DNA of 64,000 bases from Deuterostichococcus epilithicus (lineage: Eukaryota > Chlorophyta > Trebouxiophyceae > Prasiolales > Stichococcaceae). Positions 1-64,000 of this stretch are shown in pieces (position 1 is the stretch's first letter; every line of letters begins with the position of its first letter). The position numbers and the translations under genes are program-made. The stretch spans positions 1,860,001-1,924,000 of the forward strand of contig JAVTLE010000007.1 in assembly GCA_033439295.1 (NCBI GenBank). Direction: 5' to 3'. The notes under the pieces were generated by a model. It ran no database searches. It worked only from the letters and a program-made list of their open reading frames with translations, and was not told the DNA's origin.

Positions 1-3000
1 TATCCTTGCCTTGTCCATGCAGCAGAGCCTGACTGATCGTCGGGCAGCCTGCAGCTCCGGCATGCTGGCTGGCCTATGGTCACACGAATGCTGGCCTCTC
101 TGCAGGTGCCGCGTCCGCCGCCGCGGTCAAGGCGACAGTGGGCCCTAATGCAACCGACAAGATCCCCGACTTCCCCAAGATCGAGGCTGATGCGATCGCA
201 ACGAAAGCCCCTCTGCCGGTGTCGGGTGTGCTGATTTGGAAATTGGAAATTGGAAATATCAATTCGCTGCTGGCACTCACTCCCAATGCAGGCAACCGTG
301 CCTGTCAGCTTGGCAAACGTTGTTCCCGTTGGAGCTGCAATGTGCGGCGGCATGCCGTGCCTACTGCCGGCCACTTCCCCTGCACCAACCCCACATCATG
401 ACTTTACAGCTCTGCAGCCCGAGCGCGTGTGACGAGCAGATTGGGGCCGTGCCGTATTATACTTCAACCAACTGTGTAACACTTTGAATGCTGACGGCCA
501 TCTCATACGCTGCAGGCTCTGCGGCCGCGGCGCAGGCGCTCTTCCTCGCGCAGGCCCTGTCTATCTTCCCAAGGCGTCCCCGCTTCATCCTTGGTGACGC
601 GTTCAACGCGGTCCACGACTTCTTCACTGCGAAGTACAAGGCCAGATACGAGGTGCGTGGTGGTCTCTGCGGGGGGCACCCTCATGGCACCTCCAGGCGG
701 TGTGAGTGACGGGTGCGGCAGCAGCGCTGGAGCTGCGCTCATTCGCCAGTTTTGTGGCGCATGTTGTCGTGCGGCCAACACCTCGACGTCATCTGCGTGT
801 TGCAGGACGAGGAGGGCAACCCCCAGGGCGTGGAAGTCGTGCTGGGCAATGCGTTTGGGGAAGACAAGCGCATGACGGACGAGGGCGTCCTGCACAGCTC
901 CCTCGTGATAACGTCATACCAGGTGCGGCCCGTGGGCTCTGTCTTTCAGTCGGCATTTACTCGAGACGTCCTCAAGGCGCCTCCGAGGAGCAGCTGCTCC
1001 TGCCGAGTGTTGTCGAATGGGATGTGCACTGTCTCTGGATGCAGCTGCGCCCACAGCTGCCGTGCGATCTGCACATGACCGGCGATGTCCGACCGCAGCT
1101 ACCGCGCCACCTGCAACCTGACCTGCTGCAATGCACAGTTCATCCAGTTGCGGACCCTGCGGCGTGGCCCTGAGACGCATATGACTGGTACCTTGCAGAT
1201 CGATTACGACAGGCCCTTCATCTTCTACTTCTCGCCAAAGGGTGCTGGGGTTGCCCACCTCCATGTATGCCTGAGGCTGCCGCAGCAGAGTTTTGCCCAC
1301 TGGTGGTCATGCTGTGCGGCTTCATTTGGCAGCCGGACTGCTGGCATGCAGACTTGACTCTTGAATGAATGATGTGGCAATTGGCTTGCGTGCTGCAGAC
1401 GAGGAGTACGGTTACAAGAAGAAGCATTCGGGGTACGCCGCGCTGCGGCGGTCAATGACGCAGGACGAGATCAAGATGGCCATTGCGGGCGGCGCCAAAA
1501 TGGAGGAGAAGGGGCTCAGCGACATCGTCCTGGTGGGCGCATGAACATGCTCATAACTATCGGATCTGCACGCAGCAGCACAGAGACCTTGTATCACCGT
1601 ATATGCGCGACCCTGCCCTGCCCTACCATGGCACCTGCAGCCGCGGTTTCCTATCAGGTTTCCCAGCTTAAAACTTCGTGCCCACGCCTCTGCTGCAGGT
1701 GCCAGACCGGGACTTTTACCTGTGGCAGGCAGTGAGTCTGTTGCCGCTGCCGCAAAGCCATCAATTTTCAATCATTCAAGGCAACCTATTCCACTGCATA
1801 TCGAGCCCAACAAATGCAGATCTCAAACTGCCTCCTTGTCGATGTTATGGCTGACCAATGCCGTGCAGATCCGAGCATCAACATCAGCACCGACCTTCTT
1901 TCCTGGTGTGATTCCTCCGCACCTCAGTGCAGCATGCAAAGCCATGCTTGCAGCCGTATAGCCGTGCTTCCAAAACACATTCCGTCCGTCAAAGGCAGCA
2001 TGCCTCAGAACATGGCCTGCATCACGCCAGCAAGCGCCTCACGGGCTGAAACCTTTACATCCAGGAGATGCTGCTGCCAATCTGGTCAAACAAATTGTTG
2101 TCACTCCAGCGGCACTGCAGCAACACAAGAGGACGCCTGGCCGCCGCTGCCGATTACTGTGGCAACTCACGAACAGCATTTAGCTGTGTCTATTCCTGTG
2201 CAGTTGCGGAGGTTAGAAATTTGAGCAACACAGGCAGCAAGGCCGAGGACAAGTATTGCATGACCGACGGTACTCAATAACCACCCCTGCTGCCTCTTCT
2301 AAGCACCTGCATCTCGTGCTTGCATGACACTGCACCCGCTACATGCCTACGGCTGCACAACTCGGGCCTCACGTGATGTCTTACCTCCAATCCAGGCGGC
2401 GTTGTGGCCAACAACCCGGTGAGATTTGATGTGGGAGGAGCTCCTCACAGCAGCGAATAAAGAGTTTGTGCCCTTGTGTGAAAGAGTCCTTTTCGTTGCT
2501 GTGCATGTGCTGTCACATGAAAAGCACGTGAGATCTCGACCTCTGACAATGGTGTGCTCCGTCAGGCAATGGCTGCTGTCGCCTTTGCGTCCGGGCGTTA
2601 CAGTGAGGCTTTGACGCTGCACGTCACAAATTTGACTCCCGTGGCACTCAACTGACAGGGCTCTCGCTGATGTCCACACATAAAGGAGTACACGGCCCCG
2701 GTGCACCCTTCAAGCATGGCGCACACTTGCACAGGCGCTCACCTGCGCAGTGCGTCATCATCAGGCGGCAGTCTGTCTAAACTGCAGGGACCAAGTTCGT
2801 TGGTGATGCCGGGAAGCCCTCGTTGGCGGTCCTCTCCATTGGCTGTGGAACTAGCTCGCAGCTCAGGTGTGCTGTTGAGTTCGTAGAGCTACTGCATAGG
2901 CTCACTTGCAAACCGCCATTTTGGAGATGCATGGAGTGGAGAAGTGATGCGCACTTTGACTTCCTAGCTCAGGCATTCCACCGTCGTTGTATGCGCAGCA

Positions 3001-4602
3001 AAGTCAAGTGGGGCAATGGACAGCTGGGCTGGGTGACAGGTGAGGGCATGGCAGGCACTACTGCATGTTGACACATCGACCAGGAGCTCAGAACATACAC
3101 TGCCAGATGTCTTTTCGATGCTCCACTAGACTGTGTCACCCTAAAGAGTTTCCTCGGTCCATGGTCCAGTTTGGCACACTGTTGCAGCACTGAACCTGCT
3201 TGCACCTACGCGTGCAGGCCCCCTTGTCAACATCCTTCAGGGCGGCGCAGGTTGTGACTCTCACCCTTGGAATCGAACACTGGCCCCCTTGCGCATTATC
3301 CGCAGCAAGCCCTCAAGCACCATGCCTCATACATGCTTGGAAGCGGTTTGTAGCTGACCTGGTGACTCGTTTTGTTGTCTTTCCTGTGTCACAGGCGAAC
3401 TGTCCGCCGCACTCAACCAGCACGTGGCCAACGATTGGCCGGTGCGGGTCTGTACCATCCTCTCTTTGTCTGCCGGCGCGCTGACTCCAGGGGCCATCCA
3501 ACTCCAGAGGGGTAGCTATAACACAGAAAACCCCTTCAGAGAGACCTGCGACACTCGGCTTTCCATCTACGATAAGCTGAGATAACCGGTTGCTGACTCG
3601 TTGCACTGCCCACTGCCTGCAGGGGCAGACGGACCGGCAGTTCTTCAGGCTGCAGGTGACGGCGGGTCGGGACAGCATCGAGACCAACTCTGACGAGACG
3701 CTGGCCTACAGCGGGGAGGAGGTGGTTCTGACCAAAGACAGCCAGACGGATCCCCAGTGAGTAACGTTCGCATGCTCACGAGGGGAAATGCTCCAAGACG
3801 GGGTAGGATAAGCCATGGCATGGCTTGGCCGCCGCAGCCGCCCTTGCCGCCTGCTCACACGTACCTCACGTGTCGAGCATGCATGCCCGCACAGACCATG
3901 CCAGCAAAGTTGTCTGTCCCGGTCTTGTATTTGTGAAACGGTGGGCTGATGTGTCGCAAGTTGCATCATTGTGAGCCGCGTCATGTCACGCTGCGACGAG
4001 CCGCACGCGTGTCGCCGCGCAGCACCAAGCCGTTCTGGAGGGCGCTGGAGCTGGCCAGCCCTGCCCTGGGGCCCAACAAGCACCTGTCCTGCAACAAGGT
4101 CCTGGGCAACATGGACGTGGTGAGCCACCGGCAGCCGGCTCCCTTCCCCGCCATGCATCCTTCCCGTTCGTGCAAAGACATTTGCGCTTTCTTCCGGGCC
4201 TCAGCGCCTCGGCCAGTCCACTGACCATGTGCAGACCCACGAATGAGGAGGCGCGTGTGCAGCACGGCAACTTGGCATCTTGTCCCGTGCACAGGTGGAC
4301 GACAAATATGCCCTGCTTGGCATCGGGTGCGCTGCGCCCCCGCCACTTGCAATTTCTGCAACGATGCACAATTGCGCACGTGTGGTGCGACAAATGTCGT
4401 GCGCCGCACCACATCCTTGCACTCTCATCAACTCGGTCGAACCCATGCCGCCCATGCCTCACCAGTAGTGATGCAGGCTGCGTCACCGTCGATGCTGCGC
4501 TGCAGGCATGCCATGGCGCAGGACCCGGACGTCCGGGAGAAGCTGCAGTACTGGGTCGGCACCTTCATTTTGTCCAATGCCAACAGGCCGCTGCGGGGCT
4601 GA
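1..4602 (+). CDS. Patatin-like phospholipase, 5' end outside window
   Basis: Lipid acyl hydrolase of the patatin family, which cuts acyl chains from membrane or storage lipids with a Ser-Asp dyad. The first exons, with the GXSXG serine, lie before the window. Exons I can place: 106-225, 516-652, 806-922, 1199-1241, 1399-1532, 1699-1731, 1869-1905, 2204-2269, 2396-2418, 2566-2602, 2787-2866, 2999-3032, then about 3396-3480, 3624-3758, 4020-4122, 4296-4338 and 4506-4602. Family marks in order are ITSYQIDYDRPFIFYF, IRASTSAPTFFPG, the dyad block TDGGVVANNP, LAVLSIGCGTSS and TDRQFFRLQ. The dyad Asp ends one exon and the rest of the block sits on a 23-base micro-exon. The protein ends in NRPLRG. 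Family is clear from the dyad block; subfamily and location are not known, and exon edges after 3032 are approximate. Confidence 0.85.
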
Positions 4603-5294
4603 GCAGGGCGTAGGGCTCCTGTCCGCTGCCCGACCTGGCCTGGGGCTGTGCGCTCGGCCGCGTGCGGCAGCTGCGCGCTGCGCTGTGCCGGGGCACGGCG
4701 CTCAAGTGCTGGGCAGCTGCGCTAGGCCCTGGGGGCGCAGCGGCGGCGGAGGTGACGGCAGCTGGGCGTAATGTCGTGAGAGTGTATGGCGATTTGGGGC
4801 TCGCAAACTTGCGATTGTGCATTGAAGTGTCCTTCCTCGAGTTTTCCCTTTCTCGGTCTTCCTGTGTGCCTGCAACAACCTGTGGCGCTCTTCCATGGGC
4901 GGCTTCCTTTGTCTATGCTGTGCTAATACATGACTACCGCATTTGATGTATTTGAGATTTCAATTTTGGTGGTCATGTGAGCTTGAAGGTGACTGGCCGC
5001 ATGTTGCGAAGCACTTGGTGAGGAGAACTGCTGCCAACATTGCCAGCAGCAACGTGTGCCTTGTCGTTTCGATTGTGCGCTGTGCATTATGATGTGTAGT
5101 GCCAATTCGAAGAGGTTGTTTGGTGCGAATATGTAAATCAAGTCGTCACTGCTTATGTCACTCATGTCCGTTCACTCAACCACGTCCGTCTTCCAGCACG
5201 TGCTGCTGTCCGTCTCGACCGTCTCGCACACTACCCATGATTCTTACACAACATAGACTTGATTTGGCAGATGCCTATACGCGCGCACACCCAG
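4603..5294. other. Intergenic, between convergent 3' ends
   Basis: About 690 bases between the stop codons of the patatin gene (+) and YJU2 (-). It is more AT-rich than the flanking exons. A TGTAA, the usual green-algal poly(A) signal, lies near 5131-5135 and may end the patatin transcript. I see no coding exon here. Confidence 0.5.
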
Positions 5295-8195
5295 TCATGT
5301 CTCGCTGTCATCGCTGCCGTAGTCACCCAACAGCCCTGTAAGGCCGGCACCGCCGCCACTGGAGCTTGCGGGACTGCCGCCGCCTGCCTGCTCTGGCGCC
5401 ACCGCCACTTTCTTGGCTGCTGGCTCTGCTGCACTGAGGCCCGCGTCCTCTGCAGGCCGCTTGACGGGCTGCACGGAGGCATCGGCTCCTGCGACGGCGC
5501 CACTGCCCGCTCCACCGCCGCTACCATTCTGCTGCCTGCCATCAGCTGCCGCCGCAGCTGGCGCCGCCTGCTTCGGCTTGACCGCAAATCTGGGCCGTAT
5601 CGCCAGGCGCGCTGCCAGCGGCGGCTTTCTGTCTGCCGGCTTTTCTGGCGGCGCCGCCTCTGCCGCGGCCGCCGCACCCGCGCCGCCGTCCCATTGCTCG
5701 TTCCTGGTGAAGGAGGCCGCGCCGGGCGCTGCCGCCGCGACGGCCAGCGCGGCGCTGGCTGCAGACTCGTCCACCCGCTGCACCTGTCGGGATGCAGCGG
5801 CATTTGAATGAGGCATTGTCCAGCAATGCTGCCAGGACGCACGGCCATGACCCGGGAATACCATAGAGTACTGCACATTAAACTTCGATAAACCATGCCA
5901 GCAATTGTGGGCGCTGGATTGCCGCAAGCTGACCAGCAGCTTCGAGCTGGGCAGCGCTTGAACGTGCATGCGAGCCTAGCGGCAACGCCAGGATCGTGAG
6001 TTACACATATAGTACATATACCCTTCCCAGTCTGATCTCACCAACGAAATCAGCTGTGAAGCGCACCTGCGAGGCGCGCTGCTGGAAGATCTTGCGGATC
6101 ATCTCCGCATCTTCCTCCTCCATCACCTCCTCGTCCGTTTTCGCAGATCTCCGCAGCGCTGCCAGCGCCGCGTCCGTGTTGACGCTGCCATGCCGCGAAT
6201 TCAGCGCCTGCGCCGCAGAGTCGGGATCAAAAGTGAAAAGTGCTGTGCATCAAAAGCTGCTCAGTAGGATGTGGCGGCAGGCAGTGCACCAAGGAGGCCT
6301 GCCCTAGGTGCGCCGCCAACTTCTGCGTTGTTGAGCGCATTGTTGGGCGAGGTAACCCTCGAGGCCAGCCAGGGCATGGAGTGCGGCGCCGGCGGCGCCA
6401 GGAGTGCGTCTCTAAACAGCAGTGAACGCTCAACTGCACCTGCTAGCCCTGCCACGCTCGAGGGGCATAGGCCTTTCGCAAGCGGGGTTGTTGTTCACGA
6501 CTCGATTCAGAGGACCACATGCGATTTGGAGCAGCGGGCCACGCCCACACACCAAGCTGCACCCCCCACTGTGAACCCTGTTCTGAAGCACAGTCTGCCG
6601 CCAAGTCGCACCCGCAGCTCCTCGAGTGCGTCCGTGATGTCCATCTCAAACTTGGCACCATGCACATCTCAACCCGAAACCCTTCTGAAACCTACCACAC
6701 CTGCAGCTCCGGCAGCGCATCCCTGGGCGCACTCATCATGTCCACCTCCACCTCTCAGCCGAGGTAATCACAGTTCAGACCGACTGAGCCAGACTAAACC
6801 ATTTTGTCAAGATTTCTGGTGTCGTTCCAGTGCTCACCTGCAGCTCTTCCAGCGCGTCCATGATGTCCATCTCCACCTTGGAGTCGTTGGTGCGGTTCTC
6901 CAGCGCCTTCATCGCGTTGCCCCGCTCCTCATCCTCCCGCGCCGTGACCGCCTCCGCCACCGTCTGCGGCACAGGATGCGGTCCACCCAAGAGCGTCAGT
7001 GTCTCCACCTCCTGTCCTGTCCTGTCCTGGCGACGCGCCGTCAGACGGCAGCCGAGACTGAGCCGCGCCCTGTCGACGCCACCCCGGACAGACACGCCCG
7101 CCCCTGCTCCTTGACTGGCAGAGCGGAAACGCATCCATCGGCAGCACCTGTTCCGTATCTCAAGTGTCCACACCGGCGCGTGTGCAACGGGTCCCCATGG
7201 CACGCGCTCGCACAGTCCAGGCCTTGGCAGCCGGGCCGGCGCGCTGACCGCTGCACACGACAGAGACACGGCGCCTGCTGCCAACCCGTCACACGGCACA
7301 CTCAGCTCACCTTGTCCTTGTCGCGCCAGGGCTCGTAGTTGCGAGTGGCGCCTTGCTCCATGGCGTAGTCGCTGTTTTTGGGGTCCGTCTTCATGGTGAT
7401 CTCCGCGGAGCAGTTTTTGCAGTGGAAATAGAAGCGGAAGATTTTGATGCCCAGGTAGTCCTCCCCCACAACATCCTGCAGGGGTGTGGGAATCTGTAGC
7501 GGCAGGCCGCTCGCACAAGATGCAAGCACGAAAAGATGCAAGGACGAGGCGAAGCTGAGACGCGAGTGTGGACGATTGGCGTTCAGCTGTGAATGTGTGT
7601 GCAGCCACTGGGGCGCGAACCCTGATAATGCCGTCGAGCAGTTTCCTCGGTCGGGTAGCAAGCACATATGTCATGCAGGTGCGCGGCAGAGGTGGCGGCA
7701 GCCGCACCTCCATGCGCATGGTGAACTTGGTCCCCTTGTACATGTAGTTGCCGCAGGTGTTGCAGCGCACGCTCATGGCGAGCATCATGCGCACCTGCGG
7801 TGCGGATTCAGACCTTGATCAGTTACAGCAGGCAGGTGTTCGCCTGCAGCGCAGCCAGCACTCCACCATGTGGGTGGGCCTTGTGGCAGCTCGGCTCGAT
7901 GGGCCCAGCAGCTGCCGCAGCTTGCCGTCAGCTGACACACAGAAGCGCGGCGCAGCGGGGGGGGCGCAACTCACCTTCATCTGCGCATCTTTGTTGCCGC
8001 GCTGCCCGCGGGGCAGCTTGGCAGGGTCAAAGTCCGGCGGGTAGTACTGCGAGAGACGAAGAAACAGGTCAGCCAGAGTGGGGTACTGTTTGCCGGCCGC
8101 CCGACGCCGAGGGAGATGCAGTGACGTCCGAGGTCGCAGCCACGCTGAACGTAGCGCCGCAGTCTCACCTTGTTGAGCACTTTGCGCTCTCCCAT
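5295..8195 (-). CDS. YJU2: YJU2/CWC16 (CCDC94) pre-mRNA splicing factor
   Basis: Step-one splicing factor that joins the Prp19-associated spliceosome and helps the branch-site attack. The reading starts at MGERKVLNK (8169-8195), followed by exons 7975-8046 ([12 protein letters not shown]), 7708-7794 (with [14 protein letters not shown]), about 7312-7479 ([13 protein letters not shown], then [13 protein letters not shown] and EQGATRNY) and further exons near 6838-6965, 6050-6215 and 5295-5790. The two CxxC pairs (CNTC, CKNC) form the family's zinc site. The C-terminal third is an Ala/Gly-rich tail with [10 protein letters not shown] and ends in [12 protein letters not shown], as in other YJU2 proteins. 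It is divergent with SAE1. The intron at about 6216-6837 carries two degraded copies of the adjoining exon end (see repeats). Confidence 0.93.
6613..6886 (-). repeat. Exon-edge echoes in a YJU2 intron
   Basis: The YJU2 exon ending at 6838 has its last ~45 bases (6838-6886, coding [11 protein letters not shown]) repeated in degraded form downstream on the gene strand, at about 6701-6752 and 6613-6656. All three share the core that reads GAGCTGC on the gene strand at the exon end and GGACATGA or GGACATCA further in. The 6701 copy keeps an intact CTGCAG/GTGTGG-like donor. The copies sit within one intron, so they are not needed for the normal protein. Confidence 0.75.
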
Positions 8196-8823
8196 GGCTG
8201 CTAGCTTTCTGGAGAGCTGTACAGAGCCCCTTCAACTCTCTCCTGGGCAGCCCTGCGTGCGGCTGCTGTTTGTCTGCTGGGGCGTGCGTCTGGTGCAAGC
8301 CCTTGAGCTCACCCCGTCAGCGACACCACAAAGCTGACGAGTTGACAGCCCAGATTGCAAATCAGCTTGGTGGACTAGGTGGCAAGGTTTCGGAAGGTGA
8401 TGTCTCCCGCACTTGCTGGGACCTCGACGCCCGGCTGAATAGAAGGTGCTCAAACACTCAGATTTGGAACGTTTGCTGCTCTGTCTGCTGCTGCTAGAAA
8501 GCTGCAGCGGCCTAGTGGGTTCACTCGTCGCAGTGCATGCAATACACACCCTGCTGATGCGGAATAGCTCTGGCGCAATTTGCCTGCTGAAAGCTCACTC
8601 ACACACGCAAAAGAGTCTCAAAGCGGTTTTCATTGGTGTATCAGCTTGGGTTGACCTGCTGACGCTCTGTTAGTATCGTCTTGCACAATTCGATCCTTTC
8701 AAATCCTGCCAACCAAATCGGACAGCTCGTGCTATCAGCGATCCAAAAGTGCACGAGATCATCTTATCAGTGCCTGTGACGATCATCCGACCCATTTGTC
8801 GTCAGCACCAGAGCTGGTTCGTC
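8196..8823. promoter_or_regulatory. Divergent promoter region, YJU2 / SAE1
   Basis: About 630 bases between the start codons of YJU2 (-) and SAE1 (+). It must hold both 5' leaders and promoters. I see no TATA box I would trust and no coding exon. Short Thr/Leu-type open frames here have no family marks. Confidence 0.5.
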
Positions 8824-10856
8824 ATGGCGGCATTGTCCAAGGCGGAGGCTGCGGTATATGACAGGCAGATCCGCGTGTGGGGCGTCGACACACAGCAGAG
8901 GTGCATTCATTCTCCTTGTACCTTTGCAGCAGTTTGTGCCGAGGTTTGTTCCTATCCACGTTTAGTATTCGATGACATGCAACACACAATCTTGACGACA
9001 TTGACCATGCGTCCGCCATCCACGCAGGCTCAATGCGGCCAAGGTCTTGATCGCCGGCGGCGGCGGCCTCGTCGCTGAGGTGCGGCTTGCGGCGGCACAC
9101 TCTGCCCTTTGCTGCCGCAACAGGCACATCTGGCATGGATGACCGGCACTTGCATGTGGGGAAACACAGCTGCTTGGGCCATCAGCGCCGCATGATATGC
9201 GCTAAATAGCCAGCCGAAGCAGCGAGGTGGTCGAGGCGATGTTCAAAACGTGCAGATGGCGAAGAACTATCGGCAGCGCTTAATCATTCTTTTGTGCAGG
9301 TGGCAAAGAATGTCGTGCTGGCAGGTGCCGGCTTGGTGGCCCTGATGGACGACACGCCGTGCGTTGCAGCGCCAGGCACCAGCTTCCTGTTGCTAGCCGA
9401 TGCGCCCGCCGACCAAACGTGTGTGCCCTGTGCTGCCTTGTGCTGCCATTGCTGGAGATCTGCAGGGACGAAGGACAGCCCTCGAAAGTCTGCGGTGTAT
9501 CTCTGGCGTTTGCAGCGCCTCGTGTGGTCAGGGAACTGCCCCTCGCAAAGAGGGAGCCACTGCTCGGCCGTGCTTGCAGGGTTGCGCAGGTCAGCGTGGC
9601 CACGCTGCAGGAGATGAACCCGCTGGTGAAGGTGTTGCTGGTGCCAGGTGCGCGAGGATATCAGTCATGTTCAATTCGGGGTGACGGCAGGTCCCACCTT
9701 GGACACGGCAGCTGCGCCGTTTGCCCACTGTACCGCAGCTGACGTCAGAGCTGCGAATGCATGATATTCTTCCCGATGATGTGGACACCCCCAGTCGACC
9801 TGCACATCGACTCAGAACAGCTGGATAGAACCATCCTCCGACTGTGTTAGGGTCGGCCGCGGCGGCGAGCGACGAGGACTTCCTGTCCGGCTTCGACGTA
9901 CTGCTGCTGGTCAGCCCCTCACTGGCGCTGCTGCGGCGGTATGACGAGGCGTGCGCCCGAGCCGGCCTGGCATTCTTTGCCGCCACCAGCCGCGGCGCAT
10001 GCAGCTTCCTGTTCGCCAACCTGCACTCGCATACCTATGCGTCCACAGTGTGATCTCCGACGCCTTGCAGAACTGCGGTCCAATGCTGCAGTGCAATCGA
10101 TGTGGCCCTCGTATCTGAAAAAAATTGTTTCACCTGTAGTGACCGTGCTGTGCTGAGATTAACCTGAACAGTCCTGTGAGTTCCCGATGCAGCGTGCTCA
10201 GTCCAAGCTGGGCACCATCGTATGCGATTACCGTCTGTGCCTACAGGAGAAGCAGGACGGCATAGCGAAGGCGGGGCAGCGGACGGCGCAGTTCTGCAGC
10301 CTGGCGGAGGCGCTGCAGCAGCCCTGGAGCAGCCTGCGCCCCAAGCGCACCCACGAGCTGTACTATGGGCTCAGAGGTGCTGCACCCATTTCCTGACCGC
10401 TGAGAGGTGCTGTTTTACTCTGCATCTCCAAGGCACCGTGTCGTCAGGAGGTTGTGTTGTGAGGCATGCATATTGCAGTTGCGCGCTATGGTGAGGCAGA
10501 TGCGCTGCCCACAGCATGCTGATACCAATCCTGCGTGGCGCTGTACAGTCATTTCGCAGTGGGAGGCTGCGCACCCACTGCAGCCGCAGCCGGAGGACGC
10601 GGCGGCGCTGGAGCAGCTGGCCAGGCAGACGGCGGCGGCGGCAGGAACACAACCAGAGCAGACAGCGCGGGTCGCAGCGGAGTATGCATTCAGCACCGGG
10701 GAGCTGCCGCCAGTGAATGCGGTGCTCGGCGGCGTGCTCGCGAACGAGGTGTTGAAGGCCATCTCGCACAAGGGGGAGCCCATCAATAACTTCTTCTTCT
10801 ACAGCCTGTCGACCGGCGTGGGGCAGATAGAGACGGTCCGGCCGCCAACCGCTTGA
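8824..10856 (+). CDS. SAE1: SUMO-activating enzyme subunit 1 (SAE1/AOS1)
   Basis: Non-catalytic half of the SUMO E1, which pairs with SAE2/UBA2 to adenylate SUMO in the nucleus. The start MAALSKAEAAVYDRQIRVWG carries the family signature YDRQIR.WG. The next exons read LNAAKVLIAGGGGLVAE, then VAKNVVLAGAGLVALMDD (nucleotide-fold start), then LQEMNPLVKVLLVPG near 9600-9648, the FDVLLLVSP and LAFFAATSRGACSF segments (9849-10040), a linker exon (about 10249-10375), and a last exon (about 10556-10856). The last exon holds PPVNAVLGGVLANEVLKAIS and NNFFFYSLSTGVG, the usual SAE1 end. As expected for SAE1 there is no catalytic cysteine domain. A short echo of the exon end GCTCAGAGGTGCTG recurs at about 10401-10414. 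Confidence 0.93.
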
Positions 10857-11300
10857 GAAGTGTAGCTCGTACCTGATCATGATACATTGCAGCAATCTGT
10901 CAATTGTATCGCATGCCGTTGAAGTGCCGTAGTCCATGCTCTGGAAATCGACAAGCGTCAAGGCTGCAGCCGCCGATTCCGCCGATTGCAAAATCAGTTC
11001 AGGGTTTACCGCGCCAGGGCAAGGAGGCACTTGCTGCAGTCGACCCACACAAACGTTGGACATCATCTTGATCCCACGTAAGCCTTCGCCTCGATTGACC
11101 TGGCGACGCCGGCGCGGCGGTGCTGGGGTCAAAGGTGTGGTTGCGGGTGATGCTATGCGACAATGTGGTTCAACCCCAAGGAGTAGTGCGGATGCCTGTC
11201 CTGCATGCGCTACTCTCTACTTGTCCGTCCATATAGCCGGAGAGGATTCTCGCATCATGCTGCAGGTCGCCGAGGGAGGAGCCCCGGAACGCCTAGCACC
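10857..11300. other. Intergenic between SAE1 and QCR8
   Basis: About 440 bases separating two genes on the same strand. It should hold the SAE1 3' end and the QCR8 promoter. I see no exon or conserved site. Confidence 0.45.
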
Positions 11301-11727
11301 ATGGGCAAGGTGCCTGTGCGCCTCAAGGAGGTGGTGTACACCGTGTCGCCTTTCGAGGTCACCATCATGAATGGTCTGATCAAAGATTTCCCCAAGAAGG
11401 TCCACAAGAACCTGAGCGAGGTGAGGACGGCCGCGGTTGCAGGAAGGAGACGTGCAAGAGCTTGCGTGACAAGGCACAGCTAGTGACCCACTTTCCCATC
11501 CCGTCGTGACCGCAGAAAGGCTGGGACATCTCGCTCTTCTGCGTCCTGCCGACAGCCGCCGTCGTCTGGTGAGGTCCCCACCTGCCTGTGCTGCGGTTGT
11601 TCCTGTGCTGCGCTGCCGGTCACTGCGCTGCCAGTTGCTGTGGCGGAACGAAGAAGCAGTTCGGCAGCTGCTGTGCAGGTACGCGGAGAACTTCAGGGAG
11701 AAGGAAAAGCTGGAGCACCGGTACTGA
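11301..11727 (+). CDS. QCR8: Cytochrome bc1 complex subunit 8 (QCR8)
   Basis: Small subunit of mitochondrial complex III, spanning the inner membrane once. Three exons, 11301-11420, 11516-11568 and 11679-11727, add up to exactly 222 bases, giving 73 residues, close to the plant length of 72. The start MGKVPVRLKEVVYTVSPFE matches the plant form, and the end ENFREKEKLEHRY is the family's hallmark tail. The middle exon (DISLFCVLPTAAVVW) is the membrane helix. All three splice junctions are clean GT-AG and keep frame. No targeting peptide is expected for this subunit. Very confident. Confidence 0.96.
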
Positions 11728-12249
11728 TGAATTGGAAGCATGGCGGCACGAGGCACTTTCCCCCGGGCCACCGCTTCTGGCGGTCTGACCAGCATTCGGG
11801 AGATGGACATGCGGACTGCTCCACATCTCGGGAGGCCTACTGATGAGGAGAGCCTTCTCGTTGGAGCTCCGCTGGCAGACTGGCAGTGCAGTGCGGGGGC
11901 GACCGATTGGGTGTGAACGCCAGGTGTGCAGCGCATGTCACTGGTTGCCCATGCAAACCGCAATGCGTTTGGAGAAACGCAGACAAACTCATGTTTGGAG
12001 GACGTGTATGTTTGAGCCCGACGTCCACGAAATCGGCTGCAAATCCCCACTGCATCTCCAGACGACAGGCGGATACATAGGCTGTAGACATGAGCAACGC
12101 CCGATGCGGAGGAACTCGCATGCTTTCCTTTTACCGCGCACTGAGTCCAACTTCAGCACGCAACTCATTTGTTGGACTTTGGGTTTCTCACAAACACAGT
12201 TCACTAGCTTGGGAGTGCAAGACACCGATTCCGCGAGCAGTCCCAGTGC
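11728..12249. other. Intergenic, convergent QCR8 / U2SURP 3' ends
   Basis: About 520 bases between two stop codons that face each other. It holds both 3' untranslated regions. The open frames seen here (for example 11843-12439 +) run through the antisense of the U2SURP arginine-serine exon and are not genes. Confidence 0.5.
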
Positions 12250-15200
12250 TCAGCGCCTGCGCTTTGGGTCCCTCCGGCCCGGGCTGCGCGACCGGCTGCG
12301 CCTGCTGCCTTTCTGCTTGCTGCTGCGGCTGCGGCCATCGCGCGATCGCGACCGGCTCCTGTGCGAACGCGACGGGCTGCCCCGACCCCTGCTCTTCGAC
12401 CTGCGCTTGGCACGAAAGTGGCAGTTGGAACGGGGGTAGTTGTCTGCGGTGATTCTCTGCAATGCGCTGGCATAGGAACCACACAGCATGCAGGTTTGCC
12501 ACAGCCAGACCCACACATCCCAAGCCCTATCGAATGCACCCTTCTGCGGAGCTCTGAAACCGTTTGATTCCCCATGCGGATGAGGGATGAAGGTCCCCAC
12601 ATGCGGCGAAGTGAGGGTCAGCTTCCGTGACGCCCTGTCTCCAAGGGGCACACAGTGCGGCGCCCGGCGTTGCCCGAGACTTCGACAAAAAGTTGGGAAT
12701 CAGGGCAAGGCGGCACCTGCTCCTGCCGCGGGAGGAGCGGCTGCGGTCTCGCTCCGAGTCGCGCTCCCGCCCCCGCGAGCGCTCCCTGTCCGCCCGCCCG
12801 GCCGCACCGTCCGGCTCGCGATCGCGCCCCATGCGGGAGGAGCGATCCCGATCCCGCTCCCTGCTGCCGCCGCGCCTGCGGATCAAGTGCAACGCGAGAT
12901 GAGGATGGCTGGGCAACGCAGCTCCATCTGGCAGCCGCAGCGCCGTGTTGAGGCGGGCCCCTACGGCGCAGCCTTGCGACAAGACCCTCACTCTTGAGCA
13001 GCCTACGAAGCAAGGCTCCAACAGCGAACCTGTCTGCAATTCAAAATTGCCGGTGAGAGTGCCTGGGTATGGCATCCACCTGGCGGAGGAGGGCTTGGCG
13101 TCGTCCGCCGCGGGCCTCGAGGCCGGCTTCGAGGCGTCCGCCGCCTTTTCCGCCTCCCGCTCCGCCTCGACGGTGAGCTGCGCCCGCCGCACCCGCACCC
13201 TGTCCTCTATCTGCGCCTTGGACAGGCCGCCCTGGTCCTCCAGCTCTTCGCGGTACTCCATGATCGCCAGCTCCACCTGTATGTACAACATAGATATTAT
13301 TATCAATGTTGAAAGATATGTAAAATCGTGGGACGTCATGCATCAGTTCCGTCGAAACTTGAGTTGCGTGTCAGGACAACAGGGTTCCAGAAATTCGTAT
13401 TGGCATATCCCCGAGTCGAACGCTCGTCCCCAGTCGCCTGTCCGCGCCTGAGCCTGGGTGCAGGGCGGCAGGCGGTGCGCATGCGCCGCAGCGCGGGCAT
13501 TGCAGCGGGGCGCATGCGCGCACAGCCACAGGCGCGCCGGGGAGTTCCTGGCCACACCGCGGGAGGAGNAGTGGCTCGTTCGCTTGACCCCCCCCACCTT
13601 GCGGGCCCGGGCGCGGCGCTCCTCTTCCTCCCTGTCGGAGCGCTGCACGCCGGCGCGGCTGTCGGGCGGCCGGGCGCTGCTGCCCGGCGCCGCCTCCGGC
13701 AGCGGCGGCTCCGCCGACGGCGACCGCTCCAGGCCTGCACATCAGACGTTCGGTGGCGACCGGTGCATAAGGTTACATGCGATCACATGTCACTGTCGCC
13801 AGACCTTATTTTGGCCACGTCTTCAACTCCGAGCTGGCAGCTATCACACTTGGACACACTGCCATGCAAGACATCAGCTGGAGAGTCCAGCTGGAGACGG
13901 ATAAGCGCCGGCCAGCAGTGATGATTCCTGCGGCGTATGCATGATGATGTATGCAGAGGAGCACGGGCCGGCAGGCCGTGCACGTGGACAGAGTAAAGTT
14001 GCACGATTCGAGGCTCTCGAGATCCAGGAGCGCACCAGGGATGGGAAGCGCAGCTGCAGAGGGGGCCGCCGCAGCCGCGNCGNGCGCCAGCGGCGCGGCC
14101 GGCGGTACGGGCCCCGGGGAGCCGTCGCTGAAGATGTCGTCAGAATGCTGCGGGCTCGCGCCGCCACCGGCAGCCCCGTCCTCATCGTCAATGGTCGTCC
14201 ACCTACAAGCAGCACCAGATATAAGCTCAGTTCACAAACGGAGCCAGCAGGGGGGGAGAAAGAAACTCACAGATAGTCCCGTCTCATGCGGCCATCTGCT
14301 CCAGATGATACTGCAGTGGAGACCCGCTGAGGAGCGGCAATCGGGAGCGCAAACTGTGTCGGCTGTGCAGATGACTCGAGACCGCACGGACTTGCTTTAG
14401 GGTTTAGGCCTTTTGCTCTTAGGCGGCATACAGGTCAATCAGCAAGAGCACGCGTGGGCCTGCGCCTCCACACCTGGACACAGGCTCCGCCGGCCGCGGC
14501 TTTGCAGGCGGCTTGGCTGCCGCCGGCTGCTGCTGCCGCTGCGGCTGCTCTGGCTCCTGGTCCGCAGAGGCNCCCAGCACCGGGCCGGCCGCGCTGGCGT
14601 CGCCGCCGCCGTTTGCAGACTGCCATGTCGAGCTGCTGCCTGCCAGGCCGGCGCCCAGCTGCGTCGCCGCCGCTGCGTCCGCGGCCNCCGCCGCCTCGGG
14701 CGCAAACTGCGCCGCCTGCCGCGGCGCAGGCTGCATGTCGCCGCTGAGGTAGGCGTGCAGCGCCAGCAGCCTCGACACCTGACGGCCACAAGGTTGACGA
14801 GTAAGGCATGAGATGTCGACTCCGATGGACAGAGGCAGCTGACTTGCAGATACCCCAGCTGTCCAAACCGTCTTGTCGTGTCCCAGAGGCGCTCTGCTGC
14901 CGTTCACAGCACCACTCCGAGGTCGTGCAAAGCAACATTGCACAGGTGCAAGATCCAAGAGCAATTGATGCACCCCAATCAGCAGGCTTGCGCTCAGTGC
15001 AGCGGTCTGGCACGGTGCAGCACCTGCAGCACAGAGATTCGCGCTGACGAGGTCCGTCTGCTCTTCTCGACCTTTCCCACGCGCAGAAGCGCGCCTAGCG
15101 ACCGTTTCGACACAGGTGTGTAATCATAGAATTGCGCGCACACCTGGTCAGCCACCCCGCCGCGCCGCGACACTCCGTTGCGCCGGCAGCGCGTCTCCAG

Positions 15201-17019
15201 CGCCTCCGGCGCCAGCGCCTCCAGTTCCGCTCGCAGCTTCGGGTTGTCCGGGACATCGCCCGCGAGTCCGCCGCGCAGAAACGTAGCCTGTGGCGAAGCC
15301 GACACGGCTCAGCACAGGGCTCGGGACACCCTGCTTCAACGGGACCCTTGCTCAAGCGCTCCGGATTTCAGCCGTGGCTGCCTGGCAACAAGCCCGAGCT
15401 CCTGGTCACACCATGCGTGACCTGTGACGCATACAAGCAGGATGCTCTCCACAGTCGGTGGACCCGGTCCCGGTCCCGGTCGACCTGAAGACTCCACGAT
15501 GCTCAGCGGCGCACCTGGAGGCCATTGAGGATGTCGTCGCTGAAGATGAACCAGTCGCGCCAGACGCGCAGCACGCGTAGAACGTGCCGCCGCAGCCCCT
15601 CCTGTAGATGCCACGGGTGTCTATGAAGTCAGGACATGCGAATGACTGCTCAGCGAGCGGCTTGTAGCGTCGCCTGGACGAAGAGGCATCGCAGGCTCTG
15701 GTGACATAATGCGATCGTCTCATCCAGCTACAGTTGATGCAACTCTTGTCTCCGGGGCTCGCGTCTCGGCAGCACCGCCCTTGCACCTGCGTCGTGCGGC
15801 TGTGGTTGATGCAACTCTCGTATCGAAGCTCGCATCTCGACAGCCGCCCTCGCACCTGCGCCGTGCGGCTGGGCGCGGCACGGTAGGTCTGCTGCAGCGA
15901 CTCAAAGATGGGAGGCAGCGCATCCTCCAGTCGCGCCCGGTAGCGCGAGGCGTTGCGCACTGGCGCCGTGCTGTTGTGCAGGATGTCTGACGCCAGGAAC
16001 AGGCGCGCAACCTGCAGGGTGCCACACGAGACTCGTCAGCGAGGTGGCTTGTGCAGGCAGCGGCGGGATGCGCACGGCGAGTTACTCCACACAGACTGCT
16101 GGTGAAGTGCTGAAGCAGGGTGTGTCAGCCTGGGACAGGCTGTGTGCACGGTGAGAGCCGGCCCAGGGACACAGCATGCCTTGTGCGGCCAGCAAAACGA
16201 CGAGCTGGAGTGCTCGTCGCTCCAGACATTGCCGCTTGAACATGAGTTCTGAGCAGGAGTGCCAGATGCATGATCTGCGCCAAGGTCTGCACTCCCAGGG
16301 TGCAGAGACCCTGGAAGCTCATGGCACTGGAAGGCAACGGTAGCAGACTTGTAGCTGCAGACAAGTGGGGCACCTTAGTGGGGATGGGCGTCTCGTCCAG
16401 GGTGAGCGCCTCCTGCAGAATGTCCACCACCTCGGCGGCGCAGTCGGCGTGGTCCAGCGCAAACACCATGGCGTCGCGCACGGCGGCCCGCTCCGCAGTC
16501 AGCCCCCGCAGCAGGTCCTCGAACTTGTCGCGTTGCAGGTCGCTCAGCGGCGTGTCCTTGTCCTGTGGAGAGGAGGCAGAAGTAATTTTAATAGCAGAAA
16601 CCTGTTGCTGGTGGTGCTCGAACATGTCGGGCCGCCAGTCGCTCAGCGGCACGTCCTTATCCTGCGCTAGAAACGGGTTTCAAATGGAGCGACAAAATTG
16701 CAGTGACACGAGAAATTCTGTGACACAAACAACCGTAGCAGGCATGTCCTTGTCCTGCGTCAGGAAGGAAGGGTTGCGAGGAAATCTCAGGGGCAGAACC
16801 AACTGCTGCAGTTTCGGGCGGGGGCTTATCCTAGTCTGAAGACAGGCGGCAGACCCTCTAAGTGAAGGCGCCGGCAGTTGCAGCTCATAGATGCGGTTGC
16901 CACACGCAAGCTGGTTGCGGCTCCAGCGGACTATCCCCATAGAGGACACGACGCGATTCGGCCAGGTGATATCACATGTTTGCGCCCCCAACAGCTCCCC
17001 GCGGGAAGCCACACGCCGG

Positions 17020-17070
<51 letters not shown>

Positions 17071-20000
17071 GCTGCTGCAGGCACGACTTCCATCCGCACC
17101 TTGAGCTCGCCGCCGCGCTGCGCGGCAGTCTGGTGGGAGGGGCCAATCACCAGCGTCATGGGCGGCGGAAGCCACCGCTGCCCGCCCTCCAGCATCACAA
17201 AGGGTTCCACCCGCCAGGCCCGCTGCGTGTCGCCTGCGGCAGAAGACAACGCTTGACGATGAGGCTGTGAGGCTTTGATGAAGATGGGGCCTCTGCAAAG
17301 GTGGGGGCATGCGCAGGTGCACTGCCTGATGCATGCGCTGAAGAGCGGGACCGGGGCGCAATGGCCGGAGGATGCTGCCAGAGGATGCGTCGACATCACG
17401 TGTCACGAGGTGGCAAGCACAGGGTCCCTGAGTGCAGCGGGCCCGCCGTGAAAGAGGCAAAGACGACGAGCCTTGGGCAAGGGAGTACAGGCGCCAGCGG
17501 AAGTACGCGTGCTCCGGCGACTGCAGGTTGAACATGAATGCAAACTCCGGGTTGGCGCTCTCCCGCTCCATGATGATCTGCAGGGGGCGGGCAAAAGAAT
17601 CAGCGCGCAGCACCAAGAGGCACTGGAGCAGTCTCTCGCAGGAACGAGCCCTGGCAGGCAGGCAGGCGACAGCAGGTCGAGGAGTCTACGTCCTCAGATT
17701 TTGCGTGAGTAAAGGATCCGTGTATTTTAGTTAAGCAGGCGCTCATCGACAACACGAATCGGTGGGATCAACTGTGCATGAGGATCAAAAACCTGTTCGA
17801 GGTCGGGGCCGTCGCGTAGGACGTACGCCGCCGTCTGGTCGATCACAAAGCGCTGCCGACCGTCCGCCGGCGGCCTCACCTCGATATCCGGGCCCTGCAG
17901 ACACCGGCGCTTCAGGAGCAGGCCTCTGGAAAGCCAGCTGACGGCCTCCCTGCAGCCGTTGCAAGTTGCGCCCAACAGCAAACGTGTAGGGCGGCTCACC
18001 AACGATGACCACCCGGTGCACGAGTGCCTCCCAACGCATTTTGTGAACAGGGAAGCACAGCAGGAGTGTCTGTTGGTCTGTTCGTTTGCAAGAGAGGAAG
18101 TGGTGCACCATGCCACGGTGCTCTTCAGCGCCGCGGCGCTCTGGGGCGGCGTGCGGGTCGGACCATGGCAGCGCTGCCTCCACACCTGGCGGCGGCACCG
18201 CCGCGCCAACTGAAGGCAGCCACAGCGCAGTCCAGATCAGAGCTCTTGCGGACGGTGGCGTGCCTCATTCCCGATGCACTCAGGTCAGGTCCCTGTCTGT
18301 GAGGTGCAGCCAACCTATGCCGCAGGCGAGCTGCGCAGCACTGGCCCATGAAGCGACCAGCTGCGGCCGCTTCAAGAAGGAGCCCATACACACCGCCTTG
18401 CACCGCACTTGCGCCACGCGACCAGATGGCAGCGCATTCGAGCCCGCTGTCCGTATGCACGGTCTCGTTGCGCTGCCTACTGCTGCGGGCAGGCCGCCCG
18501 AGGCCCGGCAGCGCTGCCAGCAGCGCAGATCCCACCAAAAGCACGAGTTCCAGTGGCGCCGTCCACCTTTTGCTGCTGGGGTGCCGGAAGCGGTGAACAG
18601 CGGCGCCGCTGGGAGCGCCACCGCCTTGCCCCACCCCAGCTTGAGTTCTTGCCCGTGCAGCAGGACGCCGTTCAGGTCGTCCTTCGCCTTCTGTGCCCCT
18701 CCCCGCGACTGCATTGTGCATAGGTTACATGCTCAAACCCCCGCGCCCGCAGCGGCGAATTTTCCTGCACAACCCGCCCGCTCGGTCGGCCCAACCTGCA
18801 GCTGCGACCCAACCTCGTCGCAGGAGATGGTGCAGGTGCTGGCAACCGACGCCCAGCCACGCGCATGCAGCATGTGCAGCCACTGCCACTGCTGTGCATC
18901 TTGTGTGGCGTTTTTGTATTCACTTCGTTGCCGTTCAACCGCATCACAGGTGGCAGCCCGTCACTCACCATGAACGCCACAAAGCCGCAGTTGCGGCCCC
19001 GCCGCCGCTGCTCCTCGTCGCGTGGCCACATGATCTTGACGCTCGCGACGGGGCCAAAGCGCCCAAACTCGCGCTTGAGGACCTCCTCGTCCACATCTGG
19101 CGCCAGGTTGCCCACGTATCTGCATTGCAGCAGAACCTCTCTCTCCACAGCCTTAGTTCAGTGCCAGTGGGGTGAAGCAGGGGTGTGAGACCTCGCGACG
19201 CTGCGCTGCTGCATTTACCGGCATGGTGCATCCTAAGCTGCAGCCCTGACACCGGCAAGCAGCGCTCGAAAGACGCTTCTGGCAGCCTGAGAGTGACACG
19301 AGATGCAAATGAAGCAAAGACGACATCCGGGAGGCTCGCACAGATCTGTGATGTACGATTCTTTGTACAGACAGCTGCTGCACGGGAGCATGACTCAGAT
19401 GCAAACTCGGCACAGCTTGGTCGTGTGGGGAGTGGAACTTCGACAAACATTGTTCGTGAAGCAACCCAGGATCGTGGTGCGCACAGGTTCGTAGTGTGGG
19501 GGTCGTTGTCGTCCATGGACCCCAAATAGTCGTCAACGGGCTCGTCCACAAAACCCTGCTCACGGCGCTGCCGCTGCCGCTCCTCCCGCTCCTCCTGCTC
19601 CCTGCCATGCGCAAGGTTCGGACAGTTCACTTCGAATTCTCGACCCGTGTGTGTCGCCCTTACGCCACACTCCACTGCTGTGTGCTCACGCAGCCAGAAC
19701 ATGTGCAGCATGTACGGCGATCTTGAATTGATTACACGACCCACCGCTTGAGGTTCTCCAGCATGAGGTCGATGTTGCGCGGCTTTTTGCCGCCGCCGCC
19801 GCGGCTGGACTGCGGCAGCGGGAACACAGTCTCCTGCGGCTTGGCGGGCTCTGCCTTGACGGCGGCCATTGCGGCCGCCATGCTGGGCGGCACGAAGGAC
19901 GGCACATACTTGCCGCCCGGCTTCTTGGCTGACGAGCTCGCTGCGCGGCAGTGGTTTGCAGCGTTTGAGCCGCAGGGCAGTGCGTGGACTGAATCGGTCA

Positions 20001-20532
20001 CGATGCTCACCTGGTCTTCCACATCCTGGAAAAATCCTTCGAGAGGCATCACATGCATCAGGATTGACCAACCTGCTGCCGGCCTGGAGCCGGGCTGGAT
20101 GGTGCCGCCAGTGACAAATGCCTGTGGCCTTTTCTTCTCCTCCTCGCCGCCAAAGGATGCTACAAAATCATCGTACAGCTGCGCTGCTTCAAGGTCGGCT
20201 CTCTGCAGCAGCAGAAGGGCGTCGTCACACCCCACAAGGTGGCGCACGGTGCATGCCACGACAAACTTGCATAGCAAGCAGGACGCGCCGCAGGACATGC
20301 CAGATGGCGCGTGTGCTAAGCATAGCCAAACCTTCTTCTTGTCAGCCTCCCGCTCCTGGTGTAACTGTGCTTAGGACATCAAGAAGCTTAGTACGACAGT
20401 TGAGATGTCGCACGATTTCCCGCTGCTGCTTGCTGCACGGGCGAACTGTTGCAGTGCATTACTGCCGGTGTTTGCCTGGTATGGAGTTTTCTTTCGGGTG
20501 ATGTTGCCGAATGCCAACGGGTTGCCTCCCAT
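12250..20532 (-). CDS. U2SURP: U2 snRNP-associated SURP protein (SR140; plant RRC1)
   Basis: Splicing factor bound to the U2 snRNP; its Arabidopsis relative RRC1 tunes light-dependent alternative splicing. It starts at MGGNPLAFGNITRKKTPYQ (20532), with an in-frame stop 18 bases upstream. Then come AQLYDDFVASFGGEEEKK and FVTGGTIQPG (about 20100-20200), YVPSFVPPSMAAAMAAVKAE (about 19890) and RNIDLMLENLK. The RRM (about 18680-19120) has YVGNLAPDVDEEVLKREFG and SVKIMWPRDEEQ. The SURP domain is on two exons (17800-17900, 17480-17580), followed by the CID (about 16380-16562, 15880-16015, 15530-15570; ARLFLASDILHNS). Next is a cwf21 helix (IMEYREELEDQGGLSKAQIE, about 13200-13280), and last a C-terminal RS domain (12720-12890, 12250-12420). 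An Ala run is coded by a 16-unit repeat. Five N bases fall in its GC-rich part. Order of domains is exactly that of SR140. Confidence 0.95.
15724..15871 (-). repeat. Tandem echo at the U2SURP CID exon end
   Basis: On the gene strand the exon end reads AGCCGCACGGCGCAG and is followed by donor GTGCGAGGGCGGCTG. About 70 bases further on, AGCCGCACGACGCAG with GTGCAAGGGCGGTGCTG recurs, and the bases between (ending GAGAGTTGCATCAAC and AAGAGTTGCATCAAC) match too. The unit is therefore about 70-78 bases, in two direct copies (15802-15871 and 15724-15801), and covers exon end, donor and early intron. The second copy offers a second usable donor in another position. Confidence 0.85.
16519..16754 (-). 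repeat. Echoes of the U2SURP CID exon start
   Basis: The first 44 bases of the exon (16519-16562; DKDTPLSDLQRDKFE) recur upstream on the gene strand at 16618-16661 with 9 differences in 44, still reading DKDVPLSDWRPDMFE after an AG acceptor. A shorter third copy at 16741-16754 keeps ACAGGACAAGGACATGCC-like sequence (DKDMP). All three start just after an AG, so each could act as a 3' splice site. Confidence 0.88.
17022..17069. repeat. (AGC)16 trinucleotide microsatellite in coding sequence
   Basis: Sixteen perfect AGC units on the + strand, read as GCT codons on the U2SURP strand. They code most of an alanine run between the SURP domain and the CID, a region that is a flexible linker in relatives. 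Perfect units suggest it is young and length-variable. Confidence 0.9.
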
Positions 20533-21117
20533 GACGCCCCCAGCCTATAGCGCATCGCCAGGCGGCACCAGCTGGAGCTTTGCACTTGGGGGGTGATTGT
20601 TGTTCACCCTCCCCAATGCCGCACGCGGACGTGCGACGGCCTCCCTCACCAGCAGCCTGCGGATGAGATCTAGCTGATGCGGATAAGCAATGTGCAAAGC
20701 GATCAATGGCCGGGTGTCGCATTCATCTCCGGCTATTTCATTCACCGCGATTAGCAAGCTAATCGCGCCAGGCCTGGTACAGGTGCGGCACATTGGTCGC
20801 TCAGTTTGCAGAGCTGCAGCCCCAAGCATTGCTGCAGAGAGTTGTTGGCATCCAACTGGTTGTTGCGGAAACGTTTTCGCCACACGGCTTTCAGGTGCAC
20901 ATAATCCGCAGCTGTCACCCGAGTTCGCAAAGAGTGCAACAGCTGTCTCATTGCTGGTTGTGACCGGACGGCATGCGTGCAGACAGGGTGAAATTGACGC
21001 CCTTGTGCCGCTCGACCATGGCGGCACTCCATTCAATTGCTCGGTTGCCAACTCAGCTGTCGCAGCGCTGCTGAACAGTCAACACAGGCCGTGCAGGCTC
21101 GCTCGGAGCAGCCCTGC
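20533..21117. promoter_or_regulatory. Divergent promoter region, U2SURP / CDC27
   Basis: About 585 bases between two start codons facing apart. It holds a perfect inverted repeat at 20746-20767 (arms CGCGATTAGC and GCTAATCGCG, 2-base spacer), the only strong dyad in the stretch. No exon is convincing here; the longer open frames have no family marks. Confidence 0.55.
20746..20767. promoter_or_regulatory. 22-base palindrome in divergent promoter
   Basis: Arms CGCGATTAGC and GCTAATCGCG are perfect complements around AA. A 10-base arm in a gene-free divergent promoter fits a site for a dimeric DNA-binding protein; which protein is not known, and chance remains possible. Confidence 0.45.
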
Positions 21118-24100
21118 ATGTATAACGGACATGATGGAGGACAGCGCGCCTCGCCAGCCACCCAGGACCAGCTGGTGGCCTGCATCGAGGAGTCGCTGGC
21201 GCTGCACTTGCAAGAAAATGCACGCTTCCTGGGCGAACGACTTGTGGCAGAGGCACCCAACGAGGTGAGAAGCTGGGAGGCTGACTTCACACAAGTATGC
21301 ATCTGCCTGTCCGCCAGCGGCTGTGTCACACTGCTGTTCTGGGCAACCTGGGCCTGCGGCGCGTCATGCAGCAGATGGCCACGCCATGGTGAAGGTTGGC
21401 AGGCGACAAACGCTGGACCCTCTTGCTGCAGAAGTACAATCCTTGCTGGCAACGTGCCACACAATCCCTGTTGCTGGCCCGCGCAGAGGCACAAGCACCT
21501 GCTGGCCACGTGCTACATGCGCTGCGACCAGCACTACCGGGCGGCGGCGCTGCTGGAGGGGGAGGGGGCGCCCGAGTGCCGCTACCTGCTGGCGCTGTGC
21601 CTCGTGAAGCTGCCCGGCAAGCTGAACGATGCGCTGGAGGCGCTCATGCCCGGCCGCGACCGCTCCCAGGTATAGATACATGACCAAATGAACCTGTGTT
21701 TGAGGGGATGAGCGGTCGCGCTCACAGGTGCAAGGCCGTCAGCTTGCGGACGGGGACGCCAGGGAGTAGCGCACATGTCCACGCCTTACTACATGGGGGG
21801 TTGATGATGGAAAGCGAGCGGCGGCCCTGGACCATCTCCCTGTCGTGACAGCAGCCGCAGATCTCTTGCTTCCCATGCCTTCAAAAAACCAGATGATCGT
21901 GCAGCGGAGGACCCCACACAAGTTGTCGCGCTGTGCAGGTGCCGCACGGGGCGGCGGGCTTCTTCCAGCTGGGCCGCATCGCGCGCCTGTTGAATAGACC
22001 CGCTGAGGCGGCAGGTTACTTTGCAGAAGCGCTCGCGCTCGACCCTCTGCTTTGGCAGGCCTACGAGGAGCTGTGCTCGCTCGGTGAGGGTTGGAATGGC
22101 GACGAGGCAGCAACGACATTTGCAGGCGCATTGCTGCTCGCAACTTCCCGCAGGGCGCTGACCACGAGAGACCAGCAGCAGCGTCAGAAAACCCGCTTCG
22201 CAGCCCGGCATCATGGCAGCCTGACTATCGTGCACTTTCGGTTCCTGGGCTGTGGCAGACTCTGCAAGCTTCTGCTGCAAGCACACCCTGAGCCGTCCCA
22301 CCTTTCGTACTCCCGCAGACTGCGGCAAGGCGGAGCAGTGGCTGCGGGTCGGCGGCGGCGAGGCCGGCGACGGCGGCGGCGCCGCGCAGCACGCGACCCC
22401 CGGCGCCTTCCCGGGCTTCAGGACTGGCTTCCCGCCCAGCGCGCAGCAGGCGACGCCAACGCGGGACCTGTTCGGCTCGGCGCAGCCGCCGGGAGGGCGG
22501 TATGGTGCCCCGGCGGCGGCGCCGCGCGGCGGGGTGCCGGCCTGGGGGCAGGCCACACCGTACGCGCAGCAGGCAACGCCGTTGCTGCAGTGCGGGCGCG
22601 GCGCCGCGGCCGGCGCCGTGGCGCTGTCGGCAATGTCGCTGCAGCCGCCGCACTCGGCGCACGGCTTTGAGGTGAGCTGGGTGTAAGCTGCGCTGCAAAA
22701 CCCCACGCAGGGCTTCGCCGGTCTTATCATGCCCTTGATTCTGCACTGCGCAGCTACTCCTTGCGTGCGGCGGTCTGCAGCACGAACATACACTGGACCC
22801 CAACTCGTCCTGAGCCCGCCGGCATGCCGCGCAGATGGCCACGCCAATGGCAGTCACGCCTGGCAGCTACCAGACGCCGCCGCCCATGACCAACGGCATG
22901 ACGCCGCCCGCAATCGGCGGGCGGCAGAACATAGGCGGTGCCGCCGGCGCGCTGCATTTCGGCAGCGTTGGCCAGACGCCGGTGGACCAGGGCATTGCGG
23001 GCAGCGGGCCGCATGGTGGTGGTGCTCCGGGCGGCGGGAACGGCCTCAGAGGCGAGAACCACGGCCTGCATCCTGGCGGCGACGGCTTTGGCAACGGCAC
23101 ACCCGCGGACGGCGGCAAGCCCGCCAAGCGGAAAGTGGGCGTCGGCAGCCGCCTCAATTTTATGGCCTCCAGCGCCAGGTGCTCGCATAGCCACGCAGCG
23201 GCCACCTGTCAGCTCGCCCGCCAACCGTGCGCAAGCATGCTGCAGGAGAGGCCCTGGGTCCTGGGTCAGCCTGGCATTCTGTCTTTTTTACAACCTTGTG
23301 CAGATCTCGCCAACCCCAGACTGATCTGAATTGATATGTCCATCTGCAGGGGCCGAAGCAGAGGCACACTGGCGCTGCACCAGCCAGCAACGCCGGCCGG
23401 CAGGCCGGGCCGAGCCGCAACCCCAGGCCTTGCCAGAGCCATAGGTGGGCATTGCTGTGCCTTGCGCATGGAGGAAATCATGACGGTGCCCACGTCTTGA
23501 TGCTGAGCGACTTCGTCGCCTGACGGCATGTGTGCGCCATGTGCCTCACCAGACTGGACTTCTTCGCCTGCAGATGACCGGGCGCCAGGCGGCCAGGAGG
23601 TTGCCGACGGGCCGACGACTGGCGAGCGGGAGGTGCTCCAGCTGCTGCAGGTGGGACGCATGCCATCATCTCAACTTGCACCGCGTGCATCCCCTCGAGC
23701 GCCTGCAGTGTCCACCTGCGCGCATCGGCTCTTCGGGCTGACATGCGTTGGCAGAGTCCAGTCCCCCTGACATGCGATGTGCAGCATGTGTCTGCAAGCA
23801 TCACGCATCAAGGGCGCAATCACTCTCCAAAACTGGGCTTGAGTGGGGAGTGCGCATGAGTGCGCATCAAGTCGTGTGCGCATGGCGACACCCAGGAAGC
23901 AGAGGCTGCCGGCGGCATGACGGCGTCCTTGCGCTCTGAGTGCAGGCGCTGGGCGCAGGGCTGCGGCTGCTGTGCCTGTTCCGGTGCCAGGACGCGCTGA
24001 CTGCCTTCCGGCGGCTGCCGCCCTCGCAGGCCAACACCGGTGCCCCCTCTCGTCTTACCCTCCCTGAACCAATCCCGGGCATGCGGCCGGCCTGGCGGCC

Positions 24101-27100
24101 TGGTCAAGGCGGCCTCTGCAATCACATTCATGGTGCATGTGCCGACAGTCTTTGACCCTCCCACCTGTACATCATCGTCCCTGACCGTCCCTTGGGCTGT
24201 GTGAAGTCCGCAGCATGGCAGAGTTCCAACAGATCTGGACGGCAGCAGCTCACATGCACGTCCATCGCTGCAGGGTGGGTGTGGTGCCAGGTAGGGCGCG
24301 CCCACTTCGAGATGGTGGACTACTCGCAGGCGGCGCATGCCTTCGAACAGGCCCGCCGCCTGGAGCCGCACCGCCTTGAGGTCCGGCCCATCAAACCCTG
24401 CATCATGCGCCCACGGGCCGCTAGTTGCTTGCGGCTGCCGCTACTGCTGTGATGTCGAGCACGTCAACCATTTGTGGGCAGCTACCTTGGCCATCAGCGG
24501 CCAGTGACTCGGACACGTGTCAACTGGAGCATCGACGGAGACCTGCTGTGCGCGCCAAGCCTTTGTCGCCAAGCACGACGGCTGAGGTCAATGCAGTCCG
24601 CACGCCCCATTGGCATGGCAGTGCACAGCATGGCGTACTGCCTTGCAGGCAGTGCGACCCGTCGGCTGGGCTCTGTCACACGCGCCCTGCACCCGCGAGA
24701 ACCTCGTCGCTGAGCTCCCCTGTGGCTCCTGACATCCCGTGCCCACTCTCCGCCCCACCCTGTAGGCATGCAGGCGCGCACCGCGGTGCTGTGGCGCCTG
24801 AAGCGGGAGGCGCAGCCGGCACCTTGAAGCTTTGTTGTGCGCCCTGCAACCGAACCCTTCGTCGCTGAGCATGTGACTTGGTGCCTTGCGCAGGGCATGG
24901 AGGTGTACAGCACAGTGCTGTGGCACCTCAAACGGGAGGTGCACCTGGCGGCCCTGGCGCAGCAGGCGGTGGCGCTGGACCGCCTGTCGCCGCACGCCTG
25001 GTGCGTCATGGGCAACTGCTTCTCGCTCCACAAGGTGCGGCACTCGGCAGGCTCGCACGTGGACACTGGCTGGCCGGTGTGGCTCCTGCCGTCTGGCTCG
25101 GAGCCGTCCTGCACTGCAGCGCTACAGCACTGCAACAGCTCCGTGGCGGCAGACTGACATACGCTGGCAGATACCTTGTTCGTCCCAGCAGCCGTATGTC
25201 AAAAGTCGCTGCTCGCCGGCGGCTGACACGGGACAGGAACCCGGCATGCTGCTACATTGAGGCTCTGACAAGCGCAGCGCATCAGAGCCCTCGTCGATGC
25301 ACCCGTGACATATCTACCATGTGCCCGTCACCCGCCTGTGTGTGTGGCTGCGCAGGAGCACGAGGCCGCGCTGCGCTTCTTCCAGCGTGCGCTGCAGGTT
25401 GCGCCCACCTTCACCTATGCCTACACTCTGTGCGGCCACGAGTATGCCGCCAACGAGGACTTCGAAAAGGCGCTGACCTGCTACCAGCACGCCGTGCGGC
25501 TGGACCCTGGTCACTACAACGCATGGTGCGCGGCGCCGCTCTGCTTTCAGCCTGTGCATGCGTGACACTGCCAGCAGCTGGCACTGCCAGCGGGGGCCCC
25601 GTGGCGGATCAGCTGCCGCAGCCGCGCAGCCTTTGCAAGCTTTGTCCTGGCATTCGGGGCTGGTGTGGGGGGGCTGCCTGTGGACGCACCGCTGCAGGCG
25701 GCACAGAGCACCGCATCGCACACACCGCTCCACGCCACTGCGGCCCTCACCCTGACCAGGGGGATCACATCGATCTGTGCCTACATCACCCCCCCCCGAG
25801 CTGACAGTGATTCGCCGCCCCGACATCCCCGTGCCGCCTGGCCCCCCAGGTACGGCATCGGGCAGATCTACTTCCGGCAGGAGAAGTACCGGGAGGCGGA
25901 ATACCACTTCCGCGGCGCGGCGGACATCAACAAGCGCTCCTCCGTGCTGCACTGCTACACAGGCATGGCGCTGCACAAGCAGGGCCTGCACGCGGAGGCG
26001 CTCCAGCGGCTGCAGGTACAGAAGGCGCCCCTTGCCAGCGCCGCGCTCACGACCTGCGCCACGCCTGACCAAGCTTGAGCTGCTGGAAGGCGCCGCAGGC
26101 TTCGTGCTTTCTGGCTCGGCTGCGTGCGAGTGAAGCAGGATCGCACTGCCCTCTTTCATTTCCATGTGAAAGGCCCTGGGCTGTCTGCGGGAAATGTTGC
26201 CATGGCTGTCGGGTCGTCGGCAGCCGCCTGCTCACTGCAACGACGAACAGAAAAACATGCACTTGCCCCGTTTACCGGCAGATCGCCATCAAGGTGGACG
26301 CGCGCAACCCGCTGGCGCGCTTTGAGCGCGCTGCGGTGCTCGAGGACCAAGGCCGCCTGCAGGAGGCGCTCGCCGAGCTGCTCGCCCTCAAGGTGTGCCC
26401 TTGTTGTTTGCACCTCCGGCTAGCATGTGGCATGTGGCTCTCCTTGATGTTCTCTCTATGGCACGGGCCGCCTGCTGCCTGCCCCTCGAGGCGCTCTTGC
26501 CTTGGCGCCGGACCCACCGCACCAGTGCCCTGGGCTGGCACGTCGCCACCCCTGGGCCGATCTCGACGGCCCTGTGGGCTGAAAATGGACTTCTGCCATA
26601 CGGGTTCAGCATCTTCTCCAGGCCCTGCAGGCCTGCGAGTGCTAGCGTGCGCATCAGCTTCTGCCTGATAAAGCTCTGGACGCCACGGGTGCGGCGCGAC
26701 TTGGCTAAAGTGATTGAATGCACCATACTAGATACGAGTGAAAACTTCTGACTCCAGGAGTTGGCGCCGCGGGAGGGCAGTGTGTACTTCAAGATGGGGC
26801 GCGTGCACCGGCGCCTCAACCAGGTGAGCTGCCCACTGCGATGCACCTGCTTATATTGGAATGTCGGCAGGGCTTCTGGGCGGCCATGCCTGCCAGAGGC
26901 ATCACAACGTCATGGGCGGCGCCGCAACAGGGAACCTCGAGAAGAGCTTCTGAACCAGCCTGTTTGAAGTTTCATTTCATGTCCAATACATGCCAAGAGT
27001 CCACCCGCAGGTCGACGAGGCCATCAGCGCCTTCACCACTGCGCTGGACCTGAAGCCCTCCTCCGCCGACGCCGGCATGATCAAGTCCGCCATCGAGAAG

Positions 27101-27136
27101 ATCCGCGCGCCGGACGCCGAGGAGGAGGAGCTTTGA
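21118..27136 (+). CDS. CDC27: Anaphase-promoting complex subunit 3 (CDC27/APC3)
   Basis: TPR scaffold of the APC/C ubiquitin ligase; its C-terminal TPR groove receives the IR tails of CDC20/CDH1 and APC10. I take the start at 21118 (MYNGHDGG); the first sure block is LVACIEESLALHLQENARFL then GERLVAEAPNE. Next come HLLATCYMRCDQHYRAAALL and CRYLLALCLVK (21490-21670) and FFQLGRIARLLNRPAEAAGY (about 21940-22085). Then a long disordered loop (22330-23160) rich in TP sites such as QQATPTRDLFG and MATPMAVTPG, the kind phosphorylated by Cdk in APC3. The C-terminal TPR array runs from about 24290 to 27136: HFEMVDYSQAAHAFEQARRL, LWHLKREVHLAALAQQAVAL, FFQRALQVAPTFTYAYTLCG, IYFRQEKYREAEYHFRGAA, FERAAVLEDQGRLQEALAEL, VYFKMGRVHRRLNQ. 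It ends PDAEEEEL. An echo of one TPR exon lies in the intron before it. Confidence 0.94.
24766..24950 (+). repeat. Echo of a CDC27 TPR exon start
   Basis: The exon starting at 24894 (GMEVYSTVLWHLKREVHLA) has a degraded copy at 24766-24823 that still reads GMQARTAVLWRLKREAQPA after an intact ACCCTGTAG acceptor. The match also takes in intron sequence before the exon: AACCTCGTCGCTGAGC near 24702 against AACCCTTCGTCGCTGAGC near 24853. The duplicated unit is thus about 150 bases and spans the junction. Confidence 0.88.
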
Positions 27137-27736
27137 AGGTCGCGGACGCATGCGGGGACGGCTTGAGCTCATGGGCCCGCAACCTCTGCAATTTCACAAG
27201 GCGGCCATGACTCTGCTGGGGGCTAGCCCTTGGCCGCTGCTGGTGCGCATGCAGAGTGGCAGAGACGCTTCATCGAGTTGATGACTCAAAAGTCTGGGAA
27301 CAATGGAAAGGCCTTGCCTGCAGTCGTGTCTAGAGGAAACGAGGGCTTTACGAATCAGACACACACGTTGACGGTGTCGGGAGAGGCACACCCAGTCCGG
27401 CCATGTCTGCGATGACAACGTCTGCAATGACAACAGCTAGGGTGGCCTTCAACAGCAGATCTGTGTGCCTCCCTCGAAAGAGCTGATTGGATAGGTCTAC
27501 ATGCAGCATCATCAGAAGCAGATCCATGCATGCAAGTCCGGCTGTACCCAAACCGGTTTTGACGCCTTCCAAACAAGGTCAACTCATTTCCAAAAGTCTA
27601 TCGGAATCGCCGGATCTGCTCTGGTGCACCCCTTAATGTGGCACGACTGTTGCTGCCAGCTTTCTGTCCGTGCGCAAAGCCTACTGTTGCTTGCAGTCCC
27701 TGCGCCGCAGGGGCAGCCTCAAGTGCACTACAGCAG
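27137..27736. other. Intergenic, convergent CDC27 / TIM10 3' ends
   Basis: About 600 bases between facing stop codons. There is a small imperfect direct repeat (GTCTGCGATGACAAC / GTCTGCAATGACAAC, 27404-27435). I see nothing else. Confidence 0.5.
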
Positions 27737-28421
27737 CTAGTTGAAGCCGCCCTGCGCCCCCAGCATCTGGCCCACGATGCCCGTCACCTGCCAGCAGGAG
27801 TTGCGCTCAACCTCGTAGCATCGAATTTGTCGGGCGATCACTCACCACAACTTTGGTCCTGTTTGGCAAATGCCGCACTTCCGCTCCTGCTGCTGACTGT
27901 GACTGACGCAGGTTCGCTTGAATCGTACCTGCCAGTACTTCGAGCTGCAGCGGTCGACGCAGCTGTTCTCCCCCACGTTGAGGTCTGACTCCTTATACCT
28001 GCACGTTGAGTGATGATCACAGGTCGTGGCACCTTTTCGGCATCTGGCATGTCGGGGCGGGAAACCAGATGGCCGCACATGTGGCCACATCAGTGTTGCA
28101 CTCAGCACATAGTTGCACGCGTGCACAGGCCCACCGCTTGTCGATGCACTTGTCGTGGCACGCCTGCACCATCCTGCAGGAACAAGACGGCGATGAGCTC
28201 TGACCAACAGCATCATACCCGCGGGCGGGGCGCGCATGGTGCTTGCTGATGCATGTGAGCTGGAAGAGCCGAAAGCTCAGGCCCTCGTCAGTTTCCATGC
28301 ATAGCGTGAATGATACGCTGAGCATAGGTAAGCACCTGTTGAACAGGTCCACTCTGTACTCCATCTCCTGCGTGGCCATGCCCAGTGCCTTTGCCTGCTC
28401 AGACTCCGCCTCGCCCGACAT
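27737..28421 (-). CDS. TIM10: Mitochondrial import chaperone Tim10
   Basis: Small Tim chaperone of the intermembrane space that, with Tim9, ferries hydrophobic precursors to the TIM22 carrier. Exons 28336-28421, 28135-28173, 27929-27998 and 27737-27787 sum to 246 bases and give 81 residues, with every junction in frame. The protein has the twin CX3C motif (CHDKC at 34-38, CVDRC at 55-59), the helix EMEYRVDLFNRMVQACHDKC and the typical end SKYWQVTGIVGQMLG. The start MSGEAESEQAKALG is the first ATG; an upstream GTG is in frame but unneeded. It lies head to head with COX17, another twin-cysteine protein of the same compartment. Confidence 0.95.
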
Positions 28422-28797
28422 GATATGCCCTACTGTCACGCTGCCAACAGGTTGAATCGACGAGGCTCAGAATGCGAGTTCTGTAAGTCTGCAGCTGCCA
28501 AGAATTGGGTGCGGTGCCAGCTGAACTTGTCAGGGAACGGACCGGAATCTGTAGCAAGTTGGGTAGGGCAAAGCTATACACCAAGTGCTGTACAAGCGCA
28601 AGAATGAGACTGCTTCAGAGTAAGGTTGTGCGAGGGGACATTACCTGCCGCCGTTTACATAAACATGACTACCGCGCAAAGTGACGAAGCGTTGCAAGTG
28701 CAGCCTCTCAGTCGTCGCCGTTGGCTCACAACAGGCGTTACAATCATTGCGGAAGGTGCTCCGTCAGATTGTTAAAGCTTGCATCGGTCATCCAGTG
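28422..28797. promoter_or_regulatory. Divergent promoter region, TIM10 / COX17
   Basis: 376 bases between the two start codons. Both products are small cysteine-motif proteins folded in the mitochondrial intermembrane space, so shared control is plausible. No clear TATA box or dyad is visible. Confidence 0.55.
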
Positions 28798-29262
28798 ATG
28801 CCCGAAGTTGCGCCAGCTTCCGACAAGCCGAGGCCCAAGAAAATTTGCTGCGCCTGCCCGGAAACAAAGGCGCGGGAGTCAATCACAATGCCCGACTGCG
28901 TTTCAGAATGCGCAACTGCATATCGAGATGTACAGCTCAGATGCACATCGCACAACATGAATGCAGATTCATGGATTTGTGCTGCATGCAGGGGCCGCGG
29001 GATGCGTGCATAGGGCAGCACGGTGAGCTGTGTTCTTTCGTGACTACGCAACAGCATTTTCCCTGCTGGAAGCCTTCACTTGCATGCTTTCGCTGCTGGA
29101 GATGCTAGAGCTTTGCGTCAAGTTGCTCGCCGCCAGTGCGCAGGGCCTGATGACCCGCGCTGCATGGCTCTGATAGAGGCCCACAAGGTCTGCTTGAGGA
29201 AGGAAGGCTTCAAGGTAGCGTCCGAACTACACCAGCATCCGAACTCCTTTCGCTGCACCTGA
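28798..29262 (+). CDS. COX17: Cytochrome c oxidase copper chaperone Cox17
   Basis: Hands copper(I) to SCO1 and COX11 for assembly of complex IV. The first exon starts at MPEVAPASDKPRPKKICCAC and runs through PETK (to about 28869), with the CCxC copper site. The last exon (from about 29105) holds RRQCAGPDDPRCMALIEAHK and VCLRKEGFKV, the twin-Cys hairpin. How the two join is not settled: no standard GT donor sits after PETK or PETKARE that joins in frame with the right spacing, and a GC donor (AAAG/GCGC) is one option. The frame also runs 14 residues past the usual end GFKV before its stop at 29260-29262, unless GTAGCG there is a donor. Identity is firm, model is not. Confidence 0.85.
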
Positions 29263-29987
29263 CTACCGGCACGGCACAACATGCAAGCGCCCTGACATCG
29301 CTATGCTCCTCGCCATAGGTGTGAACCAGCACGCACGCGGGGCAGTTGGCCCTCGCGTTTGCGAAACGCCATTGCTGCACTGGCTGAGCGCTATGCTGCT
29401 CAGTCCATACTTCGCGTTCGGCGCCGCGAGCTGAGCCAGCGTGCTGCAGTGCATGCCGTGCTGCGTCAAGCACATGCGGCTGTTCTGCGGAAACAATACC
29501 GATGATAGCATCATTCTTGCCTCCCAGTGTCAAACGACGGTGTCTCACTTGCACACAGGTGGTTTTGTGGTTATAGTATAGTCAAGCACTGCGTATGTGA
29601 TTTGTTCTTGTGGTAAGCATGGATGAGTAGGTAGCAAAGAATTACTAGTAGTTTACAAGTTATCAGCGCGGTGCTTATCCACCTCCCTCTGCACCTCAAT
29701 TCATTCGGCAACTAGACAGCAAATCAACCACAGACTACTCGTGTGTCGCACCAACAGAAAACATATACACCGGATGGGGCAATCATCATGCACGATTGAG
29801 CCTGCAGCAGGCTCTCCTACAGCATGGTTGGCGATGTGCGTCTAGAATCACTCTGTTCCAGGGGCGCAAAGGCCCTCGAATGACTCATCGGCCACTATCC
29901 TAGGCCTGCCAAGCCAATTGACGCAAAGCTGTTCACTCTCTCCTGAAATCCCTCTCCTCGGCCCCTCAATGCTGCTATTGAGCTACC
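29263..29987. other. Intergenic, convergent COX17 / DnaJ-type gene
   Basis: About 725 bases, clearly more AT-rich from 29560 to 29760. It should hold both 3' untranslated regions. I see no exon. The - strand frame at 29210-29554 overlaps COX17 and has no family marks. Confidence 0.45.
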
Positions 29988-30998
29988 TTAGTCCCGTTCC
30001 TGCGCAGGAGCATAGAAAAGGCTGTCAGTTTTGATGAGGAAGCGACCTGATGATGCGACCCTATAAACCACCACCAGCACATATTCAGGGTGCATGTGAA
30101 GACTCTAGGTCAGTGACACCGGAGTAAACAGCATGCAGCATTGCGAGAACAATGATGATTGTTTGAACATCACTCACCCGGACCGTGATCTCCTGGCGAA
30201 GGGGCGTGGCGCGGCCGCCGCCACCGCAGCCGGGGCACGGCATCTTGCCGGTGCCGTGGCAAGAGCTGCAGCCGAAATCACCGTCCGACCAACGCGTGCA
30301 CACGCACTGTGTGAAACCGGTGCCCTCACACCGCGGGCACTCCGGCAACTGGCTGTCTGTCTGGTCGACCTGCAAGCAAACACAGGAAAATGGTCAGCAC
30401 AGATACATATGCAGCAGCAGCAGGCAGAGGTGCGGACAGCACTTTAAGCAAACTGGTGGTACGTCAGCAGATTGGTGGACGGATTATGAAATTGAGAAGC
30501 AGCTCCGATCCAAACACGACTACAGCAGGCGCCGCTGGCAGAGATGCCGGCGGTTCGTTTGAACAAAACTCAGGAGCCGCACAAACACAAGGGCCGCATG
30601 CGGCCCACAAGGCACAGCCACGAGGCGTGCGTTCAAGTGAAGATCGGGCTCAGAATAGGATGCCCACAAGCCCTTGCCTGGTTGCTCCTGAAGTACAGCA
30701 GGGCTGCGATGGAGAACCCCAGAGCGGAAGCCAGGGAGCTGAAGCTGCTGAGGTTGCTGGCGCCGCCAAAGCTGGCCACCGCCAGCGGCACATAGTGCGA
30801 GGCCGCTGCGGCTGTCAACGAGGCAGAGACTGCTGCGGGCTGCCGGCGTCCTGACTGTTGGGCGCGCTGGCCTGAAGGTGCCGCCAGCAGCATCCCTCTG
30901 AAGGCTGGAGCTGGCAGCAGGGGCGCATGTGCGGTGTGCTGGGTGCTGAAGTGGGCGTGCGTCGTGCAGAAGCACGCCTTCATGCCGGCTGTGACCAT
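29988..30998 (-). CDS. DnaJ-type zinc-finger protein, organelle-targeted (BSD2/PSA2-like)
   Basis: Protein with four cysteine pairs of the DnaJ central-domain type but no J domain, like plant BSD2 and PSA2 that aid assembly of plastid complexes. Exons 30678-30998, 30178-30369 and 29988-29999 give 174 residues. Residues 1-75 are rich in Ser, Ala and Arg and look like a transit peptide. A hydrophobic segment follows (LASALGFSIAALLYF). The finger reads CPRCEGTGFTQCVC then CSSCHGTGKMPCPGC. The first intron begins with GC (CAG/GCAAGG), the accepted variant donor; the last exon codes only ERD. The membrane segment just before the finger points to a membrane-anchored form. Its client is unknown. Confidence 0.82.
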
Positions 30999-31298
30999 CC
31001 TTCAAAAAGCGCGAGATATTACTAGTACCGCCTCGCCCCTTGCAAGCGTGCGCCGCTCGTGCTCGTGTCTGCCGTGGAAGATGCGTTAAGTATCACGTCT
31101 GTCGATCGTACGTCTGTTTGAGTGGGAATGAGTGTGCAGGGGCCAGTATGCCTGAAGCTGGCTGATCGCGCGCTGCCGTGCACACGTCGCGTGGGTTTCT
31201 GGAGACCGCGTCCAGCGTCCGTGTCTTGGTGTCTGCTTCCAACTGCTTCCCTGCTGCTTCCTATGCTGTTGCCGATGTTTACATGCTGCCTGATGCCT
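30999..31298. other. Short intergenic stretch
   Basis: 300 bases between the start of the DnaJ-type gene and the stop of the next gene on the same (-) strand. It must hold that gene's 3' end and the DnaJ-type promoter; nothing else is visible. Confidence 0.4.
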
Positions 31299-33358
31299 TC
31301 ACGATTTGATGTCATCATGCGAGTATCCCAGCTTCTCAAAAACGGCGTCCAGCTCCTTCTTCTGCTGCGTTGTCACCTCATCTCCTGGCAGCTCCTCGAG
31401 CCGCTGCTGCAGCGCCTGCGGCCGAGAGCACGGCAAACGCGGTGGATACTTGTCCGTGATGTTGCACTGGGTACCCGCACATCGAGTTGAGTCATGCGAG
31501 TCAGACGCGACGAACTGAACTGTAGCATGCTGGTTCACCTGGAACAGGACGATGGAGGGGCTGGAGAGGTCGCCAAGGGACGTCGCCTGCAGGCAAGCCA
31601 TTGCAGCACAGTCAGGACAACCGAGGCTTTCGCTTATTGTCACCCAAACCTGGAACAACCAGAACTGTCTGGATCAGTGAAACGTATCAATTTAAGGACC
31701 AGGACCAGCCAGTCCGGAGTTGCACCTGCACAGGCAGAGTGAAATGCGCACCAGGTCATGCAGCTCTGCAGCGCCCAGCTCGTGGATGTTGGTCAGCAGC
31801 CGCGTGGTGATCTTATCCAGCAGCCTGCGTGCACAGCGCATGTCACTTCTCAGGAGCGGTAGCAGGGCTTGGGCGCTCCGAAACGCCATGAGAGAGTGCT
31901 GTGGTGATCGGTGCGCGGCTGCCGTTGGGAGGGCATTTGCACAAAATTCCAGGAGCTCCTTGCTGCTAGCTTCTGAATCTGCTTGCTGTAAGTTGCATGG
32001 AAGCCAAGCACATCACGGAGACGCACATGTCGTCATCGAAGCCCAGCTTGCCGCAGGCGTCCGTGATCGCCAGCAAATTGGCGTTTGTGTACCTGTCACA
32101 AGGAGGGCGCACATGCTTCCAGCACCCTTGCATTAGGACTCTTGCTGTTTAACAGGCACGACACTGACACCTCAGGAAGATAGTCAAGTGATCCTTGACA
32201 TCCGAGGCTTGGGCTCATGACTGAGGCGCACCGGCGCGCGCCTAGCAGCACCATGTCTGCGTGTGTACGAGGCACCAACCTCAGGCGCCATGCACCATAG
32301 GGGCAGCAGAAGAGGAAGTACAAGAGACAGCAGACGTGATGAAGTCCTGGTGCTTCAGCCGATCCGCAAGAGCACTTGTCTGCTTGGCTGCACAGCCTAT
32401 CTCAGCTGCATGCTGCAGCAACACAGCCTGTTGTGTGCAGTCTCACCGACGAGCGTCTGGAAGGACCGCGTGCTGGTGATCTCCTCCTTTGCCGCGTCGT
32501 CTGCGCTCGCGCCCAGCTTTCCCAGCTTGCGGAAGGCGGTCGTGACGTTGGACTCTGTGAACGACTCGCCCTCCTCGTCGATGATCTGTGATCAGGCAGT
32601 GTGCTGGAGCATGCTGAGCGCCTTGCTCGATGCATTCGGAAGAGCATTGAAACAAAGCCGGCATCGGAACAAAGGACTCGCCCTCTTCGTGATGGAGCTT
32701 CCCGCAGCCGGCGGGCGCATGGGTTGAAGGTACCTAATCGGAAATGACGCCAGCCGGAAGTGTGCACGGCCCTCACCTTGTAGATCTTCTTAAGGCTGTC
32801 CTCCTTTGCCGCTGCGCTCAGGAGCTTGTCCAGCTCCTGGGACGCCTCTTCTGCCTCCTGCAGAGGATCATCTAACATTCTGTGAAGACGTTGTAAGGGC
32901 ATGCTGTTGGACGGCATCGAAACTGTGCATGCAACGAGCAGAGCATAGCATGCAAGACGGGTCTGCAGCATTGCTGAACTGCCTACGCACTGGGCTGAGT
33001 TTGGGCGGCCCGCAGCTGCTCGCGGTGCGGACGCTGGGCCAGGCCGCGACGCCCGGTCGTAGCGATGGGACGCCAGTACATGCAGCGGCCGCCGCGGCTG
33101 GCGTCTGCATGCACGAGACATGTTTTGCGCAGCAACTCTGTGACCCTCCACTTCCATGCTGCTGCGACGCACGGAGCGAGGCGGCAGAGCACAAGGTTCC
33201 TTGATTCGTCCCTCTCTCGCCAATCTCTCTTCAGTAGCTTTCAGCCTCTCGGCATATACTTGCATGAGCTGAAGGCGCCAAGCGACCGCCTTGGACATGT
33301 CCGCGCAGGGAGGCGTGTCTCCATACTCAGCAGCTAGAACGACAAGGTGCAAACCCAT
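31299..33358 (-). CDS. Helical-repeat protein, possibly FASTK/RAP-like
   Basis: I do not recognise this gene with certainty. Exons on the - strand, in order: MSKAVAWRLQLMQVYAERLK and ATEERLAREGRIKE (about 33195-33298, start possibly at 33358), EAEEASQELDKLLSAAAKED then SLKKIYK (about 32782-32865), SFTESNVTTAFRKLGKLGAS (32440-32587), YTNANLLAITDACGKLGFDD (about 32025-32092), LLDKITTRLLTNIHELGAAE with LHDLVRIS (about 31740-31830), ATSLGDLSSPSIVLFQ (31543-31590), and ALQQRLEELPGDEV to EKLGYSHDDIKS (31299-31425). The repeated pattern of a helix with N(V/L)..A(F/C).KLGKLG resembles the FASTK/RAP and OPR-type repeats of organellar RNA proteins. That is inference only. An intron holds an echo of the exon starting at 32587. 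Confidence 0.6.
32561..32695 (-). repeat. Echo of an exon start in the 31.3-33.4 kb gene
   Basis: The exon start at 32561-32588 reads, on the gene strand, CATCGACGAGGAGGGCGAGT and on to CGTTCAC. About 28 bases at 32666-32695 read CATCACGAAGAGGGCGAGTC then CTTTGTTCC, a degraded direct copy lying in the intron just before that exon. Confidence 0.7.
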
Positions 33359-34081
33359 TGTGTATCAATAAAACAAGATCTGCGCTGCTTCAGGACGCTA
33401 TCAAGTGCCTCAATGCTCGCCTGAATGCGCGCAAGCGTGAGCGCAGGTAGGTTGGCAATCGTCTTCACGCCCTGTGCCTGGGCCAGCTGTCTCAGAGGCA
33501 GCTGCTTAAATAGCTTTTGTGCCCACATCGTCACAGACCGCAGATGCTGGGTATCAAATGTCAACAGGACGTTACTGATGTTTCGGGTGATGGCCTCCGT
33601 ATGGCAGCAGCCGTATGTGTAAATCCAGGCAGGAAAGCGCTGTAGTCTACTTGATGCCAATTGCTCCAAGAAAAGAGTACGTTGAGAAGACTGAAAGCTG
33701 TGCTGTAGGTAGGAACTTGCAGATGTTTTCCGAAACCAGCCAAAACCTGCCAAAATCGAGAATAGTCCCTCGAACAGCCTCTCCAACATTCCAACATTCC
33801 ATCAGTCAGTCAATCAACCAATTTGGGTGCACGCACGCATACACACACTCTGACCGCGACTCCAGGGCAGAGCGCGAAACCTGTAGAAATGTACACTATT
33901 GCACAGCGCCCGGTGGGACGGCCAGCCTGAAGACCCCCGCAGGAAATTGCAGCAGCCTCCCGGCTGCTGCCTTCGCGCCGTGTGTGAGAACAGCTCGGCG
34001 GCGGTCGGATGCGGCAGCTGCCCATTCAGGCCTTCTGCCAGGCCGCTGTCACATAATAATGGACGACGCTCCAGCGCCGCT
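33359..34081. other. Gap with one unexplained - strand open frame
   Basis: About 720 bases between two - strand genes. A - strand frame of 151 codons (33334-33789) reads LLTFDTQHLRSVTMWAQKLF and IANLPALTLARIQASIEALD, faintly like an mTERF helix pair. It could be an upstream exon of the 31.3-33.4 kb gene, but I find no clean splice to it. The rest should be the 3' untranslated region of the DUF2358 gene. Confidence 0.35.
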
Positions 34082-35854
34082 TCACTCCAGCAGCAACTTC
34101 TGGCGCTGGCGAGTGGGCAGCTGCTGCGGCAGCGCCTGAGTCAGCGCCACCCAGCGGTCACGGCTCGCCAGCAGCGCCGGCGACGCCAGCTGCCCCTCAG
34201 CACTGTTGTCGAAATTGATGCCTGAAGAGCGCAAGGCACGCAAGACGCTCACGACAAGCCTTGATATGGGTCTGCCACAATCGAATCACGAGTCTCGTGC
34301 TCCGACTGACGATGACATGCGCTAAGGATGCGTGGCTCGCACTTCGAGGTGCCAGTCCACCATTGCGCACACGCACCTGGGCAGGGCTGTGGCTGCGGGC
34401 TGAAGAGGCGGCTGAGGTTGGTCCACAGCGGCGAGATGCCCAACGGCGGGTCCCGCAACACCACGTTGTCCACTGAGTGCTCGTAGATCTTGCCCTCACT
34501 GCAGGAGGCGCAGGCGCGACCAAACCTCAAGTTTTCGTGACAAGGGTCGTTGAACATGATCCTGTCAGGCACCCGATGACTACTGGGTAGACATTCTCAG
34601 TGATCCTGCGCATTGCCATCAAAGGATTGATGCAACACAGATCGGATCACGGAAGCCTCATCTGCACAAAAGCACTGCCCACCTGTCCAGTTTGAACTGA
34701 GAGACGCCCTCGAATCTGCCTTCCACCTCCCAGGGAATGCGCGGCACGCCTTTGAACCGCCAGCGCAGACTGATGCGATTAGACTCCGGCTGCCAGATAC
34801 GGAGGACGTCGACGCGCGTGCGTGTGAAAAAGACGCGGCCAAAGACCCGCAGAGCCTGCAGGGACAGCAGGAGGGGCAGCACGTGAAAGCATGAATGCAT
34901 GGTCCGTGCAGAGAGAAGCGTTCAGTATCACCAGCGTAGCGTTTCACGTGGAACAGTCAACGTGTCATGGCCACCACCTTGAACAGGAGTTTGTAGTTCT
35001 TTTTGCCACGCAATGTGTTGCGAGGGTCCTTGAAGACCACGTCCTCCCGGTAGATGTCATCTGCAGGTTGTCAGGATTGGCAGGTAAGGACCAAGGTGCA
35101 TGCGCAGAAAATCCAGAGTAGAGCGGCATACAGATGAGCACGTTGCTAATCATGGTGTCTCAGTTCCGTCGCGCAGACTTGCAAGGCCAGCAGCAGGCAG
35201 CTGTTGCGGCAGCCAAACAGCAAGTGTGCAGGCTGGCGGTGCGCCGGCAATCTGCGGTCGGGCGGAGAGGTGGCTAAATTTGAGGAAGCATGCAGCAGAA
35301 AGGGGGCACGCACATGTCAGGTCCCGGAAGAACAGCAGCGGGATCTCCTCGCGCAGCGTGCGGATGGCGTCGCCCACGTTGGCGTAGTAGTCCTGCCGCT
35401 TGCGCCGCTCATCCTCCTGCTCCTTGAGTTGCGACGGCGAGGGCGACTCTTCCAGCTTGACAGCCAGGTGCAGCAGGCCACCAACAGGGCGCATGAGTTG
35501 CCCTGCCAGCGTGCCGGAGACGACGGCCGCTGGCAGGCCGGCGCGCCAGGGGCTGGACGCAAACAGCGGGTAGTGGTCGGACGATGCGAAAAGCGCCTCC
35601 AGGCGATGCCGGGACAGCGGCAGCTGCTCCACCGGCTCGCATTCCGAGGGTGCTGCGGATTGCGCGCGGCAAGCTTGCTGAGGGCCTTGATTCCGGCTGC
35701 GCGCGCCTGCTGCTGTGGTGTGCTGACTGGGGTGGGTGTGCTTTCTGGCAGCGCTGGGTCCTGCGGCTGCGCCGCTGCAGCGCCTGAGGCGTGCGGCTGC
35801 GACGTCTGGATGATGCTGCGGCTGCCCTGTGCCAAATGCCCGAAGGCAGGTCAT
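34082..35854 (-). CDS. DUF2358 family protein, plastid-targeted (NTF2-like fold)
   Basis: Conserved protein of cyanobacteria, algae and plants with no settled function. It starts at MTCLRAFGTGQPQHH (35854); the first ~120 residues are Ala, Arg and Ser rich like a transit peptide. Then DYYANVGDAIRTLREEIPLL and FFRDLT (about 35320-35415), the exon IYREDVVFKDPRNTLRGKKN (about 34980-35065), FFTRTRVDVLRIWQPESNR with SLRWRFKGVPRIPWEVEGRF and EGVSQFKLDR (about 34690-34860), and IYEHSVDNVVLRDPPLGISP (about 34385-34495). It ends RQRQKLLLE. The blocks YANVGDAIRTLR, VPRIPWE and IYEHSVDNV are diagnostic of the family. Domain is complete and in the usual order. Confidence 0.9.
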
Positions 35855-36304
35855 GCTGCACGGGCCTCGTGCACGTGTGGCGGATGCCCAGGACCACTGC
35901 TATTGCAAAGTGGCCCCGCAGTAAGGGCTTTTCAAACTGACCAAGAGACAGCTGCTGCTTCAGCGGTAACTGTGAGAGTGCTGCAGTAGCGTGGTTTTGC
36001 TGTGAACTAGCAGAATCTGGGGGTGGCATCGTCGTCGGGAAGAGGGGCACAACAATAGCGGGGAGTGGAACCCACATGCCGAACAGCTTCCACAAGGGGC
36101 TTCCTTTTGCGAAAGGGGCCAAGCTGCGATGAAAGCAGAATCCGCCTGCCCAAATCAAGACAGCCACTCAGTGCATGGCTGCGCCAATTGACACACTCTC
36201 CAGCAAGCAGGTGCAAAAATCGATTTGTATGTCCTCATCAGAACGAACGAGGCTAATGAACTAGCCCGCGGCAGCGCATGTTCACACCATGCGCCGCAAC
36301 TAGA
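35855..36304. other. Intergenic, between two - strand genes
   Basis: 450 bases between the start of the DUF2358 gene and the stop of the pfkB kinase. It holds the promoter of the former and the 3' end of the latter. I see no exon. Confidence 0.45.
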
Positions 36305-38381
36305 TCAGGCCGTGCCAAGGAGGCGAGGCAGCAGCTCGACCGCAGTTGCACTGGCCCGCTTCAACCGCGACGCCGCGTGCCCGGCTGCCTGCTGCCCCTG
36401 CGCCAGCACCTTCGCCGCCGTCAAGTCTGCCAGCGTGTCGAACGCTGCGTCCACCCGCTCATGCACCCACTGCTTGGCGCGGCCCCAGGGAAGCGCCTCC
36501 CGGATGCTGCTCTCCACGCAGTGCGGCTTGCACGCCTGCGGGGACATCCATGGCACCCGCGTCGCACCAAAAGCTGGGTCCAGCAAGTGTCGGCACCATG
36601 CCACCAGCAGGCTGCTCTTGCAGGCATAGCTTTGTCATCATGAGACCTCTGATCAGAGCATGTGAATCAAATGACGTGTTGCACCTGGGGCTGTGCGACT
36701 GCTCTGGAGGCCGCCCAGTTCGCCGTCACGCCGGGCTGTCGGTCCTTTGCTGCCAGCGCCAGCATGTACGCTGTGGCAAAGGTGTCGCCAGCCCCGTTGG
36801 TGTCCTTGACGGTGGTCTGCAAGTGCAGCCACCAAAGGTGAAAACACTTGCAGACTCGCTCGCAGTGTGGCTGTTGTGTCCACGCAAACCTCTGATGCGG
36901 CCCCGGGCATGTGTGAATGCACGCTGGTGCCACTGTGCACTTTCAGCCTGCGGTCAGGCAAGGGTCGTGCTTACCTTCACTGCGGGATGGTGCGTCACAT
37001 TGCCCCCTGCATACTCATCTGCCCCCAGCTCCCCCCGCGTGACCAGCCACCTGAAATCCAACAGGAACCCGCCCGTGACTCGAAGGACCAACATGCGAGA
37101 TACGCCACCTTCCTTCACATCAAGGAATGCCCCAACCCTGTGCACACCTTTGGTGGAACCATGCTGGCTGGCTGGCATTGCTTCTCGTTGCATGGCGCCC
37201 CATCCGGCTGACTCATCAGCGCCACTGACCGCACACAAGCTTCTGATCGCATGCACGGTTTTCAGACCTCTGCATCCACTGCGCACGCCGCACCTGGCCG
37301 ACTGCGCCGCAAGGGCGCTGATGTTGCCCGCGGGCCAGGGGTCGGTCTCCACATCCGACAGGAAGACTGACACCTTGGGGCCCAGTGCCCGCTGCAGGTC
37401 CTTCGATGGCGCGTTGAAGGGCACCACACGGCCGCCATCGGTGCCGCGCTGCAGGCCCTGCGCCATGAGCCCGATCTGCTGCTGGAAGCCCGTCAGCTTG
37501 TCCCACTTGCCTGCGAGCATGCACGCATCCGAGCCTTGAGCCAGTCCGCACGTTGCCTGCTGAGGGCTTCAGCACACCCAAGCACGCTTGTGCCAAGACG
37601 ACCACGAGGGGGGGAATGCTGCCTTGGTGGGAACGCAGGCGCTGGTCTCAACAAGTGGTAGCTGATCATTCGGGACATGGAAGCTCTGTAAGAACCCCAC
37701 CTGAGCGCATGTGCACGAAGGATGCCGAGTCCATGTCCTTGGGTGTGAGCGGGCCGAGCAGCACCACGCGGGCGCGGCGGCAGTGGCGCGGCACATGCCC
37801 CGCCGTCAGCGTCTCGGCCGGCTGCGCCGTGACTTTCAGCTTGCGGCGGTGGCCCCACCAAGTGTATGTGTGCTCGAACGTCAGCGTCTCGTTCGTGTGC
37901 ACCTGATGCAGCTCGTGGGCGGCGAAGACGGTCATGTCGGCGTCGCCGCCGCCGGCTGCACGGTTGAGGAGCGGCAGCCGGTGAGCATCAGCGGTGAGTG
38001 CAACAGCGAGGAGCATGAAATGGAGCGTGAGGTGTGGCCTCGGCAGGCCGAACATCTTCTGAACGGGGGGCTGAGGTGAGCCCCGATGCAGAAGCCATCA
38101 TGCCCGCTAGCATCCACTTAAGTTCGGGGCAACCCCACCTGTCACAACGCACGCTCTGACGCCGAGAGCGCTGGCCACTGCTGCTGCATACGCTACGGCA
38201 CCGCCCTGCGGCACCAGGATGGCTGGTCAGCCTTGCGAGAAGCAAGCGGAAAAGCTCGTGAGCTCGCACAGCCTTGCAGTGCAATACCACGAAATCCCAT
38301 CATGCTCACCAGAGCGCGCTTGCCATCCACTAGGTCCACTGTCACATTGCCCACCAGCAGCAGCTGTGGCCTGCACGTCAT
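36305..38381 (-). CDS. pfkB family sugar kinase
   Basis: ATP-dependent kinase of the ribokinase/pfkB fold. The start is MTCRPQLLLVGNVTVDLVDG (38381; an in-frame ATG at 38471 is the alternative). Next AYAAAVASALGVRACVVT (about 38150-38205), HELHQVHTNETLTFEHTYTW and RARVVLLGPLTPKDMD (about 37700-37965), IGLMAQGLQRGTDGGRVVPF and PKVSVFLSDVETD (about 37310-37500), VTRGELGADEYAGGNVTHHP (about 36975-37045), and the pfkB signature TNGAGDTFATAYMLALAAKD (about 36700-36820) with the catalytic Asp of GAGD. The last exon ends ELLPRLLGTA. The substrate cannot be told from the sequence; plant proteins with this start and end include myo-inositol kinase-like members. Confidence 0.87.
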
Positions 38382-40563
38382 CCAGTACAACAGCCTCAGC
38401 GCATGATTATGACCTGCGCATGCTGATCCACGCGAGGTTTGCAGGGTTGCAGAGACAAAGCGGTGCAGCAATGCATCACCTCCAGTACTCGGACAAGAAG
38501 AGGACGACCGCCACCACTGTGGCGACCGCCAGCACGGCTTTAGCGATGCTGGAGTTGCGAAAGGTGGCCAGCGAGCTCATCGTTGAGGAGGCTGCCTTGT
38601 GGGTGCCGTGCTTCGTCACAGCACCGACGCAACAAGATGAAGCAAGGGAGGCCCGGCAGACTTGCCCCTTCACGCTTACAGGCTCATGCTCAATTGAAGA
38701 CGCCCTCTGGGCAGTGTGTGAGCCTGGGCTTTTTGCACAGCCCTGTCATCGCCAATGGATTCCACCTCAGGGTGCATCGCCAGCTGACCTGGCGTCAAAT
38801 GCTGCGGCCAGTGATGGTCGCCAGAATTCAGAACAATGCTTCACTTGCTTCGTTGACCTCCACACACTATTTGCATTCTCTAACCAGACTGCTATTGCTC
38901 GCCGTCAATTTCACAAGGCGCGGTGTCCGCCGCCGCCCACGGATGACGCACGCGACGGTCATGGAGCTGCTTGAAGGGCAGGCACATGTGTGGCCTGTCG
39001 ATTCAGCCTCCAGTAGGTACATCTCAACCAGGGCACAGTCAAGGCCTCACCCACCGCGGCAACTGAGCACCCTGCCAAACTATGTATCCTTCCTCCTCCT
39101 TGGTGCACGCAGACTTGCTGATGCCAGGCACCGTCCATCGGATTGTTCAACTACCTACCTAGAGGTATGTGCTGGTATTAAGGGCCATGCAAGGTTCTCA
39201 TATCGAGTAACAATGTTGACCTTACTATCTGATTGCAAATACCAGGGTCGTCACAAACCACATGTGCAGCATCTTCCACTAGTGCCCCAGAAAATCAGCC
39301 CTGACTGATGAACGAACTCTGTGTGAATCCAAGGCTGCAGATCCATGTAAACCAGAGGTTGCAGGGCAGTTCACGAATTGATTAGACGGCTATTGGATCA
39401 GCGTCGCAAACCAGAGCGAAGGGAACTGACGTTTAAGCTCTAGTATCTCTGCACGCCCGGCTGAGCGCCTGTGTGCATCCCGGATGCAGGCGGTGCTGCT
39501 GTGTATGTGTTGCCACCTGCAATTGTCGAGTAGCACCCTTGGCTGCTGGTCGTTCCCATATTTATACATCCAACGCGTAGCAGGCTTATTCGAATCAAAG
39601 CCACGGCGAAGCGAGCAGGTCCGCCAAAAAGACGGAGGAGCTGAGCGCACCGTTCACGGGGACTGCCGCAGGGTGTTTGGCAGGCCGACTGTACTTAGAC
39701 CCACCGCAGCAGCCCCTCGAGTGTGCGGCATCAGAGGGCACAGCTGTCTGAACTCCATTCTTGACGACCACCTCGTCGTGGCTTGAGCCGCAGCCGCCGG
39801 AGCAGCAGCAGAGCCTGGAAGAATGAGGACCAAATGAGCGAGTGGCGGCGGCAGCTACCACTCGACCAGCAGGCACACCAGCAACAGGTACAAAGCCAGA
39901 CAACACAAGCGGCATGCGGCACGCAACGTCTGTACGAGATAGCGTTTGCGCCAAGAGCAGTGGGATTTCCCAAGCTTACCGAGCCCCAGCACCGCGGCGA
40001 TTGCCGCCAGCAGAACAGCAGCACAGGTTGAGGTCGAATCCCACTGCAAAAACAACGGAGTTGCTTTGAGAAGTCAGGTTTTCAGGACTGAACTTGTTGG
40101 CGCGGCGCTGCATGCATGGTGGAGCAGCGAAGCACAGGCCAAATTCTCCCACGCTGCCTTCTCAGCGTTTGCTATGTCGGGACTCCGTTCGTTTTTCTTC
40201 ATAGGGTTTGCAACACGGTGGAGACACGGCTCACTTGCGTTGCACGCGCAGCCGAGATTGAGGTACTGCTGACGCTTGGGGCTTCAGACACGAGTTTGAG
40301 GAGACTAGATGAGAGAAAACGTGAAGATGGCCTTGCACAGAGAAAAAAAATCAAAGGGAGACGTTCTTTGTTGACCGCGCCGCACATGGACGCAAGAGCT
40401 GAGGAAAGACGAGAGGAGGCAGCTGCTACGCAGCTTCATCCATCCGTACGAGATTTTAGTCATTGCAAGCAGCCCGTACTGTTTTCAAGTCCATGTGTGC
40501 ACACATTTTTCGGCCCGGGACGCATGACCTATTCAAATGGTTTCAATTGCTGCTTTCGGCCAC
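38382..40563. other. 2.2 kb poorly explained stretch with small membrane ORFs
   Basis: No gene I can name. Two pieces on the - strand look coding. One is at 38476-38580, a 34-codon frame MSSLATFRNSSIAKAVLAVA ending in LSEYWR, mostly a single hydrophobic helix, which could be a short protein or the tail of a membrane-anchored one. The other is at 39654-40043, an exon with TCAAVLLAAIAAVLGLG (a hydrophobic helix) followed after a clean GT-AG intron by an Ala-rich exon ending LPNTLRQSP. They may belong to one gene read from 40.1 to 38.5 kb, but I cannot join them. The 38.6-39.5 kb part shows nothing. Confidence 0.35.
39654..40043 (-). CDS. Possible small membrane protein, partial model
   Basis: Unrecognised. 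The exon ending near 39969 reads WDSTSTCAAVLLAAIAAVLG after an AG acceptor at 40044, then donor GTAAGC, a good match. Spliced to the AG at about 39814 it stays open as LGSAAAPAAAAQATTRWSSR and stops at 39654. The upstream start exon is not found. A hydrophobic helix followed by an Ala-rich tail is all that can be said. It could be spurious in this GC-rich genome. Confidence 0.3.
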
Positions 40564-43500
40564 TCAGACATTAATTCCCTTTTTTTTCCCCTTCTGGCGC
40601 ACACCACCGCCCTTCGGCCTGAATTTGGAGCCGCCTGGCCGCTGGTTCTGCTTCTTCTCCTTCTTGCCGCCCTTGCGGGGACCGGCGCGCCCACCGGGCT
40701 GCTGCGCGGCATGTCCCAGGCTGCCATCCCGCTGCTGCTGCAGCATTCGCTGCTTCTTGAACTTGCCGCCCCCAGGCTTGCGCGGCGGCTGCACAAAGAC
40801 ACAAAACACACTCAGTGAGCTTTGGGGAATGGCCTATGCCATGAGGCAGAGCTGCAGCGCCCGACGCCCAGCAATCCTGCCGCAATTGGCGTGCACGGCA
40901 ATGCCACATGTGCTTGCCGAGCTACAGCAGACGTTCGTGCCTCCTCGCAAGCAGGAGTGGCCCAGACAGAACCCAGGATGTTGAAGCACAGGAGACGCAC
41001 TGGCCCTTCCTGATTTGCGCCCCTGCCGCCAGCCTTGGGGGCGCTGGCCCTGGCCGCCTTGCGCTGGACCCGTCTCGCCAGCTTGGCTCCCTGCCTGCAG
41101 ACCGAGCAGCACGACGAGGGTGTCGTTGCAGGGACAGCAGCCTGACGCCATGTGGCCAGCGGCGGCCCTGGGCCCCGATTGAAGCCAGGCGAGCTCGGGG
41201 CTGCACCCCGCATACGCTGCCTTGCTGCACTTGTGGACGCTCGCAAGGAACCGGCCAAGCTCTCAGGGCACAAGGTGAGACACAAGACCAACTTCACACT
41301 CCAAAGCCAGTGTCAGTCGTTTTCTGCTGACCTGCGGGCGGCCTTGCTGGCCTTGGCAACCGCGAGTGCGCGCGCCGACGCAGACACAGCGTCGCGCCCT
41401 AGCGCCAGCTCGGTGTCGATGAGCGACCGCAGCATGGGGAACTCCGGCGCCGGCGGCACGCTCCGCGACTGCCCGTCCTTCTGCGCGCATTTCCAGGCGC
41501 TCAGGCGTCGGCCAGGCGACATGCCAGCAAGGATTGCGCCAGCTGTGCCGGCTGCTGCTGGCACCTCAGTGTGCATGACAACAGTGCATCTGTGCAGGAC
41601 CCGTAATCGCACCTGGATCTGCGCCCAAGCGGCAGCGTCCCTCTGCGCGGCGCTGGCCGCTGAGTCGCCGCCCGCCGCCACGGCTGCGGTGAGGTCTGCA
41701 GCTGCGCTGCTGAAGGCCCGCTTCACGTGCCGTATGTTGAAGGAGCCCGACCCAATGTCCTTGCCGGCTTCCTGCAGATGAGTTGACATGATGTGGATTG
41801 AGTTCACATTGGAGATAACTGCTTGGGCTCATCAGCCAGAACTTCCTCGTGTCCCTGCCTCCTGCATGGCGCAGCGACTGCTTGATTGTTGGGGTTGAAA
41901 TTTGCACGTCTCGTACTGATTTCTTGTGCTCTGGGGCTTCGCCAGTGCGGGGGGACTCCTTTAATCCGTGTTTGTATGGCATCAGGAGCTTGTGGCTCGA
42001 GAGGTGCCGGCAGTATGCGTTGTCCCCTGGGCTGCAGGAAGTCCCGCGCAGCAAACTCCCCACAGAACACACGAAAAATATACATCCCAACTCCCGGGGC
42101 AGCTGACCTGGGGGTCCTCCACCGCCAGGAGCCACGGCTTCTGCTTCTGCTTCCACGCCGGCAGCTTTGCGGCTATGCCACCCAGCCGCACGCTGACCGC
42201 CTCGCGTTCATACCTGGGCAGCCAGGCATGCGCGCTCAGCGACTTCCACCGGGCGTGCTTCGGCACAATTGGATTGGGTTGGCAGGACACACAAGCACTG
42301 CAAACAGGCATCCGCTTTGGTGTGACTGACTGCAGTGACTGGTGCGTCTTTCAAGGGTTTACATGCGCCGTGCTGCATTGCTACACGTTTCTAGTGCGCA
42401 GGGCTGACAAGCCGCTCGTCCTTGCGCGCCTGAACTCGGAGCCGAAGCGCGCGAAGAAACGGCGCAGCAGCTGCCCCACGTCGGCGGCAGCACTGCGCGC
42501 GGACGGCTGCAGGTCCACTGCGGCCGCCTCGGCGCCTGCAGGGGGCGCCGCCTCCGGGGCCGCCGCGGTCACGCCCTCCGCCTGCAGGTGCGCTATCGCC
42601 ATCACGGCGACGCTGTAGCTGGACAGGCCGCCCGAGAACACCTGCGCAGGGGATGCAGGCCGGGAAGTCAGCAGTGCAGGCCGTGGACACAGCTTCTCGT
42701 GCCACGCCGTGGGCGCGCCGCTTGAACATCGTGTGATGGGAAGCCTTGCCGAGCTGGTCGCCAGGTTCTCGGTGTTCGAGCCGCACCGCACTCGACTGGG
42801 TGGCACCTCAAGGGGGAGGACTGGTCGCAGGACAAGCCCTGGCGCTGCACTGGGAGGCATCGACTGGGTATGAACAGGCGGAGGCACCATGCCCGCAAGG
42901 CAAGGGCACTAAAGGATAGCTGGCAGTGCCGTACCTCGTTGAGGCCCTTTTCGCGCAGAAAGGCCTTCACCACGAGGATGACCGGCCGCAGCAGCGGCAG
43001 CGCTGCCAGCTGGCGGTTGAGCATTGCGACGGCCCGCGCGCCGTTGGACGTCCCGATGCTGATGTCAGCCGGCATGCCGCCGCCTGAGAGGCGCTTGGCA
43101 TGAGGTTACAGGGGTGCAGGCAGGACTGGAAGCGTAGAGCGCACCAGTCGTGCGATGGGCCACGCCTGAGCTTAGCAGCAAGGTGACGTTCCGCTGCAGA
43201 CTGGTGGACGAACAGCAGTGCAGCAGTGCAGCCGGGGGGATGCTCTGCACGCACCCGCTGCCAGGTAGCACTTGATGATTGGTACGCGCGCTTTGATGAT
43301 CGCCGCTGGCCGGTCCGGCTGCAGCACAGGCGGCTGCGCCGCATGCAGCGCATCCAGCAGGTCCTGCATGCAGGGAAACGTGTCATATCAGCTTCGATGG
43401 CAATCGCTAGCGTTTAGAATCGCCATGAATCGTCTTGGACTGTCGTCCGGCTGTAGATGCCTAGGGAAGCCCCGGCTTGCAGGCCATGTGCAGTCGGACA

Positions 43501-45167
43501 TCTGGTTCTGCCCAAGCTCGCCAGGCATGCATGATGACGGCATGCTGAAACGTTGTCTGACAAGCTGCAGGCCCACAGCGGCCTACGTGTACGGCCGCTC
43601 CTGGCGCCGCACGGCGCAGGCGGCTGCACGCAGGATAGGAACCTGGCGACGCCCACCTCCAGCAGCCCGCTGATGGCGACGCGCGCCTCGAGGCTAAACC
43701 CTGTTGCGGGGCTCTCCAGCTCCGAGTGCGTGCCCAGCACAACAATGTCCAGGTCGGCCCCCGGCAGCGCCAGCCCCGTCGCCTGCGCGCGGTTGGTGTG
43801 AAGGCCTGTCTGTTGCAGGCAACCGAAGCACTACCCGCAAGGAGGCGCACAGCCATCCGTGTGGTCAGTGCAGGGCCGGCACGCAGCGGGTTCCCACCAA
43901 AGCCGATGATGCATGCCGCACCTTGAAGGCTGCGGGGTGGCGGCACATGAAGCATACATGATGCCGACCGTGAGCAGGAGGCTGCTGCTTTTCAGGGTTG
44001 GGTAGTGGAGACGAGCGGGCTACAGGTGGGTTTGCGGCTTAGCCTGGTTCACATCACACATGCCGCGCAACAAGGCTGCACTGACCTGGCTGCCAAACAG
44101 TGTGGCCGTTGACTGCGGCCAGATGCGCTGCGCTGCCGCACGGACGCCCGCCAAGCCCTGCTGCACAGCCGCGGCCTCTTTCCGTGTCGGCACAGCCTGC
44201 AAGGCCAAAAAGTCTCACTTGCTCGACGGAGGGGTTGAATCTTCAACCCAAAGCGATGACATCTCGATGACAGTTCAGACCTGCGACACACCGCTTCCGA
44301 CACCCCAGCTCTGCCGAATCAATGCTTTACCCTTGACACACTCTTGTGCCTTGTCTCATGAATTCAGAATACCTCTGAATGCGGAGGCATCACCTGTGCT
44401 GCAAAGCGGAGCAGCTCATGGTGCAGCTGCGACTTGGAGCCACCATTCTGGGCAGCGGCCGCCGCCTGCATGAGCGCCTCCCTCACAGTGGCGCTGTCGC
44501 CAGCGGCGCTGCTGCTGCTGGCTCCGCCGCCGCCGCCAGCAGGCAGAGGCTGCGCGACATCGCCTCGCGGGTGCCCACGTTGCTGAGGCGGCTGCTGCTG
44601 CCATGGCGGCTGCTGCAGATGCTGCTGCCACGGCAGCAGCGACGGCGGCTGCTGCTGCAGCGATGGCGAGTTCGCCGCCAGTCCAGAAAGCCGCCACGAG
44701 TGTGGAGGTGCGGGCCCTGGTGCCGTGTTCTGGAGGTATTCATGGGGTATTACCTCTGGGGGGCTCTGGCCCTGTGCCTGATGACGCATCCACTCTGGCG
44801 GCGCAGGCAGCGGTGGCGGCGTGATGGAGTTCTTCCGCGCATATGCTGACGCCAGGATGGCAGCTTCTGCGGCACTGCGCGGCCGGCCCTGGCTGCCTAC
44901 AAGCGTCCCGGTGGTGCCAGAGGGCGACGGGGCGGCTCTACCGGCCGACTGCTGCTGGCCAGGCGCCCTGCCGCGCCTCTGAGCTGTTTGCGAGCCGGAT
45001 TCGGCGGACCATGACGGTTTGCCAACGGGGCAGCCGGCCACAGCCTGCCGTGGGGCTGACAGCAGCTCGTCCTCGGCGAATTCGATGTTGCCGAACTCCA
45101 GCCTCGGTACGGCGCCCGGATCGAGGGACTGGCCGCTGTCACTGCCACTGCTGTGGTACCTCGCCAT
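40564..45167 (-). CDS. TRF4: Non-canonical poly(A) polymerase, TRF4/PAPD5 (TENT4) type
   Basis: Nucleotidyltransferase that adds short A tails to nuclear RNAs, marking them for the exosome. It starts at MARYHSSGSDSGQSLDPG (45167), with a Pro/Gln-rich first exon (to about 44375). The catalytic core begins AAAQRIWPQSTATLFGSQ (about 44050-44210) and ADLDIVVLGTHSELES (DxD metal site, about 43720-43790). It continues AIIKARVPIIKCYL (about 43270), ADISIGTSNGARAVAMLNRQ (third Asp) with LPLLRPVILVVKAFLREKGL (about 42945-43070), VFSGGLSSYSVAVMAIAHL (about 42590-42640), and LLAVEDPQ with DIGSGSFNIRHVKRAF (PAP-associated domain, about 42100 and 41735). The C terminus is Lys/Gly rich (PRKPGGGKFKKQRM to GKKKGINV), a likely nucleolar and RNA-binding tail. 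All three catalytic acids are present. Confidence 0.93.
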
Positions 45168-45545
45168 GCCGATTGTTCAGGTGTGCTCAGGAATCTTGAC
45201 TCTATCAATCGATACCTGTACAGTTGGTTCCACCTCGTATCGCAAAAGCTCCTTGTGCAGGGCTTAGCCTACCCTGCTACCTTGCTACCTTGCTACCTGC
45301 TGAACTGAGTCGGTAGGTCTCTTGCAATGCCTGCTCTCACATGCAGCCAGGAGGCCCTGGATGCCTCTAGGTGCGCATTGGTGCAAGCGGCAAGAATGCA
45401 AAAGCGACTTTGGAATGGGTCTGCCTTGCTGGCAGGTTTCCCGCCAACCACAAAAATCCAAAGCCTGCGGCCACTGACAACCTGCGCAGTTATACCTTTG
45501 CTGGTGGAGGGCGCCGCACTACGCCCTTCCCCACTCCTGATCACA
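45168..45545. promoter_or_regulatory. Divergent promoter region, TRF4 / Mpv17-like gene
   Basis: About 380 bases between two start codons. It contains a small tandem run of TACCTTGC units at about 45269-45300. In-frame ATGs upstream of 45546 (for example 45327) are possible but less likely starts. No other site is clear. Confidence 0.45.
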
Positions 45546-47735
45546 ATGCAGTTGGTTGCCTCGCCCGACGTGCGGCCGATGAACAGCGTGCGCATCGGTC
45601 GCAGGGTTCTCGGCGCACGACCTTCCAGCAGAGACAGCGTCCTGAGCCGCGCGGCGCTGGGAGACAATCCGCCACCACACGACGCATCGCAGCTGGTGCA
45701 GACCGCCAGCCGCAACCGGCAGACATCAGCGCAGGCGCTGTCGATCGGCTTGCACGAGCACCAACTTGTCGAAGCGTTACCGGCGGTCCCTAGCGCTGCC
45801 AGCGCCGCACTCGACAGCGGCAGCCCCTCCGACGCCAGATTTCTTCGTGGACTGACCTATGCAGCCAACGCGGGCGTGTTAGCGGCTGCATGCGTGGCTG
45901 CCGCCTCCGGCAGCGGTGCACTCGATGGCGCTGCGGCGATCCAGGCAGCCGGCGGCTCGCTCCACGACGCGTACCTTGCCCTCCTGTCGGGTCACCCGAT
46001 TGCTCTGAAGGTGAGGGGGTTTGCCGGCAGGCTTCTGTTCGCCAATCAACCCGTTCGCGAGCACCTGCTTCGCAACTCTCGGATCGTGCGGAGTCAGCCT
46101 TTCCCCAGCCCGTCGCTGCACGGCGAGGCACGGGGGTGCTGCACAGGTGGTACGTGTGGCACATGAAACACTTTGCGAGGCACTTGCAGCCGGTTGCAAC
46201 CGTTATGATCGCGAGCCGGCACCCTGCGTGGCCCGACGAGAGCCTCGCACCCGGGCCCTTTGCACTATGGGTACCTGTAGCACAAGCCCTAGCGGCTCTC
46301 TCGCTCATCAGTAACGCTGCTCAGTAGCATCAACGTTGAGATCAGCGCGGTGCCTGGCCCAAGTGGGTTTTATTCAACACCAAATGGCAGCTTGCGGCTT
46401 GCCGGACCCACATGGTTGTCATTGACCCAGCTGCGCTTCAAGGCGTGTCGTGTATTGATCAGTGGCTCGTCATCTCTACAGGCCGCCATATCCGGTGTCG
46501 TGTTTGGGCTCGGGGACGTCACAGCGCAGGCGTATGAGGGCCGCGGCGTCAGCCAGGTCGACTGGCTGCGTACGGCCCGCTCCAGCCTGGTGGGCCTCAT
46601 CGCAGGCCCGATCGGTCACGTCGTGTACAGCAGCGACGGCAGCCTGGTGGACATCACCATCGACCAGCTCCAGGCGAGCTCTTTGCACTGCATGAGGCGG
46701 CGCTCCCTTCCCACTGTCCCCCGACAGCGCAGGAGAGCGTAGCGCTTCAGCCTGGTTCCATTTCAGCAACGTTTGCACAGTTGAGACGCAAAGTGGCACG
46801 TGCTAACTCAGGTGACCGAATGTTTTCGCCATGGCAGGGCCTGGAGGACTGGCAGCGGCCGCTCGCTAAGATCGCGCTGGATCAGACAGCGTTTTCGCTC
46901 GCCTGGAACTCGCTATACTTCGGTTTGCTGGGCGCGATGCGGCTCGATTCCCCTGGCGCCATCGCCTCGGAGCTGTGGTCCTCAGGCTTCAGCCTCATGA
47001 AGGCCGGCTGGCGGCTTTGGCCGCTCGCGCACATCGTCACCTATGCCGCCGTGCCGCCCGAGCACAGGCACGTTGACTGCTGCTCCACTGCCCGCTTCAT
47101 TCCCTTCTCATCAGTCAAGACCTATGCCAGCATGCTTGCGCTAGTGGCTGTTGGCTGGCTGCGCAGGCCAGGGTAAGTTTGATGTCCTGCCATCCCACCT
47201 GGCGCATGCCTGGGGTCTCGCCACTGCTGGGGTCGCTGAGCTCGATGTCGTTTCGTACTGCAGGCTGCTGTTCGTGGACATGGTGGAGCTGGCCTGGATC
47301 AGCGTGCTGATGGTCTGGAGCCAGCAGACGGCAGCCAACGAGGCAGAGCCAGAGCGCGCCTTGGCGGCGGCGGCGGCGGCTGCGTCAATGGATGACGAGC
47401 TAGCAGCTCAGCCGCAGTTCGCAATGGAGCGGTCTGTGTCGCAGGAGATGCGCGTTCTACTGGTGCGCTTCTGAATCTTCATGCTGGCAGTCGCGCGATC
47501 GTTCACACATACCTTTAACAGGGCTGTCTGACGCCAAAGCGTGAGCGGTCCCTGGCTTTCCTTCGGACTTGGGTCAAGACAGCGAGCTCAGAGGTTGAGT
47601 CAGGGACGGGAATATTGACAGGGAATCTCTTGATCGCAGATGGACAGCATGGACGGCGATGCTGCTGAGCAGGATGTCACCGCTTGGCAGCCTGAGCAGT
47701 CTGCCGCAGAGTCCACGCCCGGGCAAGTCTCATGA
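45546..47735 (+). CDS. Mpv17/PMP22 family membrane protein
   Basis: Four-helix membrane protein of the Mpv17/PMP22 family, found in peroxisomes, mitochondria and plastids; channel-like roles are proposed. Exons 45546-46010, 46482-46673, 46838-47067, 47264-47462 and 47640-47735 sum to 1182 bases, 393 residues, all in frame. Start MQLVASPDVRPMNSVRIGRR looks like a transit peptide. Family blocks are AAISGVVFGLGDVTAQAYEG, ARSSLVGLIAGPIGHVVY, KIALDQTAFSLAWNSLYFGL, AGWRLWPLAHIVTYAAVPPE and HRLLFVDMVELAWISVLMVW. Introns 2 and 3 start with GC (CAG/GCGAGC and CAG/GCACGT). The C-terminal ~75 residues after the domain are acidic and low in complexity, unusual for the family. Confidence 0.9.
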
Positions 47736-48558
47736 GCCTTAGTGCCGCAGCGTGCGGCTGTGGGAAGGGAGGGCTTGGAAGTGGGTCAAGCAGGGTGGTG
47801 ACAAACATTCTTAGCGCGCGGTATTCGTGCGCCTGTGCCGAGGGGTGGGCAGCTTGTGAGCATGGTGGTGCGGGAAGCGCCAGGGCTGCTGCTGGGAGTG
47901 GGTGGGTTCGGGCGGGAAGGCATACTCGGCCTGCGCGGTGTTGTGTGCATTGGGCAAGCTTGTGTGGCGCCAGGAATGCTCCTTTCCGGGCCTTCTTGGT
48001 GCTTCGCCTTGCCCATATGTGCATCGTGTCCGCGGCCGCGCGGGAGGGTGCATATGAGTGAACAGTCCTTTTTTGGCTTTCTTGACGAAAGCTTCAGGTC
48101 CGTCTGACGTTTAAACTTGCTTTTGACAGCCCCGAAAATGCTTTTGTGTGAAATATGCTGTAAAGGCAAGGATCGGTTTCTCAACAATTCCACTCCAACA
48201 CAATATTTCCATGCAAAATGGCAGCACGCAAAGCAACTGGAGGATTTGCGAGCTTGCCCCTCATGATGTTTGACTTTACAGGCGGATGAAGTTCAACAGC
48301 AACCTTCCCTCAGGACAGACTCGGTACACTATAACTGAACACACACACTCTTCCCAACGAAAACTCAGCATCCACCCTCGCCAACAACATTCTCATCTTT
48401 GCTGCAAAGTGTACAGATGGTTTCTGCGGTTTGGCACAGCAGTTCTGCTTGCCCTGACAGCGTCTTATCAACCGCAGTGTGATGGCTTGCTGCAGTGGCC
48501 CAGCAGGCAGCCTTCCAGTTCCGCCGGCGGCGTACAGACACGCATCCGTGGGAGCCGC
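47736..48558. other. Intergenic, convergent 3' ends
   Basis: About 820 bases between the facing stops of the Mpv17-like gene and PDH E1 beta. A G-rich stretch (47760-47930) is followed by AT-rich sequence. The open frames on both strands (for example 47786-48193 -) have no family marks. I see no gene. Confidence 0.45.
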
Positions 48559-51500
48559 TTACGCCGCCACCGGGCTGCCGACCACGCGCTTGACAGCGGC
48601 GATGACCTGCACATGCAACAGCAGCCGTGTCAGACGAAAGCCTGGAATCCAGTTGCCTGTCGATTTTCCGGAAGCATAAACTGCATTGGGCAAGTGGCAC
48701 AGCCGCGTCGTTGTTATCCACGTGAGAAGCCTCCTGCAGTACGTCGGGTGTGGAGGAGGGGTTCCACCAGCTGGGACAACAACGAGGGAGCAAATGAATT
48801 CGCATTGGAACGATGTGGCGCACCTGCTCGGGCTGCACGATGGTGGCCGCCTCCAGCTCGTAGGCGTACGCTGTCGGCACATCCTGCGAGCTGAGCCGCA
48901 CCACCTGCGGCGACCCCCAAGCTTCCTCCGTGTCATGCCGAGGCAGTGCAGACGAATGTGAGAGAGCAGACAGGCGTGAGGGTGCATGGGGCGCCGCACC
49001 AGCCGCAGCCAACCACGCCGCACGCCGTGGTGCCAGGCAGCGGTCCAGTGAGAGACTTTCGAGTGTGATCCAACCACGTCGTTCGCTGTGTTCTGTCGGA
49101 CCTGCCGGCATCTGTTCCAGACGGCAATGTTCTCGCCTGATGGTCCAGGTCGTCGAAGCAGGACTCGTTGATGGTGGCGGACAGGGAGGCGCCGATGCCG
49201 CCAGTCTTCATGCACTCCTCCACGATGATGACGCGCTTGGTCTTCTTCACGCTGTTGGTGATAGCCTCCATGTCGAAGGGCTTCAGGCTGATCAGGTCAA
49301 TGACCTGCACGCGGCGGCGGGGGAGGAGCCGTCAACAGGCACCGTCGCTGGACTGTATGTATGCAGCCCTGACCTGGTGGGTGTAGCGATGGAGCACAGG
49401 GAGTGCAACTGCGACGCAAAGAGTGCAATGGCGATGGCTCGACCGGCCTCTACCACCGGAGGCAAGACGCAGCCGAGCGTCTACTGCTGGTCGCCCAGCG
49501 AAATTGCGCAGCCGCAGCTGATCCAGGCGTGCAGCAGGAAGGCCCCCGCAACGACAGGAGCACGGCCCGCTGCCGCAGTCCGGGCTCTGCAATCGGCGGC
49601 CAGCGCAGACCGGTCTGCTTCATGCAGCCGGGCGCAGGCGGCCCCAGCAGTGACACCAGACAGTCACCCCTGGACAGTCACCCCGGTGATGCCTGCCGGG
49701 AGCAGGCAGGCATCCCCGCCACATTGCCGCTGCCGGGGTGGGCCGCAAGAGAACAGCCCACCTCGGGGTCGTAGCCCTCCTTCTCCAGCTGGCCGACGGC
49801 CTGCATGACGACGTAGCGCATGCGGCTGTAGCACAGTATGGTGACGTCGCCGCCTGATCGGACCATCTCTGCCTTCTCCAGCGGCTGGTAGTACCCCTCC
49901 TTTGTCTCGCCTGCGCCACGGTCGAAGAGTCCAGGAGCCGTGGCCGGCAAACCGAATGGTTGTCATGCGGAATCCTTATACTTCAGGACTTCAACTGCCT
50001 GATGGACCCCTCTTTCGTCTGTCCGCAACACAGGGGCAAGCAATCGTAATAATGAGGGTCCCGCATGGCCTGAGGGTCGTGACAATTGCCAGATCCCCAG
50101 CCCTGTGGCGGCCGTAGGCCACCCTTCTGCAGGTGCAATGCGGCGCGCCATCTCGGAGCTGCTCGGCTGTAGACGAGAACGCAATGCCGGCAGCAGCGTG
50201 TGGGCTGTCCGCTCAGTGTGCGGCGCGCCGTGAGGTGATGTAGGACCGTGTCAGCCCGCGCCACGCCCTCACCTTTCACGTTGTACAGCAGCACGTGCTC
50301 GAAAAATATGATGGGGTTGTCCGACCGGATGGCCGACTTGAGCAGCGCCTTGGCATTGGCGGCTGTGGAGCAGGCCACCAGCTGCACGCCCGGGATGGAC
50401 TGGAAGTAGGACTCCAGCCGCTGGCTGTGCTCCGCGCCCAGCTGGCGGCCGACGCCGCCGGGGCCACGGATCACCATGGGCACCTGGCGCCCGCAGTTGT
50501 GTGTGCATGTCAGGGCTTGGGATTCAGATGCAGGAGGTTGGACCCCAGCTGCTTGCCGTGCTGCGCGCCTAGTTGCCGCCCCATGCCGCTGGGGTTGTGC
50601 ACCACCATGGGCGCCTGTTGCTGGCTGCAGCCGCGTCAGCTTGATTTTACAGCTCACGAGCCTAGCGAGTGGCATACACGATTGCGTTGAAGACTTGCAT
50701 ACGCAAGACAATTTGGCCTCGGCTGGCATCAGCTTGCCGGCCAGCACTGAGTCGCGGCAGGGGCGGCAGCCAATTTGCCGGGCTCTTGCAGTATGACTGC
50801 CGCTGGCTGAGCTGCGCAATCAAGCTGCAGCCAAAACGCCCAGGCAGTGCACAGCATCGGGCCGACAGCGTTCTGGCCTGTGCACCCTGGGCAAATGCAC
50901 AGGTGGTGCATCATCCCTCACGCTTGCCTGCCTTCCCATCGAGGTGTTCGTTTCCATTGGAATTGAAGGGCAAATTGAAGACTCGTTCAATTTTACGTGC
51001 ATCAACATTGGGATTGAAACATATTCCGTTGTTAAACGGGCAAAACTTTGATGCAGCCTTCCAGCATCCCACCTTATACTGGCCGCCGGAGGTGTAGTGC
51101 AGCATGCCGGCGTTGTTGGAGATCTGGTTGTACGCCAGCAGCAAGAAGCCCATGTTCATGCCCTCCACGATCGGCCGCAGCCCCGTCATCGCCGCGCCGA
51201 TGCCCATGCCCATGAAGCCATTCTCTGCACGACCGAAGGCTCAGTGCATCAGTGCGGGTTCTGATGCCGCATTGCTGCCGCAGGTTGCTGCAGGTGTGCT
51301 GGTCGTGGATGTGCAGGACGCACGAAGCTAGCGCACGACGAGAAATCAGTCGTGGAAACAGCCTCCACTATCACAAGTAGTGCACTCTCACCGCAGATGG
51401 GGGTGTCAAGCAGCCGCATCTCGCCATACTTTTTGTACAGGTCGTATGTGACCTTGTATGACCCGCCATAGTGGCCCACGTCCTCACCTGCGGTTTCAGA

Positions 51501-52112
51501 TGCCATCGGTGTCATTCAGCCTGCTTCACGTGTCCAGAATGCGTCTATGCGGCGTGTACGAGAGCCAGCGGTGCAGGTTCAGGGCAAATTGGCGCACCCA
51601 TGACGAGGACCGTCGGGTCGGCCTCCATCTCTTCATCCACCGCTTGTCTCAGAGATTCCCACATAGCCACCTCCTTTTTGGCAGCCGCAGAGGCAACTGC
51701 GAGCAGAGAATAATTTTGAGCCCTGCCGCAGCACAGAACAGAGCTAAGAGGCAGCGGTAAGATTTTGCACCCAGGGCGAGTGGCGCCGGCGGCCCTGCAA
51801 GCCCAATACAACCACAGCGACCTTGGAGCGTGAGCACCGACTCCTGACGTCTTGCTGACGAGAGACACTTGTGTAAGCGAGACTCAGTGAAGCAGTAAGG
51901 AATTGCCGGACTTGGGGTACAGGTCCGATCTGGGCAGCGATCTGTGTCAGTGACCCACCTGATCGGGCGCTGTGCGGCCTCTGGCTGGTCAGTAGACACG
52001 CTGCTGGGTGCCATGCCGCAGGTGCGGGGGCTGCTGGGCCAGCTGCTGGCCGGGAAGCGCGGGCAAGCGACGCATTTGCCAGGCACCGCGTATGGACTGC
52101 GCCAGCCATCAT
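48559..52112 (-). CDS. PDHB: Plastid pyruvate dehydrogenase E1 subunit beta
   Basis: Beta chain of the thiamine-dependent E1 that feeds acetyl-CoA to plastid fatty acid synthesis. The start [20 protein letters not shown] (52112) is a transit peptide. Then [20 protein letters not shown] (about 51608-51695), [20 protein letters not shown] and [11 protein letters not shown] (about 51395-51487), [20 protein letters not shown] with [19 protein letters not shown] (about 51085-51225), [20 protein letters not shown] (about 50276-50487), [20 protein letters not shown] (about 49765-49905), [20 protein letters not shown] with [19 protein letters not shown] (about 49140-49310), [20 protein letters not shown] (about 48830-48910) and [15 protein letters not shown]. 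The blocks match plastid, not mitochondrial, E1 beta. It is head to head with CMC2. The intron before the VPMVIRG exon holds a 78-base echo of it. Confidence 0.95.
49688..49714. repeat. Perfect 10-base stem hairpin in a PDH E1 beta intron
   Basis: Arms GATGCCTGCC and GGCAGGCATC are perfect complements with a 7-base loop. It lies in the intron next to the exon that ends at about 49765, a few bases after a short direct repeat of CAGTCACCCC. A splice-influencing hairpin is possible; chance is not excluded. Confidence 0.5.
50409..50617 (-). repeat. 78-base exon echo in a PDH E1 beta intron
   Basis: Exon bases 50409-50486 and intron bases 50540-50617 align over 78 positions without a gap, with 19 differences (about 76% identity by my count). 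On the gene strand the echo follows an AG acceptor and reads [20 protein letters not shown] then KQLGS, against [20 protein letters not shown] then QRLES in the exon. It stays open to a stop about 30 bases past the match. Keeping a frame with no indel is notable for an intron. Confidence 0.92.
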
Positions 52113-52398
52113 GACGCCCACTGCCCGCTGCCCCTGAGTTGGACGTTTATGTTGCGTCCAGTTACGGATCTGCTACGGCGCAATGGGCGACCACACACGT
52201 CGGACTGTGCGCATTCGTTGGTGCGTGGATGGCCGCTGTCGTGCCAGGATTCCCAAAGGCGACAACGATGGGAATCCCGATGATTCCGGAGTTTTCACCA
52301 AGCTTCACATGCAACAGGTGCAGTTTCTGACCAGACACTGCACAATATTGGCAGTAAATCCTACCAGCTTTCGTGCGGCACCCGCCCCAGCGTGGCTG
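52113..52398. promoter_or_regulatory. Divergent promoter region, PDH E1 beta / CMC2
   Basis: 286 bases between start codons, the tightest divergent pair in the window. One gene serves plastid acetyl-CoA supply, the other complex IV assembly. The + strand frame at 52139-52330 in this gap is most likely not translated. Confidence 0.55.
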
Positions 52399-52878
52399 AT
52401 GCACCCTCATTTGCACGTGGATCGACATCCGTTCTGCCGCGAGGTACGCCACAAGTTGCTCGAGTCAGAAACTGCAGGCTAAGGAAAGTACCTTGAGACA
52501 CCCAGACCATTGCTGCGTATCGTCGCCGCAGGAAATCCTTGCTCTGAAGAGCTGCCACGAGGAGCACCCTGTGGCAAAATTCTGGGGGGTCTGCAACGGC
52601 GCCAAGCTCGCCCTCGACGAGTGCTTTCGGGCCGAGAAAGTCGTCAAGCGGTGAGGCGTGTGCATGCATGCCTTGCGCATGTGTACAGCCCATTTTGTAC
52701 TATGAGGCGCCGCAGCTTGCATGCTTGGTCCGCCGCTGGGTCATGCGTGCTGGTGCTGCTATGCAGGGACTTGAACCGTGCCAAGGCACGGGCAGAGCAG
52801 CAGCGCCTGCGCAAGCGACTGGAGGAGAGGTCGCGCCTTGCCGAGGCTGGCAGCAATTCAGAGTGGCGCTCTGGTTGA
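52399..52878 (+). CDS. CMC2: COX assembly mitochondrial protein CMC2 (twin CX9C)
   Basis: Small intermembrane-space protein needed for complex IV biogenesis and folded by the Mia40 pathway. Exons 52399-52443, 52532-52650 and 52767-52878 sum to 276 bases, 91 residues, all in frame. The start MHPHLHVDRHPFCREE is the family signature (MHP.L......C). Both CX9C motifs are intact (CREEILALKSC and CNGAKLALDEC), separated by HEEHPVAKFWGV, and followed by FRAEKVVKR as in CMC2. The last exon adds a charged helix rich in Arg and Glu. Very confident. Confidence 0.95.
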
Positions 52879-53186
52879 TCAGAGCTCGCGCGAGCGGCAG
52901 CTCTGGCTAGGTTCTGGCGGAATAAAACCGACGTCATGCGCACGCCTTGCAGCGCGTCCGCGTCATGACCTCTGAGTGAGTGACCAAACGATCAGATAAG
53001 CAGTGTTGACATTTTTTTCATGTGTGGAGGTGGCTGCAATCTGACTGTGCTGCTCTTCGTCGGCCAATTCCGGGCTGGCGGCTGCTCCTGCTGCTGCGTT
53101 GTACTGTCGGCACAGTCGACATCAGTTTGCATGGGCTTTGTGGCATCGCGTCTCGCAGCGGCAACTTGAAGAATTCGCCGTGCGTC

Positions 53187-54234
53187 ATGTCGGGCTGTCT
53201 CTGCAGGGCAACCGCGGCTCAGCGGCCGCATGTGCTGCTGGGCGTGACCGGCAGCGTGGCTGCCATCAAGGTGCCGGAGCTTGTGGCGAAGCTGCTGAAG
53301 TTTGCAGACGTGCAGGTGGTCGCCACGCCCTCCGCGCAGCACTTCTTCTCCAAGCAGCAATTGCCGCCCGAGTGCCGGCAATTGGGTGGGCGCCTGCGCC
53401 GGACCCTGCTCCCACTTTCCAGCATGTGGCTTCAGCCTGTGCACGAGCAGTCCTGATTCGTGTGTTGTACAGTGATCATGCACACCCCTGCTTGACAAGC
53501 CGATTGAATGGTCCCGATCGACCACTCACACAGCTTTGCCAGCGTGTGGTGCAGCGCAATCGCCTGACGGCGCGTCGCCAGCATGAAGCATGTGGCAAGA
53601 ACATGGGTCAAGAGCCTGCCAAATGCACGTGGCACGCAGGCAACGAGGACGACTGGCGGCACTGGCGGCAAGTGGGCGATGAGGTGTTGCACATCGAGCT
53701 GCGGCGGTGGGCGGACGTTCTTGTCATTGCGCCGCTGTCCGCTAACAGCCTCGCCAAGCTGGCGGCCGGCCTGTGCGACAACCTGCTCACCTGCATCGTG
53801 CGTGCCTGGGACTTCCGCCGTCCGCTGCTGGTGCGCTGTTCTCCCATTTGCTGGGTCGGAGGGGCTCGCACATGGCAGGCTGTTCAGCCAGGGTAGTGGC
53901 GCACGCCGGTGCGCATGAACCTGCGCCAGCTGCATGTGACAGCACAGCACAGGTTCCATACAAACACTGCTCGACGTTCGCCATCTGTCACCCGTGCGTT
54001 CATTTCGCCGTGTAGGTGGCGCCGGCAATGAATACGTTAATGTGGGAGAGCCCGTTCACGGGGCAGCATCTGCAGACGCTGCAGTCGCTGGGCATCGTCA
54101 GCATCCCGCCAGTGGTCAAGCGGCTGGCATGCGGCGACGACGGCATGGGGGCGATGGCCAACGTTGAGCAAATTGCACAGGACGTTCGGACGTGTGTGGA
54201 GGGGTTTCAGGATCGACAGGTTGACTGGAGATAA
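53187..54234 (+). CDS. PPCDC: Phosphopantothenoylcysteine decarboxylase (PPCDC/HAL3)
   Basis: FMN enzyme of coenzyme A synthesis that turns 4'-phosphopantothenoylcysteine into 4'-phosphopantetheine. Exons 53187-53385, 53640-53830 and 54016-54234 sum to 609 bases, 202 residues, the normal size. The flavin fold starts HVLLGVTGSVAAIKVPELVA. The active-site His is in VLHIELRRWADVLVIAPLSA, followed by NSLAKLAAGLCDNLLTC. The PAMN substrate motif is in VAPAMNTLMWESP, and the conserved Cys of the flap is in LACGDDGMGAM. All catalytic marks are present. The start MSGCLCRATAAQRPH is the nearest ATG to the domain. Confidence 0.95.
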
Positions 54235-54552
54235 CCACTTGCAGCCATCTTTCAGATGGTTTCGCATCGCGCGGGGAACAAGGTTCTGCTTTCGGTATTC
54301 GAGCTGCCAAGATTCACGGGATGGAAGCAACATCAGGCTTGACAGCCGGCATTTGTTCAAATTCTGTACGCAAAGCGTCGCTCAGACACCCAGCCACACG
54401 CTGGGGCTGTAGGGGATACATGCGCAACACGGTTTACCGAGGACACATTTTGCGCCGCCCGATGTCGGTCTAGTAGGTACCTAATTCTGCCTGTGCTCTG
54501 CCCCGGTCCGCACTACTTTGATGTCACACGCCAAAAGTGCCACTCCTGTCCA
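54235..54552. other. Intergenic, convergent 3' ends
   Basis: About 320 bases between the facing stops of PPCDC and the Lys/Ala-rich gene. I see no exon. Confidence 0.45.
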
Positions 54553-56308
54553 TCAGACGGTGATGGCCGTTGCCTCCACTGCCACCTCTGGTGCGGCCGC
54601 CGGAGTGTCCTTCGCCGCTGGCGGCTTCTCTTCTGCTGCCTTCTTGTCGCCTTTGGCGACCTTGCCCTTCAGGGTGCTGACCAGCCCCTTCTTTGCCACT
54701 GGCGCCTTCTCCTGGCGACAGACAGGAGGCACATTTGTTATTGTTGGGCGTAGAGGGCCCGTTAGCGGGTTGTGCGCGCGCATAGATGAGATCACCCTGC
54801 CACGAACGGAACCTGGTCGAGCAAAGCGTGTACGAAGGTGGGGAGATCAGACTTGCTGCACAGCTGCACACACCGACCTTGGCAGCTGTCTTGACGGGCG
54901 CTGCCTTCTTCTCGACCGCCGCCACCGCCTCTCCCTTGGCCTTGGCCGGCTCCGCCTGTGTGCAACATCGTGTCAGTTCATCTGCGTGGCTCTTGTATCA
55001 TGCAGTGAACGTAAGGGTGTGCTGCCGCAGCCACGGCCAATGACTGTGCCTGGCCGTTCAAGGCACTGGAAGCGGTAGCTTCGTAGCAGTCCGATGATAT
55101 GGAATATTATTGCCAGGCTCATCAGTTTGGCAATAATCATCAAGCAAGGCGCCGACCTTCTTTTCGACGGCAGGCTTCTTCTCTGTCGCGGCCCTCTTCT
55201 CCGCCGCAGGGTTCTTCTCGACCGCCGGGTTCTTGGCAGGGGCCATCTTGCTCTTCAGGGCGGTCACCTTGCCCACCACAGCGTCCATGGACCGCCGCAT
55301 GACGCCCTTCTTGCCGGCGGCAGCTGCTGCGGGCTTGCCCTTTGCCGGAGCTGCCTTGCCATCCTGGTGTCAACACGCACGACGATGAATCATTGACCGA
55401 AAGACGGACCGATGCTGAAAGCGCATGCTGACGCCACAGCCTACAGGCCCACCACCAGATCGTTGCATGCCTGCCCTCAGTGCGCGCACACCATCTAATT
55501 TTTGAGCTTGTCTTCTGAGCAATCTTCAGCAAGACTGTTCACCATACTCTTGACGGCCGTCTTTTTCGATGGCACAGCTCCGGCAGCGAGTGCAGTCTCT
55601 GCTGGCGCCGCCGTCTCCGCCGCCGCCGCGAGTGTCGCCTCTGCTGCTGCCAGCTCCGATGTCACATCTGCCTGATCCAAGTGGAAGTTATTGCAGATTC
55701 AAACACGGGAGATCCACCTCAAACCTGAAGTCGAGATGGCATCAACAGCTGTGAACCGGGTGTTGCGGATGACTACAAGCAGCAAAGGTATGGCGATGGC
55801 AGGCAGGGAGCCATTGGCAGGTTGAAGCAGGCCAGTTTCAATGTGATTATGTTCGAACTATATTACTCTATATGGCTAACAGAGCCGTGCGAAGCCGTGA
55901 CGCCTCTTGTCATAGTCACCTGCTGTGCTGTGGTGGCTGCCGGTATGTCGGCTGGGGCGTCCATTGTCTCCGAGGCGCTGCGAGTTCATCAAACAGTGAA
56001 TTGTACCCAGCATAATTTACCCAATTCGCCCGCACGATGTACAGCGAAGACTAGTCGGACACGCAAGTTGGCCGCCTGCGCACGGTCGACCGAGACTTAC
56101 CCGGGTGCGGCGCCGGATAGATTCGGAGTGCTCTCCTCGGCGAAATCCTGGAGCACAGAATAACTGAATTCACTCTCGTGTTCTGAAGCGATGGCATGCC
56201 TGCTTCAGTGCAAGCTCGTTAGGTCTGCGTCAGAGGCGGTGTGTGATATATGACACGAACCTTGCGCTCGACCTCAGCCTCGGAAACAGGAGCCACGATC
56301 TCGGCCAT
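54553..56308 (-). CDS. Lys/Ala/Pro-rich protein of unknown function
   Basis: Not recognised. It starts at MAEIVAPVSEAEVERK (56293-56308 region). Short exons follow: DFAEESTPNLSGAAP (about 56100-56145), TMDAPADIPAATTAQ (about 55925-55975), ADVTSELAAAEATLAAAAET to KKTAVKSM (about 55545-55675), GKKGVMRRSMDAVVGKVTAL with KNPAVEKNPAAEKRAATEKK (about 55155-55365), AVAAVEKKAAPVKTAAK (about 54875-54955), and EKAPVAKKGLVSTLKGKVAK to VEATAITV (54553-54715). The N-terminal half is acidic and the C-terminal half basic. A motif K-K-x-x-V-x-x-(S/T) recurs once in each of three exons. Composition resembles histone H1 tails but no winged-helix globular domain is visible. It may bind nucleic acid or membranes through the basic segments; that is inference. 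Confidence 0.7.
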
Positions 56309-56682
56309 CGTGCGGTAAGGATGAGAAATAGCAACAGTTGATTAGCTGGTCGTATCTCGAAGTGCAAGTTTCGGCAAACGTTCGCCCGGACGAGGCGGCA
56401 ATCCGCGCTCGCTGAAGGGCGCTATTTTCGCGCACCCGCCCTGTATCGAAGGCTGACGGTAAGGAAGGCGAGCCATTGCAGCATACTGCAAGAGCTAAGC
56501 ACCAACGCTCATTTGCGACATCCCTGTCGGGTTCCCTGTCACACCTGGCCTATGCGCGAAGTTTGAGAATCACGCAAATCTGCATGTGCATTAAGCAGCA
56601 GCCGGAAGCAAGTTCTGGGAGGTCCCTGCGTCGTCAGCCCTTCCAGATGGCAGCAGTCTAAACCTGAATGCAGCTGTGAGCC
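56309..56682. promoter_or_regulatory. Divergent promoter region, Lys-rich gene / DIS3
   Basis: 374 bases between two start codons. No clear TATA box or dyad. The + frame at 56476-56661 in this gap has no family marks. Confidence 0.5.
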
Positions 56683-59600
56683 ATGCTGCAGCGGAAATCA
56701 TTCGTGAAGAAGACTCGGAAGGGTCAAGTCCTCAAGGCATGCGCGCACGGCTGCATCATGTCCAGGCATGCTGACATCCATTCTTGGTCCCGGTACATTC
56801 TCGGACGCTCGGGACTCACTATCAAACGTTTTTGCAGGTTGTTCGGGAGCATTACCTCCGGGATGACATCTCCAGCGGCTCGCCGCTCGACCCAGAGTGC
56901 GACGCGGAGTCGGCCAAGCTGGCCCCGGACGCCAAGCAATACCTGGTCGTCGACACCAACGTCGTCCTGCAGCAGGTGCTGGCCAGCGCCGCTGTGCACC
57001 AGCTGCCGCCATCAAGTGGGGGAGTCATGCTGCGCAGTCGTGCCGGTGCCAATTTCATCTGCCCATGCAGTGGAAATGTGTTGCTGCGGGCTAGTCCGTC
57101 CAGTCGGCCAGCCTGTCGGGCTGCAGATGGACCTGCTGGAGAACGCCGCCCTGGAGGACGTCATCGTGCTGTCGGTGGTGCTGGAGGAGGTGAAGCACCG
57201 CAACGCGAGCGTGTACCAGCGCCTGCGCAAGCTGTGCGCGGACATGGGCCGCCGCTTCTTCGTGTTCGCCAACGAGAACCACAGGTGGGCGCCGGTGCCG
57301 AGCAACGAGCTTGCCGGCGATCTTGAGCGGCCTGCGAGGTGCGCGCCGCGCAGCCCAGGTGTGCCGAATCCATCGCTACGGACCTCACAGCCAGCCCTTC
57401 AGAGGTGAATCTCACACCCTGGCGCCTCACACCCATGTTGCGCTATGTTGTGGCGCACTGCAGGTTGACGGTTCATCAGTGCGGAGGCGGGGCAGCAGGC
57501 CTCACACCCATTCTTGCAGCACCACTTCTGCACTGGCCTCATATTGTGTGGCGCACTCCGCAGGGAGACGTTCATCAAGGCGGAGGCGGGCGAGTCGCCG
57601 AACGACCGCAACGACCGTGCCATCCGGGTGGCGGCAGCCTGGTATGCGCAGCGCATCCCGGGCATGCCCATCGTCATGCTGTCCAACGATGCGGACAACC
57701 GGCGCAAGGCGGCGGAGCTCGGCGTGACGGCCATGAGCGTGCAGGTGAGGGGCTGCTGCTTCACCAGGCCGAACTGCACTTGGCATGCAAAACATCGCCC
57801 TGATGCCCCAGGCCCGATCAGGAGGGACATGCAGGAGAGCAGGACGCAGCGGCTGCGGCTGCCTGGCAGAGCTGTTGGAGGTTCGCCGTGCAACGCTGCC
57901 GATCTGCTGCGCAGACGGAGTTTCTGAGGGACAAAATTCGTGGGCACTCACTGCTTCCTCACAGCTCTGATCTCACATTGCCAGTCTCGTAGTGTCTGAT
58001 CTCGCAGTGCATCTGCCGCAGGCATACGTGCAGCAGCGGCCGGACGGCAACCAGCTGATGGACTTGGTGGCACAATCGGCGGCGGCAGAAGCAGCGGAAG
58101 CAGCAGAGGAACGCAGCGGCGGCGACGGCGGCGGCGGCGCCTCCTCTGGCCGTCCTGGCAAGCGCGCCCGCATCTACGCCGACCACCGGCCCATGTCGGA
58201 GGTCACTGCCGGCATCAAGGCTGGGCGCTTCCACCAGGTGCCGGCCGCACGTAAACTGCACGAAGAATAGCCATGCTCATCCTTCTGACGCAATGCGCAG
58301 AGGCGGGTGTCTGCCCGCTGGAGCTGTAGGAAGCCCCAGCGCCCTTCTGGCGCCAGAAAGGCGCGCATCGAGTATTGCACTCCAGAGCCGAGACGAATCC
58401 GGCAGACGCGGCGGAGGCGCATAAGGGGGCTCCTGCGAGTTGCTCCTGGTCAGCCGCTGCTCGCAGCACACCAAGCGCATGAAGGTGTGGTGCAGGGCGC
58501 GCTGCGCGTCAACCGGTACAACACCTACGAGGGCTGGGTGGCGTCGGAGAGCGTTGGCCAGGACATCTTGGTCGGCAGCCGCGTCGACATGAACCGCGCC
58601 TTTGACGGCGACGCCGTCGCAGTGGAGCTGCTGCCAGAGGACCAGTGGCGCTCACCCGCAGGTTCATTTGCTTCACTTTTCATTTAAATGTTTTGAGGGC
58701 GTCGTACTGGCTGAAGCTCTCAGCGTTGCTGCCCTTGCGGCCGGCAGCTGCTCCCTCTGCGCTGTGTGTGCAGTGGTCAGAGCGGGCTGCTCCGTTAGCA
58801 GGGATGAGACCAGCTCATGCGGTGCCTGCATCATGTGCAGCGCCGGAAAGCGCACCAGTCGGAATGCAGCTACTGCCGGCCAAGTCGGAACCTAGGCAAG
58901 AATGATGAACCCAGTGCTTCCTGCCGCGCAGAGCGGCTGCCGGCCAAGGGCAAGGACGGTGCAGACGCCGCAAAGGGGGACGAATTAGAGGAGGCGGGCG
59001 AGGAGAGCGGCCACATCGCAGAGGTGCAGAGTGCTCCTCGTGTTCCGTTTCCTCGAATGGCTGTCCATGCTCAAATGTGTGCCAGTGCCTGCAGCTGTGA
59101 GTGGACAGTCGCCCTGCTGATGCACGGCAGGATCACCCAGCGCAGCAGGGAACTTGTACATCTGAGCACGACCTCGTGGCTGGTTCAGCAGTCACCTCAT
59201 ATGCTGCAGAGGCAAGTCGTGAAAGTGCTCCACCGCGCCGTCATGCTGCAAGCCTGATCATGCTGCTGGCATGCCGAACAGGTGCTGCCAGAGGAGGGTG
59301 CGCAGTCGGTAGCCAGCGGCTCAGCCAAGCGGCCGACGGGGCGGGTCGTGGGAATCATCCGCCGCAACTGGCGCACCCGCGGCTATGCCGGCAGCATCCA
59401 GCCCGGCAAGCGCGGCGGCTTTTCCAACAGCGTGGCGCACGTGCTGTTCGTGCCTGTGGAGCGCAAGTTCCCGATGATCCGCCTGCAGACGCGGCAGGTG
59501 CGGGATCATTCTTGAGAATGCGGGACCACTAGTGAGAATGCCGCTCCCGCCTGTGCTCAGACGATGAGCTGTTGACCTGATGCCAAGGGTCGGAGGATGC

Positions 59601-62600
59601 GCTGTGAGTGGTTCGTGTCTCAACCGGGCAGATGCCATTTTGCTGCCCGCTGGCCTTGGCTGCTTCTAATCGCCTTTCACAGGTATGGCTGCGAAAAATG
59701 CAGATACCCTCTGCGAACTCCATGTGAAACCCAAAACCCTTGCTAAGCAGGGCCGCCTCTGGCTAGGTTGTGCTTCGCCATTGCCGGGATGCGGCATCGC
59801 CCACTGAGAGACAAGCGCATGTTGGTGGCGGTGGGCGCCTGCCGAAGCCCTCCTTGCTCACCATGTCCACGTGACGCTGTTGAGATGGGTTTTGGCGCTG
59901 AAGCGTCCTCTGCTCGGCTGCAGTATGACACGCTGAAGGACAAGCGCATCGTGGTGGCGGTGGACGCCTGGGAGACGGACTCCATGTACCCCACCGGGCA
60001 CTACACCCGCACCCTGGGCAAAATCGGCGACCGGGAGACGGAGACAGAGGTGAGGACTGGTCCTTTTCAGAGCCTGCTGTGCTGGTCGTTTGAGGCTGCG
60101 TTCCAGCAGGCGGGCAGTAAACCCGCACCCTAGCGACCGGATACGAGATCCTCCTGTTCCTCCTGTTGCAATTTCTGCCTTTGTGGACATTTAGCGAGCA
60201 CTACACCTTCCTGCATCCTGGGCGAAGTTTGCGACCGGGAGACGGATACCGAGGCGGGCGCTCTGGTTGGAGATCCTATGTTGAAAAGTTTGTGTATGTG
60301 CCTTTCTGCTCGTGTCGAGCTGCGTTCCGGGCGGAAGGCAGCAGGTTTTACCACACACCAAGTCCAATTTTGAGGCTTGCCCCGGTGCAGGTGCTGCTCC
60401 TGGAGCACGACATCAACACCAGCCCCTTCACGCCGGCGGTGCACGCCTGCGTGCCGCCGCTGCCATGGTCCGTCTCCCAGGCCGCCATCGACGAGCCCAA
60501 CCGGTGTGCACATCTCTTCGAAGCCGGCGCTCGCACGCGCGTCCCGCATTCCGATCCCGAGGTCCCCTTCAGGAGTCATGGCTGCATCGTCAACCACGAG
60601 GTGTTCCCTGTGCACAAGCATGCACAGGAATGCTTGCCCACGACTGTACTGCGCGGCCCGCCCTGGGGCGCCTGTGCATGTGCAGCGTCGTCAACTCTTG
60701 ATCCTGTCCACCTGCTCCTGATCATGCCCTGCTGCACCCCGCAGGGAGGACCTGCGGCACCTGTGCGTGTGCAGCGTGGACCCGCCCGGCTGCAAGGACA
60801 TCGACGACGCGCTGCACGTGCGGCGCCTGCCCAACGGCAACCGGGAGGTGGGCGTCCACATCGCCGACGTCACCAACTTCCTGCATCCGGGGACCGCCAT
60901 GGACGCGGAGGCCGCCTCCCGGTGCGCGCTCTTTTGTGGATTCCCCCCATGCGGACCTGCCCCTGCACAGGCCGTCCCGCAGCACGACAGCCTCAGCACG
61001 GCCCTGCCTTGCAGCGCCGTTGCCACAATCCTGGACTTCGCCATGCGTCCCAGCTTGCATGAGGAGGCACTCACTGGAGTGATGGCGCTCGCCTGCTGCA
61101 CAGTGCGCCTGCCGATGCACCAGCACTTGGCGTGCTTGGCACGCGTGCTGCAGAGGCGCGTCAGCATGCCGCTCGCCCCTCTGTGCGCAGCACCGCCTGC
61201 TGTGCCGTGTCCGCCTGCAGGGCCACAACCTGCCAGCTGGCCTGCAGATCCGAGGCAGCCGTTGGTCACCGTACAACAGACACACGCCGGCGGGCCTATC
61301 AGCATGCCGACCTCACATGTTGTCTCTCCTGCCTTGCTGCGTGCACAGGGGCACCACCTGCTACCTGGTGCAGAAGCGCATCGACATGCTGCCCAAGCCG
61401 CTGACGGAGGACATCTGCAGCCTGCGCTCCGGGGTGGAGCGCCTCGCCTTTTCGGTGCTGTGGGAGATGACGGACGCCGCCGAAATCGTGGCCGTCAGGT
61501 GGGGCCCCTCTGGAAAATGTGGACATTAGGGTAGCCGCTTGATTGTGGCAGATGACTGATGCCGCTGACATCGTGGCCGTCAGGTACGGCCCCTCTGGAA
61601 CAGGTTCAAATTGGGATTGCCGCTTGAAACCGAGGCAGATGGCTGTCGCCGCCGACATCATGGCGTAGAGTGCATTTCATGGGATTTGAGGCGTTTTCGC
61701 CGACACCGAGAGCTGCTTTGAGTGAGGAGATGACGGATGACGTCGGGCTCGTGGCCCTCAGGTGCCGCCGCTGGATGTGGTAGCCGCCAACCGCAACGCC
61801 GGATTGTCTATGCTGAACCCCCTCCTTTGCCAGGCGCATGTGGTTCGCACGATGGGTCTCAGCGCGATCATGATGCGAGCCATTGCCGAGCAAGTCCGCA
61901 GGAGTGCGGGCCGCCGTCGACAAAACTGTGTAGGCAGACTTATGCGGCAGCACTGTGCCGCAGCACGGCTGAGGTTCCCTGCTTTGGCTGACAGATTCAC
62001 GAAGAGCGTCATCCGCAGCCGGGCGGCGCTGACCTACGCAGAGGCGCAGACGCGCATTGACGACAGTCGCCTGCACGACGAGGTCTGCGCCTTTGCACTG
62101 CCCAGCTCGTTTCCACGTGGACCGCGTTTGGCAAGAGCAGGGAAAGGAGCGACAGCTGTCCATCCGACATCGGGAATGCCATCGGAACGGAAGGAGAAGG
62201 AGCGGCAAGAGCAGAACATCAGATGCTGCAGAACACATCGCCGCCACCTGCGCAAGCTGTGCACAGCAGTCAGCACAGCAAGCGGGCCTTCATTGCCGTG
62301 CCTGCACGATGGCATGGTTGCCGCTCGGGCGGCGCAGACCCAGCCTTCCTCTCAGAACCTTGGTCGCCAACGGCACGTGCACAAGCAGCGCAGGGTATCG
62401 CCATCGGTTTTGAATTTCTGGTGTAGGAAAGTTTCCCTTGGAAACGAGAGGTTTCATGTCCGCAGGTGTCCGAGGGGCTGCGGGCGCTCAATGCAGTAGC
62501 ACGCGTGCTGCGCAAGCGGCGACAGGAGCAGGGCGCGCTCAGCCTGGCCAGCCCGGAAGTGCGCTTCGAGATCGACACCGAGACGCACGACCCGCTCGAC

Positions 62601-64000
62601 GTCGGCGTCTACCAGGTCCCGCCACTGCCGCCGACCCTTCTGTTGCAATCTTCCTTCCGCAACCCTTCGCTGCATCGGCTTGGGGTGCCGACCGAGATCA
62701 GGCTGAATGCTTCAAGACAGGGCTGCTGTCGGGGACTGGCACTCAGGCCGTTGTCGAACCTGCGCAACTTGTGTGCTCTGATGCTATGCAATCCTGTTTC
62801 GACCCTGGACGTGTTTCCCATTGGCAAGTCAGCAGGTCCCAGACTTTTCCTGCCCTTTCTGGTGTCCCTCCTGCCGGACTCCTGATAGCCCCGCCGCCGG
62901 CTGTGCGTCCCCAGGTGCGGGAGGCCAACCAGATGGTGGAGGAGATGATGCTGCTGGCCAACATCAGCGTTGCGGGCGCCATCCTGGCGGCCTACCCCGC
63001 CTGCGCGCTGCTGCGGCGGCACCCGACGCCGCCGCCGCGCCAGTTCGAGCCGCTGCTGGCCGCCGCCGCCGCCGCCGGCTTCTCCCTGGACGTCTCCACC
63101 TCGCGGGTGCGCTCACGTTCCTGCTGCAAGGCTCCCTGTTGACAACCTGGCGCTCCGGTTTCTGTCGCGCATTGTTGTTGCTGATTGATGGACCCAATGT
63201 ACGCTGTGCGCCTCGACAACTGCATGAAAAAGGAAAAGGAAATGTCCGCAGCTTGCACGGTTTCCGCTGGCTCGTTCTGTCTGCACTGTCGCAATTGAAG
63301 GGCATCCTCGACAGGGCAGTCGCAGCGGCACTGCAGCAGATCCCTGCTCGGCATGCGTCCCACCCGTCGACCCGCCCATCATTTCATTTGGTGCCGCAGA
63401 CGCTGGCGCAGTCGCTGGATGAGGCGCAGCGGGCTTCGGACCCCTACTTCAACAAGCTGGTGCGCACCTCACTCTGCGCGCTGTGGTTGTGTCCCGTTGC
63501 AGCAGCGGGGACCCACAGCGGCAGCGACACGAGGCCAGCCTGCACCCACTACCCGTTTGTTGCGGATCGAATCCACGGCAGCAGTGTCTGGGCGCACCCT
63601 CAGACGGCTCGCCGCTGCCCTGCCAGCGATGCGCTGTGCGCACGCCCCTCCTCAGCAACCTTCGAGCCACAGCATGTCAACTCATACCATACCAAACAAG
63701 TGGCAGCCCGTCTCGGACCCATGACTGAGGGGCCTGCGTGTGTGTGCCCCCCGCACAGGTGCGCATCATGGCTACGCGGTGCATGACGCAGGCGGTGTAC
63801 GTGGGGTCGGGCGAGGTGGCGGCCCCAGAGTACCACCACTACGGCCTTGCTGCGCCGCTGTACACCCACTTCACCTCCCCCATCCGCCGGTGCGGGCCCC
63901 ACATCGGTCCCCGCACGCTCAACCCGGAACGGGTCCGGCCCGGAGGGGAAAAGCTGCCCTTTGCTGCCTGCTCGAGCGCTTCACGTGCCCCGTCCGGCCG
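56683..64000 (+). CDS. DIS3: Exosome nuclease RRP44/DIS3, 3' end outside window
   Basis: Catalytic subunit of the RNA exosome, with PIN endonuclease and RNB exonuclease. It starts at [18 protein letters not shown], after which the first intron begins with GC (AAG/GCATGC). The PIN domain has [44 protein letters not shown] and [20 protein letters not shown] (acid residues in place). CSD regions: FHQ near 58240, then [20 protein letters not shown] (about 58480-58660), [20 protein letters not shown] (59281-59500), [20 protein letters not shown] (59924-60049). [23 protein letters not shown], then [20 protein letters not shown] with the Asp cluster, [60 protein letters not shown] and [18 protein letters not shown] at 63840-63892. 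The S1 domain lies beyond the window. Many introns hold echoes of adjoining exons. Confidence 0.95.
57437..57600 (+). repeat. DIS3 echo 1: PIN-domain exon start
   Basis: The exon start GAGACGTTCATCAAGGCGGA (about 57565) and the intron before it (GTGTGGCGCACTCCGCAGG) have a degraded direct copy about 100 bases upstream: TGTTGTGGCGCACTGCAGG then TTGACGGTTCATCAGTGCGG at 57450-57486. Both have CCTCACACCCAT before them. The unit is about 100 bases and includes the acceptor. Confidence 0.88.
58339..58364. repeat. 26-base near-palindrome in a DIS3 intron
   Basis: The centre TTCTGGCGCCAGAA is a perfect 14-base palindrome, and flanks GCGCCC / AGGCGC extend it to 26 bases with one mismatch. It sits in the intron between the exons ending near 58240 and starting near 58470. 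It could form a strong hairpin. Confidence 0.55.
58863..58955 (+). repeat. DIS3 echo 2: short copy of the ERLPAKG exon start
   Basis: The exon from about 58931 begins GAGCGGCTGCCGGCCAAGGG. In the intron, 58865-58888 reads ATGCAGCTACTGCCGGCCAA then GTCGG, again directly after a CAG. The shared stretch is about 20 bases, so this one is weaker than the others. Confidence 0.55.
59800..59980 (+). repeat. DIS3 echo 3: copy of the [12 protein letters not shown] exon start
   Basis: Exon 59936-59978 reads GAAGGACAAGCGCATCGTGG then TGGCGGTGGACGCCTG. Intron 59805-59841 reads GAGAGACAAGCGCATGTTGG then TGGCGGTGGGCGCCTG. The match is about 40 bases with few changes and no indel. Confidence 0.88.
60018..60275 (+). 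repeat. DIS3 echo 4: copy of the GDRETETE exon end
   Basis: Exon end 60020-60049 reads AAATCGGCGACCGGGAGACG then GAGACAGAG before donor GTGAGG. Intron 60225-60255 reads AAGTTTGCGACCGGGAGACG then GATACCGAGGCGGGCG. Further intron pieces also match (GAGGCTGCGTTCCAGCAGG near 60091 and GAGCTGCGTTCCGGGCGGA near 60318), so the unit was about 200 bases or more. Confidence 0.85.
60663..60786 (+). repeat. DIS3 echo 5: copy of the RNB active-site exon start
   Basis: Exon 60755-60781 reads GGCACCTGTGCGTGTGCAGC then GTGGACC. Intron 60668-60694 reads GGCGCCTGTGCATGTGCAGC then GTCGTC, about 90 bases upstream. The exon is the one coding the exonuclease Asp cluster. Confidence 0.82.
61464..61770 (+). repeat. 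DIS3 echo 6: exon end repeated three more times
   Basis: The exon end 61464-61499 reads GAGATGACGGACGCCGCCGA then AATCGTGGCCGTCAG before the donor. Copies follow in the intron at about 61548-61584 (CAGATGACTGATGCCGCTGA, then CATCGTGGCCGTCAGGT), 61634-61666 (CAGATGGCTGTCGCCGCCGA, then CATCATGGCG) and 61727-61762 (GAGATGACGGATGACGTCGG, then GCTCGTGGCCCTCAGGT). The first echo also repeats GGCCCCTCTGGAA from the intron, and the second keeps the GCCGCTTGA lead-in. Two echoes hold a full CAG/GT donor. Confidence 0.93.

Follow-up and report, generated by a model that had tools for sequence, protein, structure and literature searches.

Decayed same-strand copies of exon edges inside adjoining introns of a probable green alga

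Results

The window, a stretch of 64,000 nt from what is probably a green alga, holds the genes YJU2, U2SURP, CDC27, PDH E1 beta and DIS3. Introns of all five carry same-strand copies, here called echoes, of an adjoining exon edge:

6835..6881, minus strand: YJU2 source, 3' end of exon 6838-6963 and start of the donor
6609..6655, minus strand: YJU2 donor-side echo, farther down the gene, 85% identity over 47 nt
about 6698..6753, minus strand: second, weaker YJU2 echo, score 18; the gene model called a 51-nt extra exon here, 6701-6751, a segment that YJU2 proteins are not known to have
15792..15871, minus strand: U2SURP source, final 16 nt of exon 15856-16011, donor and intron start
15720..15802, minus strand: U2SURP donor-side echo, a plain tandem copy (offset 71), clearly homologous on the intron side
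16514..16565, minus strand: U2SURP source, acceptor and start of exon 16374-16562
16613..16664, minus strand: U2SURP acceptor-side echo, offset 99, CAG kept, intron flank without visible similarity; 9 nt called exon by the model
24894..24949, plus strand: CDC27 source, start of exon 24894-25076
24765..24820, plus strand: CDC27 acceptor-side echo, offset 129, AG lost; 12 nt called exon by the model
50402..50486, minus strand: PDH E1 beta source, the CAG of the acceptor plus 82 nt from the start of exon 50273-50483
50533..50617, minus strand: PDH E1 beta acceptor-side echo, offset 131; it retains CAG, and no similarity is visible in the intron flank
57444..57491, plus strand: DIS3 acceptor-side echo at offset 99 from its source, 57542-57590 (exon from 57564), with homology on the intron side too
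59782..59841, plus strand: DIS3 acceptor-side echo of 59911-59970 (exon 59924-60049), offset 129
60195..60254, plus strand: DIS3 donor-side echo of 59995-60050, offset 204
60111-60131, plus strand: weaker second DIS3 block beside the 60195-60254 echo, score 17
60662..60688, plus strand: DIS3 acceptor-side echo of 60751-60777 (exon 60745-60921), offset 89
61459..61577, plus strand: DIS3 source, end of exon 61349-61498, donor and intron start
61544..61664, plus strand: first DIS3 tandem echo, with an intact donor CAG|GTACGG, a unit of about 85 bp and a further block at 61634-61664
61726..61772, plus strand: further DIS3 donor-side echo, offset 263

The sequence-only reading had named six such genes, and five of them stand (YJU2, U2SURP twice, CDC27, PDH E1 beta and DIS3); in the sixth, at 31.3-33.4 kb, the best exon-intron match spans 19 nt at score 15, a level at which inverted controls also occur (7 matches in 537 introns). 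DIS3 had been credited with six copies; the gene is confirmed, with five introns and eight exon-intron blocks at score >=17, seven of these at >=18.

To place these cases, we scanned 705 introns in 339 kb, comprising three contiguous stretches (537 introns) and 24 short WD40 loci (168 introns), with a self-trained gene model. Six of the 30 WD40 loci were left out for overlap with others, and the WD40 loci are partly dependent on training, since 3,183 nt of exon matched in the 30 went into its first round. Low-complexity alignments were removed before counting. At score >=18, 49 of the 705 introns (7%) carry a same-strand copy of the adjoining exon edge. Own exon-intron pairs, set against mismatched pairs as had been proposed, score higher: at >=25, own edges match in 17 of 450 introns versus 1.8 for mismatched pairs (mean of 40 draws) and 2 for reverse-complemented ones (450 of 537 introns were kept, exon edges shorter than 30 nt being dropped), and in 25 introns an ungapped copy of the 36 nt that open the following exon is present, versus 0.3 for mismatched pairs. 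At >=18 the former test gives 70 own-edge introns versus 38.2 mismatched and 46 reverse-complemented, a weak contrast because gaps were cheap. With stiffer gaps, 40 direct exon-intron matches at >=18 were found in the 537 introns; the inverted control gave 13 (8 DI, 5 IU), all with arms overlapping or <=25 nt apart, and none is left once such matches are dropped. The 24 separate loci gave 9 direct and 0 inverted matches, the arm filter there as elsewhere being applied to inverted matches only. Inverted exon-intron matches with separated arms thus number 0 in both the 537 stretch introns and the 168 introns of the loci, and the orientation is the same-strand one that had been read. Neither the ungapped 36-nt control nor a 40-nt window control needs the arm filter; in the latter, 37 of 51 matching windows (overlapping, not independent) start between -10 and +20 at offsets of 80-139, the remainder including 8 intron-intron matches and 3 at offsets of 210-229, and two mismatched sets gave 0.

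The exon-edge pattern is real, reaches past the window and lies far above chance. Echoes are unequally worn and occur in all three stretches and in the separate loci, bearing out the differing degrees of decay noted earlier. Their density had been put at roughly one event per 5 kb; measured at score >=18, echo-bearing introns fall once per 6.4 kb in the window and 6.9 kb in all DNA examined (7.1 and 7.9 kb at >=20). The statement that copies always span or touch a junction was too strong, since 16 intron-intron and 12 within-exon rows were also catalogued. The intron-intron tandem repeats reach 91-100% identity, which indicates recent short tandem duplication, and of the 12 within-exon rows, some of which show one repeat twice, 10 are in frame, as expected if selection filters a general duplication process.

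The echoes are anchored at junctions, and those on the acceptor side keep clear of the branch-point peak on its upstream side: 23 of 25 introns have them 80-149 nt before the true acceptor, the branch-point-like motif CTGA peaks 20-29 nt before acceptors, and echoes with offsets of 60-150 stop at least 34 nt before the acceptor, save one that stops 26 nt before it. Among the 28 acceptor-side blocks with these offsets, identity is 0.67-0.89 (mean 0.78); 16 fall within the 75-85% first quoted and the others outside it, and their recognisable exon part spans only 18-82 nt, short of the units of up to about 200 bases that had been described. Homology mostly ends at the splice-site core. In 27 junction-reaching acceptor-side echoes, identity is 0.79 over the first 5 exon bases and 0.80 at the CAG, and on the intron side it is 0.53 at -6 to -4 (in part splice-site consensus), 0.33 at -10 to -7, 0.37 at -15 to -11 and 0.27 at -25 to -16. 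Even so, 39% of acceptor-side alignments reach 12 nt or more into the intron. Clear intron-side continuity, taken as a flank score >=10 (99th percentile of mismatched flanks), is present in 7 of 42 testable echoes, 4 of 25 acceptor-side and 3 of 17 donor-side (DIS3 61459-61664, U2SURP 15720-15871, DIS3 57444-57590, L026 intron 3, C3 gene 13 introns 12 and 20, and C1 gene 1 intron 5); flank tests exclude echoes whose flank overlaps the other exon. The mean acceptor-side flank score is 7.24 versus 6.12 for mismatched flanks, the value also given by simulated duplicates when each copy has diverged by about 30%. On the acceptor side flank score is unrelated to exon identity (Spearman -0.05, n=25); on the donor side the two correlate (Spearman 0.48, p=0.05, n=17). 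Among 25 acceptor-side blocks tested, no block at least 25 nt long exceeds 0.90 exon identity, unlike the intron-intron repeats, so that young events are missing.

Echo-bearing introns are longer. Those with a single acceptor-side echo exceed the echo-free introns of their own gene by 72 +- 20 nt (n=16, leaving out introns with more than one event or with fewer than three echo-free introns beside them). Removing the whole unit changes this excess to -33 +- 18 and removing the exon copy only to 28 +- 19, a comparison too noisy at n=16 to discriminate whole-unit from exon-only insertion. Recognisable echo makes up 1.39% of intron bases, so the introns are not built largely from exon debris, as had been suggested. 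Of the established model that had been invoked, tandem duplication across an AG/GT junction as a route to intron gain and growth, the data support that local same-strand duplications at junctions are numerous and go with longer introns. They do not support gain by AGGT duplication as the general source of the echoes: an in-register end repeat, in which the intron start resembles the downstream exon start or the intron end the upstream exon end, occurs in 0 of 583 introns (>=20 of 30 matches, shifts up to 3 nt).

Two introns of C3 gene 11 form an exception. In intron 10 (135 nt) each end is crossed by copies at offset 119 with a shift of 16 nt, and taking the unit out of intron 1 (116 nt, offset 96) would leave just 20 nt; both could be imprecise gains or model errors.

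Where exon and echo residues differ in seven DIS3 blocks, a share of 0.42-0.78 of 55 homologs has the residue of the exon and 0.01-0.11 that of the echo, which sets the direction, for DIS3, as exon to intron. Coding constraint on the echoes is slight or absent. Mismatch rates are nearly flat over the three codon positions (0.212/0.201/0.243 and 0.193/0.185/0.197), also in echoes retaining AG or GT, and offsets ignore the reading frame (random modulo 3), so that echoes resemble functionless debris adding to intron length. A simple neutral simulation that leaves out base bias gives somewhat fewer synonymous codon changes than observed (0.183, 5-95% 0.148-0.215, versus 0.256) and more stops (12.4, 5-95% 7-18, versus 6), hinting mildly at constraint or at synonymous change in the exon. 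Exon-to-echo base changes are balanced, with 182 losses and 174 gains of GC and no tilt toward the lower intron GC. Hypermutation was considered and set aside: no substitution class dominates, A>G and T>C having the top rates per base on the acceptor side. Paralogs of C3 gene 11 and C3 gene 13 were sought as natural empty sites, and both genes match only their own neighbourhood.

Discussion

We propose, at roughly even confidence, that the echoes are what remains of local duplications on the same strand whose unit crossed or adjoined a splice junction. In such an event the outer copy would keep exon and splice site intact, making the change tolerable, while the inner copy would land in the intron and lengthen it. 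On the acceptor side, survivors would be those that spare the used branch-point-to-AG stretch, with the echo ending upstream of it and its own AG placed about 80-149 nt before the true acceptor. The echo would then decay without coding constraint while selection maintains the exon, and for that reason the exon half would stay visible longest. We infer that every echo began as a junction-spanning tandem duplication and that in most of them the intron half was lost faster than by plain neutral decay.

Simulation fits this reading in part. Tandem duplications simulated at 25-30% divergence reproduce the share of alignments running at least 12 nt into the intron (0.41 versus 0.39 observed). At the observed exon identity of 0.81, however, plain tandem simulation aligns about 47 intron bases versus 11.7 +- 3.7 observed, and runs that match the intron share give too low an exon identity (0.72-0.74); none of the plain tandem simulations, at divergences of 0.05-0.40 and several indel rates, fits both jointly. 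(One simulation comparison used an observed flank score of 11.5, in which echoes with a flank overlapping the upstream exon are counted.) Plain junction-spanning duplication accounts poorly for most acceptor-side echoes because their homology ends at the splice core, and the simulations reject it as the sole source; the echoes without intron-side continuity are fitted by none of the simulated models alone.

The border at the splice core, seen in most echoes including several of the best preserved, is what would be expected if only the exon edge and the core (CAG or GTG) were placed in the neighbouring intron. Pre-mRNA shielded at exon-defining sites may serve as the template, or the core may prime local template switching. 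Exon-limited simulations come nearer to the observed exon and intron-side identity than plain tandem ones, yet only 4-6% of their alignments run 12 nt or more into the intron versus 39% observed, and they predict exon blocks of 56-60 nt where 44 are found. We know of no process that copies exactly up to the splice core, and this reading gives no reason for the 26-91 nt that separate echo and acceptor; in the real copy, moreover, the core is also the edge of functional constraint, so that a tandem origin needs no coincidence. Such copying is an alternative that we regard as possible but doubtful, and we are slightly more doubtful of the broader claim that a splice-anchored process, at the DNA or RNA level, repeatedly deposits core-cut exon edges about 100 nt from the acceptor in place of plain tandem duplication. 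Improbable, in our estimate, is a history of old tandem duplications whose exon halves were refreshed again and again from the constrained exon, by short-range gene conversion or slippage, while the intron halves diverged: this would yield the core border, the flat codon positions and the lost flanks beside visible echoes, but conversion over 30-80 nt would have to continue long after the flanks diverged.

A function for the echoes, whether as decoy acceptors, as in-frame cassette exons or, as had been suggested for fresh copies, as alternative or poison exons, is very unlikely. In its favour, retained AG or GT sites outscore most intronic decoys (84th and 96th percentile) and lie at or above expectation for a decayed copy (3.78 versus 3.48 and 5.16 versus 3.96), stops are fewer and synonymous changes more frequent than in the simple neutral simulation, and echoes in YJU2, C3 gene 5 and C3 gene 13 are open enough to have been called exons by the gene model. 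Against it stand the near-flat codon positions, even where AG or GT is retained, and the frame-blind offsets; partner splice sites near the far end of the echo are at chance (3 of 25 acceptor-side versus 8% at random, 2 of 17 donor-side versus 14%), AG and GT survive in 14 of 25 and 8 of 17 cases, near our neutral estimate of 0.62, and the 55 DIS3 homologs lack inserted segments at four echo-bearing junctions, bar one homolog at one junction. Reverse-transcribed mRNA pieces or introner-like elements, which homology limited to exons could suggest, are less plausible still: echo flanks are unlike the exon edge that would be spliced there (alignment means 6.16 versus a null of 6.44, n=25, and 6.47 versus 6.27, n=17), against a cDNA insertion, and a search of the flanks and spacers of acceptor-side echoes (score >=18, offset 60-230) returned 14 non-self matches at E <= 0.02, 8 of them in the own or an overlapping locus, and no repeat or mobile family in the DNA examined. 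Chance similarity, coding-repeat artefact or assembly error, for which the background-level case at 31.3-33.4 kb might speak, is the least credible account, the mismatched and inverted controls being near zero and identities of 65-95% being unlike what collapsed or doubled reads would be expected to give.

Intron lengthening and turnover are less understood than intron gain or loss. The echoes offer a countable footprint of intron growth, kept by about 7% of the introns examined and marked on the acceptor side by a narrow set-back and a sharp splice-core border, and a neutral route of growth becomes testable by strain comparison. They also form a natural experiment on decoy acceptors lying about 100 nt upstream and on the way the spliceosome passes them over, and gene finders may mistake them for exons. 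Splice-anchored copying, if true, would mean that a mechanism able to recognise splice sites slowly adds length to introns.

Intron gain by tandem genomic duplication is reportedly treated by Hellsten (2011) and by Gao and Lynch (2009). In that model an exon segment bearing AGGT is duplicated (PMC3443670, PMC4974935), and the new intron lies between the copies, its ends repeating each other (PMC3443670). The echoes share with it a short, local, same-strand duplication carrying exon sequence and splice sites; here, in contrast, existing introns grow, and none of the 583 introns has an in-register end repeat, C3 gene 11 intron 10 being one imprecise-looking candidate out of register. Comparative genomics in Drosophila identified seven intron births, with tandem duplication and intron sliding at novel intron positions (PMC2891723). 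Tandem duplication at proto-splice sites and, in old cases, the loss of flank similarity would be common to both, whereas here many copies of existing junctions occur, set back by about 100 nt. Among the matches listed (titles and abstract openings, under narrow terms and mostly outside the subscription literature) no report of exon-edge echoes with such a set-back appeared, which is weak evidence of novelty because the scope was narrow.

Exon-like sequence inside introns is shared with tandem and mutually exclusive exon duplications (PMC9013439, PMC12343006), but the recognisable copy here is an exon edge rather than a whole exon with both splice sites, and in the echoes a partner splice site is no commoner than chance and coding constraint on the copy is slight or absent. 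Exon bases with an echo at >=80% identity amount to 0.91%, beside values, obtained by a different method, of 0.08% for fly, 0.06% for worm and, with its longer introns, roughly 2% for human (PMC9013439). Exonize sorts partial, inter-boundary and intronic matches as well as degenerate exons into categories of their own, and across 20 genomes genes with such matches outnumber those with full-exon events (PMC12343006). With introners the echoes share a genome-wide change of introns (PMC9860276); no shared element family was found in the DNA examined, where each echo resembles its own neighbouring exon.

Sample and gene models

The source genome comprises 46.8 Mb in 21 contigs; beside the 64-kb window we examined two 100-kb blocks (contigs C1 and C3) and 30 short WD40 loci, which gave 339 kb, or 0.7% of the genome, after six overlapping WD40 loci were dropped. 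Genes were modeled with a purpose-written, self-trained gene HMM, which converged on 47 genes and 537 introns (median 226 nt) in 264 kb, with CAG/GTGCG-like donors and YGCAG/G-like acceptors; with 24 WD40 loci included, there were 71 genes and 705 introns. In the genome-wide sample the splice consensus is strongly skewed (donors favor GTG followed by CG at +4 and +5; GCAG is the acceptor ending), and GC at third codon positions is ~85%. The window holds 14 gene models, among them YJU2, U2SURP, CDC27, PDH E1 beta, and DIS3; all of these names except DIS3 are presumed, following the sequence-only reading. Three further features of the window were observed:

13569, 14080, 14083, 14572, and 14687: five single N bases, each within or adjoining a coding exon of the U2SURP model; they may be ambiguous base calls
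17022–17080: array of ~20 AGC trinucleotides, intronic in the U2SURP model
34082–45167: apparently three genes (presumably a TRF4-like nucleotidyltransferase, a pfkB-like kinase, and a third protein) fused in one model, probably through mistaken merging by the predictor

GC content is 61 to 63% in the DNA examined, unlike the 53% given for Coccomyxa subellipsoidea C-169 in PMC3446292.

Excess of exon-edge echoes over chance

Echoes, i.e., decayed same-strand copies of an exon edge within the adjoining intron, are real and widespread across the DNA sampled. The simplest and cleanest evidence of an excess over chance is a 36-nt ungapped test (at least 23/36 identity). In 25 introns the final 400 nt contain a copy of the opening 36 bases of the next exon (acceptor-side echoes), and 15 introns repeat the closing 36 bases of the exon before them (donor-side echoes); mismatched pairs gave 0.3 in each case. 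Self-comparison before annotation, at scores of at least 22, gave 10 direct vs. 1 inverted local repeats in the window, 25 vs. 5 in C1, and 41 vs. 1 in C3. The matched vs. mismatched exon–intron comparison that the sequence-only reading had proposed likewise put matched pairs well above controls: own exon edges matched 17 of 450 introns at scores of at least 25 (mismatched pairs, 1.8; reverse complements, 2) and 30 at scores of at least 22 (6.5 and 7), the contrast being weak at scores of at least 18 (70, against 38.2 and 46). Under stiffer gap penalties, 40 direct exon–intron matches scored at least 18 in the 537 introns, and the inverted control at the same setting fell from 13 unfiltered to 0 once arms overlapping or no more than 25 nt apart were removed; the 168 introns of the 24 WD40 loci yielded 9 direct vs. 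0 inverted matches. Of the 71 genes, 25 carry junction echoes scoring at least 17, with some clustering (p = 0.03).

These counts are lowered because the gene model takes some echoes for exons: echoes or parts of them are occasionally predicted as exons (YJU2, C3 genes 5 and 13), and tiny exons are predicted from echo parts in U2SURP and CDC27. Exon–exon similarities at C3 gene 12 introns 8 and 9 and in WD40 loci, at offsets of ~194 to 534 nt, resemble repeated coding domains and were left out of the echo tally.

Position, intron growth, and intron gain

Acceptor-side echoes are narrowly placed. Of 51 matches in a 40-nt window map, 37 begin between −10 and +20 relative to the acceptor and have offsets (echo-to-source distances) of 80 to 139; the 36-nt test places 23 of its 25 echoes at 80 to 149. 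Donor-side blocks (24, scoring at least 17) are scattered across offsets of 66 to 344. The branch-point-like motif CTGA is most frequent 20 to 29 nt upstream of acceptors; acceptor-side echoes at offsets of 60 to 150 end at least 34 nt upstream of the acceptor, except one at 26 nt. Echo offsets are independent of reading frame; within-exon repeats keep the frame in 10 rows out of 12, though a single repeat fills two rows in some cases.

Of the earlier proposal that echoes reflect intron gain and growth, growth is supported: introns carrying one acceptor-side echo are 72 ± 20 nt longer (n = 16) than those in their gene that lack echoes. Gain is not supported: the in-register end repeat expected from tandem duplication of an AGGT-bearing exon segment was found in 0 of 583 introns. 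Closest to this type of gain are two introns of C3 gene 11, which could represent imprecise gain or mistakes of the gene model: intron 10 (135 nt) has copies across both ends at an offset of 119, with a register shift of 16 nt, and intron 1 is 116 nt long with an offset of 96. In both, the repeat (119 or 96 nt) makes up most of the intron. Nor are introns mostly exon debris, as had been suggested; recognizable echo accounts for 1.4% of intron sequence.

Where the homology ends

A tandem duplication spanning the junction predicts continuity on the intron side, which 7 of the 42 testable echoes clearly show (e.g., the DIS3 85-bp array at 61459–61664); the remainder show little or zero similarity there. 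Identity is 0.79 where the exon begins and 0.80 over the CAG, then 0.33 to 0.37 at 7 to 15 nt and 0.27 at 16 to 25 nt into the intron, and 11.7 ± 3.7 intron bases are aligned vs. ~47 in a tandem-duplication simulation at equal exon identity. At a divergence of 0.25 to 0.30 the tandem simulation matches the observed proportion of intron-entering alignments, but its identity is too low. Simulated copying limited to the exon comes closer on identity, with intron-entering alignments at 4 to 6% vs. 39% observed and blocks longer than observed. By our own interpolation between simulations, the data fit a mixture with ~10 to 38% plain tandem cases, depending on the statistic. The homology border coincides with the point where functional constraint on the real copy ends, which would favor duplication with loss of the unconstrained half, through faster decay or through selection against a second working acceptor. 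None of the acceptor-side echoes tested is near-identical, unlike intron–intron repeats, some of which are. Intron-internal tandem repeats in C1 genes 1 and 5 and C3 gene 7 intron 8 (92 to 98% identical, offsets 42 to 119) suggest recent short tandem duplication in introns.

Decay of echoes and DIS3 homologs

Exon–echo mismatches fall nearly evenly across codon positions, also in echoes keeping AG or GT. Acceptor-side echoes retain AG in 14 cases out of 25, and donor-side echoes retain GT in 8 out of 17, near the ~0.62 that we estimate for ~21% divergence. These patterns are consistent with decaying noncoding copies, and a good sign of function as alternative or poison exons, the role envisaged earlier, is missing. 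Compared with a simple neutral simulation, echoes have fewer stops (6 vs. 12.4) and more synonymous changes (0.256 vs. 0.183), which we read as weak because the simulation leaves out base bias and because synonymous changes on the exon side would have a similar effect.

The partial DIS3 model (806 residues) is 66 to 69% identical over 99 to 100% of its length to trebouxiophyte proteins (Micractinium, Myrmecia, Elliptochloris, Chlorella vulgaris, Coccomyxa viridis, and Trebouxia), so the source is very probably itself a trebouxiophyte green alga. Among the best 55 of 120 homologs listed, none has an insertion at the echo-bearing junctions 59498–59923, 60050–60390, and 61499–61994, and one has an insertion at 60504–60744. 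Donor 57338 is misplaced, with the upstream exon model overextended, since every one of the 55 has a gap at that point. At differing residues in seven DIS3 blocks, the exon residue is found on average in 0.42 to 0.78 of homologs and that of the echo in 0.01 to 0.11, showing an exon-to-intron direction of copying in this gene.

Comparison with known systems

Interest in these echoes rests on the sharp homology border and the set-back from the acceptor. A narrow literature search found, among the matches listed, no account of exon-edge copies that are abundant and lie within a narrow range of distances from the acceptor. Splice-junction duplication, tandem exon duplication, and AGGT-based intron gain by duplication are already known (PMC3443670, PMC2891723, PMC9013439, and PMC12343006). 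Exon bases with an intronic echo of at least 80% identity amount to 0.91% here; the comparable share, obtained by a different method, is 0.08% in fly, 0.06% in worm, and ~2% in human (PMC9013439).
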